From positions 2,215,218-2,279,217 of the forward strand of contig CM019068.1 in NCBI GenBank assembly GCA_009667805.1: a DNA stretch of 64,000 nucleotides, given 5' to 3'. Below the pieces are notes generated by a model. That model had not been told where the DNA came from and made no database searches. It saw nothing but the letters and a program-made list of their open reading frames with translations. Source of the DNA: Leptobrachium leishanense (lineage: Eukaryota > Chordata > Amphibia > Anura > Megophryidae). Positions 1 to 64,000 of the stretch are shown here, one piece after another; position 1 is the first letter of the stretch; every line of letters starts with the position of its first letter. The position numbers and the translations under genes were made by a program.

Positions 1-92
1 AATTTTATTTTAAACCGGTGTCTCACATGTCGCATTCATTAGTTACTTAAGCTTTGAACTCACATAATAAGAACCTCTGTGTCTTGTGGGAT

Positions 93-673
93 AATTCCCA
101 GATTCCCCTATTATCACGACGGGGAATCATAACTATAGTAAAGACACGGAGGCGAGTATTATCCTGCCCAAATGTGGAGAATTTTTTCCCACCCTAATAT
201 CTGACGTTAAGTGTTCGATACGTTTTTAGATCATTTGATCATTCGTTAACAAGCTCTGGTGATCTCTAATGTATTGTTTTCTCTGACAGCTTAATCCTTG
301 GATTGGAATTTATCATACAAGGTTTCCTCTACATGTTCAAGGTTTCCATAAAGGAAGGAGGTTCTTCCGTTGTTTGATTGGTTAAAGAAGAATCGGGACG
401 GTCTCGCATCAGAAAAGAGAAGAGCCAACGGTGGTCAGAGGATTTGAAGAGTTGGACTGTACCATTGTTATACTGGACTGTACCATTGTTATCCGTTATG
501 TATATATACTGTTTAAATGTGTTTTTTCACTCTCAAAATACTTTGTTGTTGTATTTGAGAGATTGTTCTTTGCTGCTATCGGCGTAAGTAAAGAAAAGAT
601 AGCATAATACTCGCCTCCGTGTCTTTACTATAATTATGATTCTCCGTCATGATAATAGGGGAATCTGGGAATC
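93..673. repeat. Foldback pair: ~65-bp inverted arms around ~450 bp
   Basis: Bases 93-156 and 607-673 are near-perfect reverse complements (shared segments such as attcccagattcccc and acacggaggcgagtatta, a few mismatches). The interior holds no convincing gene; a 69-aa frame at 378-587 looks like chance. I find no target-site duplication outside the arms. It could be a MITE, or the inverted terminal repeats of a DIRS-type element; the sequence alone does not decide. Confidence 0.6.
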
Positions 674-800
674 CTGCGCCGGAATCAGAGCCCGTACTCA
701 AGGAGGGCGGAATTTCTCGGGCAGGGAATAGCCCAGGGCGAGCCATACAGTGTGGCACCAAGAGCTGGGCTCCAGCTAGGGGCAGTGGCAGCCCATGTTA

Positions 801-886
801 AGCAATGAGTAATGTAATGTGGTGCAATGAGTAATGTAATGTGACACAGTGAGTAATGTGATGCAATGAGTAATGTGATGCAAAGA
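801..886. repeat. Short tandem repeat, gcaatgagtaatgt unit
   Basis: About four to five diverged copies of a 17-22 bp unit (gcaatgagtaatgtaatgtg) sit directly before the first minisatellite block. It has no coding content. The stretch 674-800 before it shows nothing recognisable. Confidence 0.7.
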
Positions 887-982
887 TGTGAGCATGGGAA
901 TATATATATCCATGTGAGCTGGGGACAATATATATATCCATGTGAGCAGGGGCAAATATATATATCCATGTGAGCTGGGGAC
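886..982 (-). repeat. Minisatellite locus 1, first block
   Basis: Three units of about 30 bp (tatatatccatgtgagctgggg). Read on the minus strand the unit is ccccagctcacatggatata, the same core as the arrays at 21.9, 40.1, 47.4 and 56.8 kb. The array stops at 982 where a solo LTR is inserted and resumes at 1788. Confidence 0.85.
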
Positions 983-1787
983 TGTGACAGAACCGTTCTC
1001 TTCCGCCTGTCCTGACTCTCCAGATACCCCCTTGCCAAGATCAGCCCGGCCTCTGAGTTGCTTGGAGCTCAGTGCCTCGAGCAGCCTGATCTGCAGCTCC
1101 AGACCTGCTGGGTCTGAACCGCTTCCTTGGAGCCTCTTTTGATTTCCAGAAGGCTGCTCTGTGCCTTCTGAGGTTGAGTGTAGTGTGGCGTAGCTGAAGG
1201 AGACACCAGACGAGCTGTATGTTCCAACAGGATTCTCTCTCTTTATGGAAGATTTCACCGGATATTTATACAAAATACAGCAATGCACATTCAAACTTCC
1301 CACCCATCCCAACAGTTCTGATTGGTTGGTTCCAAGACTGCTGCGGGTTTCCTTCAGGTCCTCTTCAGTTATAATTTGCATACCAAATGGTGAACATGTA
1401 CCTAAAGTCTCTAATTACATTATGTCAGTTAGATATTTACAATAAACATTCTTTAGCCTTTAGCTCACACTACATTTACATAATCTATTGTTCTAACACA
1501 TCAGATTGAAGACAAACACTATCACAGACTTCTTGAGTCAAACAAGCAGCCAGATAAGGGGAAAAGCCCTGTTGCATAAATTACACAGTAGTAAAGCTTG
1601 TTTACTGGCTACACAAAAACACCTTTACCTACAGAAATATAAGTATATTTAAAACTAAAGCTACGCAATTTACACTACATTTAAACTAAAACCAGGCAAT
1701 GTAAAATATATTTAAAATCACACGATATAAATGAACATAAAGTCTCTTGGGGTTTGAAGCGTGGAGCGCTACGTCCGTTCCATGACA
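983..1787. mobile_element. Solo LTR inserted in the minisatellite
   Basis: The 805-bp block starts TGTGACAGAAC and ends GTTCCATGACA, so it has the TG...CA ends and short inverted termini of an LTR. It is flanked by gggac (978-982) and gcgac (1788-1792), a 4/5 match fitting a 5-bp target duplication. Removing it restores the minisatellite unit gctggggacaatatatat exactly. An AATAAA signal lies at about 1441. Inside there is only a non-conserved 201-aa minus-strand frame. The ends are Gypsy-like; the family assignment is inference. Confidence 0.8.
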
Positions 1788-1818
1788 GCGACAATATATA
1801 TATCCATGTGAAGGGGCA
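1788..1818 (-). repeat. Minisatellite locus 1, second block
   Basis: One unit (acaatatatatatccatgtg) continues the array of 886-982 after the solo LTR. It runs into the T-rich left edge of LINE-K. Confidence 0.8.
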
Positions 1819-2156
1819 TAATTTTTTTTTTTATAAAATATAACCTGGTTTCAATCATGTGTATCCAACTGATCACAATATGTGTCAATTTCTGGCAGCT
1901 CCTCCCTCCCCCTCCCAGTCACTTGCAGTGTAGCCCAAGGCTCAATACTCGGCCCCCTGCTATTCACAATATTCATAAATGATCTGCCCGTCATCTGCAA
2001 AGCCTCAACTGTACACATGTACGCAGACGACACCGTAAACTATACCAGCAAACCAAATCTCCCGCAGCTGGAGGCCGTGCTGCAAGAACAATTCACAGAG
2101 GTAGAAAAGTGGATCAAACACAACAAACTTTTTTTAAATACTGACAAAACTGTAAC

Positions 2157-2570
2157 ATAGTTACATAGTTACATAGTTACATAGGCTGAAAAAAAGACAT
2201 GCGTCCATCGGGTTCAGCCTCTCCCACATAACCTACTGCTATTGATCCAAAAGAAGGCAAAAAACCCAGTCTGAAATGCTCGCCAATATGCAACATACTG
2301 GGAAAAAATTCCTTCTTGCCCCCAGATGGCGTCAGATTTCTCCTTGGATCAAGAAGCTTTTACCCACATATTAAATATTATAACCCTTAATATTCTGTGT
2401 CTGCAGGAAGTCATCCAGTCGTTTTTTAAAAGTCTGTACAGACTCTGACCCAACCACCTCAACAGGCAGAGAATTCCACAGCTTTATTGTTCTCACCGTA
2501 AAATAACCCTTCCTATGCTTTAACCTAAATTTTCTTTCTTCCAGTCTAAATGGATGACCCCTTGTCCTAG
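2157..2570 (-). mobile_element. CR1 3' fragment inside LINE-K
   Basis: On the minus strand this encodes a CR1 ORF2 C-terminus (motif LWNSLPVEVV) followed by the 3' UTR with repeated acatagtt. LINE-K is interrupted after ctgtaac (2156) and resumes at taacgatgct (2571), giving a 4-bp taac duplication. At about 62195 another LINE-K copy reads ctgtaacgatgct without the insert. It is 5' truncated, typical of LINE insertion. Confidence 0.85.
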
Positions 2571-3313
2571 TAACGATGCTCTTTGGAACAAAACCTAAAC
2601 TACACAAATTGCAAAATCCCCATCTTTGTCAGGACAAAATCAAATGGCACGCTGACCACAGTCACTTCTCTCAAATATCTAGGTATGTGGTTGGACCCTA
2701 ATCTATCCTTTGGCCCCCACATCGAAAAACTCTCATCTAAACTCTACCCCAAACTAGGTGCCCTGTACAGAAACAAATCCTGCCTGAGCCCCGCGGTAAG
2801 AATGCAGATTGTGCAACAAATGCTTATGCCGGCTATTGAATACGGAGATGTAGTGTATGCAGCCGCCCCGCAAACACACCTTCAGAATCTTACTACATTG
2901 TATAACTCATTCTGCCGCTTTGTGCTATAGTGTAACTACATGACCCACAATTGTGACATGTTAAAAGAGCTGGAGTCTAAACGCACCCTTCACCTTTCCA
3001 ACCTGGTGTTTAAGAGCTTTTCTGGGAAGCTGCCACCCTACCTGAATAGACTGCTTCCCCCTGCAGTTCCCTCATCCTATAACCTCAGATCCAGGACCAG
3101 CACCTTACTTGCAATACCACAATACAAAAAGAAAGTGGCTCGATCCTCATTTTCCTACAGAGCACCGCAGTTATGGAATAACCTCCCAGACGACATCAAA
3201 TCTTCCCCCAGTCTTATGTCTCTCAAGAGCTCCTTACTAATAAACATCAAAACAGAATGCACCTGTAAACATGTAACATAATGACTATTTCCTACATATT
3301 TATTTTCTGTTAA

Positions 3314-4549
3314 CCCTTTCGCTGCTGAGGCTTTTCCCGCCTCTGTGCTGAGCTCATTTTTACTGGTTTTGCTCATCATGTTTAAACGTGTTTTGAAGGC
3401 TTATTTTAGTATATGACCCAGACATATTATATATCGTTCTTTCCGTCAGACTCGGCAGATTCATAATATGTCATTATTATATGTATACGTCATGACCTGT
3501 CTGTGTATTATAACAAAAAATGCAATAAAATATGAATTTTCAATAATTTACAACGTGTAAAGTGGTTTTTTTCCACATTGTAACATGCGAGCGTTTGCGG
3601 TTATATTTTGTATGGGGTGCGCTTGTTAAAAAACTTAGAGATGGGGTCTCGTTACATTTTTTTTGGGGAAAATTACGCGATTTTTAACAAACGCACCGCA
3701 TACAAAAATCGTTAGTGCAGCATCATTGTTCACATTATAATTGAAATGGGAACAATATTGCTGCATTAACAAACCAAAAAAAAGAAAAAAAACTTGTTTA
3801 TTTTTTTTTATTTTTTTTTTAAAATATTTTTTTATTTTTATTTTTAATTTTTATTTTTTTAAAAAAACTTTTTTCACAGTCGTGTTTGGTATCGTTGGAA
3901 CGGCCACGCTCTGGCCGATCCAACAGTACCAAACTTTAACCCCTAGCTGCCATGGATCGGGAGATAGGGGGTTCATTGGAACCCCCTATCTCCACCATTG
4001 GTGGCAGCTAGGGGTTAACTCCAGGACTGGCGTCATCGGGCTATACACGATGACGCCAGTCCTCAGGGGGAGTTCCCAGAGGCTTGGCCGACATCCAAGA
4101 TGTCGGCCAGCTCCGGGAAAGGATCACGAACCGGCGCTTTTCAGCGCCGATTCGTGATCCGGCCCCCATGGGGTTAATGCCAGGTACCATTTGGAAGGGC
4201 AGGCTGTGCCCTTCCAAATGGTGCCTGGGTTAACCTCCTGCACACCGCCGATCGGGAGGGAGAGAGGTCCGAATGACCTCCCCCCCTCCCTTTCAGGCGC
4301 CTCCTCCGCACATGTGGGGGGGGCGCCTGAATTAAGTGTCATTGCGCCCCCGCGATGACACCTAATTACTCCGGTGGCGGTTCTGGGTGCTGGGCTGACA
4401 TCGAGGATGTCAGCCTGCACCGGGGGGGAGCGATGAGGCCGGAACCCGGCCGAACGCTGGCCCCAAAGAGAGGACGCGCTCAGCGCGTCCACCGCATGGA
4501 ACGCTACTTGCGGTTGGACGCGCTGAGCACGTCCGTAGCAGTGAAGTGG
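3314..4549. mobile_element. TTAA-flanked MITE (piggyBac/Kolobok-like), chain of hairpins
   Basis: The element is 1236 bp, flanked by TTAA at 3310-3313 and 4550-4553. Imperfect inverted termini are CCCTTTCGCTGCTGAGG on the left and CCACTTCACTGCTACGG (reverse complement) on the right. LINE-K copies at about 62945 and 24015 carry the uninterrupted site ttctgttaatctg. It codes for nothing; a frame at 3741-4157 is poly-T translation. Nearly the whole right half consists of successive hairpins (3937-4018, 4023-4063, 4085-4109, 4121-4160, 4180-4228, 4337-4360, 4393-4413, 4471-4490). Three more lie at 3608-3705, 3715-3770 and 3884-3934. A TTAA target fits piggyBac and Kolobok; I cannot choose. Confidence 0.85.
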
Positions 4550-4711
4550 TTAATCTGTATATTTGTGGTTTTTTTTTTTAATATCTTGCATTGTATTACT
4601 TTGTATTTCTGTAACTGTAACACTTCAATGTACTTGAACCCAGGACATACTTGAAAACGAGAGAAATCTCAATGTATCCTTCCTGGTAAAATCCTTTGTA
4701 AATAAATAAAT

Positions 4712-5117
4712 ATATATATCCATGTGAGCTGGGGGCAAATATATATCCATGTGAGCTGGGGCAAATATATATATCCATGTGTGAGCTGGGGCCAATATAT
4801 ATCCATGTATGAGCTGGGGCCAATATCCATGTGTGAGCTAGGGCCAATAAATATCCATGTGTGAGCTGGGGGCCAATATATATCCATGTGTGAGCTGGGG
4901 GCTAATATATATCCATGTGACGTGTGAGCTAGGGCCAAATATATCCATGTGTGAGCTGGGGCCAAAATATATCCATGTGTGAGCTGGGGCCAAAATATAT
5001 CCATGTGTGAGCTGGGGCCAATATATGTCTACGTGTGAGCTGGGGGCAAATATATCCACGTGTGAATTGGGGGAAAATATATCCACGTGTGAGCTTGGGC
5101 AATATATATCTACGAGT
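4712..5117 (-). repeat. Minisatellite locus 1, third block
   Basis: About 14 units of 28-30 bp (atatatccatgtgtgagctggggcca) follow directly on the LINE-K tail. The array is cut at 5117 by a CR1 and resumes at 8322. No frame in it is a gene. Confidence 0.85.
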
Positions 5118-5462
5118 GAAACATAGAAACATAGAAAATGTCGGCAGATAAGAACCTTTCAACCCATCTAGTCTGCCCAATTACATGGATACTTTACCTG
5201 GATTTATCTTTTGTTTAGGATAGCCTTATGCCTATCCCATGCTTGCTTAAATTCAATTACTGTTTTGGCCTCTACCACTTCTACTGGAAGGCTGTTCCAT
5301 GTATCCACCACCCTCTCAGTAAAATAATGCTTCCTGATGTTACTTTTAAACCTTTGCCCCTCTAATCTAAGACTATGTCCTCTTGTTTTGCTACTTTGTT
5401 TCCTTTTAAATATACTCCCTTCCTCTACCTTGTGGATTCCCTTTCGTATTTAAATGTTTCTA

Positions 5463-8007
5463 TCATATCTCCTCTGTCTCGTCTTTTTTCCAAGCTGTAC
5501 ATGTTAAGATCATTAAGCCTTTCCTGGTAACTTTTTTCTCCTTCAAGCCATACACCATTTTAGTAGCCCTTCTCTGAACTCTCTCTAAGATGTCTATATC
5601 CTTCTGGAGATACGGTCTCCAGTACTGCACACAGTACTCCAAGTGAGGTCTCACCAGTGCTCTGTACAGTGGAATGAGCACTTCCCTTTTCATACTGCTA
5701 ATACCTCTCCCTACACAACCAAGCATTCTGCCAGCATTTCCAAGTATTCTGCCAGCATTTCCTGCTGCTCTATTACATTGACTACTTACCCTTAGAACCT
5801 CTGAAATAATGACCCCTAAATCCCTTTCCTCAGATGTTGAGGTTAGGACTATATCAAATATTCTATATTCAGCCCTTGGGTTTTTACGTCCCAGGTGCAT
5901 TATCTTGCACTTATCCACATTAAAACTCAATTGCCACAGCTCCCACCATTTTTTTAATTTACCTAAATCATTTGTCATTTGGCTGATCCCTCCAGGAACG
6001 TCAACCCTGTTGCAAATCTTTGTGTCATCAGCAAAAAGACATACTTTACCATTAATACCTTCTGCAATATCACTAATAAAAATATTAAAGAGAATGGGTC
6101 CAAGTACTGACCCCTGAGGTACCCCACTGGTAACAAGACCTTGCGCCGAATAAACTCCATTTACCACAACCCTCTGTTGCCTGTCACTCAGCCACTGCCT
6201 AATCCATTCAACAATATTGGAATCCAAGCTCAAAGATTGCAATTTATTGATAAGCCTTCTATGCGGAACAGTATCAAAAGCCTTACTGAAATCTAAATAA
6301 GCAATGTCTACTGCACCACCTGTGTCTATTATTTTTGTTACCCAATCAAAAAAATCAATAAGATTAGTTTGGCATGATCTCCCTGAGGTAAACCCATGTT
6401 GTTTCTGATCCTGTAATCTTTGTGTTTTTAGATGTTCAACAATCCTTTCCTTTAATATGGTTTCCATTAATTTCCCCACTACTGACGTAAGACTAACGGC
6501 CTATAGTTCCCCGATTCCTCCCTACTACCCTTCTTGTAAACGGCACAACATTTGCTAATTTCCAGTCTTCTGGGATGACTCCCGTTAACAAGGATTGGTT
6601 AAATACATCTGTTAACGGTTTTGCTATTACACCACTGAGCTCTTTTAATAATGTAGGGTGGATCCCATCAGGCCCCATTGACTTATTTGTCTTTACTTTA
6701 GACAGCTGCTGTAGAACCTCCTCCTCTGTAAACTGATATGTAAATGTCTCGTTAGTGTTTCCTCCTAACTGAGGTCCCTTTCCTTCCTTTTCTTCTGCAA
6801 AGACTGAACAAAAATATTCATTGAGGCAGTCAGCGAGACTTTTATCCTCTTCTACATACCTTCCTTCCTTTGTTTTTAATCTAACTAATCCTTGTTTTAC
6901 TTTTCTTTTCTCGTTTATGTATCTAAAAAATGTTTTGCCCCCCTTTTTTACTGACTGAGCTATTTTCTCTTCTAGGTGTGCTTTGGAAGCTCTTATAAAT
7001 TGCTTTGCCTCTTTCTGCCTAATCTTATAGGTTTACCTATCATCTTCACTTTGAGTTTTTTTATAATTATTGAATGCTATCTTTTTGTTCTTCACTATTT
7101 TGGCCACTTCTGCAGAGTACCACAGTGGTTTCTTCCCTTTGTTTTTGCTAACAAGCCGAATGCAACTGCCTGTGGCCTTCAATAATGCTTCCTTTAAATA
7201 ATCCCATTTCTCCTGGACTCCCTTTAAACTCCTCCAGTCTGATAATGACTCATTCACACAAAATCTCATTTTAGAAAAATCTTTTTTTTTAAAGTCTAAA
7301 ACTTTTGTTTTTGTGTGGTGCGGCTCCATCCCTGTTCTTATATTAAACCATACTGACTGGTGATCACTAGATCCCAAATTTTCACCTACAACAACGTCTG
7401 ATACCAAACCTCCATTTGTGAGTATTAAATCCAATATGGCCTCTTTACGGGTCGGCTCCTCAACTACTTGTGTTAGAGATAATCCCAGTAGGGACTTTAG
7501 AACATTTGTACTCCTGGTGCACCGAGCTATTTTGGTTTTCCAGTTCACATCAGGAAGATTAAAGTCCCCCATGATAATAACTTCCCACTTCATTGCCATT
7601 TTGGCTATTTCCTGCACTAGCAGATTATCTAGCTCTTCTACTTGTCCAGGGGGTCTATAGATCACACCTACACGAGCTACTGTATGATTGCCAAATGTTA
7701 GTGTAACCCAAACTGACTCTATGTTCACCTCGCTCACTTTTATTTGGTTCGTTTTTATGTTGTTTTTCACATACAGGGCCACTCCTCCTCCTTTCCTACC
7801 TTCTCTGTCTTTTCTATATAAAGAGTACCCCGGTATTGTTATGTCCCAGTTATTTTTCTCACTGAACCATGTCTCAGTAACCGCCACTAAATCTACTTTT
7901 TCAGCTGCCATCATTGCCTCCAGTTCATTGATTTTATTGACTAAACTGCGAGCATTTATAGACACGACTCTGAGCTTGTCATTTTTTACCCCGCATGTTG
8001 CTTGCAC
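5463..8007 (-). pseudogene. CR1 ORF2 (endonuclease plus reverse transcriptase), frameshifted
   Basis: The N-terminal part (7033-8007, minus) is an apurinic-type endonuclease with motifs NARSLVNK, TETWF, GGGVALYVK, GVIYRPP, GDFNLPDVNW and SDHQSVWF in the usual order. The RT part (5463-6479) has [24 protein letters not shown] and the catalytic FADDTKIC. Between them (6480-7032) the frame is lost: a piece with the MGPDGIHP motif lies at 6493-6678 in another frame. In life such proteins nick the target and copy LINE RNA by target-primed reverse transcription. This copy cannot make one continuous protein. CR1 clade assignment rests on these motifs and the SGNH-type ORF1 upstream. Confidence 0.85.
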
Positions 8008-8070
8008 CCTCTGATTTAGTTTTGGGGGACAATCGGGCAGATTGTTTTTTTACCCTTTTGTCCCCCCCTC

Positions 8071-8321
8071 CTAGTTTAAATATTCCTTTGTGAAACCTTT
8101 GAACTTCTCACTGAGAACATATGTTCCCCTATGAGTAAGATGCAAACAATCTTTTTTATACAGTTCCTTTCTGCTCCAATTAGAGCTATCATGGGACACA
8201 AAGCCAAATCCTTGCTCCCGACACCATTCCCGAAGCCACAAATTAAATTCCCTATTGCGCATCTGCCTATCCTGAGTGTTATGCACAGGCAGAACTTCAG
8301 AGAATGACACAGTGGACGCAA
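8071..8321 (-). pseudogene. CR1 ORF1 C-terminal remnant (SGNH esterase end)
   Basis: The frame ends EKFKGFTKEYLN and contains CLHLTHRGTYVLSEKF, the block that carries the catalytic His of the SGNH-like domain seen complete in the copy at 35761-36690. The N-terminal three quarters are absent. Upstream the frame runs into minisatellite translation. Confidence 0.8.
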
Positions 8322-8660
8322 CTGGGGGCAAATATATCCACGTGTGAGCTGGGGCAAATATATTCACGTGTGAACTGGGGGCAAATATATCCACGTGTGA
8401 GCTGGGGCAAATATATCCACGTATGAACTGGGGGGCAAATATATCCACGAGTGAGCTTGGGCAATATATCCACGTGTGAGCTGGGGCAAATATATCCACG
8501 TATGAACTGGGGGGCAAATATATCCACGAGTGAGCTTGGGCAATATATCCACATGTGAGCTGGGGCAATATATATCCACGTGTGAGCTGGGACAATATAT
8601 CCATGTGTGAACTGGGGCAATATATCCAATGTGAGCTAGGGGGTAAATATATCCATCTTA
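8322..8660 (-). repeat. Minisatellite locus 1, last block
   Basis: About 13 units of 25-28 bp (aatatatccacgtgtgagctgggg) continue the array of 4712-5117 beyond the CR1. A two-unit pattern (ggggggcaaatatatccacg, then gagtgagcttgggcaatata) recurs at about 8428 and 8508, indicating a local duplication of some 80 bp. Confidence 0.85.
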
Positions 8661-9589
8661 TACTGTATTTTTCTTTTAAGACTTAAGCACATAATTAGTT
8701 CATAGAGTCGGATGAAGTGTTTTTTCTAAAATAAATCAGTATTCAGGTCTAATTGCGGGGTTGGCACTATAAGACACATAAGTTGGTTCAGCGATCCAGC
8801 TTGGGCGCTCAGGCTCAAAAAGGTTTGCCATCCTTGACCTAGACCGTGGCACTGCAGTGAGGAGAAACAGGGGGACTTTGGAAGCTGCCTCTCTCAGTTG
8901 TACAGCGCAGAGGGTCAAGGTCAGGGGGAGTAACTGGTTTGTCAAGTGGGGTGTCTGGCTCCCGATTTACTGGTCTGGTTTCCTTAGTGTCTTTCTCAGC
9001 TGGGCTGGTACAAGTGACGGTCAGTTGCCCAACTGATTCAGGCCCAAGTTCCAGGCGGCTTTTCTGAGTTTGGCTTCGAGTAAACGGGCTGACATATTGG
9101 CAAGTCAATTATTCAATTATAAAGTGCACAGTGATGCTGCGCTAATTCACCTTCTCATTTCTCACACTGCCAGCAAGTGCAGAGCTGATGATGCAACGCA
9201 TTGTTTCATCGACAACGTCCTAGGCCGTGACGCTGCAGTGAGGAGAGACAGGGGGACTTTGGAACCTGAATTGTACACGGCACAAAGATAAGCGAGTGTC
9301 ATTGGTTTGGTCAGAGTCTGGTCTAATGATACAAACATGATCATGTAATGTGTAAATATAAATGTAAAATATTTAAATGCAAAACGGATTTTTTTTTCTG
9401 TTCTACAACAGAGGCAATATATTCTTTTACATATAAAACAAACAATGCCGCTGCACTAACTTAACTAACGCAACAGATTCTGCCCATTCGCCTGATTTGA
9501 CACAGAGAGAAACTGGTTTTCAGTCTTTTTTAAATGTTTCTTTTAAAATTATTTTAGTTTGCCGCTAAGCAAAAACTTAAAAAGTCATT
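8661..9589. repeat. Fragments of the hAT-A family
   Basis: Bases 9106-9480 align well with 12245-12600 (shared aagtgcacagtgatgctgcg, gaattgtacac and acatataaaacaaacaatg). Bases 9455-9590 align with 32372-32470. Part of the same sequence recurs at 8840-8920. This is a decayed copy of the element at 11956-32563. 8661-8830 shows nothing I recognise. Confidence 0.65.
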
Positions 9590-10265
9590 TTGGCACGTTT
9601 CTTATTCCAACCTCCAAAGCCCAGAGACAAGGGTAGAGACCACTCAAAGGGAAGAAATGGGGGTAATGAGCAAAGACGCAGCAATTTCGTCAAAGGTCCA
9701 AAGTCTGGTAAATGCTGTGTGGAGAAAAGGGTCACTGGTCTAATGTATGTCCCTCTAATCCCCATAATATTACAGACCCTGGCAAGCACACTGCTGTCAA
9801 TAACTCTGCCATGTTGTCCCCTGTCCTGCCTCACCCTGACTACTCTAAAAAAAAACTGCAACATCATTTTGACTGGCAGAATCAGCAACGTTGAAGCTGC
9901 CCGGAGGCATAACTCCTCTCCCTTGTCCAAGTCACTACTACCCCACAGTAGTTACCTCTTATCACACTGACCGTTGAGGGACAGGTGACTCCATTCTTAG
10001 ATGATATGGGGGCCACTACATCAGCCATAACGGATGACAGGTGTAAATGGCCTCTTGGACAGACTGAGCAGCCTTCCATGGGAATTAATGGAGTTCTGAC
10101 CCAAAATCTCAAAACCTATCCCATCTCTGTTGCTGATTCATCAGTGAAAGTCCTTGTCTGCTCCCTTTTCTATGTCATTCCTTCCTGTCCTGTCAACCTG
10201 CTGGGTCTTGACCTGCTAACCTTACTGCAAGTTTCTATTTCCTGTACTGCTAATGGTTCCTTAGA
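9590..10265 (+). pseudogene. Endogenous retrovirus relic: nucleocapsid and protease
   Basis: Around 9700-9760 a broken frame holds a CCHC-knuckle-like segment (C, C, GHW, C spacing). Around 9965-10260 a frame reads like a retroviral aspartic protease: a degenerate active-site block (FLDDMGATTSAI instead of the expected DTGAT) and, near the end, the hydrophobic NLLGLDLL block. Frames are shifted between the two parts. The relic is cut at about 10265 by an unrelated element. Its RNase H pieces lie at 11858-11948 and 37252-37464. I infer a gamma/epsilon-like ERV from the motif style; no LTR of it was found. Confidence 0.6.
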
Positions 10266-10937
10266 CGTCACTAGAGATGTGCAATTCGTTTCGTTCCGAA
10301 TTGAAATTCGGACGAAGTTCACCATTTTCGTGTTTCAGGAGCATTTCCGAAAACGAAATATCGACCACCCGAAATTTCAGATCAATCTGAAATTTTGGAT
10401 CGATTCGATTTGATGATTCGGATCATTCAGTGATTTTAATCATTTCGGTGAATCAGATCATTTCGACGATTCAGATCATTTTGGCGATTCGAATCATTTC
10501 GGCGATCCGGCTCATTTCGGGTGATTTGAATCAGTTGGTTTTTCGCTTTTTTATCAGTTATTTTGTTTTTATTGCTTATTCAAGAACTTGAAGTAAATTT
10601 ACTACCAATAGAATGAAAGTTTCTTTACTTAATTATTCTTTTAGGATTTTTTAGGCATTTTTTGGTGGGTGAAATTTTAGGTTTCCTAACTTTTTAAAGA
10701 AACAAGGCTTTTTAAGGACTTTGTAATCCAGCGCTGATTAACACTTTGCGCTCCCCATGTTATGTATAGGGAGCGCAAAGTACAGTAACCTCGCGCTGAA
10801 AAGCACAAGATACCAAACGCAAACGGGTTACTTAACCCATTAGTGTATGGATTGTAATATGCGATAGCCACAGCGGCTAACGTTAATGCTCACGCAGGTG
10901 AGCGCTAACGTTAGTACCAAGAATGTAATGTAGCCCT
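10266..10937. mobile_element. Non-autonomous DNA transposon fragments
   Basis: At 10272 a terminus-like ctagagatgtgcaattcg opens a tract rich in ttcgg and gattcg, resembling the hAT-C end at 16008. No matching right end is present. Bases 10738-10782 are an inverted pair (actttgcgctccc / gggagcgcaaagt), and 10876-10914 form a hairpin (ctaacgtta...taacgttag). The motif cagcgctgattaacac recurs at 58493. Boundaries are unclear. Confidence 0.45.
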
Positions 10938-11366
10938 GTGTTTGTTACCCACAACCATTTTCCACCTTCTTCCTTCCCTCTGCTCTCCCACCTGCCTGCC
11001 CGTCCCAATCACCCTCCACCCAGCCCCGATCATAAATATAGAAGTGCCTTTGTCCAGCTGCTTCAATCCTCACTTGGTTTAACCTCATCATGCCTAAGCT
11101 CTTGTTCTATCATCATGCTGTGTCTGCTATACTCTCTCTAGTAATTATCTCCACACTCCCCCTGCTCCCTTTTGTTTCACTTGCCTTAGTCCCTTTAATT
11201 GCAAGCTAACGGTATATCTGGCTGAGCATTTGTATAAAGTGCTGTATTAGCAGGACAGTTATCATACGGGCAGGGCTGTTTGTTCCTTATGTCTCCTGTT
11301 CGTGCTTCCCCATTGTTAAGCGCTACAGAACCTGTTGGCGCTATATAAGTACTTGTAACTGTAACT
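10938..11366 (+). mobile_element. L2-type 3' end
   Basis: The segment ends gcgctacagaacctgttggcgctatataagtacttgtaactgtaac, the L2 3' tail also seen at 32325-32370. The upstream part has no frame I can assign. It interrupts the ERV relic. Confidence 0.65.
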
Positions 11367-11443
11367 TGCTGCCATCCCTCTGACACAGCATACCTTACAG
11401 GATATGCTGTTGTTGAACTGCCTGACATTATCCACTCAGGCTC

Positions 11444-11857
11444 GGGTCAGACGAACGCATTTTCGCGTTGTCTGTGAAAAAGTGCGTTCGAACGAATGGA
11501 CGCATTTTTTCACGGAGTACGCGATAGCGGTCATACGATGCGCATTTGCGTTCGTGATTTTGTACGGATCATCAATAAAACTCTTTTTGCGTCTGGACGT
11601 TATGTTGGCCGGACATTAACAGCGTCTGACGTCTCCTAATCACGCACACACGCCGCTATCGGGCGCAGCGCACTCTGTACGACCGTACTAGTGGTTTCAC
11701 GTTCTCGACAAATGCGTTCGTTTGCCACTTGCGTTGCACGGCCGGACTTTCGTGCGACCGTACTTCGTATATTGGCCGTCATTGCCCGTCATTTGCTGCT
11801 AGTGCGGCCGTAATTAAGTGCGCAAGAACGCACGTTAAAAGTGCGCTAGTCTGACCC
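11444..11857. mobile_element. MITE with GGGTCAGAC termini
   Basis: Left end GGGTCAGACGAACGC and right end GCGCTAGTCTGACCC are inverted copies 414 bp apart. The interior is rich in gcgttcg / cgaacgc inverted motifs and has no gene. The flanks (11367-11443 and 11858-11948) look like pieces of the same ERV pol frame. No convincing target duplication was found. Confidence 0.7.
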
Positions 11858-11948
11858 TAGCCTTAGCTAACCCAATTCCCGTGTCCTCCGCACAAGCAAC
11901 TGAACTGACTGCTCTAGCTGTTGCAATCAAGACTGTGACAATGAAGAC
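11858..11948 (+). pseudogene. ERV RNase H, N-terminal piece
   Basis: A short frame reads PVSSAQATELTALAVAI, a good match to the conserved RNase H helix carrying the catalytic Glu of retroviral RNase H. It stops at AAGAC (11944-11948), the target duplication of the LTR that follows. The other half begins at 37247. Confidence 0.75.
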
Positions 11949-13324
11949 TGTGACGCAGGGCCGGATTTATAATTAGGCAGAGTAGGCATGTGCCTACAGG
12001 CGCCTGCCAGAAGGGGGTGCCTCGCTGTGTGTGTGTAAAAAAAATAAATTTTTTTTTGCAAAATAATTTAGACCACTGTATCTCTGGAGCCCTAAGAGCT
12101 ATAGCTAAGAACATATGAAGTATCATTGGAAAGGTCAGCTTATAGCCTTTCCAGTGATACCAAATACAACCAGGTTAGAGTTATATAAAATTTAAATATT
12201 AAAATATTTTTTTTCTCCTTTTTTTCCCTAGCACGGCACTATCATTCAGTTTACAATCATAAAGTGCACAGTGATGCTGCGCTAACTCACCTTCTCATTT
12301 TCCACACTGCCAGTAAGTGTGTATCTGGTGATGCAACACATTGTTTCATTCACAACCTAGACCGTGGCGCTGCAGTGAGTGAGCAGACACAGGGGGACTT
12401 TGCAACCCTGCATCTATGAATTGTACACCGCACAAGGTTAAGTGAGTGTCATTGGAAAGGTCAGAGTCTGGTCTTTACAATGATACAAACATGACCATGT
12501 AATGTGTAAAAATAAATAAAAAAGTAAATGCAAAGTAATTTTTTTTCTGTTCTACAGCAGAGGCAATATATGCTTTTACATATAAAACAAACAATGCTGC
12601 TGCATTCACTGCCCTCCTCCTTTAACCATTCTACCCACAGACTCCCTCACTCCCTGCCCCCTCTTCTACTATCAGGGTTATCCAAAGAGATCCGAATTAG
12701 GGACAGGGCCGTCTTTAGCGCAGGGCAAAAGGGGCAGCTGCCCCGGGCCCAGTCATTGCTAAGGGGCCCAAGGCAGCTGCTCCCAACCTGCAATAATCAT
12801 GCCATCGAGTGCTGACTCCCCTTCGTGATGACATGTGACCGCAGAGAGGAGGCGAGGCCTCGCGAGAGATGCGGTTGGCTCCTCCCCTCCTCTTCACCAT
12901 GCAGTTCCCCCCTACAGAGAGAGAAGGCAGGGCTGAGACTACAGCACGATGTGGTAAGAAGCAGAGCTCTGCTTTAGGACCCCTTGCTCCCCCACCCCTC
13001 CATCACCCCCTCCCTCAATTTTCCTCCAGCTTGTCTGAGACACAATTCCATTTGATTTGTGATTTAAAAACACTTTTGCTAATATTTTGCCCAACCTCCG
13101 TGTCTTTTCAAATGGGGGCTCTAAATGCTTCATCCAATGTTGGATGATCTGTAAATGGTTATTCAGAGCAAAGTAATTATAGGTAGGGAGCACTTTGTTA
13201 ATTTATTCTAGGTCTCAGCCTGTATTCTGGGACAGCTAGACCCCCCCCCCCTTACCATCCCACTAGCTTTTGGCTACTCCTTATCAGCACTTCCAGGGTT
13301 ATCCTTTCTTCTCTCTTCTACATA

Positions 13325-13435
13325 ATGTGCAGTGTGTGTATATATATATATATATGTGGATGTGTGTGTATATATGGTGAGTGTTTGTGTATATATGATG
13401 TGGTGAAGTGTATATTATGTGTGTGTGTGTGTATG

Positions 13436-13472
<37 letters not shown>

Positions 13473-13570
13473 ATGTGGTGATGCTTGGGTGCAATGTGTA
13501 TATTATGTGTGTGTGATGTGAAAATGTTTATATGATGTATATATTATGTGGTATATACAGTATATAGAAT
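13325..13570. repeat. TG/TA/CA microsatellite
   Basis: Runs of tgtgtgtg, atatatat and acacacac interleave here, with similar decayed runs at 15720-15830 on the far side of L2-B. Confidence 0.9.
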
Positions 13571-13604
13571 GTGTATAGCTTCAGCCCTGGCACACCCTCC
13601 AGAC

Positions 13605-15645
13605 TCGCTACCTGCAAAGATGCTCCCGCACTGCAGAGCGTGCCTGGAGGAAATCCCGCTCTGAAGCTGATTTTGTTCACTTCAAGTTTATTCTCCGGTC
13701 ATACACCTCTGCCCTCCACTTGGCCAAACAATCCTTCTTCTCATCTCTTATATCTACGCTGTCCTCCAACCCTAAACGGCTCTGGTCCACCTTCAACACC
13801 CTCCTCTACCCACCTGCACCTCCCCCCTCAGCTGCCTTCAGCGCTCAAGACCTGGCAGACTACTTCCTCAGTAAAACTTTAACTATCAGAAGCAACATCC
13901 CAACACAAGATAGTTATCTGCCACCTCCACTCCCACAGGTCCCCTCTGCCACCCTCTGCCGCTTCCTCCCAGCCACTGAGGAGGAAGTCAATTCCTTATT
14001 GTCCTCCTCACATCTCACCACGTGCCTGCTCGACCCCATTCCCTCACATCTAATTCCTCCCCTCTCCTCCTCCCTCACCCTATCTCTCTCCACTGGCTCC
14101 TTTCCATCCACCTTCAAACACGCGTTAGTTACCCCTTTACTAAAGAAACCATCCCTCGATCCCAACTCTCCATCCAACTACCGCCCTGTATCCCTGCTTC
14201 CCTTCACATCAAAGCTCTTAGAAAAACTAGTCTTCAACCGCCTCTCCCTCTTCCTGTCCTCCAATTCCCTACTTGACCCCCTGCAATCTGGCTTCCGTCC
14301 CCTACACTCAACTGAAACTGCCCTCACCAAAGTCACCAACAACCTCCTAACTGCTAAAAAACACGGTCACTATTCTATTCTCATCCTGCTCGACCTCTCG
14401 GCTGCTTTTGACACTGTTGACCACCCCCTCCTTCTACAGACCCTCAACTCTCTGGGTCTCGGTGACACTGCACTCGCTTGGTTCGAATCCTATTTATCCA
14501 ACAGGTCCTTCTGTGTGTCCTTTAGTGGAAACTCCTCCTCCTCATTGCCTCTATCTGTTGGTGTACCTCAAGGCTCTGTCCTTGGTCCTCTGCTCTTTTC
14601 CATCTACACCTCCTCCCTGGGCAAAATCATCAACAGCTTTGGCTTCAATTACCACCTCTATGCTGATGACACTCAGATCTACCTCTCTACCCCTGATCTC
14701 TCTCTCCCTGTCCTTTCAAAAGTCAGTGACTGTTTATCTGGCATCTCCTCCTGGATGGCCTCCCACCACCTAAAGATCAACATGTCAAAGACTGAACTCC
14801 TACTTATTCCTCCCTCCAATGCCTCCCCACCTCTTGACTTCTCTATCACGGTGGAGGGTATCACCATTTCCCCATCAAACCAAGTTCGCTGTCTTGGAGT
14901 TACACTTGACTCTGCTCTTTCCTTCATCCCCCACATCAAGTCTCTTTCCTCCTCCTGCCGATACCAACTGCGTAATATTTCCAGAATTCGCCCATTTCTT
15001 ACCGCTGTCACCACAAAACAACTCATACACGCCCTGGTAATCTCCCGACTCGACTATTGCAATAATCTCTTATCTGGCCTCCCTCTGTCCCGCCTCTCCC
15101 CCCTACAATCCATCCTGAACGCCTCCGCCAGGCTAATTCACCTCACCCGCCGCTCTGTCTCTGCCGCTCCTCTCTGCGAGTCCCTTCACTGGCTCCCCAT
15201 CCACTGCAGAATTAAGTTCAAAATCCTTATCCTTACCTACAAAACCCTCACTAACTCAGCTCCCCACTACCTGTCCTCACTAATCACCAAATACACCCCA
15301 GCCCGCTCCCTAAGGTCAAACAGTGACCTGCGCCTAGCTTCTCCCCGCATCACCTCTTCCCATGATAGACTGCAGGATTTCTCACGCGCAGCCCCCACTC
15401 TCTGGAACGCTCTCCCTCGTACTGTCAGACTTTCCCCTAACTTCTCTTCCTTCAAACGCTCCTTAAAACGTTCCTATTTAGGGAAGCCGACCCCCCAACT
15501 CACTGACGCAACCATCAATCACTCTCACCTTACAGTCCTCTCCTCCTGTTTCCAACCCCAACCCTCCCAGATTGTGAGTTCCTACGGGAATAGGGCCCTC
15601 ATCTCCTCCTGTACTGTTTGTCAAATTTTGTTCAATGTATTGTAA
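13605..15645 (+). CDS. L2 ORF2 fragment: reverse transcriptase, open to the stop
   Basis: The frame is open from 13605 (no Met; the first Met is at 13720, giving 641 aa) to the stop at 15643-15645. Motifs in order: [46 protein letters not shown], the catalytic YADDTQIY, then [25 protein letters not shown] and LHWLPI. The endonuclease and ORF1 are missing through 5' truncation, so this is a partial protein although its RT frame is intact. The intact frame suggests a fairly recent insertion relative to L2-A. L2 rather than CR1 is inferred from the motif style and the tail. Confidence 0.88.
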
Positions 15646-15728
15646 CCCTGTCTATACTGTGCTTATTGTACAGCGCTGCGGAATATGCTGGCGCTTTATA
15701 AATAAAGAATAATAATAATAATAATAAT
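13605..15728 (+). mobile_element. L2-B LINE, 5' truncated
   Basis: A 5'-truncated L2 begins near 13580-13605 and ends in cgctttataaataaagaataataataa at 15690-15728, the 3' microsatellite tail typical of such LINEs. The coding part is described separately. Confidence 0.9.
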
Positions 15729-16502
15729 GTGTATGTGTACAAAGAATGTATATACAATAGTACGTGTGTATAGGATGTGTATGATGTGTATACACAGAGA
15801 TATTGTGTTTTTACAGTATGCGTAGGATGTGTAATTGTAAAAAATTTTATAAAGTAAAATGATTTCATTTTAGGAGACAAGTCTATGTGTGTGTTTTTTT
15901 TTTAGGTTTTTTTTGGATGTTGGAGTGGAGAGCAAAATTCCAGGGGGGGGCCCAAAAAAATATTTGCCCAGGGCCCAGTCAATATTAAAGACGGCCCTGA
16001 TTAGGGATGTGCGTTTCGGGTTTCGGAATTTTCACGAAATTTCCCGATTCGTGTCTTCGGATTCGGCCGAATTTCCGAATCGGATCGGACCCGAAAACCG
16101 ACAGATCCGAAAAGTTTTCCGAGCCGAAACGAAATATTTTCGGAATTTTCGAATGGACTTGAAATGTGTCAAATCGAAATTTATTTTCGCTCTATTCATG
16201 ATTTCGGTTCCATTCGTGATTTCGGTTCCATTTCGGTAATTCTGGACATCGTATATTTAACTATTATCGGTTATATCGCTGATTCTGTAAATTTTGTATT
16301 TGTAAATGCGTATCACTTGTTTTTTTTTGTTTCCAATGATCCGATAATTCTGTCGATACGATAATTACTTCGTAATCGGGTCGGATCCGATTCGTCCGCG
16401 GGTCGCGCATGCGCGCGCGCGGATGTCGTAACTTTATTGAGCCAGTTTTTTGACAACTTTTTGGACAGGCCAAAAAATATTGTTTTTATTATTTATCCTA
16501 TC

Positions 16503-18513
16503 ATGGCTGCAAGAGACGAGTGCCATTCAGACACCTCCTCATCTTCTTGCACCCATGAGACACCACCCAGGAAGAAGCGGGCCAGCAACATGGCATTTGA
16601 CGAGATGTTGGAGCTGGTCCGCATCTTTGATAAACGAGATTACGACTGCCGTAAGGGCCCTTACGGCAGGAAGAATAATGCAAGAAAGGACCGTATCCTC
16701 GATAAGGTTCGCACCACCATCCTGGAGCTGTTCGTGAAGGACCGGACGAAGAACCAGCACCGAAAATGCTGGTCCGACCTCAAGACGCGCGAGGAGGAGC
16801 AGCTGAGGCACATCCGTCGCATCATAGCCAAACGTAAGTGTCATGTTATATTGTAAAGCGCTGCGCAAACTGTTGGCGCTATATAAATCCTGTATAATAA
16901 TAATAATGTGCTTGCATGTGCTAATGTGCACAGAAATACGTTGATTTATCTAGTCCTTTTTTCATGCAATGTGATTGTGTATAGCTTTGCGTTTTCACGA
17001 CTCGTCATACATGCATTTTTGCCATAGCTCTTCTTTTTTGTGATTTTACGTATTCGTGAAAATTGTGACATTTGATGTATGTAGATGAAGTTACAATGCT
17101 GGATTTCTTTTGGCACTGTGTGTACTGTAGTGTGCTGGGGGGGAGGTTGTTGTGATTGAGTGATGCATACGAGAAGACCCGCAGCTTGCCCAATATTGGC
17201 TCCCATCTGCGCATCAACAAAAATCTCTGCGTCTCTGCTAAGTGGTAGGATGGGACATGTAGTTCTTCTGAAAGTGCATCCAAAAGGAGCCGCGTTCAAT
17301 ACGTCCTCAGCAGCTGCTGAATTGTTGCAGCGCAGCAATTCAGTTTGCTGCAGCAGTGTCATTATTGAACGCTTTAGATGCAAATTTCAAAACAAAATGG
17401 CGGATTTCTGTTGTTTCTGCTATATCCACAGTTTTATTCGCAGAAACTGAAAGTGAAACTGAGGCTGAGGCATCTATAAAATAAATAAAAGCAGTCGCAT
17501 AATGCGTTTTGTACGCACACAACACAAATAATAGTTTTTATTGAATAAACGTAATGTTTACTTCTGAAAAAAATATATAATTGAACGGTAATATATGTCT
17601 ATGTGCAGGGGAAATAAATAAATATTTTGTGACTTTAGAACTATGAGATGGGAGTAGTGGTGGGTCAAGCTGGTAGTGGGTAGTGGAGGGGTGTCACAAT
17701 ACTTTCGGCAATATATTATATAGATATACCATTTTTTCCAGTCTGCATTATTTACATGTTATTTTTTGGATTTGGCAGAAGACAGGAAGAAGGCAGCATC
17801 TGCCCCGGCGGGCACCAGTGCCCCAGTGGAGGAGGAGGGGGAGCCACGAGCGACCACCAGCGCTGGTATATACTGTTTTATTCTGCAACAACTTTTGGTC
17901 AAAAATAGAAACATTTTTTGTTTACTGTATTTTAATTTAATTTTGTTATGTATAGCACAAGAGGAGCATTAGGAGGAAGAGAAGGAGCAGGAGGAGGAGC
18001 AGGAGGAGGAAGAGGAGGAACAGGGCGATGGAGAGAGGGAGCCGGAGCCGCAGCAGGATGCCGCGAGTCCAGGTTTTTTTTTTCTTACTGTTGTATTTTG
18101 CATCGACTTTTGTTCAAAAATAAATCAGTTTTGTTGTTTACTGTATTTTTTATTTCTTTAATTTCTTAGATATAGCACCGGAAGAGATGCTGACGGTGGT
18201 GGTGGAGGAGGAGGAGTCGGAGGAGGAGTCAGAGCCTCAGGAGGCCGCCAGCACTGGTATATACTACTGTTATATTTTTTCAAGACTTTCAGTCAAAAAT
18301 AGAAACCTGCTTTACTTACTGTATTTTCCTTCTTTCATTTATTGGATATATAGAAGGAGAAGCCAGACCGGACACGTCCAGCATTAGGATAATAAATAGG
18401 ATGGCGATCGGAGAGCTACGCCAGGCTGTAACCACCATCGATTCCATCCAGGAATTGCTCCAGGAATTGCGGGAGCATATTAGCAATGCCGCTGACATCC
18501 TGGAGCGGCAGTG
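16503..18513 (+). CDS. Myb/SANT-like protein gene of hAT-C, five exons, one apparent stop
   Basis: Exon 1 (16503-16834) encodes about 110 aa with a Myb_DNA-bind_5/NAIF1-like domain (FDEMLELVRIFDKRDY, KDRILDKVRTTI, KCWSDLK) and ends in a consensus donor GTAAGTG. Exons 2-4 (about 17778-17868, 17961-18076, 18177-18255) are short, acidic and preceded by AG. All introns sit in phase 1. Exon 5 (18355-18513) encodes a helical tail (IGELRQAVTTIDSIQELLQ...) and ends in TGA; AATAAA follows at 18599. Exon 3 has an in-frame TAG near its start, so this copy may be dead unless another acceptor is used. Myb-like partners are best known from Harbinger elements, so finding one in an 8-bp-TSD element is odd. 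Exon limits are read from GT/AG and frame only. Confidence 0.65.
16846..16910 (+). mobile_element. L2 3'-tail fragment in intron 1
   Basis: The sequence tgtaaagcgctgcgcaaactg, then gttggcgctatataaatcct and an aataataataat tail, is an L2 3' end only some 65 bp long. It sits just behind the donor of exon 1. The rest of intron 1 (16911-17777) shows no recognisable element. Confidence 0.7.
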
Positions 18514-19189
18514 AGACCAGCCTCCTCCTCCCCTATGTTTGTGCCCCCGTTGGGCAGTTTTCCATCCTTGGCATGTTCCCTTCCCTTCCCCATGTTGTAA
18601 ATAAATTTTCTATTTTTTCTATATTTTCCTGTTTGTGTGCGTTGCTTTTCCTTACTTAATAAGTTAATATGTATTGCTTCGTTTCCACACTGTTAAAATT
18701 ATATGTACATAAATTTATTGACATTTCTATGGACCCTTTGTCATAAATTTGTCAACATATTTGTGGCCATGAATGTGACTGTGCACATTCTACACTTCCT
18801 GCCTGGCCAAAAAATGTCACACACTAACACAACCTTGTTGTACTGCCTTGAGATTTGATTACCGACGTGGCCTTGTTTTGTTAAGCTTAGGCGATGTAAC
18901 AACAACACGGATTTTTGTCCACAGTCACATTCATTGTATAGCCAAGAATTTATCAAAAAATATTGATGGCAGCACTGCGTGAAGTCTTCTCCGACACAAC
19001 CCAAAGATCCTTAGTGCGGCTCAGGTCTAGTTTATTTGTCCCTGTTTGCAGCTTCACGCAACACCTCCTCCCAGCTATGAGCTCTCTCTCTCCCACCGCT
19101 GCCCGCTAAGACGCTGCCCGCCAACATGGTCACGTCTTTGCAGGAAGACAACAGCGTGGGGGAACGGCAGCTGCCGACAGTCCCAAGAC

Positions 19190-19916
19190 CTCGTCACAAT
19201 GACGTCAGTTCTGGAGTTAACCCCTATCTGCGACCAATGGTGGAGATAGGGGGTTCATTGGAACCCCCTATCTCCCGATCCGCGGCAGCTATCAGTTGGT
19301 TAATGTTTGGTATCTTTGGATCGACCAGAGAATGGCCTTTCCAACAATACCAAACATGACAATGTTAAAAATTATAAAAAATTTTAATATAAAAAAAAAT
19401 AAACAGGTTTTTTGTTTTGTTTTGTTAATGCAGCAATATTGTTGCCATTTCAATTATAATGTGAACAATGATGCTGCACTAAGGATTTTTGTATGGGGTG
19501 CGTTTGTTAAAAATAGTGTAATTTTCACCCAAAAAAATATAACAAGTCCCCATTTCAATTTTTTTTAACAAACGCAACTCATAAAATATAACCGCAAACA
19601 CTCGCATGTTAAAATGTGAAAAAAACACTTTACACCTTGTAAAACAAACATTGAAAATTCAAATTTTATTGCATTTTTTGTTATAATATACAGACAGGAC
19701 ATGACGCATACATATGATAATGATATATTATGAATCATCTGCCGAGTCTGCCGGAAAGAACGATATATAACATGTCTGGGTCATATTATAAAATAAGACT
19801 TCAAAAAAACGTGTTTAAACAAGAGGAGCGAAACTGTTAAAAATTAGCTCAGCAGCAGAAGCAGTGCCGCACACAGGCGTGAAGGGAAGCCGTGAAATGC
19901 CTCAGCAGCGAAAGGG
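19190..19916. mobile_element. TTAA MITE, second copy, inverted and truncated
   Basis: The reverse complement of 19190-19916 matches 3314-4060, including the terminus CCCTTTCGCTGCTGAGG, the gtatggggtgcg..ttgttaaa hairpin, and agatagggggttc/gaaccccctatct. TTAA follows at 19917-19920. The other end is lost beyond the first hairpins. Confidence 0.8.
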
Positions 19917-20582
19917 TTAATTTTTTTTTGTCTGTTTTAGATCATTTTATTTGTTTGTTTTTTTTCGTTTCAGATCATTTTGATCAACTATTTTTCCGTT
20001 TTAAAACCTTTTGTTCTGGTTTTTATTTTTAAAGTCAGACCATTCGGGTCAGTTTAGCGTTTTTTAAATCGTTTTGTTCATTTTTTTTGTTCCTTGGCTT
20101 TCATACCATTTTAATGTGATTAAATAAAGTTGTGAAATGTATATTCATAAGAAAAAAAGGATCTTTATTTAATTAAAAAAAAACACGATAGAATCGCCAG
20201 AATTATCGTATCGACAGAATGAATTATCGGATCCGAAAAACAAACCAAAAATTTATTATAAAAAAATATATAAAGTAGAAAAAAGTAAACCATAGTAGTT
20301 TACATCAAAACGAATAGAGTTAGACACTTTGAAACGAGGAGAACAGACGTTCCGAAAAAACGAAAATTTCCGAAATCACGAAAAGTCGATACAAAAAACG
20401 AGCAAAGTGACACGAAAATACGAAAAATGGTCGATATTCCGGAAAAAAAATGTACACGAAAAACGAGTCGAACCGAACCGAATCGAAACAGAAATCGGTC
20501 GAAACGAGCCGAATCGAAAAGTTTAAACATCCGAACAAATCGAACCGAATCGAACCGAAAAAAAAATCGGTGCACAAGCCTA

Positions 20583-21438
20583 ATCCGAATTGCTGGAGAA
20601 AGGTAATCGAATGCTGAAAATCAGGGTTCGGTTACCTTTCTTCACCATTCGGCTAACCAGAGAGCAGGCAATTCGCCAAATCCTGGGAAATTGCCTGCAC
20701 ATACGGTGCCTGTTCGGTGCCTGTTCGAGGGCAGTGAAATCCCCATAGAGATGCAATGCTTCGTCTATTCAGAGAACACAAACCAGCAGCGAAAGGTTCC
20801 CCTAATGCCCTGCCATTCGGTGGTTTAATTCGGCATGTTTATTCAGGCAAATCCCATAGGCTTCAATGTTATAAATATTCCGTTTTTTTTAATTCAATAT
20901 CTAATAAACCGTTCATTGTAAAATTCTGCAGTAAAGAGTCTCTTTATTTCTCGATTTTTCAGGATCTTTTAGGCATTTTTCGGGATTTTATTGCGAAAAA
21001 AAATTCTGTTTTTTTTAAATCGTTTTTTCTTTTTTCTGTAACAGCCCTTTTTATTCTCATTCATTGGATTTTATATGTAAATTCCAGACATTTTTGCTCA
21101 GTAGTTTCTTTGCAAACAGCGTTTCACTTTTCAAACATTCAAGCAAACTGTTTTTTTAATTTATTCACTGCATTCGTCTGCGGTGTCAGCTTTTTACGGA
21201 GGCTTCGCTGCGTGTGATCGGCTCCTGCTCGGGTTTTTCCAGTGTTTTCAGCGGGTTAATCCAGATGTTTTTGCAGGTTTTTGGCGTGCATTCGCCGGGT
21301 TTTACGGTTAGTTTTCGGCGGCTTTTCCCTGCAATTCAGGGACCCTGTGCTGCTTGCTGAATACACCGCATGGTCGCCGAAATGGGATCGGCAAAACGAA
21401 CCGAATTGAAGAGCACGAAAAGTCACCGAATTACCCTG
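20583..21438. repeat. Right arm of element B1
   Basis: Parallels 52345-52673 and 53845-54516 (shared caggcaattcgcc, cattcggtgg, caataagcccatagg-type segments, and gcggcttttccctgcaattc). It holds the empty Helitron site attcaatatctaataaacc at 20891-20910. No gene. Confidence 0.8.
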
Positions 21439-21939
21439 TCAGTCTTCCTCTTCTCCGGTCTCTAAAACCTCCATTCCTGCTCCCATTTCCCTTCAGGTGA
21501 ATGAGCCACCATTACTTCCACCTCTCAGGCTCGTTGCCTCAGGGTCCTCCCAGATTCTGATCTATCCTTTATGCCGCACATTCAGTCTCTAACCAAAGCT
21601 TCCTACTTCAACCTTAAAAACATTGCACGCGTCCGTCCCTGTCTTAATCAGGACTCTGCTAAAATGCTCATGCAAGCTCTTATTATCTCCCGCCTCAACT
21701 ACTGTAACCTCCTTCTCTCTGGCCTTAAGAGGTCCCAGATTCTGCCTCTGCAGTCTGTAATGAACGCCTGTGCCAGGCTCATACACAGGGCCGGCCCAAG
21801 CCACTGTGCTGCCTGGAGCGAAGGAGGAAATGCTGCCCCCCCTGAAAAAAACACACAAACACGGGACATGTATGAGTGCATCAGAGCTCCACAGCAATAA
21901 ACCTCACAGCAATGTGTGGTGTGTATGAGCGTATCAGAG

Positions 21940-22500
21940 CCCCAGACCAGCTCACACATGGATGTATTGCCCCTAGACCAGCTCACACATGGATATATTG
22001 CCACCGCACCAGCTCACACATGGATATATGCCCCCAGACCAGCTCACGCATGGATATATTGCCACCAGACCAGCTCACACATGGATATATGCCCCCAGAC
22101 CAGCTCACACATGGATATATTGCCACCAGACCAGCTCACACATGGATATATGCCCCCAGACCAGCTCACACATTGATATATTGCCACCAGACCAGCTCAC
22201 ACATGGATATATTTCCCCAGATCAGCTCACGCATGGATATATTGCCCCAGACCAGCTCACGCATGGATATATTTCCCCAGATCAGCTCACGCATGGATAT
22301 ATTGCCCCAGACCAGCTCACGCATGGTTATATTTGCCTCCAGCTCATATGGGTATATTTGACCCCAGCTCATATGGGTATATTTGCCCCCCCAGTTCATA
22401 TGGGTATAATTGCCCCCAGTTCATATGGGTATATTTGCACCCCCAGTTCTTATGGGTATATTTGCCCCCAGTTCATATGGGTATATTTGCCCCCCAGCTC
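21940..22500 (+). repeat. Minisatellite locus 2 (in hAT-E)
   Basis: About 22 units. The first are 28-32 bp (cagctcacacatggatatat, alternating tgccaccagac and gcccccagac); later ones are about 24-27 bp (cagttcatatgggtatattt). A two-unit alternation makes a ~60-bp higher-order period at 21990-22200. The translations that look like long open frames arise from the lack of stops in the unit. Confidence 0.92.
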
Positions 22501-22516
22501 CTGTCTGCTCCCCCCG

Positions 22517-22710
22517 AGAAGATTCTGCTGGCGGCCATGTGTTTTTCCCTCCTACGTGCGGCCGCCAGCATGAATATCTGCCGCTCGCCTGGGGTTCTAT
22601 ACACCAGCCAGCTGCGAGATCGCTGCTGGCTGGTGTATAGAACCCCAGGCGAGCGGCAGATATTCATGCTGGCGGCCACACGTAGGAGGGAAAAACACGC
22701 GGCTGCCGGC
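22517..22710. repeat. Long palindrome next to minisatellite locus 2
   Basis: The arms (22517-22610 and about 22618-22710) are about 93 bp each and nearly perfect (agaagattctgc / gcagaatcttct outermost; gctggctggtgtatagaac in the centre). Single-stranded it would fold into one long hairpin. It starts 16 bases after the array ends. Confidence 0.92.
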
Positions 22711-23164
22711 AGAATCTTCTTGGGGGGGCGCTTGGATGCCACCCCGAACTGGATGCATGGGGGCGCCCCCCCCCCCCCCGTTGGCACATACCTGGTGCTG
22801 GCAGCTGGTGAGGAGTAAGCTGATCGAAAGTGCATATGGTGCACACAGCTAAAAAAAGTGCTGAGTGCACAGTCTAGGAATAGACCAATGATAAAGTGCT
22901 GTTATAAGTGTATACTAAAAAAAGTGCAAATGCAATCAAAAGTGCATATGGAGCAAATGACAGCTAAAACGTTGTGCACATTATAGAGCGTACTGCGGAA
23001 AGTGTGTTAAATATTCGTAAAAGCACATAAAAAGGACATAAAAAACAACACACACTTCTTGTGCAAAGTGCAAATGTAAAGTGCAATTGAAATAGCACAA
23101 AAATGGTAATAAAAAGATATATGGTATATGGTAATTAAAAGATATACTGCCTGATAACCCCAGG

Positions 23165-23716
23165 ATGAAATGCAGAGGAGCCAACAATCTTAAAATGACA
23201 TTGGCCCAAAAGCATACTAAAAAACAAAAGCCAACATCCCATTTCCATAACATTAAGAAAGGATTTCATCAATGTGGGAATTGTCTTAATTGTCGGAATA
23301 CGAGAAGTTCAAAACAGATAATTACACAAATCGATGGAATTACCGGACCAATTAAAATTAGAGACATAATAATTACTTGTTTTACGAAAAACTTTATATA
23401 TTTGCTTATATGTCCCTGTGGTCTGAAATACGTGGGCAGGACCACCAGACCCCTTAATATACGGATACAGGAACACGTCCGGAACATCAGGAATGGAAAC
23501 GATAACCACAGTGTCCCGCTACACTTTAAACTCAAACACGCCATGAATCCAGCTGGGCTGATTTTCATCGGAATAAAAAAAGTTGAAACTCCATGGCGAG
23601 GTGGTAATTTCGACAAACTGATCGGGAAAGAGGAAATGAGCTGGATTTTTAATTTAGGTTCATTACACCCACAAGGTTTAAATGCTGATTTTGAGCTGTG
23701 CCATTTCCTTGGTTAG
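23165..23716 (+). CDS. Penelope-like GIY-YIG endonuclease, C-terminal fragment
   Basis: 183 codons. A Cys-rich linker (CGNCLNC, residues 37-43, plus C72) precedes the nuclease domain. The GIY-like IYL is at residues 78-80, YVG at 89-91, an Arg at 98-100 (NIRIQEH) and a Glu in the KEEMSW block near 157. In Penelope-like retroelements this domain follows the RT and cleaves target DNA. Here only the C-terminal domain survives; upstream lies the inverted end of the element, so the Met at 23165 is just the first in frame. The nuclease part itself is uninterrupted. Expected full-length protein would be several times longer. Confidence 0.88.
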   Translation: MKCRGANNLKMTLAQKHTKKQKPTSHFHNIKKGFHQCGNCLNCRNTRSSKQIITQIDGITGPIKIRDIIITCFTKNFIYLLICPCGLKYVGRTTRPLNIRIQEHVRNIRNGNDNHSVPLHFKLKHAMNPAGLIFIGIKKVETPWRGGNFDKLIGKEEMSWIFNLGSLHPQGLNADFELCHFLG

Positions 23717-23895
23717 TTTCCACCACTATTTCCTCTCTTTATTTACATATGAAGTCCTATACAACATCTGTTTTTTATACATACTCCCCTTTCTGCAAGT
23801 TGTTTTATAGATTTTATATAGTTTTTATATAGATTTTATTAATTTATATATTTTTTAGACATCTGCTTATTACACAATGCCCTCTTTTAGCCCAG

Positions 23896-24183
23896 ACATC
23901 ATCAAATCTTCCCCCAGTCTTAAGTCACTCGAGCTCCTTACTAACATACCTCAATACAGAATGCACCTGTAAACATGTAACCTAGTGACTATATTTCCTA
24001 CATATTTATTTTCTGTTAATCTGTATATTTGTGTTGTTAATATCTTACATTTTGTTACTTTGTATTTCTGTAACTGTAACACTTCAATGTTCTTGAACCC
24101 AGGACATGCTTGAAAACGAGAGAAATCTCAATGTATCCTTCCTGGTAAAATCCTTTATAAATAAATAAAATAAATAAATAAAT
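23896..24183 (+). mobile_element. LINE-K 3' fragment
   Basis: Matches the last 290 bp of LINE-K (catcaaatcttcccccagtc, then caggacatgcttgaaaacg, cttcctggtaaaatcc) and ends in an aaataaata tail. Strongly 5' truncated. It keeps the TTAA site that is filled in copy 1. Confidence 0.88.
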
Positions 24184-24841
24184 ATATATATATTTTTTTT
24201 AATTTCTGCACATCATATTTTTAAGTATGCCGTCAACAATGTATTTTACGTGCAATATTCGACTCGTTTTATTTTCTTATCGTACATTCTTCATATTATA
24301 CGATTATTTATATCGTTTTTTTAAACATTTTCAAGAAGTGATAAGTCCCACCCCAAGAATTATTTTACTATATTTTTGTGGTATTGGTAAATCTGATCGG
24401 AATATCGAATTTTACACGCTAGTTGTCATAATGTCAGATGGAACGCAAGTTCCAGATATTGGAACGCAACCCCATGTTTTTCTTTTTTCTTATTTATTCT
24501 TTCGTATAGAGCTCGTTTTATCACTCTACCCATTTCCTATCGTATGTATATTTTATCGCATCTTTATCGCATGTTTTTCGTATGTTTAAGTTTGATCGAA
24601 ATACCGAACTTTGCACGCCAATCGTATCATATAGATGGAATGCAACGCCATGTTCTTAATTTGACCCGGAGAATAGGAGACCTACGAATCCGGAAGTCCT
24701 TCTGATTTACAAAAATAGATCTGCAAGTTCGTAAATAACCGAACGAAAGATTAAAAATACGAAATTTATTTTATGCATTGTAACATACGATCGGATTGTA
24801 TATCTTATTTGTTTAAATACATCACCACATTGGATACACTC
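24184..24841. other. AT-rich stretch, unidentified
   Basis: Two related ~60-bp segments at 24387-24447 and 24590-24650 (gatcg.aat..cgaa.tt..cacgc, then ..atggaacgcaa) suggest an old ~200-bp tandem duplication. A 120-aa frame at 24227-24589 has no recognisable domain and I do not call it a gene. Confidence 0.4.
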
Positions 24842-25896
24842 TGTCACGGAATGGCCTAGCACCCTCAGCCAGGGGCAGTGCAGTGACAGTGGTGGCTATA
24901 GACACTTGGGTGCGGTGGCACGCACCTAGTTTTGCAAGTACTTTCTTATTAGATGTGATTATTGTGTGGTGTAATAAAGTGTCCCCGTTGGTTTATTGCG
25001 TAATGTGTTTTCCCTTTGTCTGCCTTGCTCGCCGCCATTTTCCGATCACCTTGTGGCGCAGTTCAGATTCTTCGATTCGGAAAATGGCCGATCCGAACCA
25101 TCCGGTCCGAATCGGCGACTCCCTGATCGGTAATGGCCAATGGGTCCTGGGAGGGCGGGCAAGGATTCCCATTGTATTGTAATTTGTGTAAAGTTAATAA
25201 ATGCTTGAACTGTAAATAATAAAGCCAGATTTAGCAGTGCATCCAGCCTCGACTGATGTGGTTATTTCCCCGCCGTATTTTCGCATCTGAGTATCCTCCG
25301 CGGTCTCAGGATACGGTGCCACCCAGATCCGAACCGAACCGAGCGCTCTGTGCCTGCATCGAGCATCAGGGCAGAGGCGCAGCGGATGGTGTTCGGTTCC
25401 CAGATTGAGAGATCCGATCCGAAGGGCGCGGCCGTGTACCGCGCTTCGGTATTGCGAGGGATTGCGGTAAGATCCGAATCCCTCGCCGATCCCGCAAGAT
25501 CCGAAGCTTCATTCATCCCCGATCCGAAAAGTCCTCCACCGGAGATCCGAAGATTCACCCGCACCTGGATCGGAAACGTTTCCCGCAGAAGATCCGAAAC
25601 GTTTCCCACATAAGATCCGAAGATTCCTCCGCGGCTGGCAGATCCGATCTCCACGAACGTCCCACACCCACAAGGTCAGTGAACCAGCTGCTCGGGACGC
25701 TGAGTGCCGTATGGCTCAGTGGTCGGGCTGGTTCTAGGCAGGGGTCCCCTCCACCACCCGCTAACCCCTTCCCGGGGTCACGCCAGGCCGCACGAAACGC
25801 CGAGTGCGCGTCACTCGGTAGTCGGGCCAGCGGTAAGCGGCGGGGCCACGCAGATAGAGCACACCCGCAGGCGGAACAACATCCCATTCCGTCATA
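24842..25896 (+). repeat. 5' LTR
   Basis: 1055 bp, from TGTCACGGAATGG to CCATTCCGTCATA, so the ends are inverted repeats of about 12 bp. Contains AATAAA signals at about 24973 and 25195. The second half is rich in gatccgaa motifs. A frame at 25262-25654 on the minus strand is a shadow. Confidence 0.93.
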
Positions 25897-25897
25897 C

Positions 25898-25915
25898 TGG
25901 TGGCAGCGGTGGGAT
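25898..25915 (+). promoter_or_regulatory. Primer-binding site
   Basis: TGGTGGCAGCGGTGGGAT begins two bases after the 5' LTR, at the usual place and with the usual TGG start. The priming tRNA was not identified. Confidence 0.75.
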
Positions 25916-25947
25916 CGCTCTCTGCAGGCCCCTAGGAGACCTGCGCC

Positions 25948-28428
25948 ATGGTGGTGTACACCCATTACGACCGGGACACCCTGCGTGGGATGTTGGAAAA
26001 CCGGGGAGGAACGCCGGGTAATAAGAACCGGAAAACCTTGATCAAGGCGCTGACCAGGATGGATCAGGACAGGGTGATGACGCCCGTCCCCAGCCCTGTC
26101 CACGCGGAGGTGGAGGAAGATGCTGGCCTCAGAGAGTTGCGGCGTCGGATCGCCTTGCTCGGGGATGCCCCAGCGGCGGCGGATAGATGCAGAGTGATTC
26201 GGGAGTTCTACCGTGAAGTTGAGCAAGAGAAGGACCGTCAGCACGAGCTGCAGTTGGCAGAGCTCCGCGGAGCAGAGACTGAATATAGTAACCCCGAACC
26301 CTACCCCGTGGAACCCTGGGACGAGGCTTGCAGCTTGACTGGAGCTTCACCTTGGGAATCTGCAACCCCCAGTGATCGCCCTTGCGGGACTCTCAGCTCG
26401 TCTGGAGCCTGTACTGAGGACGTCACTCATCCCAGCGACCCTCGGATGGAGACTCACAGCTCGCCTGGAGCTGCATCTGAGGACGCCACATTTCCCGTTG
26501 AGGAGCGGTGCTCCTGTGCTGGCACCTTCGCTGACATGAAGGTTGTGCTGGCAAGAAGGCCGCAGGAGGGCCTAGAGCGGGACCAGGGGTCCACAGAGGA
26601 ACTTTGGTACGCGGCCCTGGACCATGAGCGGGACTGCCATGGGGTGTACATTCCCTCCGACGCTGTCGTCCATCGGGTGCAGTACGATGTGCGAGCAGCG
26701 TTCCTGCAAGGTCGGGCCCCAGCGGAGTGGGAGGCCGAGCTCCGGAGTCTGGTGCAACAGGAGATCGCACTGGACGCCGCGTACCGCGCGCTCCGGTGGC
26801 TAACCGCCTCTCCGACAGTGCGCCCTATTGAAGGCAGTTCCACTGCAGGGCTTCGCTACGGAGGCACGGGGCTGCTCTACGAGGGCATGGCCGCCGACCC
26901 TGAGTTCGGAGAGGAGACCGAAGAACGAATGGAAGAGATCCTGGAGCGACGGGAACTGGAGCTCCCGTCAGACAGCAGGGACTCGGTGTTTGAGGAACTG
27001 GAGGCTCTAGCAGAGCGAGAGTGGGAGCTCGAGGTGGCTTACCGAAGACTGTTGGACGGCGTTCCGCAGTCGAGCCTGAGCTCCCCGTGGTGGGACGGGT
27101 CGGCGGAGGAAGTCGACAGTCCCCAGGTTTGGGACCTATGGGAGGCCGAGGCGGACCCATGGGTGCCTGTGGGGGTTCCGGCAGAGGAAGTTACCCCCTT
27201 CACCCCGCAAGAGGACAGGGTGGCCGAGGCCACGGGTCCAGCGGGGGAGCAGACAGATGGTTTCCCCGGGATGGGTTGTGCGCAACCATTGATTGCCCCG
27301 GGGGGTGAAGTGACCATCCTTCCCCAAGGAGATCTCCAACCAGCGGAAGAGCTGGCTACGGGGCAGAGTGCCGCTGGCCTCTGCCCACTACCCAAAATCT
27401 GCCAGGAGGAGCAGACAGATGGTTCCCCCGGGATGGGTTGTGCGCAACCGCTGATGGCCCCGGGGGGGGAAGAAACCATCCTCCCGCCGGGAGATCCTCA
27501 CCCAGCTGAAGAGCTGGCCACGGGGCAGAGCGCCGCTGGCCTCTGCCCACTACCCACAGTCTGCCAGGTGGAGCAGACAGATGGTCCCCCCGGGCTGGGT
27601 TGTGCGCAACCGCTGATGGCCCCGGGGGGGGAAGAAACCATCCTCCCGCCGGGAGATCCTCACCCAGCTGAAGAGCTGGCCACGGGGCAGAGCGCCGCTG
27701 GCTTCTGCCCACCACCCACAGTCTGCCAGGTGGAGCAGACAGATGGTCCCCCCGGGCTGGGTTGTGCGCAACCGCTGATGGCCCCGGGGGGGGAAGAAAC
27801 CATCCTCCCGCAAGGAGATCCCCACTCAGCAGAAGAGCTGACACCAGGGCAGAGCGCCGCTGGCCTCTGCCCGTTTCTCCCAACTTGCCCCGAGGGGCAG
27901 AGCGAGGATGACCCCGTGCGACTGCCGTTGCATCCATTTATCTCCCTCTTCGGCTGCCAGGAGGAGCAGCCAGGTTTGGCCCCATTTGTTCCCTCGGTTG
28001 CCGTGTCCGTACCTGGCCCACCAGCGGAAGAGCTGGCAACGGGGCAGAGCGCCGCTGGCCTCTGCCCATTTTGGCAACCCTTGGGCTCGGGGGCCTCACG
28101 CAGCCACGGTTCTTTCCCACGGCTGACCTGGGCACCCGGGGCGTGTGCACTTAGCACCCGGTTTCCCCGGGTGAGCGATAACCTTGGAGGGGACACAGGA
28201 GGTACTCTGGCCCAGAGGGATGTCCTCTCGCCCAGCCGGGGTAACCCTAAGGACGTGGGGTCCCGACCAAGCTGGCACGGCCGCAAGGCCAAATGGAGAG
28301 GCCTGGTGACCCGGCCTCCCCAGACAGACTACGGGCCTGGGAGCACCGACTTCCCCGGTATGACCCGGTGGGGTCAGACCAGGTGCGTCGAACTGGGGGA
28401 GGGGGAGGAGTGTCACGGAATGGCCTAG
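25948..28428 (+). CDS. Gag-like protein of the non-autonomous LTR retrotransposon
   Basis: 826 codons with no interruption. The Met at 25948 lies 33 bases behind the primer-binding site, and the context (gcgccATGg) is a good Kozak start. The N-terminus (YDRDTLRGMLENRG..KKTLIKAL type, residues 6-35) looks like a SAP-like helix pair. Acidic, Glu-rich helical stretches follow. At 27247-27894 four copies of a 54-aa repeat (motifs QTDG, MGCAQPL, PGGEETIL, EELATGQSAAGLCP) occur with a 162-bp period. No CCHC knuckle, protease or RT was seen. The frame runs through the polypurine tract and stops 18 bases inside the 3' LTR. It would form or enter particles supplied by a partner element; that function is inference. 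Confidence 0.8.
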   Translation: MVVYTHYDRDTLRGMLENRGGTPGNKNRKTLIKALTRMDQDRVMTPVPSPVHAEVEEDAGLRELRRRIALLGDAPAAADRCRVIREFYREVEQEKDRQHELQLAELRGAETEYSNPEPYPVEPWDEACSLTGASPWESATPSDRPCGTLSSSGACTEDVTHPSDPRMETHSSPGAASEDATFPVEERCSCAGTFADMKVVLARRPQEGLERDQGSTEELWYAALDHERDCHGVYIPSDAVVHRVQYDVRAAFLQGRAPAEWEAELRSLVQQEIALDAAYRALRWLTASPTVRPIEGSSTAGLRYGGTGLLYEGMAADPEFGEETEERMEEILERRELELPSDSRDSVFEELEALAEREWELEVAYRRLLDGVPQSSLSSPWWDGSAEEVDSPQVWDLWEAEADPWVPVGVPAEEVTPFTPQEDRVAEATGPAGEQTDGFPGMGCAQPLIAPGGEVTILPQGDLQPAEELATGQSAAGLCPLPKICQEEQTDGSPGMGCAQPLMAPGGEETILPPGDPHPAEELATGQSAAGLCPLPTVCQVEQTDGPPGLGCAQPLMAPGGEETILPPGDPHPAEELATGQSAAGFCPPPTVCQVEQTDGPPGLGCAQPLMAPGGEETILPQGDPHSAEELTPGQSAAGLCPFLPTCPEGQSEDDPVRLPLHPFISLFGCQEEQPGLAPFVPSVAVSVPGPPAEELATGQSAAGLCPFWQPLGSGASRSHGSFPRLTWAPGACALSTRFPRVSDNLGGDTGGTLAQRDVLSPSRGNPKDVGSRPSWHGRKAKWRGLVTRPPQTDYGPGSTDFPGMTRWGQTRCVELGEGEECHGMA
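28388..28410 (+). promoter_or_regulatory. Polypurine tract
   Basis: A purine run (gggggagggggaggag at its end) directly abuts the 3' LTR, the standard plus-strand primer position. It is also read as codons for Gly and Glu near the end of the gag-like frame. Confidence 0.8.
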
Positions 28429-29499
28429 CTCCCTCAGCCAGGGGCGGTGCAGTGACAGTGGTGGCTATGGACACTTAGGTGCGGTGGCACGCACCTAGTT
28501 TTGCAAGTGCTTTTATTTAGATGTGATTATTGTGTGGTGTAATAAAGTGTCCCCGTTGATTTATTGCGTAATGTATTTCCCCTTTGTCTGCCTTGCCCGC
28601 CGCCATTTTTCGATCACCTTGTGGCGCAGTTCAGATTCTTCGATTCTGAAAATGGCCGATCCGAACCATCCGGTTCGAATCGTAAAATGGCCGATTCGGA
28701 CCATCCGGTCCGAATCGGCGACTCCCCGATCTGTAAGGGCCAATGGGTCCTGGGAGGGCGGGCAGGGATTCCCATTGTATTGTAATTTGTGTAAAGTTAA
28801 TAAATGCTTGAACTGTAAATAATAAAGCCAGATTTAGCAGCGCATCCAGCCTCGACTGATGTGGTTATTTCCCCGCCGTATTTTCGCATCTGAGTATCCT
28901 CCGCGGTCTCAGGATACGGTGCCACCCAGATCCGAACCGAACCGAGCGCTCTGTGCCTGCATCGAGCATCAGGACAGAGGCGCAGCGGATGGTGTTCGGT
29001 TCCCAGATTGAGAGATCCGATCCGAAGGGCGCGGCCGTGTACCGCGCTTCGGTATTGCGAGGGATTGCGGTAAGATCCGAATCCCTCGCCGATCCCGCAA
29101 GATCCGAAGCTTCATTCATCCCTGATCCGAAAAGTCCTCTACCGGAGATCCGAAGATTCACCCGCACCTGGATCGGAAACGTTTCCCGCAGAAGATCCGA
29201 AACGTTTCCCACATAAGATCCGAAGATTCCTCCGCGGCTGGCAGATCCGATCTCCACGAACGTCCCACACCCACAAGGTCAGTGAACCAGCTGCTCGGGA
29301 CGCTGAGTGCCGTATGGCTCAGTGGTCGGGCTGGTTCTAGGCAGGGGTCCCCTCCACCGCCCGCTAACCCCTTCTTGGGGTCACGCCAGGCCGCACGAGA
29401 CGCCGAGTGCGCGTCACTCGGTAGTCGGGCCAGCGGTAAGCGACGGGGTCGCGCAGATAGAGCACACCCGCAGGCGGAACAACATCCCATTCCGTCATA
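28411..29499 (+). repeat. 3' LTR
   Basis: 1089 bp, nearly identical to the 5' LTR. Relative to it there is an extra ~35-bp tandem copy of the aaaatggccgatccgaaccatccgg segment (about 28650-28720). The few other differences are point changes, so the insertion is young. Confidence 0.93.
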
Positions 29500-29632
29500 C
29501 ACTCACTATGTGATTAGGCTACCCTTGAACCCGGAAGTAAACGATTAGACACACCCTAATTAAAAACCTATTGTATCTATATAAAGAAAGACCTGTGGAA
29601 TGCCTCTGATTGCCCCTTTTTTCTCTTATGGA

Positions 29633-29660
29633 CTGATGAAGGCACGTGAGCTGCCGAAAC
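29633..29660 (+). ncRNA. Hammerhead-ribozyme-like core of the Penelope-like element
   Basis: CTGATGA (29633-29639), a GGCA/TGCC stem II with an 8-nt loop, then GAAAC (29656-29660) reproduce the conserved hammerhead core order. Penelope-like elements are known to carry hammerheads in their terminal repeats. I could not place stem III or the cleavage site with certainty, so activity is uncertain. Confidence 0.5.
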
Positions 29661-29901
29661 GCGTATCCTCCACCACTATCATTCTTCTTTTTCCCTTCCT
29701 CTCCCCCCTTTATTTTAGATTTTCTTAATAAACCACGTTATTTTTAACTTACCAATTCGTGGTTTTGCTGCTGTTTTTTTGGTCTATTTACTTCATTTAC
29801 TCTCCTGAGCCAGTAGAAGACCGCTAAAGAGGTGCAGCTAAAGAGGTGACGGTGCCCACCGAGTAAAGGAGCACTGCATGCCATTAAGTCGAGCCTGGAA
29901 C

Positions 29902-30216
29902 AAGGCTCCACCATCGGTGAGTGAGACTAACCCTATTTCTACCAATGTACCTGGTCACCATTCAAGTTGCGTCTGGATCCCGCGCTCCCGTCTGGACGCA
30001 TGCGTACAGAGGGGGCGCGGTCACACTGCTCTCCCTCAATGTATCAACGCGCCGGCCCGCCATAGGTGCTGCCGCGGTGCCAGCGCTAACCAGAAATAGT
30101 GCAGTGGCGATGGCGGGGCGGGCGGTGCAAAAATTTGCCGCTGGCAAAGGCTCCACCATCGGTGAGTGAGACTAACCCTATTTCTACCAATGTACCTGGT
30201 CACCATTCAAGTTGCG
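29902..30216. repeat. 70-bp duplication flanking a 175-bp copy of the hAT-E right arm
   Basis: Bases 29902-29971 and 30147-30216 are identical 70-bp copies (aaggctccaccatcggtgag ... gttgcg). The 175 bp between them (29972-30146) match 31257-31431, the right arm of the surrounding hAT-E, with about one mismatch. This is not a transposon end-to-end copy. Confidence 0.92.
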
Positions 30217-31495
30217 CTATGAATACCTTGTTTTTCTATATCCGAGGTGAACAATAATTTCAAAAGAAGGGAAGAGGCCACTCTATATTTGGCCCAGTGC
30301 ATTTCGAACCAGAGCCTGGACCATATAGGCTCTGGAAAGTGTAAGTGTGCATTTTTCTTGCATCCTTCCACGACTAATTTATCTAGACAATATTGCACTA
30401 TTTTTTTCTTTTTTTCTTTCTCTCTTTTATTACGAGAATGTGGAATCTACTAGAACGCAGAATCCAATAGGACAACAAGGATAAGATCCATTTCTCCCCC
30501 ATTTGGAGGATCTTCATACACGGACACTATAAGTGAGAGGCCTATACAGTTATCAATAAGCCCTCCTTTTATTCACTCACGAATAAGACTGTCTTTTTAG
30601 ACTTTTTGCACTATTTCTGGACTATTTTTATTACCATTTTTGTGCTATTTCAATTGCACTTTACATTTGCACTTTGCACAAGAAGTGTGTGTTGTTTTTT
30701 ATGTCCTTTTTATGTGCTTTTACGAATATTTAACACACTTTCCGCAGTACGCTCTATAATGTGCACAACGTTTTAGCTGTCATTTGCTCCATATGCACTT
30801 TTGATTGCATTTGCACTTTTTTTAGTATACACTTATAACAGCACTTTATCATTGGTCTGTTCCTAGACTGTGCTCTCAGCACTTTTTTTAGCTATTTGCA
30901 CCATATGCACTTTCGATCTCATTACATTTTTTCTAGTGTACACTTAAGATAGCACTTTACCATTGGTCTGTTCCTAGACTGTGCTCAATACTTCCGTTTC
31001 GTATTTACACGGAACCTCAACGCAAATTACCTCCCTCTGCGCCACTGGAGTACCTCCCACTTCTTTTCGTATTTCAAACACATTTCTGTCGAGGTTTTGT
31101 GTTCCTCTCCCAGTGGGCTGCATACATATTCATACCAGTATCCTATTTACTTTAGCGCCTCCTCCGTACCTCATTCCCTCGGTGAGGAGTAAGCTGGCTG
31201 GTCCAGGGCCCAGCGGGAGCAGCAGACAGACGCTGTACTGGGCTGCCTGCCACGCGTCTGGATCCCGCGCTCCCGTCTGGACGCATGCGTACAAAGGGGG
31301 CGCGGTCACACTGCTCTCCCTCAATGTATCAACGCGCCGGCCCGCCATAGGTGCTGCCGCGGTGCCAGCGCTAACCAGAAATAGTGCAGTGGCGATGGCG
31401 GGGCGGGCGGTGCAAAAATTTGCCGCTGGCAAATTTTCTGCGCCTGGAGCAAGCTCTCCACTCTGCTCCATGGTCAGGCAGGCCCTGCTCATACA

Positions 31496-31800
31496 CCTCA
31501 CCTCCCGCACCTCTCACACCTTACCTCCCGAACCTCTCACACCTCACCTCCCACTCCTCTCACACCTCACCTCACCTCCCGCAACTCACCTCTCCTCCCA
31601 CACTTCTCACACCTCACCTCCCGCACTTCTCACACCTTACCTCCCGCACCTCTCACACCTTACCTCCCGCACCTCTCACACCTCACGTCCCGCACCTCTC
31701 ACACCTCACCTCCCACACCTCACCTCTCCTCCCGCACCTCTCACACCTCACCTCCCGCACCTCTCACTCACACCTCACCTCCCGCACCTCTCACACCTCA
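31496..31800. repeat. Tandem repeat in the L2-A frame
   Basis: About 13 units of 23 bp (cacctcccgcacctctcaca with short variants). It lies inside the L2 RT region at the hAT-E target and gives SHTSHL-type translations. Confidence 0.85.
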
Positions 31801-32911
31801 CCCCTTTGTCAATCTGTGCACTGGCTCCTGTTTCCTTTAGAATCCAATTCATTATATTGGTCACATACAAAGCTCTCCATAACCGCGCCGCTGCCTACAT
31901 CTCCTCCCTTATTAACAGGTACATCCCATCACGACCACTTCATTCGACCAATGATCTGAAGCTATGAGTTCTTCCTCGTACCTGCACCCCGAACTTTTGC
32001 CTTCAGAACTTCTCCCAAGCTGCCCCCTTTCCATGGAACTCCCTCGCAACATCAGACTCTCCCTGACTCTCCAGTCCTTCAAGAAGTCTCTGAAAACGCA
32101 TTAGTTCAGAGAAGCCTATCAGCTCACTCCATGATCCCCCATTGTTCATTTCTTGCTCCATCCTCCCACACACATAATGTGTCACCCCTCTCCTCATAGA
32201 TTGTAAGCTCTGGAGCAGGGTCCCCTTTCCTCATAGATTGTAAGCTCTCAAGCAGGGTCCTCCCTCATTCTGTTCTGTGTGTGTAATGTGTATGTATATT
32301 TGTTATTCTGTTTCTCCCATTGTACAGCTCTACGGAACCTGTTGGCGCTTTATAAATACTTGTAACTGTAACTATCTCAACTAAGGCAACAGATTCTGCC
32401 TCTTCTTTTGATCTGAGCGCAGAGAAAAACTGTTTCATGTTTTTTTTGCCTCAAAACAAAAATGTAAATAGTCATTTTGGGATGTTTTCTTTTTTTTGGG
32501 GAGGGGTTAGGGGCGCTCCACATTTCTGTGCCTACAGGCTCCTGAGTTGCACATCCGGCCCTGCTGTGACGGACACAAGGATGCAGGGGCTTTTATTTCT
32601 CTGAGAGCGACTTGGTTGTGGGTGCTGGGGGGTGGGTTGGCACGGTAAGGGGAACGGAAAGTAGCCGGGTCTGTGGAGCTGTTTTCGGATACCTTTGCCC
32701 TCTCTCCTGGCTAAGTGGAAACTGACATTTTAGATTAAAAATAGACTCATTCCCTCCGCTATAGACTATTGGGGAATCCGGAGCTGCTGGATCTTATCAA
32801 TATATTAGGTTTTTCAATGTATATAGAAACATAGAAACATAGAAAAATGTCGTCAGATAAGAACCTTTCGGCCCATCTAGTCGCCCAATTACATGGATAC
32901 TTTACCTGGAT

Positions 32912-35698
32912 TTATCTTTTGTTTAGGATAGCCTTATGCCTATCCCATGCCTGCTTAAATTCAATTACTGTTTTGGCCTCTACCACTTCTACTGGAAGAC
33001 TGTTCCATGTATCCACCACCCTCTCAGTAAAATAATGCTTCCTGATGTTACTTTTAAACCTTTGCCCCTCTAATCTAAGACTATGTCCTCTTGTTTTGCT
33101 ACTTTGTTTCCTTATAAATATACTCCCTTCCTCTACCTTGTGGATTCCCTTTACGTATTTAAATGTTTCTATCATATCTCCTCTGTCTCGTCTTTTTTCC
33201 AAGCTGTACATGTTAAGATCATTAAGCCTTTCCTGGTAACTTTTCTCCTTCAAGCCGTACACCATTTTAGTAGCCCTTCTCTGAACTCTCTCTAAGATGT
33301 CTATATCCTTCTGGAGATACGGTCTCCAGTACTGCACACAGTACTCCAAGTGAGGTCTCACCAGTGCTCTGTACAGTGGCATGAGCACTTCCCTTTTCCT
33401 ACTGCTAATACCTCTCCCTACACAACCAAGCATTCTGCCAGCATTTCCTGCTGCTCTATTACATTGACTACTTACCCTTAGATCCTCTGAAATAATAACC
33501 CCTAAATCCCTTTCCTCAGATGTTGAGGTTAGGACTGTATCAAATATTCTATATTCAGTCCTTGGGTTTTTACGTCCCAGGTGCATTATCTTGCACTTAT
33601 CCACATTAAAACTCAATTGCCACAGCTCCCACCATTTTTTTAGTTTACCTAAATCATTTGTCATTTGGCTGATCCCTCCAGGAACGTCAACCCTGTTGCA
33701 AATCTTTGTGTCATCAGCAAAAAGACATACTTTTCCATTAATACCTTCTGCAATATCACTAATAAAAATATTAAAGAGAATGGGTCCAAGTACTGACCCC
33801 TGAGGTACCCCACTGGTAACAAGACCTTGCCCACGAATAAACTCCATTTACCACAACCCTCTGTTGCCTGTCACTCAGCCACTGCCTAATCCATTCAACA
33901 ATATTGGAATTCAAGCTCAAAGATTGCAATTTATTGATAAGCCTTCTATGCGGAACAGTATCAAAAGCCTTACTGAAATCTAAATAAGCAATGTCTACTG
34001 CACCACCTGTGTCTATTATTTTTGTTACCCAATCAAAAAAATCAATAAGATTAGTTTGGCATGATCTCCCTGAGGTAAACCCATGTTGTTTCTGATCCTG
34101 TAATCTATGTGTTTTTAGATGGTCAACAATCCTTTCCTTTAACATGGTTTCCATTAATTTCCCCACTACTGACGTAAAACTAACTGGCCTATAGTTCCCA
34201 GATTCCTCCCTACTACCCTTCTTGTGAATGGGCACAACATTTGCTAATTTCCAGTCTTCTGGGACGACTCCCGTTAGCAAGGATTGGTTAAATAAATCTG
34301 TTAACGGTTTTGCTATTACATCACTGAGCTCTTTTAATAATTTAGGGTGGATCCCATCAGGCTCATTGACTTATTTGTCTTTACTTTAGACAGCTGCTGT
34401 AGAACCTCCTCCTCTGTAAACTGATATGTAAATGTCTCGTTAGTGTTTCCTCCTAACTGAGGTCCCTTTCCTTCCTTTTCTTCTGCAAAGACTGAACAAA
34501 AATATTCATTGAGGCAGTCAGCGAGACTTTTATCCTCTTCTACATACCTTCCTTCCTTTGTTTTTAATCTAACTAATCCTTGTTTTACTTTTCTTTTCTC
34601 ATTTATGTATCTAAAAAATGTTTTGTCCCCCTTTTTTACTGACTGAGCTATTTTCTCTTCTGCGTGTGCTTTGGAAGCCCTTATAAATTGCTTTGCCTCT
34701 TTCTGCCTAATCTTATAGGTTTACCTATCTTCTTCACTCTGAGTTGTTTTATAATTATTGAATGCTATCTTTTTGTTCTTCACTATTTTGGCCACTTCTG
34801 CAGAGTACCACAGTGGTTTCTTCCCTTTTTTGTTTTTGCTAACAAGTCGAATACAATTGCCTGTGGCCTTCAATAATGCCTCCTTTAAATAATCCCATTT
34901 CTCCTGGACTCCCTTTAAACTCCTCCAGTCTTATAATAACTCGTTCACACAAAATCTCATTTTAGAAAAATCAGTTTTTTTAAAGTCTAAAACTTTTGTT
35001 TTTGTGTGATGCGGCTCCATCCCTGTTCTTTTATTAAACCATACTGACTGGTGATCACTAGATCCCAAATTTTCACCTACAACAACGTCCGATACCAAAC
35101 CTCCATTTGTGAGTATTAAATCCAATATGGCCTCTTTACGGGTCGGCTCCTCAACTACTTGTGTTAGAGATAATCCCAGTAGGGAGTTTAGAATATTTGT
35201 ACCTCTGGTGCACCCAGCTGGTTTAGTTTTCCAGTTCACATCAGGAAGATTAAAGTCCCCCATGATAATAACTTCCCCCTTCATTGCCATTTTGGCTATT
35301 TCCTCAAGCAGCAGATTATCTAGCTCTTCTACTTGTCCAGGGGGTCTATAGATCACACCTACACGAGCTACTGTATGATTGCCAAATCTTAGCGTAACCC
35401 AAACTGACTCTATGTTCACCTCGCTCACTTTTATTTGGTTCGTTTTTATGTTGTTTTTCACATACAGGGCCACTCCTCCTCCTTTCCTACCTTCTCTGTC
35501 TTTTCTATATAAAGAGTACCCCGGTATTGTTATGTCCCAGTTATTTTTCTCACTGAACCATGTCTCAGTAATTGCAACTAAATCTACTTTTTCAGCTGCC
35601 ATCATTGCCTCCAGTTCATTGATTTTATTGACTAAACTGCGAGCATTTATAGGCACGACTCTGAGCTTGTCATTTTTTTCCCCGCATGTTGCTTGCAC
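32912..35698 (-). pseudogene. CR1 ORF2, broken in at least two places
   Basis: Endonuclease 34931-35698 (NARSLVNK, TETWF, GGGVALYVK, GDFNLPDVNW, SDHQSVWF). It stops early at about 34931. RT fingers and palm are at 33771-34280 (HGFTSGRSCQTNLIDFFDW, YLDFSKAFDTVPH). Palm with FADDTKIC and thumb to the C-terminus are at 32912-33847 (LWNSLPVEVV style end NSLPVEVVEAK). A small indel near 33837 shifts the frame between the two RT pieces; copy 1 reads through at the same place. All parts needed are present but not in one frame. Confidence 0.88.
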
Positions 35699-35760
35699 CC
35701 TCCGATTTAGTTTTGGGGGACAATCAGGCAGATTGTTTTTTACCCTTTTGTCCCCCCCTC

Positions 35761-36690
35761 CTAGTTTAAATATTTCTTTGCGAAACCTTTGAACTTCTCA
35801 CTGAGAACATATGTTCCCCTATGAGTAAGATGCAAACCATCTTTTTTATACAGTTCCTTTCTGCTCCAATTAGAGCTATCATGGGACACAAAGCCAAATT
35901 CTTGCTCTCGACACCATTCCTGAAGGCACAAATTAAATTCCCTATTGCGCATCTGCCTATCCTGAATGTTATGCATAGGCAAAACTTCAGAGAATGACAC
36001 AGTGGACGCAATCTGCTGTATTTCACCTCCAAGAACACAAAAATCTTCCTTAATCTCAGAAACCTCATTGCTAGCCAAGTCATTTGTCCCTAGATGGACT
36101 AGAACATCCACTTCCCCTTGCTGCTTTGCTTGTTTGACAATATTGAGAATACGTCTCTTGTCTCTACGAGCAGTAGCCCCAGGAAGACATCTCACCAAAC
36201 CACTACTCTCCAGCTCAACACCTCTTGTGATAGAATCACCCAGCAACAATTGCCTTCTATCATGTCCCACCTTTTCCTTATTGTTCTTGGTTGCAGTCCT
36301 GCATACCTTAGGCATAGGGGATGGTGGTTCCTCAACTATGGTGTCTGAGCCTACTTCCGTCTCACCACTACACTCTGAAAGTGCCTCAAAAGAATTAAGA
36401 AGAGCCACAGACTGTGGGACATGCCTTCTATCCACAACTCTAAGTCTACCAGAGTAGTCTACAGTAGTCCATCTGCCGCTCCTAGGAGGCCTCTGTGGCA
36501 GTGGCTTTGTAACAGTCATAGCCATAGCCTGAGTTTGTCTAACAGATAATTTACAAATCTCAGACTTCAAACAGGCAATTTCCTGCTGCAATAAAGAGAG
36601 CTGCCTACATATCAGGCACACTCCAAACCTCCAAAAATTGGATCTAAAAACAAATGCATGACAGCTCTTACACTGGACCAAGCCTGCCAT
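35761..36690 (-). CDS. CR1 ORF1: zinc-finger/coiled-coil protein with SGNH esterase-like domain
   Basis: 309 aa, uninterrupted, starting MAGLVQCKSCHAF. Residues 7-28 have a CxxC...CxxC pair (C7, C10, C25, C28), likely a zinc site. Residues 29-55 are a short predicted coiled coil. A Pro/Ser-rich linker follows. Residues 148-308 form an SGNH hydrolase-like domain: Ser in LLLGDSITRG (151-157), Gly171 in LPGAT, Asn203 in LGTND, and Asp284/His287 in DGLHLT. CR1 and related LINEs carry such esterase ORF1 proteins, thought to bind RNA and membranes or lipids; the exact role is unsettled. All four catalytic blocks are present. It lies directly upstream of ORF2, separated by about 60 bp. Confidence 0.9.
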   Translation of the reverse strand: MAGLVQCKSCHAFVFRSNFWRFGVCLICRQLSLLQQEIACLKSEICKLSVRQTQAMAMTVTKPLPQRPPRSGRWTTVDYSGRLRVVDRRHVPQSVALLNSFEALSECSGETEVGSDTIVEEPPSPMPKVCRTATKNNKEKVGHDRRQLLLGDSITRGVELESSGLVRCLPGATARRDKRRILNIVKQAKQQGEVDVLVHLGTNDLASNEVSEIKEDFCVLGGEIQQIASTVSFSEVLPMHNIQDRQMRNREFNLCLQEWCREQEFGFVSHDSSNWSRKELYKKDGLHLTHRGTYVLSEKFKGFAKKYLN

Positions 36691-37246
36691 TATAAAAGAA
36701 TGGATTTAAACCAACAAATCTTACCTTTTTGTAGGTTTTCTACCTCCTGTCTAACTTCAGACTACCTCCAGAGTATCTCCAGGATATCTCTAAGTGCTCA
36801 CTTTGAAGGCTTCCCAAGCTCAATTAGACCAAGCTAATATTCCACAAGCTTTATATAGTCACCTAAGAACACCTCCCCCAGCAAGGCGTGGACAAGTTTA
36901 ACCACCTTAGCAAATAGCACGCAATTGATTCCAATTGTATGCTAATCAGTAAGGAATGAGTCACCAGCCTAACCTAATTTACACTCCAGACCTAACTTAA
37001 AACCTTACCCCCCCCCCAGCAAACTAACGATAACTGATGATAAGTGTCCGTGTGAATGAGCGAGTCCTTTCGGGGAATGTCCCAGTCTGGGTTTCCCTGC
37101 ACTTTCTTCAGTGTGGGCTTGGATGCGTTTTTATGCTTCACAGGGGGGGATTGTCCCTTATTGTTGTTATAAGTGTCTGCCCAAGGTTGAATAAATCAGT
37201 GGTTTTCTATTCCCAGAATGTGGGAGACAGACAGGAGTCTGTCACA

Positions 37247-37464
37247 AAGACATAAACATCTACACTGATTCCAGGAATGCCTTTAGCACCTTATGGCAGT
37301 ACTATGGTTTTGTATCAGCAGACGGCAAGCCCAGTGCCCATTCTTTGGTAACTGACGGACTCCTTGCTGCTAATCTTTTACCTTCAAGTCTCGCCGTCGT
37401 CATCTGCAAGGGTCACGATTCCAGACTTTCCAGTGATTCTTTCGTCAAGGTTATAGACATTATT
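37247..37464 (+). pseudogene. ERV RNase H, C-terminal piece
   Basis: The frame opens with the RNase H catalytic block IYTDSRNAF (about 37258-37284), then LLAANLLPSSLAVVICKGH, which matches the retroviral RNase H order ending in the conserved His. It begins at the aagac duplication (37247-37251), whose partner lies at 11944, and is cut at 37465 by element B3. The two halves of the domain are thus 25 kb apart. Confidence 0.78.
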
Positions 37465-37897
37465 CTGGGTCATTTATTCACAACAGTCAATTTCCCTGTA
37501 TGGTGCAATTTCGTGGCCATTCGGCTATTCAAAAACTTGCCACTTCTCCAAATTTTGGTGAATTGCCAGCGAAATACAGTGACCTTCGGCAGCATCTTCC
37601 CCCATAGAGAAACAATGGTTAATCTATTCACATTGAACAGCAGAGAAATGTCAGTGAAATACGGTTCCTTTTCTGTGGCAGTGAAATAAGGTGCTGTTCG
37701 GCGGTAGGGATGAACTGTTCGGTTCGATCCATTCGATGTTCGATTCGAACATCGCCCATTTGACTGTTCGTCGAACTCTGAACATTTCCGCGTGTTCGCC
37801 ACATGTTCGCCCACAATGGACCACAATGCACTTTTCCAGTGGCTTGAAGCTTGTAATTGGCTACAGCCTTGCATTTGACCACAGGTCAGGTGCAAGA

Positions 37898-37990
37898 CTA
37901 TGCCAATCATGGCTCAGAGTCCTAATTGGGCAAATTTTGCCCAATCATGGGCTCACAGAGCTAAATCCCACAGCACACTATATAAGGCGT
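37898..37990 (+). promoter_or_regulatory. Likely transposase promoter of hAT-G
   Basis: A TATA box (ctatataaggcg, 37978-37989) is preceded by two CCAAT motifs (gccaatcatgg near 37899 and cccaatcatggg near 37940). It faces the transposase start at 39066. Assignment is by motif and position only. Confidence 0.55.
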
Positions 37991-38037
37991 CCCTCGCAGC
38001 CCCAGCACGTGTTTTTTGAGAGGAGATTTTTCTGTTA

Positions 38038-39060
38038 GTGTGTCTTCTCAGTGCCAACAGCTATCGGGGGGTCTCACTTCTAGCAGATATCTGGGAATTG
38101 TTGTAATCTGTGTCTTCTCAGTGCCAGCAGCTATTAGGGGGGTCTCACTTCTAGCAGATATCTGGGAATTGTTGTAATCTGTGTATTCTCAGTGCCAGCA
38201 GCTATTGGGGGAGTCTCACTTCTAGCAGAGATCTGGGAATTGTAATCTGTGTCTTGTCACTGTTGCCAGCTATCATGGGGTCCTATCAGGGGGTCTCACA
38301 GACTTGTAGCAGATATCTGGGAATTTTAATCTGTGTCTTGTCACTGCCACCCATCAGGGGGTCTCACTAATTTATAGGAGGTTTCTGGGAATTGTAATTT
38401 GTGTCTTGTCACTGCCACCCATCAGGGGGTCTCGCTGATTTATAGGAGGTTTCTGGGAATTGTAATTTGTGTCTTGTCACTGCCACCCATCAGGGGGTCT
38501 CACAGACTTGTAGCAGATATCTGGGAATTTTAATTTGTGTCTTGTCACTGCCACCCATCAGGGGGTCTCACAGACCTGTAGCAGATATCTGGGAATTTTA
38601 ATCTGTGTCTTGTCACTGCCACCCATCAGGTGGTCTCACAGATTTGTAGCAGATATCTGGGAATTGTAATCTGTGTCTTGTCACTGCCACCCATCAGGGG
38701 GTCTCACTGATTTATAGGAGGTTTCTGGGAATTGTAATTTGTGTCTTGTCACTGCCACCCATCAGGGGGTCTCACAGACTTGTAGCAGATTTCTGCAAAC
38801 TTTAATCTGTGTCTTGTCACTGTTGCCAGCTATCAGGGGGTCCTATCAGGGGGTCTCACAGACTTGTAGCAGATTTATGCAAATTTACTTTAATCTGTGT
38901 CTTGTCACTGGCTGCCAGCTATCAGGGTGTCTCACTGAGTTATACCAGAGTTCTGGAAATCTTTAATCTAGATAAAACAGTTGAATCAGAGTTCTGCATA
39001 TCTCCAATTTTTATAACAGAGTTGAATCAGAGTTCTGTATATCTTTAATCTATATATCAC
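38038..39060 (+). repeat. ~68-75-bp tandem repeats in the hAT-G leader
   Basis: About 14 copies of ctgtgtcttgtcactgccacc / catcagggggtctcacag / gtagcagatatctgggaatt. They lie between the TATA box and the first ATG. Copies drift steadily from 5' to 3', and the last ones are shortened to about 40 bp. Confidence 0.92.
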
Positions 39061-39886
39061 TCACCATGTCAGAAAGACCAAAAAGGACAGGCAGACGCTC
39101 CCAGGCACAGATAAGAGGGCCATAAGAGGGCAAGCAGCCTCTGTGTCGGGAGGCTGTGCCTCTGGTCGTCGTGGACGTGGTGCATCCTCTGCAGGGCATG
39201 CTTGTCCTTCCTAACTGGTGCTGGCTGTCTTAAGCAGCAGCAACATACAGAGGATTTGGTGGATTGGCTAACCAGGCCATCCTCATCCTCCGAGTCCTCT
39301 GCCAGCCAGGCTTGCAGTGCTTTACAGTCCACCTCAGCTGCCAAAGCATCTAATGCAGCCTCCATGTCCACAGCTACTCCTGCCATAGCCTCACCAACAT
39401 ACATGGAGGAGTCAGCTGAATTGTTTGACTACAATGAGAGTGACATGCTGCTTGAGGATGCGCAGCAACTACAGTGCTCTGATCCATTCTCTGAGGTTGA
39501 GGAAGGGAGTATAATCAACCTAGAGGAAGGGGGTGTCAGTGACACACAAATAACTGGCACTCATGTTGCCCCAGCAGCTGCAGCATACTGCCAAGTTGGC
39601 TCCAGTGACGAGGAGATAGGGGGTGATGACGATGATGAGGTCACTGACTCCACCTGGGTGCCTGATCGAACAGAGGAGTCAAGGGAGGAGGAGAAGGAGG
39701 CACAACAAAAACGAGGCAGAACGTCCTCTATGAGCAACCGTAGCCAGTCCAAGGCATCAGATGTCAGAGCTGCTCAGGTGCAGAGCGCTGTTGTCTCGCA
39801 GCACACGTCCAGGATCTCTGCTGTCTGGGAGTTCTTCACGACATGTGCAGCAGACTGCAGCGTTGCTATTTGTAAGTTATGTCGGA

Positions 39887-42800
39887 CAGTGGCGTCACTA
39901 GGGTTGGTGTCACCCGGTGCGGTAATTTATGGTGTCACCCCCCCCCCCCGAGTTTTACAGATTTTTTTAACTACTCTTACTCCTAAATCAGTACTCCCAT
40001 ATAACACTGAATGCTCATACACACAGTGCACATTACTGTGAGGTTTATTGCTGTGGAGCTCTCTCATATGCTCACACAACTTTTTGCCAACTGCCAGCAA
40101 GTACGTTGCCTGTTCGAAGGCAGTGAAAGCACACATGGATATATATTGCCCCCAGCAGCTCTGGATATATTGCCCCCAGCAGCTCTGGATATATATTGCC
40201 CCCAGCAGCTCACCCATGGATATATATTGCCCCCATATCACATATGGATATATTGCCCCAGTTCACAGTTATATATTGCCCCCAGCAGCTCACCCATGGA
40301 TATATATTGCCGCTCACATATGGATATATTGCGCCTCAGCTCACATATGGATATATTGCGCCTCAGCTCACACATGGATATATTGCCCCAGACCAGCTCA
40401 CACATGGATATTGCCCCAGCTCTCATGGATACTGCCCCCAGCACACATGGATATGCCTCAGCTCCTCTCATGGATATTGCCCCAGCTCCTCTCATGGATA
40501 CTGCCCCAGCTCCTCTCATGGATATACTGCCCCAGCTCCTCTCATGGATATACTGCCCCAGCTGCTCTCATGGATATACTGCCCCAGCTCCTCTCATGGA
40601 TATACTGCCCCAGCTGCTCTCATGGATATACTGCCCCAGCTCCTCTCATGGATATACTGCCCCAGCTCCTCTCATGGATATACTGCCCCAGCTGCTCTCA
40701 TGGATTTTGCCCAGCTCATGGATATGCCCCAGCACATGGATATACTGCCCCAGCTCATGGATATACTGCCCCAGCTCATGGATATACTGCCCCAGCACAT
40801 GGATATTGCCCCAGCTCATGGATATGCCCCAGCTCATGGATATTGCCCCAGCTCATGGATATGCCCCAGCACCTCATGGATATGACCCAGCACCTCATAG
40901 ATATGCCCCAGCAGCTCATGGATATGCCCCAGCAGCTCATGGATATGCCCCAGCAACTCATTGATTTGCCCCAGCAGCTCATGGATATGCCCCAGCACCT
41001 CATGGATATGCCCCAGCAGCTCATGGATATGCCCCAGCAGCTCATGGATACTGCCCCAGCAAATGGATATGTCCAAGCACCTCAAGGGTAATGAACCAGC
41101 ACCAGATGGATACTGCCCCAGCTCCTCATGGATATGCCCCAGCTCACCTCCACCGCGTATTCGCTCCCTGCGAGCGTCCGAAGCATGCAGCTTGTATACT
41201 GCATACTCATACTGCAGCTCATGGATATACTGCCCCAGCTCAAGGATATACTGCCCCAGCTGCTCTAATTGATAATGCCCCAGCTGCTGTCATGGATTTT
41301 GCCCCAGCTCCTCTCATGGATTTTGCCCCAGCTCATGGATATGCCCCAGCACATGGATATACTGCCCCAGCTCATGGATATACTGCCCCAGCTCATGGAT
41401 ACTGCCCCAATTCATGGATATTGCCCCAGCTCATGGATATTGCCCCAGCTCATGGATATGCCCCAGCAGCTCATGGATATGCCAAAGCACCTCATGGATT
41501 TGCCCCAGCAGCTCGTGGATATGCCCCAGAACCTCATGGATATGCCCCAGCAGCTCATGGATACTGCCCCTGCACCAGATGGATACTGCCCCAGCTCCTC
41601 ATGGATATGCCCCAGCAGATGGATACTGCCCCAGCACCTCATGGATACTGCCCCAGCACCTCATGGATACTGCCCCAGCACCTCATGGATATGACCCAGC
41701 ACCTCATGGATACTGCCCCAGCACCTCATGGATTTGCCCCAGCACCTCATGGATACTGCCCAAGCAGCTCATGGATATGCCCCAGCACCTCATGGATATG
41801 ACCCAGCACCTCATGGATTTGCCCCAGCACCTCATGGACTTGCCCCAGCACCTCATGGATACTGCCCCAGCACCAGATGGATACTGCCCCAGCACCAGAT
41901 GGATATGCCCCAGCAGATGGATACTGCCCCAGCAGCTCATGGTTACTGCTCCAGCACCTCATGGATATGCCCCAGCACCTCATGGATATGCCCCAGCACC
42001 TCATGGATATGCCCCAGCACCTCATGGATTTGCCCCAGCACCTCATGGATATGCCCCAGCACCTCATGGATTTGCCCAGCACCTCATGGATTTGCCCCAG
42101 CACCTCATGGATATGCCCCAGCACCTCATGGATTTGCCCCAGCACCTCATGGATTTGCCACAGCAGCTCATGGATATGCCCAAGCACCTCATGGATTTGC
42201 CCCAGCACCTCATGGATTTGCCCCAGCAGCTCATGGATATGCCCCAGCACCTCATGGATTTGCCCCAGCACCTCATGGATATGCCCCAGCAGCTCATGGA
42301 TATGCCCCAGCACCTCATGGATATGCCCCAGCACCTCATGGATACTGCCCCAGCACCTCATGGATTTGCCCCAGCACCTCATGTATATGCCCCAGCAGCT
42401 CATGGATTTGCCCCAGCACCTCATGGATATGCCCCAGCACCTCATGGATATGCCCTAGCACCTCATGGATTTGCCCCAGCAGCTCATGGATATGCCCCAG
42501 CACCTCATGGATTTGCCCCAGCTCCTCATGGATTTGCCCCAGCTCCTCATGGATTTGCCTCAGCACCTCATGGATTTGCCCCAGCAGCTCATGGATATGC
42601 CCCAGCACCTCATGGATTTGCCCCAGCACATCATGGATATGCCCCAGCACCTCATGGATTTGCCCCAGCACCTCATGGATATGCCCCAGCAGCTCATGGA
42701 TATGCCCCAGCACCTCATGGATTTGCCCCAGCACCTCATGGATATGCCCCAGCACCTCATGGATATGCCCAGCACCTCATGGATTTGCCCCAGCACCTCA

Positions 42801-43680
42801 TGGATATGCCCCAGCACCTCATGGATTTGCCCCAGCACCTCATGGATATGCCCCAGCACCTCATGGATACTGCCCCAGCACCTCATGGATATGCCCCAGC
42901 ACCTCATGGACATGCCCCAGCACCTCATGGATTTGCCCCAGCACCTCATGTATATGCCCCAGCAGCTCATGGATTTGCCCCAGCACCTCATGGATATGCC
43001 CCAGCACCTCATGGATATGCCCCAGCACCTCATGGATTTGCCCCAGCAACTCATGGATATGCCCCAGCACCTCATGGATTTGCCCCTCATGGATTTGCCC
43101 CAGCAGCTCATGGATATGCCCCAGCACCTCATAGATTTGCCCCAGCAGCTCATGGATATGCCCCAGCACCTCATGGATATGCCCCAGCAGCTCATGGATA
43201 TGCCCCAGCACCTCATGGATTTGCCCCAGCACCTCATGGATATGCCCCAGCACCTCATGGATCTGCCCCAGCACCTCATGGATTTGCCCCAGCACCTCAT
43301 GTATATGCCCCAGCAGCTCATGGACTTGCCCCAGCACCTCATGAATATGCCCCAGCACCTCATGGATATGCCCCAGCACCTCATGGATTTGCCCCAGCAG
43401 CTCATGGATATGCCCCAGCACCTCATGGATTTGCCCCAGCAGCTCATGGATATGCCCCAGCACCTCATGGATTTGCCCCAGCAGCTCATGAATATGCCCC
43501 AGCACCTCATGGATTTGCCCCAGCACCTCATGGATATGCCCCAGCACCTCATGGATTTGCCCCAGCACCTCATGGATTTGCCCCAGCACCTCATGGATAT
43601 GCCCCAGCACCTCATGGATATGCCCCAGCACCTCATGGATCTGCCCCAGCACCTCATGCCCCCACGTTACGACGCCAGTG
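39887..43680. mobile_element. hAT-F, non-autonomous, nearly all minisatellite
   Basis: Left terminus CAGTGGCGTCACTAGGG; right terminus (reverse complement) CACTGGCGTCGTAACG. Duplication atgtcgga (39879-39886) against atgtcggg (43681-43688), 7/8. Left arm 39887-40129 contains cctgttcgaaggcagtgaaa, like the B-family minisatellite unit. Right arm is only about 20 bp. Confidence 0.9.
40130..43660 (+). repeat. Minisatellite locus 3 (in hAT-F)
   Basis: 40130-40440 has 27-31-bp units, 40440-40850 has 18-23-bp units, and from about 40860 a uniform 21-bp unit (atggatatgccccagcacctc) repeats some 125-130 times. Units alternate between atggatATG and atggatTTG and between cagcac and cagcag. A short non-repeat island (41137-41215, ccgcgtattcgctccctgcg) interrupts. 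Since 21 is a multiple of three and the unit has no stop, all frames stay open (755, 468 and 424 aa plus, 365 aa minus). These are not genes. Confidence 0.95.
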
Positions 43681-46016
43681 ATGTCGGGAGAGGATCAAGC
43701 TTGGGAAAGACATCAGACACTTGGGTACCACGTGCTTGAGGCGACATATGATGACCTGCCACACATCCCGTTGGCACAACACTTTGCATAGGTCCTCCTC
43801 CTCATCTGTCTCTACCCCCACTATATGTCCTGCCATGTCATTGCCTAAAACTTCCACTGACAGGGATGATGCTACAGTAATGGGTGTACCAGGTCCTTCC
43901 TCACAATGTGACAGCATCCCATCAGCTGAAGATTTACGCAGTCAGATTAGGTTTCCCCAGCTGCTGCAGTGTAAGAAAAAATATAGTCCCAACCATCCTC
44001 AAGCACCGCGTCTAAATGCCAGCTTAACAAAATTACTTGCGTTACAGCTGCTACCTTTCCAGCTGGTGGACTCTGCTTCCTTCTGTGAATTTGCTGAATG
44101 TGCTGTACCACAGTGGCAGGTTCCAAAATGCCATTTCTTTTCATGGAAGGCCATTCCAGCACTATACCAGCACGTGGAAGACAATGTTATGGAGTCATTG
44201 GGAAAGTCAGTCAGCAGCAAGGTGCACATGACTTTAGACACGTGGTCCAGCAAGCATGGACAGGGCCGTTACATTTCCTTCATGGCACACTGGGTAACTC
44301 TGCTTGCAGCTGGGAGGTATCTAGGATGGGGCTCTGTGCTGGAGCTTGTTCATCCACCACGCCTCCAGAAAGCTGCTTGTATGAGGTATGTCTGCTCCAC
44401 CACCTCCTCCTCCTCCTCCTCTGTCTCTATCTCTGGCGAAGTGGCAGTTAAACCGATGCATGGCAGGTTGAGCTGGTTTGTTTAGGGGACAGGAGCCACA
44501 CCGGCCCAGAAATTTTGTCAGCTCTGCAGGGCCAGGTGCAGAGATGGTTAACACCACACCAGCTTCAGCTGGGAATGGTCGTCTGTGATAATGGCAGCAA
44601 CCTTCTCTCCGCCCTACGCCAGGGTAAGTTGACGCATGTACCATGCCTAGCACACGTCCTAAATCTGGTGGTACAGCATTTCCTAACCAGGTACCCAGGG
44701 CTGGCAGAGCTTCTCAGCCAGGCCAGAAAAGTCTGCAGCCACTTCAGACGGTCATTCCCATCAACCGTCTGATCTGTGACATGCCCACCAGGTGGAACTC
44801 AACATTAGCAATGCTGCAGCATCTGCACAAGCAACAGAGGGCCATCAACGAGTACCTGTGTGAGTATGGCACAAGGACAGGTTCAGGTCAACTTGCTTTA
44901 CCCCCCCCCCCCGCAGTGGCTGATGATCAAGGATGCATGCACTGTACTGTCGCCATTTGAGGAGGCAACGAGGATGGTGAGCAGGGACAGTGCATGCATC
45001 AGTGACACAATTCCTTTGGTGTTCCTGCTTGAGCACACTCTGCAGGGAATTATAGATGGGGCACTAGAGGCAGAGCAGCAGGAGGAAGAGGAGGCCTTCC
45101 CTAGCTCTCAAGGCCTCAGTCTTTATGCAGACAGCATTCCTGCAGGTCCTCAGATCAGACAGGAGGAGGATGAGGAGGAGGAATATATAAGTAGTGGGGG
45201 CATTGAAGGTGGGGATTCCTCAAGGGAGGGTTTTGTGTGCCCAGAAACCCAAGGACTAGTACGTGGCTGGGAGGAGGAAGTGCAGGATGGGGTCATCCTC
45301 ATTGCCCAGAAAGACTCGGAAGTTAATGCTGCCTCCAACCTATGCTGCATGGGCTCCCTTATCCTGCAAAGCCTGCTAAAGGACCCCAGGATTAGTGCTA
45401 TCAAGGAGAGGGATCATTACTGGTTGGCAAGCCTTCTTGATCCACGATACAAGGGTAAAGTTGCAGAGCTCGTCCTGCCCGCACAGAGGGAGGACAGGAT
45501 GAAACAACTTGAGTACGCTCTAAAGCGACACTTGTGTAACACCTTTCCAGGCACTGGTAGGTTACCAAGTGATGACACAGGTGCTTCTGAGGCTGCGGAT
45601 GATCAGAGGAAGAGTGGTGAAGGCCGGGCCGCTTGACTGATGCCTTTTTAAAAAAATTTAGTCCAAGACGCCCAAGGACGTCAAATGTAGGCACCCATTG
45701 CCAGCATCTTCACCATATGGTGCAGGACTACCTAGGGGCAAGGGCAGACCTGGATACCTTTACAGCAGATGATCCACTGGCTTACTGGGTGTTGAGATTG
45801 GATCACTGGCCAGAACTTAGCCAATATACTATGCAGCTACTAGGTTGCCCTTCATCCAGCGTGCTTTCTGAAAGGACGTTCAGTGCCGCTGGAGGTTTTG
45901 TCACAGAGAAAAGAGTGCATCTGTCCACCGACTCTGTAGACCGGCTGACATTTATAAAAATGAATCAGTCCTGGATCAGCAGCTATCAATCCCCTGATGC
46001 TGAAGTAACGGAATAG

Positions 46017-46816
46017 ATCGGGGATCTCTTCTGCATGCACAAAACCTCCACCACTGCACTCTTCCACAATACAACAGAGGGGTTACTGTGTGAAGGCACT
46101 TGCTGCCATCCAAAGGGAAAATATTTGGGTGCACTGCCACTGACGCCTATACCAGATTCATATCATTTTAATATTGGACCGCAGGTTCCACCGCCGCACT
46201 CTTCCACAATACCACAGAGGGGATACGGTGTGAAGGCACTTGCTGCCACCAAAGGCACAATATTTGGGTGCACTGACGCCTGTACCAGATTCATATCATT
46301 TTAATATTTGACCGCAGGCAGGGTCCAACCCTGCACTCTTCCACAATACCACAGAGGCGTTACGGTTTAAAGCACCTATTGTTACTTTCATCCAAAGCCT
46401 GCATAAGTTTCACCATAATTTAGCCAAAAACATCACTAAACTTGTTCTGCGTGTCCTAAAACGTCTCCTCTTTTCATACAGGCTGCCGCCCCAAGCAGTT
46501 GTTTATGAATAGATTAAAGGAAAAACATTTACCGTCATTTGAAATGTCATTTTTTTTCTTTTCAAATGTTTCTATACATCCTACAAATCCGCCACTTCAC
46601 GGACAGGTTATGAGGACCTCATAGGCATGATATTTGAAGGATCTTTTTCGTTTTTATTCTTAACCTTTATTTCATGGAAAACTCACTGTTCCTTTAAAAA
46701 CTTTTTTTTTTTTTACTATTTGTCCTTGTTTCCTGTCCCCTAGGGCACTACCCAGACCCCCATACACCTTTTATGGTAAATATCTTGCATATATGCCCTC
46801 TTGGAGGGCACTCTAA
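46017..46816. repeat. hAT-G 3' region with ~140-bp tandem duplication
   Basis: The segment cactcttccacaata/caacagaggggttac...ccagattcatatcattttaa occurs at 46055-46180, again at 46196-46310, and in part at 46333-46375. The remaining bases to 46816 show no gene. Confidence 0.8.
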
Positions 46817-47439
46817 CAGAGTAATTAAAAGAGATTCGAAAAGTCACCGCACGTTCGGTGACTTTTCGTTCTCTTAAATTCGGTTTGTTTTGCCAATCCC
46901 ATTTCGGCGACCCTGCAGTGTATTCAGCAAGCACCACAGGGTCCCCGAATTGCAGGGAAAGGCCGCCGCAAAACCCGACGAAAACTAACTGCAAAACTCA
47001 GCGAATGCACGCCGAAAACATCTGGATTAACCCACCATAAACATCTGGATTAACCCACCGAAAACCACGAAAAAACCCGAGCAGGAGCCGATCACACGCA
47101 GCGAAGCCGCCGGAAAAAACCCGATACCGCAGACGAGTGAAGTGAATAAACTAGCAAAACCGTTTGCATGAATGATTGAAAAGTGAAACGCTGTTTGCAA
47201 AGAAACTACTGAGCGACAATGTCTGAAATTTACATATAAAATCCAATGAATGATAATAAAAAGGGCTGTTACAGAAAAATAAGTAAAGTTTAAGAAAAAA
47301 AATCTGACTTTTTTATAAAAAAAGAAAAATGCTTAAAATATCCTAAAAAATCTATAAATAAAGAGACTCTTTACTGCAGAATATTATAATTAACGCTTTA
47401 TTAGATACTAGTTGTAAAGCCTGCCCAGAGGGCAGTCTA

Positions 47440-50015
47440 TTGTGGATATACTGCCCCTGCTCATGTATACTGCCCCAGCTTGTGGATATTGCCCCAGCTC
47501 GTGGATATTGCCCCAGCTCGTGGATACTGCCCCAGCACGTGGATACTGCCCCAGCACGTGGATACTGCCCCAGCACGTGGATACTGCCCCAGAACGTGGA
47601 TACTGCCCCAGCACGTGGATACTGCCCCAGCACGTGGATACTGCCCCAGCACGTGGATATTGCCCCAGCACGTGGATACTGCCCCAGCACGTGGATATTG
47701 CCCCAGCACGTGGATATTGCCCCAGCACGTGGATACTGCCCCAGCACGGATACTGCCCCAGCACGTGGATATTGCCCCAGCACGTGGATATTGCCGCAGC
47801 ACGTGGATACTGCCCCAGCTCGTGGATACTGCCCCAGCTCGTGGATACTGCCCCAGCACGTGGATTGATACTGCCCCAGCACGTGGATATTGACCCAGCA
47901 CGTGGATACTGCCCCAGCACGTGGATACTGCCCCAGCACGTGGATACTGCCCCAGCACGTGGATACTGCCCCAGCACGTGGATATTGCCCCAGCACGTGG
48001 ATACTGCCCCAGCACGTGGATACTGCCCCAGCTCGTGGATACTGCCCCAGCACGTGGATTGATACTGCCCCAGCACGTGGATATTGCCCCAGCACGTGGA
48101 TACTGCCCCAGCACGTGGATACTGCCCCCAGCACGTGGATACTGCCCCCAGCTCGTGGATATTGGCCCAGCTCGTGGATACTGCCCCAGCACGTGGATAC
48201 TGCCCCAGCACGTGGATTGATACTGCCCCAGCACGTGGATTGATACTGCCCCAGCACGTGGATATTGCCCCAGCACGTGGATTGATACTGCCCCAGCACG
48301 TGGATATTGGCCCAGCACGTGGATACTGCCCCCAGCTCGTGGATACTGCCCCAGCACGTGGATTGATACTGCCCCAGCACGTGGATTGATACTGCCCCAG
48401 CACGTGGATATTGCCCCAGCACGTGGATTGATACTGCCCCAGCACGTGGATATTGACCCAGCACGTGGATACTGCCCCAGCACGTGGATATTGACCCAGC
48501 ACGTGGATACTGCCCCAGCTCGTGGATACTGCCCCAGCACGTGGATTGATACTGCCCCAGCACGTGGATATTGCCCCAGCACGTGGATACTGCCCCAGCA
48601 CGTGGATACTGCCCCCAGCACGTGGATACTGCCCCCAGCTCGTGGATATTGGCCCAGCTCGTGGATACTGCCCAGCACGTGGATACTGCCCCAGCACGTG
48701 GATTGATACTGCCCCAGCACGTGGATTGATTACTGCCCCAGCACGTGGATATTGGCCCAGCACGTGGATTGATACTGCCCCAGCACGTGGATTGATACTG
48801 CCCCAGCACGTGGATATTGCCCCAGCACGTGGATTGATACTGCCCCAGCACGTGGATATTGCCCCAGCACGTGGATACTGCCCCAGCACGTGGATACTGC
48901 CCCAGCTCGTGGATACTGCCCCAGCACGTGGATTGATACTGCCCCAGCACGTGGATATTGCCCCAGCACGTGGATACTGCCCCCAGCACGTGGATACTGC
49001 CCCCAGCTCGTGGATATTGGCCCAGCTCGTGGATACTGCCCCAGCACGTGGATACTGCCCCAGCACGTGGATTGATACTGCCCCAGCACGTGGATTGATA
49101 CTGCCCCAGCACGTGGATATTGCCCCAGCACGTGGATTGATACTGCCCCAGCACGTGGATATTGGCCCAGCACGTGGATTGATACTGCCCCAGCACGTGG
49201 ATATTGCCCCAGCACGTGGATTGATACTGCCCCAGCACGTGGATACTGCCCCAGCACGTGGATACTGCCCCAGCACGTGGATACTGCCCCCAGCACGTGG
49301 ATACTGCCCCCAGCTCGTGGATATTGGCCCAGCTCGTGGATACTGCCCCAGCACGTGGATACTGCCCCAGCACGTGGATTGATACTGCCCCAGCACGTGG
49401 ATTGATACTGCCCAGCACGTGGATATTGCCCCAGCACGTGGATTGATACTGCCCCAGCACGTGGATATTGGCCCAGCACGTGGATACTGCCCCAGCTCGT
49501 GGATACTGCCCCAGCACGTGGATTGATACTGCCCCAGCACGTGGATTGATACTGCCCCAGCACGTGGATATTGCCCCAGCACGTGGATTGATACTGCCCA
49601 GCACGTGGATATTGACCCAGCACGTGGATACTGCCCCAGCTCGTGGATATTGGCCCAGCTCGTGGATATTGCCCCAGCACGTGGATACTGCCCCAGCACG
49701 TGGATTGATACTGCCCCAGCACGTGGATATTGACCCAGCACGTGGATATCGCCCCCCCCCGCTCGTGATATGGCCCCCCCCCCCGCTCGTGGATATCGCC
49801 CCCCCCCCGCTCGTGGATATGGCCCCCCGCTCGTGGATATCGCCCCCCCCCGCTCGTGGATATCGCCCCCCCCGCTCGTGGATATCGCCCCCCCCGCTCG
49901 TGGATATCGCCCCCCCCGCTCGTGGATATCGCCCCCCCCGCTCGTGGATATCGCCCCCCCCCGCTCGTGGATATGGCCCCCGCTCGTGGATATGGCCCCC
50001 CCGCTCGTGGATATA
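47440..50015 (+). repeat. Minisatellite locus 4 (in the Helitron)
   Basis: About 130 units, mostly 19 bp (gatactgccccagcacgtg), with a frequent 23-bp variant (gattgatactg...). From 49745 it turns into C-rich 20-22-bp units (ggatatcgccccccccgctcgt). A block containing gcccccagctcgtggatatt recurs at about 48143, 48630, 49003 and 49308, showing duplications of 300-490 bp. The first units grade into the Helitron's own 3' end (tgtggatatactgcccctgc). Long frames (947 and 870 aa minus) are artefacts of a stop-free unit. Confidence 0.95.
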
Positions 50016-50019
50016 CTCA

Positions 50020-50220
50020 CCTACATCGGCCCTCCAGCGATGGCGGTCCCGCGTCCCGCTTCCAGCGTCCTCTCTCGCTCCGTTGGTCGCCGGGATGACG
50101 TCACGAAAGCCTTTGACCCCCGGGGTCAAAGGCTTTCGTGACGTCATTCCGGCGAACAACGGAGCGAGAGAGGACGCTGGAAGCGGGACCGCCATCGCTG
50201 GAGGAGCTAAGGGCCGATGT
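50020..50220. repeat. Palindrome 1 of the Helitron
   Basis: Arms of about 90 bp (ctcacctacatcggccctcc ... gatggcggtcccg) meet at gacccccggggtc (50117-50129). A close relative with the same centre lies at 50922-51130. Both end in inverted ggtgagtatgt sequences. Confidence 0.93.
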
Positions 50221-50259
50221 AGGTGAGTATGTGTCCCCCTACATTGGCCCGGAGCCTCA

Positions 50260-52160
50260 GCGGTGGCTGTCGTAGGCTGCTCGGCCGGCCTTCAGGCTTA
50301 GGCGAGCCCCCGGCTCGGCTGGGCCTGTAGGCCCAAGCCAAGCCGGGGGCTCGCCTGAGCCTGGAGGCCGGCCGAGCAGCCTGCGACAGCCGGAGGACAG
50401 TCACCGCTGGAGCTCAGGGCTAATGTAGGTGAGTATGTGCTCTCCACACCCACCCTGCTTACTCGGCCGGTATCCAAGCTTAGGCGAGCCCCCGGCTTGG
50501 GCCTAGAGGCCCAGCAGAGCCGGGGACTCGCCTGAGCATGGAGGCCGGTCGAGTTGCATGCTCGGCCGTCCTCCAGGCTCAGGTGAGTCCCTGGCTCGGC
50601 TGGGCCTCTAGGCCCAAGCCAAGCCGGGGGCTCGCCTGAGCCTGGATGCCGACCAAGCTTAGGCGAGCCCCCGGCTTGGCGTGGGCCTAGAGGCCAGCCG
50701 AGCCGGGGACTCGCCTGAGCCTGGAGGACGCCCGAGCATGCAACTCGACCGGCCTCCATGCTCAGGCGAGTCCCCGGCTCGGCAGGGCCTCTAGGCCCAA
50801 GCCAAGCCGGGGGCTCGCCTAAGCTTGAATACCGGCCGAGCAAGCAGGGTGTGTGTGTGTGTGTGTGTAGAGCACATACTCACCTACATCGGCCTCGAGT
50901 CCTCCACCGGTTCCACACATACTCACCGACATCGGCCCTTGGCTCCTCCAGCGATGGCGGTCCCGCTTGCAGCATCCTCCCTCCGTTGCTCGCCAGGATG
51001 ACGTCACGAAACCTTTGACCCCCGGGGTCAAAGGCTTTCGTGACGTCATTCCGGCGAGCAACGGAGAGAGGATGCTGCAAGCGGGACCGCCATCGCTGGA
51101 GGAGCAAGGGCCGATGTCGGTGAGTATGTGTTAGGCAACATCGGCCCTGAGCTCCAGCGGTGACCTCCTCCGGCCGAGCAGGCTGCTCGGCCGGCCTCTA
51201 CGCTTAGGCGAGTCCCCGGCTCGGCTGGGCCTGTAGGCCCAAGCCAAGCCGGGGGCTCGCCTAAGCCTAGAGGCCCGCCGAGCAGCCAGCGGCAGCTGGA
51301 GGAGGTCTCCGCTGGAGCTCAGGGCCGATTTTGGGGTGTGTTTGTTTGGGAACTTCGGCCCCGATCCTCCAGCGGTGACCTTCTCCGGCTGCCGCTGGCT
51401 GCTCGGCGGGCCTCTAGGCTTAGGCGAGTCCCCGGCTCGGCTGGGCCTGTAGGCCCAAACCGGCCGGGGGCTCGCCTAAGCCTAGAGGGCCGCCGAGCAG
51501 CCAGCGGCAGCCGGAGGAGGTCCTCCGCTGGAGCTCAGGGCCGATTTTGGGTGTTTGTTTGGGAACTTCGGCCCCGATCCTCCAGCGGTGACCTTCTCCG
51601 GCTGCCGCTGGCTGCTCGGCGGGCCTCTAGGCTTAGGCGAGTCCCCGGCTCGGCTGGGCCTGTAGGCCCAAACCGAGCCGGGGGCTCGCCTAAGCCTAGA
51701 GGGCCGCCGAGCAGCCAGCGGCAGCCGGAGGAGGTCTCCGCTGGAGCTCAGGGCCGATTTTGGGTGTTTGTTTGGGAACTTCGGCCCCGATCCTCCAGCG
51801 GTGACCTTCTCCGGCTGCTCGGCGGGCCTTTAGGCTTAGGCGAGTCCCCGGCTCGGCTGGGCCTGTAGGCCCAAACCGAGCCGGGGGCTCGCCTAAGCCT
51901 AGAGGGCCGCCGAGCAGCCAGCGGCAGCCGGAGGAGGTCTCCGCTGGAGCTCAGGGCCGATTTTGGGTGTTTGTTTGGGAACTTCGGCCCCGATCCTCCA
52001 GCGGTGACCACCTCCGGCTGCCGCTGGGTGCTCGGCGGGCCTCTAGGCTTAGGCGAGTCCCCGGCTCGGCTTGGGCCTGTAGGCCCAAACCGAGCCGGGG
52101 GCTCGCCTGAGCCTGGAGGCCCGCCGGCAGCCGGAGGACGGTCACCGCTGGAGGATCGGG
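50260..52160. repeat. Array of GC-rich palindromes in the Helitron
   Basis: Hairpins built on gcgagcccccggctcgg / ccgagccgggggctcgc recur about nine times. From 51130 to 52160 they form roughly five tandem units of about 210 bp (ccgattttgggtgtttgttt ... gccgccgagcagcc), each a palindrome. A TG run is at 50850-50868. No gene; many spurious frames. Confidence 0.92.
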
Positions 52161-52801
52161 GCATCTGGCCGTGTAAACACACGGGTAGCTGCGCGCGGCT
52201 CGTGCGTTTTTTTTTTTTTTTTTTCACGCGGCCGGCACGCGCAGCTACCTGTGTGTTCTAACGGCCGCTTTCAAATGTCCGTCGCGCATGCGCAGTAGGG
52301 TTTTGGCGACGGACGTTTTTAGGCTTATTCTATTATAGTATAGATTGAATTAAAACGAGAATATTTTTAACATTGAAACCTAGGAGATTCTCCTGAATAA
52401 ATCTGCCGAATTAAACCACCGAATGGCAGGACATTTCGGGAACCTTTCACTGCTGGTTTGTGTTCTCTGAATAGCCGAAGCATTGCTTCTCTATGGGGAT
52501 TTCACTGCCCTCGAACAGGCACCGAACAGGCACCGTATGTGCAGGCAATTTCCCAGGATTTGGCGAATTGCCTGCTCTCTGGATAGCTGAATGGTCAGGA
52601 AAGGTAACCGAACCCTGATTTTCAGCGATCGGTTACCTTTCTCAAGCAATTCGGATCTCTTTGAATTACCCTGTAAAAATCGAACATTCGAGTCCCATTG
52701 ACTTGCACTGATTTCGAATCGCGTTCGCGTTCAAACCCGAACTTTTGAAATTGTTCGAGTTCGAATGCGAACCGAACACGGGGGTGTTCGGCTCATCAGT
52801 A

Positions 52802-53850
52802 TTTGGCGGCAGTGAAATATGGTACCTGTTCGGCGGCAGTGAAATATGGTGCTGTTCGGCGGCAGTGAAATACGGTGCCTGTTCGGCGGCAGTGAAATCC
52901 CCCATAGAGAAGCAATGGTTAATCTATTCACATTGAACAGCAGAGAAATGTCAGTGAAATACGGTTCCTTTTCTGCGGCAGTGAAATACGGTGCTGTTCG
53001 GCGACAGTGAAATACGGTGCTGTTTGGCGGCAGTGAAATACGGTGCCTGTTTGGCAGCAGTGAAATACAGTGCTGTTTGGCGGCAGTGAAATATGGTGCT
53101 GTTCGGCGGCAGTGAAATACGGTGCCTGTTCAGTGGCAGTGAAATATGGAGCTGTTTGGCGGCAGTGAAATACGGTGCCTGTTCGACGGCAGTGAAATAC
53201 GGTGCCTGTTCGGTGGCATTGCAATACGGTGTCTGTTCGGTGGCAGTGAAATACAGTGCTGTTCGGCGGCAGTGAAATCCCCCATAGAGAAGCTATGGTT
53301 AATCTATTCACATTGAACAGCAGAGAAATGTCAGTGAAATACGGTTCCTTTTCTGCGGCAGTGTAATAAGGTGCTGTTCGGCGGCAGTGAAATATGGTGC
53401 CTGTTCGGCGGCAGTGAAATAGGGTGCCTGTTCGGCGGCAGTGAAATACGGTGCTATTTGGCGGCAGTGAAATACGGTGCTGTTTGGCGGCAGTGAAATA
53501 TGGTGCCTATTCGGCGGCAGTAAAATACGGTGCTGTTCAGCGGCAGTGAAATACGGTGCTATTTGGCTGCAGTGAAATATGGTGCCTGTTCGGCGGCAGT
53601 GAAATACGGTGCCTGTTCGGCGGCAGTGAAATACGGTGCTATTTGGTGGCAGTGAAATACGGTGCTGTTTGGCAGCAGTGAAATATGGTGCCTATTCGGC
53701 GGCAGTAAAATACGGTACTGTTCAGCGGCAGTGAAATATGGTGCCTGTTCGGCGGCAGTGAAATACAGTGCTGTTTGGTGGCAGTGAAATACGGTGCCTG
53801 TTCGGCGGCAGTGAAATACGGTGCCTGTTCGGCGGCAGTGAAATCCCCCA
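52802..53850 (+). repeat. 27-bp minisatellite of B3
   Basis: About 33 copies of ggcggcagtgaaatacggtg-cctgttc (26-27 bp). A ~75-bp block (cccccatagagaagcaatgg ... tcagtgaaatac) recurs at 52908, 53278 and 53845, and at 37600 left of hAT-G, giving a higher-order period of roughly 370-570 bp. hAT-G is inserted within this array. Confidence 0.93.
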
Positions 53851-54516
53851 TATAGAAGCAATGGTTAATTTATTCACATTGAAGAGCAGAGAAATGTCAG
53901 TGAAATGCCCTGATGTTCAGTGGTCTCATTCGACAGGTTTAATCAGGCGAATCCCATAGGTTTCAATGTTACAAAATATTCCCGTTTTTATCCAATATCT
54001 AATAAACCGTTTATTATTTTTTTCTGCAGCAAAAAGTTTCTTTATTTATCTTTTAAGATTTAGGCATTTTTCAGGATTTTCTCGAAAATAAAATTTTGAT
54101 AATAGCGTTTTTTTTCTGTAACAGACCTTTTTATTATTATTTATATGGTTTTACTCTATATATTATTCCCAGGCATTTTCATGCAGTACCTTTTTTTTTT
54201 AAATGCCTTTTACAAGTTGCGTTTTTTTTTTTTTTAAACCCCGTTTTGCAGCTTGTTGGCTTTTCCCGGCTGTTTGCTCCCTGGGGTTTTTTGGATCGAT
54301 ACGGCGGGTTTTCGCTTCATTCGGTGGTTTTGCTGCGGTTTTCCTATTCAATCCAGCGGTTTTGCAGCGTTTTTTGGATGCGTTTCGACGCACTATGGGG
54401 ACATTGCAGTGAATGCCGAATTCACCAGAGGGTCGGCAAATCAAACTTGCTGGAGTGCGATGAACGGGCGAGCACTGAAATGTCGGTGGCATCTCGGCGC
54501 TCTCTGAATATCCCTG

Positions 54517-55199
54517 ATTGTGTGGAATAGTCCTGTGCTGCTCATCGCTGTTCTGTTTGGACCCGATAGGGCCGCCGGATTGGCCGTGTTTCCTGGACAC
54601 ATATAATTTATTCATGCTGATGGGCAGTGCATGAAAACTGCAACGCGCTGGAGAATGTATAATTCATACGCTGCAGGTAAGGAATCCCGAGAGATCTGCC
54701 TTGATTTCCTTCCTGCAGCGTAGGAATTACTCAAGTTGCAGGGCAGCACTTTTCCCTGAGCTCCCGTCTGCATGAAAGAATAATATGTCCAGGAAAAAGT
54801 GACTGTAGAACCCACACATGCAGAGACGGACAGTCTGACTCGCGCATGCACCCACTGACTAATTTATATACAAACATATAGACAGACAGACAGACGCTGG
54901 CAGATTGACAGACACTGATCCAATGCAAACACTGGCCGGGAGACTGACACAGACAAGCAGAGACCCATGCAGACACTCGCTAACCTGTTATCATTCACTC
55001 TCATTCCTATCCTAGTTGCCGAATGCCTCGTGGCAGCCATGGCTGAGCTACTCCCCTGTATATGAGGGTGTGACTCGGCCTCTCCGTGGTGAATTGAGAG
55101 CGATGGATTATAATAAGGCAGGACCTGGCATCTTGGGGGTCCAGTGTCCGCCCAGCACCCCTTCACCCAGTAAATCAGTGCCTGTTTAAAGTCACAGAG
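54517..55199. other. No recognised element
   Basis: Balanced composition, no transposon termini or tandem repeats seen apart from a short gacagacagacagac tract near 54882. A 203-aa minus-strand frame (54864-55475) shows no domain and reads through ordinary-looking non-coding sequence; I do not call it a gene. Confidence 0.5.
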
Positions 55200-56640
55200 C
55201 AGAAGAAGACAAAGAGGTTGATTTTGGGAGCGCGGAGGCTGCGTCTGCCCATTAACGCTTACTAACAGGCGTGCCGAGACTTCAGTCAAAAGCAATACAT
55301 TTAAACTTAATGAAATCTCAATTTGCCCACGGAGGATTCTCTCTGCCTGACGTTCTCCCACGCTGGCGATAAGCGAGGTGCGCGGCCTCCCCATGTCATG
55401 AATGTGTCTGCGAGCGGCGAGCCGAGCCGCTGCTATTGTGCTGGAGACGGCATTACAGTCTTTAAGTTCCATCACACTTTGCCCCGAGCCAAACGGGTTC
55501 TGATCGCTGGCTCGCCTCCCTCTCTCATTATCATTCCCTCATTACCGATTCATTTTAACTGCACTTAACTGATAGTACGCGGAATAATAATGAAAAAACC
55601 CCTCGCGTGCGGCAAGATTTCATTTCACCATTTCCCTCCCAGAGGAAGCTGTGGAGCCGCCGCTTCCAGGAAGCCGTGCACGTCCACCCCGGTACCAGCC
55701 GGGTTAAGAGTAAACCCCTCGGGGACTTTCTGTATTTTTCACCCTGCACTTCCACAAATCGAAAAAATGTCCCCTCAGATAAACAAAACAAAAAAATTAG
55801 CGCCGCTCCTTCTCCCCCACCGCTGCGGCAGCCGCTCCCTCCCCCCACCGCCGCGGCAGCCGCTCCCTCCCCCCACCGCCGCGGCAGCCGCTCACGCTCG
55901 GCCAGGAAACTTTCTTGTGATTAAATGTGCCGGCAATTTGCGATGTTTTAAATGAGTTTATGAATTTGCATTTCAGATGTCCCTGAGACACGCGCTGTGA
56001 AACGCGCAGGACACGCCACGCTTTTTGAAGTTGATTAGCGTTTGATCCCAATCGGTCCTACCTGGGCAACTTCAAAGTTTTTTCCGTCGCGGCAGAAAAA
56101 GACCAATCGCACCTTGCAGCGCTGGGCAAGGGACTTAAAAGTGGTTTTGCTCATTATCGTATGCAAAGGAAACCTATATTTTAATATTCGTTTAATATGC
56201 TTCGTTAGCGTTTAATGACGGGGCTCGGCGAACGCTGGGAGCTGGATTCCAACGTTACACACATTTACAATATTTCATGCATTTCTCTCGCCATTTCCTC
56301 TCTCCGCCTTTGAAGCTCGCGCCTCTCGTCATCTGCCCGGACCGGCTTCGCGAGAATCTGATGTTTCGGGTTAGGAATTTCCCGGCCTCCTTGGGTGAGC
56401 GGCTTCTCAGCCTCTATTCACCGGACAAACCCATACATCTGCTAAATGAGCCTCCCAGAGGTCCCTGTACATTGAATCCAAGGAGGCCGATCATAAAGGC
56501 TGTGGCCGCGTGTCGCGGCCTCCAGGAGAATTTATACCTACTGTTATAGAACATAAATTAGTGAGCTGCGCCACACGGCATCAGGTGGAGCCGACGTTTC
56601 AGCCATGAATAAAAAAGCTTTACATGAGGAACTCCGCTCC
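55200..56640. other. Repeat-free block, candidate conserved non-coding element
   Basis: This is the longest stretch without repeats or transposon marks. It is rich in homeodomain-type TAAT/ATTA cores (tttaatgacgg, cattatcg, gtttaatatg), has an ATGCAAAG octamer-like site (about 56160) and a ccgccgcggcagccgctc triplet repeat (55803-55900). No open frame is convincing. The base composition and lack of decay resemble a vertebrate developmental enhancer region; that is inference only. Confidence 0.35.
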
Positions 56641-56814
56641 CTCCTTGAAAGACTGCAGTGGATATATATTAGGGATGCACCGATACCACTTTTTTAAGAC
56701 CGAGTACGAGTACCGATACTTTTGTTCAAGTACTCACCGATACCGAGTACCGATACTTTTATCTTATGTCATGTGACCGCTTTCCAATAAGAACAGACCT
56801 CCTATAAAGCCCCC

Positions 56815-57445
56815 AGGTCTCATGGATTTGCCCTCCAGCTCATGGATAATGCCTCCAGCTCATGGATATGCCCTCCAGCTCATGGATACTGCCCCCAGCT
56901 CATGGATTCTGCCCCCAGCTCATGGATACTGCCCCCCAGCTCATGGATTTGCCCCCCAGCTCATGGATATGCCCCCAGCTCATGGATATGCCCCCAGCTC
57001 ATGGATAATCCCAGCTCATGGATATTGCCCCAGCTCATGGATAATGCCCCCAGCTCATGGATAATGCCCCCAGCTCATGGATAATGCCCCCAGTTCATGG
57101 ATATGCCCCCAGCTCATGGAAATGCCCCAGCTCATGGATATGCCCCCAGCTCATGGAAATGCCCCAGCTCATGGATATGCCCCAGCTCATGGATATGCCC
57201 CAGCTCATGGATTTGCCCCCCAGCTCATGGAAATGCCACAGCACATGGAAATGCCCCAGCACATGGAAATGCCCCAGCTCATGGAAATGCCACAGCTCAT
57301 GGATATGTCCCAGCTCATGGATTTGCCCCCCAGCTCATGGAAATGCCACAGCACATGGAAATGCCCCAGCACATGGAAATGCCACAGCTCATGGAAATGC
57401 CCCAGCTCATGGAAATGCCCCCCAGCTCATGGATAATGCCCCCCC
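56815..57445 (+). repeat. Minisatellite locus 5 (in hAT-H)
   Basis: About 32 units of 18-21 bp (agctcatggatatgccccc). In the second half the unit changes to cagctcatggaaatgcc. A ~110-bp block (gatttgccccccagctcatg, then cacatggaaatgcc) is repeated at 57211 and 57319. Confidence 0.94.
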
Positions 57446-57467
57446 AGCTCACCTGGAGCTCTCCGCT

Positions 57468-57927
57468 CATACTTACCTTCCTTTAGCGACGCCGGGAAAG
57501 TCTTTGCGCGCGCGCTCCTTGGAAGGTCCCCAGCCGCGACCACGTGGGACCATGTGATCGCTGCTGGGGTCCTTTCAACAAGCGCACGCGCGGAAACTTT
57601 CCCGGCGTCGCTAAAGGAAGGTAAGTATGAGCGGAGACCAGCTGCAGGGCCTGTCCGAATGCTCTATCTGCATTCGGACAGGCCCTGCAGCTGCTCACTT
57701 TGTTTATACTTACCTTCCTTTAGCGACACCGGGAAAGTTTCTGCGCGTGCGCTCGTTGGAAGGACCCCAGCCGCGATCACATGGTCCCACGTGGTCGCGG
57801 CCGGGGACCTTCCAAGGAGCGCGCGCGCGCGAAGACTTTCCCGGCGTCGCTAAAGGAAGGTAAGTATAAACAAAGTGCAGTGAGCAGCTGCAGGGCCTGT
57901 CCGAATGCCGATAGAGCATTCGGACAG
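57468..57927. repeat. Two adjacent long palindromes in hAT-H
   Basis: Palindrome one (57468-57629) and two (about 57652-57927) share the arm ccttcctttagcgac.ccgggaaag. Each ends in catacttacc ... ggtaagtatg or tatacttacc ... ggtaagtata. The second has outer extensions (gcagctgcagggcctgtccg and its inverse), reaching arms of about 130 bp. Start is about 25 bases after the minisatellite. Confidence 0.93.
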
Positions 57928-58089
57928 CCGCCCCAGCCCCTCTGATACCGGCAAGCCGGCTCAATGCCGGCTTCCGGTATCAGAAAAAAATATAGGGGGT
58001 ACTGCACGAGTACCAAGTACTCCTGCAGTACCCGGTATCGGCACCGATATCGATACTAGTATCGGTATCGGTGCAACCCTAATATATAT

Positions 58090-58520
58090 ATATATATATT
58101 GCTCTTCCCTAGGCTTGATTTTCACCAGAAGCTCCTGCCCGTTATGCTTGGCAAAGGTGTAGTGCTGCCCTCCTGGGGCCAAATTACATTCCTAGCGGTA
58201 AAACAGGGGCACTGTGGAGGAAAAATTGCACCTGCATTGTTACCGCACGCGAAGCCCTAGGATGCGCGCAGCAGCGTTAAGCACAGCTGTGCGCATCCTC
58301 TCAATGGAGTCTATAGGACTCCATTGAGCCAGACACCGGTGATCACATGACCTGCCGGATCTCACCTCGCAAAATCCGGCCGGCCAGCGTAGTGATATGC
58401 AGGGGGAGACTGGGTAACTTTTCCCCCAGTCTTTCCCAGCTCCCGCCAAACTGAGGAGGCGGATAGAACTGCGGATAGGGCTTTGAAATGCAGCGCTGAT
58501 TAACACATTGCACTCCCCTA
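58090..58520. other. AT run, then a MITE-like stretch
   Basis: 58196-58520 contains small inverted pairs (aatggagtctataggactccatt, 58302-58324) and the motif cagcgctgattaacac also at 10729. Possible ends are ctagcggtaaaac and gcactcccctag. LINE-K starts right after at 58521. No gene. Confidence 0.4.
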
Positions 58521-58730
58521 GCAGTTCCCTCATCCTATAACCTCCGATCCAGGACCTGCACTTTACTTACAATACCACATACAAAAAGAAAGAGGCTCCA
58601 TCCTCATTTTCCTACAGAGCACCGCAATTATGGAATAACCTCCCAGACACCATCAAATCTTTCCACAGTCTAAAGTCACTTAAGAGCTCCCATACCGCAA
58701 TGCGGAATGCACCTGTAAACATGTAACACA
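58521..58730 (+). mobile_element. LINE-K fragment at the satellite edge
   Basis: Matches the LINE-K C-terminal codons (ccctcatcctataacctccg, tatggaataacctcccagac) up to gaatgcacctgtaaacatgt, where the 39-bp satellite takes over without a break. Confidence 0.88.
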
Positions 58731-61700
58731 GTGACTATATACAGAATGCACCTGTAAACATGTAACACAGTGACTATATACAGAATGCACCTGTAAACAT
58801 GTAACACAGTGACTATATACAGAATGCACCTGTAAACATGTAACAGTGACTATATACAGAATGCACCTGTAAACATGTAACACAGTGACTATATACAGAA
58901 TGCACCTGTAAACATGTAACATAGTGACTATATACAGAATGCACCTGTAAACATGTAACACAGTGACTATATACAGAATGCACCTGTAAACATGTGACGC
59001 AATGATTATATACAGAATGCACCTGTAAACATGTGACGCAATGACTATATACAGAATGCACCTGTAAACATGTAACATAATGACTATATACAGAATGCAC
59101 CTATAAACATGTAACACAGTGACTATATACAGAATGCACCTGTAAACATTTAACATAGTGACTATATACAGAACGCACCTGTAAACATGTAACATAGTGA
59201 CTATATACAGAATATGCCTGTAAACATGTAACATAGTGACTATATACAGAATATGCCTGTAAACATGTAACATTGTGACTATATACAGAATGCACCTGTA
59301 AACATGTAACATAGTGACTATATACAGAATGCACCTGTAAACATGTAACATAGTGACTATATACAGAATGAGCCTGTAAACATGTAACATAGAGACTATA
59401 TACAGAATGCACCTGTAAACATGTAACATAATGCCTAAATACAGAATGCACCTGTAAACATGTAACATAATGCCTAAATACAGAATGCGCCTGTAAACAT
59501 GTAACACAGTGACTATATACAGAATGCACCTGTAAACATGTAACACAGTGACTATATACAGAATGCACCTGTAAACATGTAACATAGTGACAATATACAA
59601 AATGCACCTGTAAACATGTAACACAGTAACTATATACAGAATGCACCTGTAGACAAGTAACATAGTGACTATATACATAATGCGCCTGTAAACATGTAAC
59701 AGTGACTATATACAGAATGCGCCTGTAAACATGTAACACAGTGACTATATACAGACTACACCTGTAAACATGTAACACAGTGACTATATACAGAATGTAG
59801 CTATAAACATGTAACACAGTAACTATACACAAAATGCACATGTAAATATGTAACATAGTGACTATATACAGAATGCGCCTGTAAACATGTAACAGTGACT
59901 ATATACAGAATGCGCCTGTAAACATGTAACACAGTGACTATATACAGAATACACCTGTAAACATGTAACACAGTGACTATATACAGAATGCACCTGTAAA
60001 CATGTAACATAGTGACTATATACAGAATGTGCCTGTAAACATGTAACACAGTGACTATATACAGAATGCACCTGTAAACATGTAACATAGTGACTATATA
60101 CAGAATACACCTGTAAACATGTAACACAGTGACTATATACAGAATGCACCTGTAAACATGTAACATAGTGACTATATACAGAATGTGCCTGTAAACATGT
60201 AACACAGTGACTATATACAGAATGCACCTGTAAACATGTAACATAGTGACTATATACAGAATGCGCCTGTAAACATGTAACGCAGTGACTATATACAGAA
60301 TGCGCCTGTAAACATGTAACAGTGACTATATACAGAGTGCACCTGTAAACATGTAACATAGTGACTATATACAGAATGCACCTGTAAACATGTAACACAG
60401 TGACTATATACAGAATGCACCTGCAAACATGTAACACAGTGACTATATACAGAATGCACCTGTAAACATGTAACACAGTGACTATATACAGAATGCACCT
60501 GTAAACATGTAACACAGTAACTATATACGGAATGCACCTGTAAACATGTAACATAGTGACTATATACAGAATGCACCTGTAAACATGTAACACAGTGACT
60601 ATATACAGAATGCGCCTGTAAACATGTAACAGTGACTATATACAGAATGCACCTGTAAACATGTAACACAGTGACTATATACAGAATGCGCCTGTAAACA
60701 TGTAACACAGTGACTATATACAGAATGCACCTGTAAACATGTAACACAGTGACTATATACAGAATGCGCCTGTAAACATGTAACACAGTGACTATATACA
60801 GAATGCACCTGTAAACATGTAACACAGTGACTATATACAGAATGCACCTGTAAACATGTAACAGTGACTGTATACAGAATGCACCTGTAAACATGTAACA
60901 CAGTGACTATATACAGAATGCGCCTGTAAACATGTAACGCAGTGACTATATACAGAATGCGCCTGTAAACATGTAACACAGTGACTATATACAGAATGCA
61001 CCTGTAAACATGTAACGCAGTGACTATATACAGAATGCACCTGTAAACATGTAACACAGTGACTATATACAGAATGCGCCTGTAAACATGTAACACAGTG
61101 ACTATATACAGAATGCGCCTGTAAATATGTAACACAGTGACTATATACAGAATGCGCCTGTAAACATGTAACACAGTGACTATATACAGAATGCGCCTGT
61201 AAACATGTAACACAGTGACTATATACAGAATGCACCTGTAAACATGTAACACAGTGACTATATACAGAATGCGCCTGTAAACATGTAACACAGTGACTAT
61301 ATACAGAATGCACCTGTAAACATGTAACACAGTGACTATATACAGAATGCGCCTGTAAACATGTAACACAGTGACTATATACAGAATGCGCCTGTAAACA
61401 TGTAACACAGTGACTATATACAGAATGCGCCTGTAAACATGTAACACAGTGACTATATACAGAATGCACCTGTAAACATGTAACACAGTGACTATATACA
61501 GAATGCACCTGTAAACATGTAACACAGTGACTATATACAGAATGCGCCTGTAAACATGTAACACAGTGACTATATACAGAATGCGCCTGTAAACATGTAA
61601 CACAGTGACTATATACAGAATGCGCCTGTAAACATGTAACACAGTGACTATATACAGAATGCACCTGTAAACATGTAACACAGTAACTATATACAGAATG

Positions 61701-61810
61701 CGCCTGTAAACATGTAACACAGTGACTATATACAGAATGCGCCTGTAAACATGTAACACAGTAACTATATACAGAATGCACCTGTAAACATGTAACACAG
61801 TGACTATATA
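58731..61810 (+). repeat. 39-bp satellite derived from the LINE-K 3' end
   Basis: About 79 tandem units (gaatgcacctgtaaacatgt, then aacacagtgactatataca). Variants: cgcctg for cacctg, acatag for acacag, and a 37-bp form lacking two bases (gtaacagtgac). The unit equals the LINE-K segment spanning its last codons (TECTCKHVT) and first 3' UTR bases. Minus-strand frames of up to 399 aa follow from the stop-free 39-bp unit. Confidence 0.95.
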
Positions 61811-62921
61811 CCTTTGACACGGTAGACCATGGCATCTTGTTAGAAAAACTTAAAAACTCTGGCATTGGTGATCGCACGCTAACCTGGTTTCAATCATATG
61901 TATCCGACCGATCACAATATGTGTCAATTTCTGGCAGCTCCTCCCTCCCGCTCCCAGTCACTTGCGGTGTACCCCAAGGCTCAATACTAGGCCCCCTGCT
62001 ATTCACAATATTCATAAATGATCTGCCCAATGTCTGCAAAGCCTCAACTGTACACATGTACGCAGACGACACTGTAATCTATACCAGCAAACCAACTCTC
62101 CAGCAGCTGGAGGCCGTGCTGCAAGAACAGTTCACAGAGGTAGAAAAGTGGATCAAAAACAACAAACTTTTTTTAAATACTGACAAAACTGTAACGATGC
62201 TCTTTGGAACAAAACCTAAACTACACAAATTGCAAAATCCCCATCTATGTGTTGGGACAATATCAAATGGCACGCTGACCACAGTCACTTCTCTCAAATA
62301 TCTAGGTATGTGGTTGGACCCTAATCTATCCTTTGGCCCTCACATCGAAAAACTCTCATCTAAACTTTACCCCAACTAGGTGCCCTGTACAGAAACAAAT
62401 CCTGCCTGAGTCCCGCGGTAAGAAAGCAGATTGTACAGCAAATGCTTATGCCGGCTATTGATTACGGAGATGTAGTGTATGCAGCCGCCCCGCAAACACA
62501 CCTTCATAAACTTACTACACTGTATAACTCATTCTGCCGCTTTGCGCTACAATGTAACTACATGACCCACCATTGTGACATGTTAAAACAGCTAAACTGG
62601 CCATCACTAGAATCCAGACGCACCCTTCACCTTTCCAGCCTGGTGTTTAAGAGCATCTCTGGGAAGCTGCCACCCTACCTGAATAGACTGCTTCCCCCAG
62701 CAGCTCCCTCATCCTATAACCTCCGATCCAGGACCAGCACCTTACTTACAATACCACAATACAAAAAGAAAATGGCTCGATCCTCATTTTCCTACAGAGC
62801 ACCACAATTATGGAATAACCTCCCAGACGCCATCAAATCTTCCACCAGTCTTAAGTCACTCAAAATTTCCCTGTTAACATACCTCAATACAGAATGCACC
62901 TGTAAACATGTAACATAATGA
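61811..62921 (+). pseudogene. LINE-K RT fragment, one-base frameshift
   Basis: The frame gives FDTVDHGILLEKLKNSGIG, then GVPQGSILGPLLFTIFINDL, the catalytic MYADDTVIY, KWIKNNKLFLNTDKT, and LGMWLDPNLSFGPHIEKL. At about 62373 one A is missing compared with copy 1 (ccccaactagg against ccccaaactagg), which shifts the frame. The rest (62442-62918) runs to TECTCKHVT and a stop. The endonuclease and start are absent. It belongs to the CR1/L2 group by RT motifs. Confidence 0.88.
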
Positions 62922-63110
62922 CTTTATTTCCTACATATTTATTTTCTGTTAATCTGTATATTTGTGTTGTTAATATCTTACATTGTATTACTTTGTATTT
63001 CTGTAAATGTAACACTTCAATGTACTTGAACCCAGGACATACTTGAAAACGAGAGAAATCTCAATGTATCCTTCCTGGTAAAATCCTTTATAAATAAATA
63101 AATAAATAAA
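61811..63110 (+). mobile_element. LINE-K copy 2, 3' 1.3 kb
   Basis: Begins abruptly at cctttgacacggtagaccat within the satellite and ends in an aaataaataaata tail at 63090-63112. It lacks the insertions found in copy 1. The same start occurs at 63737. Confidence 0.93.
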
Positions 63111-63112
63111 TA

Positions 63113-63736
63113 AATATACAGAATGCACCTGTAAACATGTAACAGTGACTATATACAGAATGCACCTGTAAACATGGAACAGTGACTGTATACAGAATGC
63201 ACCTGTAAACATGTAACACAGTGACTATATACAGAATGCACCTGTAAACATGTAACACAGTGACTATATACAGAATGTGCCTGTAAACATGTAACACAGT
63301 GACTATATACAGAATGCACCTGTAAACATGTAACACAGTGACTATATACAGAATGCGCCTGTAAACATGTAACACAGTGACTATATACAGAATGCGCCTG
63401 TAAACATGTAACACAGTGACTATATACAGAATGTGCCTGTAAACATGTAACACAGTAACTATATACAGAATGCACCTGTAAACATGTAACACAGTGACTA
63501 TATACAGAATGCACCTGTAAACATGTAACACAGTGACTATATACAGAATGCGCCTGTAAACATGTAACGCAGTGACTATATACAGAATGCGCCTGTAAAC
63601 ATGTAACAGTGACTATATACAGAGTGCACCTGTAAACATGTAACACAGTGACTATATACAGAATGCGCCTGTAAACATGTAACACAGTAACTATATACAG
63701 AATGCACCTGTAAACATGTAACACAGTGACTATATA
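63113..63736 (+). repeat. 39-bp satellite, second array
   Basis: About 16 units of the same satellite follow directly on the LINE-K tail. The last ~100 bases, including a gtaacta variant, are identical to those before 61811. Confidence 0.95.
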
Positions 63737-64000
63737 CCTTTGACACGGTAGACCATGGCATCTTGTTAGAAAAACTTAAAAACTCTGGCATTGGTGATCG
63801 CACGCTAACCTGGTTTCAATCATATGTATCCGACCGATCACAATATGTGTCAATTTCTGGCAGCTCCTCCCTCCCGCTCCCAGTCACTTGCGGTGTACCC
63901 CAAGGCTCAATACTCGGCCCCTGCTATTCACAATATCATAAATGATCTGCCCAACGTCTGCAAAGCCTCAACTGTACATATGTACGCAGACGACACTGTA
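63737..64000 (+). mobile_element. LINE-K copy 3, runs off the window
   Basis: Same start (cctttgacacggtagaccat) and nearly identical to 61811-62074, with single-base losses (cggcccctg, aatatcata) that break the frame. It continues beyond 64000. Confidence 0.92.

Follow-up and report, generated by a model that had tools for sequence, protein, structure and literature searches.

A homologous cassette made up of a minisatellite array and an adjoining palindrome probably passes among unrelated families of DNA transposons in the frog Leptobrachium leishanense, by insertion or repair joining, with subsequent loss of the inner element's own ends. In the window, that is, the whole stretch of 64,000 nucleotides that was analysed, we identified 260 matches to the core GCCCCAGCTC (with at most one mismatch), compared to 4.87 expected from shuffles. 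The 3.54-Gb genome holds 93,990 exact matches to the core pattern, and the core-array phenomenon extends far beyond the window. We sampled the 24 loci holding the first 100 core matches listed, which together with the window gave 33 array rows; the array sample covers the window and the initial 5.1 Mb of one contig. Three rows with 4 core hits (L010 plus, L018 plus, and 886-982 of the window) were dropped before rows were counted. All row counts given below (palindrome side, CpG and splice donors) are counts of copies and not of events, because loci within one family share ancestry. Exact cores occur at a density of about 20 per Mb over the initial 5.08 Mb of C1, which is below the genome mean of about 26.5 per Mb.

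Arrays and host elements

The first-pass annotation had placed arrays of this core at 0.9-8.7 kb (inverted), 21.9, 40.1, 47.4 and 56.8 kb, and palindromes at 22.5, 50.0 and 57.5 kb; the core, the arrays and the palindromes were all found at these places (Table 1), but some of the palindromes are related in sequence (see below). Of the five unrelated hosts that it had proposed, E, F, H and the Helitron stood, whereas a search for a host element of the inverted pieces (886-8655) found none. As three inverted pieces lie next to each other with retroelements between them (LINE-type ORFs at 5463-8007), they are probably a single array divided by two retroelement insertions; no palindrome scoring at least 100 was found at the two larger pieces, which were the ones tested. 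The hosts were also said to have defined ends, which is the case for E, H and the Helitron in the window, whereas F has its left terminus there, with no right terminus and no TSD found within the window, and is complete with an exact TSD in L012 and L028.

Table 1. Positions of arrays, palindromes and host elements in the window
Feature	Position	Strand	Basis or details
Array piece, 28-bp unit	886..982	-	Repeat and core search; host not defined
Array piece, unit ~28 bp	4712..5112	-	Repeat and core search
Array piece, unit ~26 bp	8322..8655	-	Without strong palindrome on either side
Host F, left terminus CAGGGCCGGCCCAAG	21786..22830	+	End coordinate approximate
Array in F, most units 25-31 bp	21939..22500	+	Repeat search, unit lengths
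Palindrome in F, arms 108 nt, group P3	22510..22727	.	Inverted-repeat search, group comparison
Host E, non-autonomous hAT (CAGTGGCGTCACTAGGG)	39887..43680	+	TSD ATGTCGGA/ATGTCGGG, one mismatch
Array of E, two blocks	40130..43660	+	Repeat and core search
hAT transposase C-terminal dimerisation region	45633..46016	+	PF05699, E=4.4e-12
Helitron	47408..52344	-	5' TC at 52344; 3' hairpin and CTAG at 47408; inserted between A and T
Array adjoining Helitron 3' end	47440..50014	+	Repeat search
Helitron palindrome	50015..50228	.	By eye; outward splice-donor matches at edges 50015, 50221
Further inverted and tandem repeats, Helitron interior	50265..52132	.	Repeat and inverted-repeat search
Host H, non-autonomous hAT (TAGGGATGCACCGATAC)	56670..58081	+	TSD ATATATAT
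Array of H, mostly 18-20-bp units	56806..57450	+	Repeat search, unit lengths
H palindromes, group P2	57460..57870	.	Arms 57460-57547/57550-57637, 57506-57628/57706-57828

Elements of the hAT superfamily have 8-bp TSDs and short TIRs that start with C/TAGNG. Among 5,189 terminus pairs tested, for which 0.08 exact TSDs are expected by chance, we identified 12 distinct array-bearing elements with an exact 8-bp TSD, which belong to six hAT families (E, F, C, J, A and H); their short TIRs start with C/TAGNG and mismatch at 0-6 of 14 positions. A further call, in L025 (one-mismatch TSD, ends unlike those of any host), was treated as chance and left uncounted. No TSD-bounded host was found in L009, L011, L026 and L032, and L030 has a right end alone (by eye); E-type ends are present in L018, L025 and L027, which gave no TSD call of that type, and the single cassette-free copy of host A examined, in L027, showed no matching TSD (by eye). 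In the window, the TSD of H is of low complexity, and a second copy of the family (L031) has the TSD AAATTAAC. The insertion target of E is a hAT transposase gene at 39.2-46.0 kb; E interrupts its BED-finger part, and rejoining the flanks restores the BED-finger reading frame; three of the four ORF pieces of this gene matched no Pfam family.

Helitrons start with 5' TC, end with a 3' hairpin followed by CTRR, and insert between A and T without target duplication. The window Helitron has all of these features, including insertion between A and T without a TSD, and its empty site was aligned in L012, with site-spanning matches in 12 further fetched loci. Other Helitron copies end in CTTG (by eye), which deviates from CTRR. 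The diversity of ends bears on whether any transfer took place at all, since a single ancestor could have given rise to all hosts if its terminal repeats later diverged or were swapped. Shared starts of the J and K ends (TAGGGCTG) and of the E and A ends (CAGTGGCGT) speak for such descent, but beyond their first bases the ends of E, F, C, J and H differ, and the mobilisation signature of the Helitron is wholly different, so that we regard a common ancestor as very improbable.

Palindromes beside the arrays

Within 450 bp of the array, 21 of the 33 rows have a strong palindrome on the right-hand side and 1 of 33 on the left-hand side; the frequency of such palindromes in 300 control windows is 3.7%. 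At a threshold of >60 bits, the palindromes form groups that cross hosts: P1 comprises those of hosts E, J and A, P2 those of hAT H and four Helitron copies, and P3 those of the window copy of F and of the loci L012, L030 and L009. One group thus unites hAT and Helitron elements, contrary to the notion of unrelated palindromes. At >100 bits, E is still grouped with J and H with the Helitrons, host A drops out of P1, and P3 mostly dissolves. Palindrome identity between hosts is just 57-76% (gapped alignments, without a random baseline), and the link between P1 and P3 consists of a single 50-bit match and motifs seen by eye. In the window copy of E, only a truncated piece of the palindrome is left, at about 41140-41200, between the two array blocks. 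Given that the palindrome groups cross hosts, array and palindrome are best read as one inherited cassette. The shared cassette put forward in the first-pass annotation is supported by the one-sided placement of the palindrome, by the presence of the pair in a Helitron as well as in several hAT families, and by the palindrome groups that cross hosts. In a descriptive comparison, array 10-mer profiles gave 0.545 within the same host (80 pairs), 0.395 between different hosts of one palindrome group (48 pairs), and 0.301 between different groups (152 pairs).

Alternatively, a short motif common to the hosts could have given rise to the arrays separately in each of them, with the palindrome locally promoting tandem duplication. 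Unit lengths vary by host, as such origins would have it, and in host C (L013) two different minisatellites that share little beyond TTGCCCCCAG lie side by side, which indicates that units are replaceable around a small core. Unit length also declines slightly, from 23.4 bp in the left third of the arrays to 22.3 bp in the right third (17 of 28 arrays have the longer units on the left; p = 0.027), which points to some polarity. However, the palindromes are related across hosts, and the similarity of adjacent units in the left, middle and right thirds (0.851, 0.880 and 0.855; 28 arrays) peaks mid-array. Array growth driven by the palindrome was rejected because, despite the longer left units, unit similarity has no gradient towards the palindrome, and we consider separate origins unlikely.

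About equally unlikely, in our judgement, is Helitron capture as the main vector, where a Helitron would have acquired the cassette and then delivered it to hAT elements. The array lies directly inside the 3' end of the Helitron, and P2 is common to H and the four Helitron copies. All four Helitron loci have P2, however, and the one link of the window Helitron to P1 is a match apparently within array sequence; J displays a hAT end instead. In H (L031) the palindrome has a hairpin to either side, and in the Helitron of L029 to one side (by eye), a layout that fits the direction from H to Helitron better.

Family J and a proposed route of transfer

We identified 1,678 exact left ends of J, of which at most 1,291 have TGGATA 108-138 bp further on. 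We examined 20 further J copies, drawn from the first 78.3 Mb of the array-sample contig, and 18 of them carry the right end plus a TSD, which is exact in 16 and mismatched at one position in 2; these copies contain 3-53 core hits and measure 445-1517 bp. Although such repeats are difficult to assemble, the finding of these 18 copies at different places, with both ends and matching TSDs, leaves an assembly artefact with hardly any credibility. Lack of the core in other copies of the host families had been named as an outcome that would speak against a shared cassette, and here the result was mixed: core hits are present in 19 of the 20 J copies, whereas of 4,894 exact E left ends at most 2,668 have an array at the usual distance.

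In most J copies, the array meets J at one fixed place, and J appears to have acquired the cassette once; in L038 the junction lies at a different point, so that more than one uptake is possible. Among 19 aligned J copies, a K-type end adjoins the palindrome in L038 and L045, and L049 has the neighbourhood of the K end with the K end itself missing. Across the window and L009-L052, the K end was found in L038, L045 and L011 only. The K-family sequence is TAGGGCTGCGGAAATTAACGATTAAT; genome-wide, there are 156 exact palindrome-K junctions and 174 junctions from K to the J right end. The fixed place of the cassette in J, together with another hAT-like end beside the palindrome in some copies, suggests that J obtained the cassette by nested insertion of another hAT element (K), followed by loss of the inner ends and amplification. 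The K-type end inside J would then be a relic of the nested K element. No K left end was found at the array of J, nor was a TSD demonstrated for an inner K insertion; E, A, F, C, H and the Helitron yielded no relic of an inner element.

Under the transfer reading, a cassette-bearing element would insert into, or become repair-joined to, an element of a different family, and the ends of the inner element would subsequently be lost. The composite would move by the ends of the outer element and amplify to hundreds or thousands of copies, with the array length changing throughout the spread. We infer that the same nested route served the hosts other than J, and likewise infer the direction of each transfer. 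The left part of E is a mosaic of pieces that are also present elsewhere, which is compatible with template switching or nesting, and in the E copy of L015 the repeat continues past the point where the array starts in other E copies. Of the two routes named in the first-pass annotation, template switching agrees with the E mosaic, as nesting does, and Helitron capture may apply to group P2, which Helitrons share with a hAT and for which either direction of transfer is possible; J points to a nested hAT. The interpretation in that annotation is supported for the cassette and in part for the route.

Promoter-like features and relation to known repeats

The palindromes are GC-rich, with CpG-rich DNA in 22 of the 33 rows, and outward splice-donor matches, scored with a weight matrix, occur in 22 of 33 (in the H palindromes at 57471, 57619, 57708 and 57858). 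The motif TCTCGCGAGA, which along with CACGTG we take to be a promoter motif, occurs in 5 of 33 rows. Tentatively, and with less than even expectation, the palindrome may be read from these features as a mobile bidirectional CpG-island promoter that unrelated transposons repeatedly acquired, its arms being first exons with strong outward 5' splice sites and the G-rich strand of the array beginning the intron. An open, transcribed promoter could perhaps help the host transposons to move or to evade silencing. In cassettes of P1 and P3, the donor match at the junction shares bases with the array unit (CAGCTCAC), and part of the match may therefore derive from the unit; the P2 donors are separate from it. 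Selection on the J splice donor was rejected (donor columns 0.934 vs. background 0.932; 19 aligned copies), and the donor idea therefore rests on presence across groups and not on conservation within a family.

Tandem repeats spread by a frog non-autonomous DNA transposon are known from Xenopus, where Xstir repeats are carried by the Xmix MITE (Hikosaka and Kawahara 2004, cited in PMC9659126 and PMC12628747). As these sources present them, the Xstir repeats are tied to one MITE, unlike the array and palindrome found here. The Xenopus tropicalis MITE miDNA4, which carries a satellite (Scalvenzi and Pollet, cited in PMC9659126 and PMC12628747), likewise differs in being a single Tc1/mariner family, and the citing accounts mention no palindrome cassette. 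One array type occurs in different Helitrons (PMC12628747), which resembles our case in that different transposons share one array; that account names Helitrons as the hosts, whereas those described here span two superfamilies. Frog minisatellites derived from transposable elements also include an expansion from SINE/tRNA-V (PMC10794172), described as subtelomeric, in contrast to the below-average core density at the start of C1 (possibly not a subtelomere). In the window, no Rfam family reached the gathering score, and a tRNA search found none. J fits the description of a transposon-borne minisatellite, with a repeat of variable copy number in a non-autonomous DNA transposon; the cassette is not confined to one transposon family, occurring in six hAT families and a Helitron. 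Such minisatellites are already known, and a cassette common to different superfamilies looks like a new variant; searches of the literature (titles and abstract openings) found no description of an array-palindrome cassette, and the claim of novelty extends as far as these searches.

If the transfer reading is true, part of a non-autonomous transposon can switch its vehicle across families and even superfamilies, with each vehicle amplifying it, and minisatellite and regulatory DNA would spread in large genomes at two levels. Family J, with what may be a K relic, would then be a testable record of one transfer step. Should the palindromes be promoters, a ready-made start site with splice donors could be present at thousands of places in this genome.

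Repeated core and host elements

The repeated minisatellite core reported in the first-pass annotation was borne out, with 260 matches to GCCCCAGCTC in the window (C6:2215218-2279217) at ≤1 mismatch vs. 4.87 expected. Across the genome (3.54 Gb, 4,632 contigs), GGATATNNNGCCCCAGCTC had 93,990 exact matches (47,555 + 46,435); read backwards, it had 0 exact matches genome-wide. We grouped the first 100 listed places of GGATATNNNGCCCCAGCTC into 24 loci (L009-L032, contig C1, 0.05-5.08 Mb) and fetched all 24, 10 kb each. At ≥10 core matches, this yielded 33 array rows (7 from the window and 26 from the 24 loci); 3 rows with 4 core matches were left out.

Twelve distinct array-bearing elements had hAT-like ends and an exact 8-bp TSD (0.08 exact expected by chance, 5,189 pairs scanned). 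They represent six non-autonomous hAT families: E (L010, L014, L022, L023), F (L012, L028), C (L013), J (L016), A (L019, L024) and H (L031 and the window). The E copy in the window and L021 had one-mismatch TSDs. Joining the flanks of the window E copy gives the BED-finger frame of a hAT gene that E entered, which also encodes the terminal hAT dimerisation domain (PF05699, E = 4.4e-12). For the Helitron in the window, L012 aligns across the insertion point as an empty site, and spanning matches were present in 12 other loci. An additional hAT-like right end in L030 was recognized by eye only, and the hAT end/TSD scan found no TSD-defined host for L009, L011, L026 or L032.

Family E has 4,894 exact left ends, at most 2,668 of them with TGGATA at the usual distance. 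Its left part is a mosaic of pieces that occur elsewhere, one common to F, L009 and L023, and another that is part of a dispersed repeat, GTGCCTGTTCGA.GGCAGTGAAATCCCCAT. In the listed cassette-bearing E copies, this repeat stops at GGCAGTGAAA, where the array starts; the L015 copy of E carries the repeat on past that breakpoint. Separately, a 26-bp minisatellite in the window is built from the same dispersed repeat, and the block CCACAGCAATAAAACTCACAG, which also precedes the array in E and F, is repeated in L009 and L023 at a great distance from the GGATAT array of the respective locus.

The window holds further tandem repeats. A 39-bp minisatellite may have arisen by expansion of the tail of a LINE, judging by the likeness of its unit to the 3' end of the LINE fragment near 3.25 kb; its two arrays are separated by pieces of LINE-like ORFs. 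An 826-codon ORF contains an internal 162-bp tandem repeat.

Coordinates of elements and repeats in the window and the fetched loci
Feature	Sequence	Position	Detail
E copy	window	39887-43680	
Helitron	window	47408-52344	TC end, hairpin-CTAG end
26-bp minisatellite	window	52805-53844	GGCGGCAGTGAAATACGGTGCTGTTC
39-bp minisatellite	window	58705-61811	~80 copies
39-bp minisatellite	window	63114-63737	~16 copies
LINE-fragment 3' end	window	3255-3300	GAATGCACCTGTAAACATGTAACA
826-codon ORF	window	25948-28428	
162-bp tandem repeat	window	27246-27872	~four copies
CCACAGCAATAAAACTCACAG repeats	L009	7366-7640	short, direct and inverted
CCACAGCAATAAAACTCACAG repeats	L023	487-636	short, direct and inverted
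hAT element with two minisatellites	L013	4060-5530 (-)	TSD GTCTAGAT
End of separate H element and start of its own palindrome	L033	1-220	downstream of J copy, by eye

Palindromes shared between hosts

With all arrays oriented GGATAT...GCCCCAGCTC, strong foldbacks (self-alignment score ≥100, within 450 bp) were found to the right of the array in 21 of the 33 rows and to the left in 1 of 33, vs. 3.7% of control windows (n = 300). The palindromes had been described as unrelated, which held in part: 6 right flanks remained ungrouped at >60 bits, and the others formed three groups that span hosts, namely P1 (E, J, A and L011), P2 (two hAT H elements, four Helitron copies and L026) and P3 (window F, L012, L030 and L009). 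The window Helitron was tied to P1 at >60 bits solely via apparent array sequence. At >100 bits, E and J remained linked, as did H and the Helitrons; host A dropped out of P1, and P3 was reduced to window F and L030. Between hosts, palindromes within a group were ~57-76% identical in gapped alignments, so that any common ancestry would be old.

The likeness of array 10-mer profiles was 0.545 within the same host, 0.395 between different hosts of the same palindrome group, and 0.301 otherwise. Nearest neighbours across hosts included the arrays of Helitron L020 and hAT H, and also crossed palindrome groups, as for A (L024) and Helitron L029. Array units were slightly longer on the left side, and the arrays displayed no homogenisation gradient toward the palindrome. 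In L013, a ~30-bp minisatellite, CTTGCCCCCAGAACTAATTACAGCCAGACA, runs directly into the GGATAT array within one hAT element; by eye, the two units have little beyond TTGCCCCCAG in common.

We moderately favour an account in which the cassette, that is, the array with its adjoining palindrome, passed between transposon families by nested insertion or repair joining, lost the inner ends and was then amplified; the failure of the weaker connections between palindromes (host A, P3) at the stricter threshold lowers our confidence slightly. Tandem repeats borne by transposable elements are well known, frogs included (PMC9659126, PMC12628747, PMC10794172). The literature searched yielded no array-plus-palindrome cassette that occurs both in hAT families and in a Helitron and bears what may be a mark of its handover.

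Proposed cassette uptake in family J

Exact left ends of family J number 1,678 genome-wide, and at most 1,291 of them (some places counted twice) have TGGATA downstream at the distance expected. Among 20 copies (L033-L052) taken from the first listed places, with L016 left out, 18 had both ends and a TSD (16 exact, 2 with one mismatch); these complete copies were 445-1517 bp long, with 3 to 53 core matches. The array of L046 extends past the fetched piece, and in L033 a different repeat takes over directly behind the first unit. The simplest reading is a single uptake of the cassette by J, followed by multiplication with array length still changing; the different array-J junction in L038 makes a second uptake possible.

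L038 and L045 have, between the palindrome and the J right end, the hAT-end-like sequence TAGGGCTGCGGAAATTAA in reverse, the end of a putative further family, K; L049 retains the region beyond the K-type end, without the end itself. A nearly identical K-type end is found in L011, whose palindrome is also the nearest to those of J (70% identity vs. 58-68% for others), and no K end was found in the remaining fetched sequence. Genome-wide, exact palindrome-K junctions numbered 156 and K-to-J-right-end junctions 174; on C1, 15 of 21 palindrome-K places were also among the latter. One reading is insertion of a cassette-bearing K element into J, with the ends of K lost afterwards.

Possible promoter function

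The 220 bp past the array were CpG-island-like in 22 of the 33 rows, which are related copies rather than independent events, vs. 1.9% of random windows (n = 1,000), and contained CACGTG in 17 of these 33 related rows vs. 2.3%. Splice donors (score ≥8) at the junction, pointing out of the palindrome toward the array on its G-rich strand, were present in 22 of the 33 rows, again related copies, compared with 5 of 33 on the opposite strand and 2.4% of random windows. All seven P2 flanks, from a hAT and a Helitron alike, have CATACTTACCT as their longest shared string, and its complement reads as a full 5' splice site. On both strands of the window, 9 of 11 AGGTRAGT motifs lie within palindrome-bearing stretches (5 in the Helitron, 4 in H). 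Across the window and the 24 loci, the density of AGGTRAGY was 21.5 times higher on the palindrome side, counted over related copies; its count of 29 was reached by 0 of 200 permuted motifs (maximum 15). Special conservation of the donor within J was not seen. On these sequence features, the palindrome might conceivably act as a promoter, a role that we consider tentative and rather doubtful.
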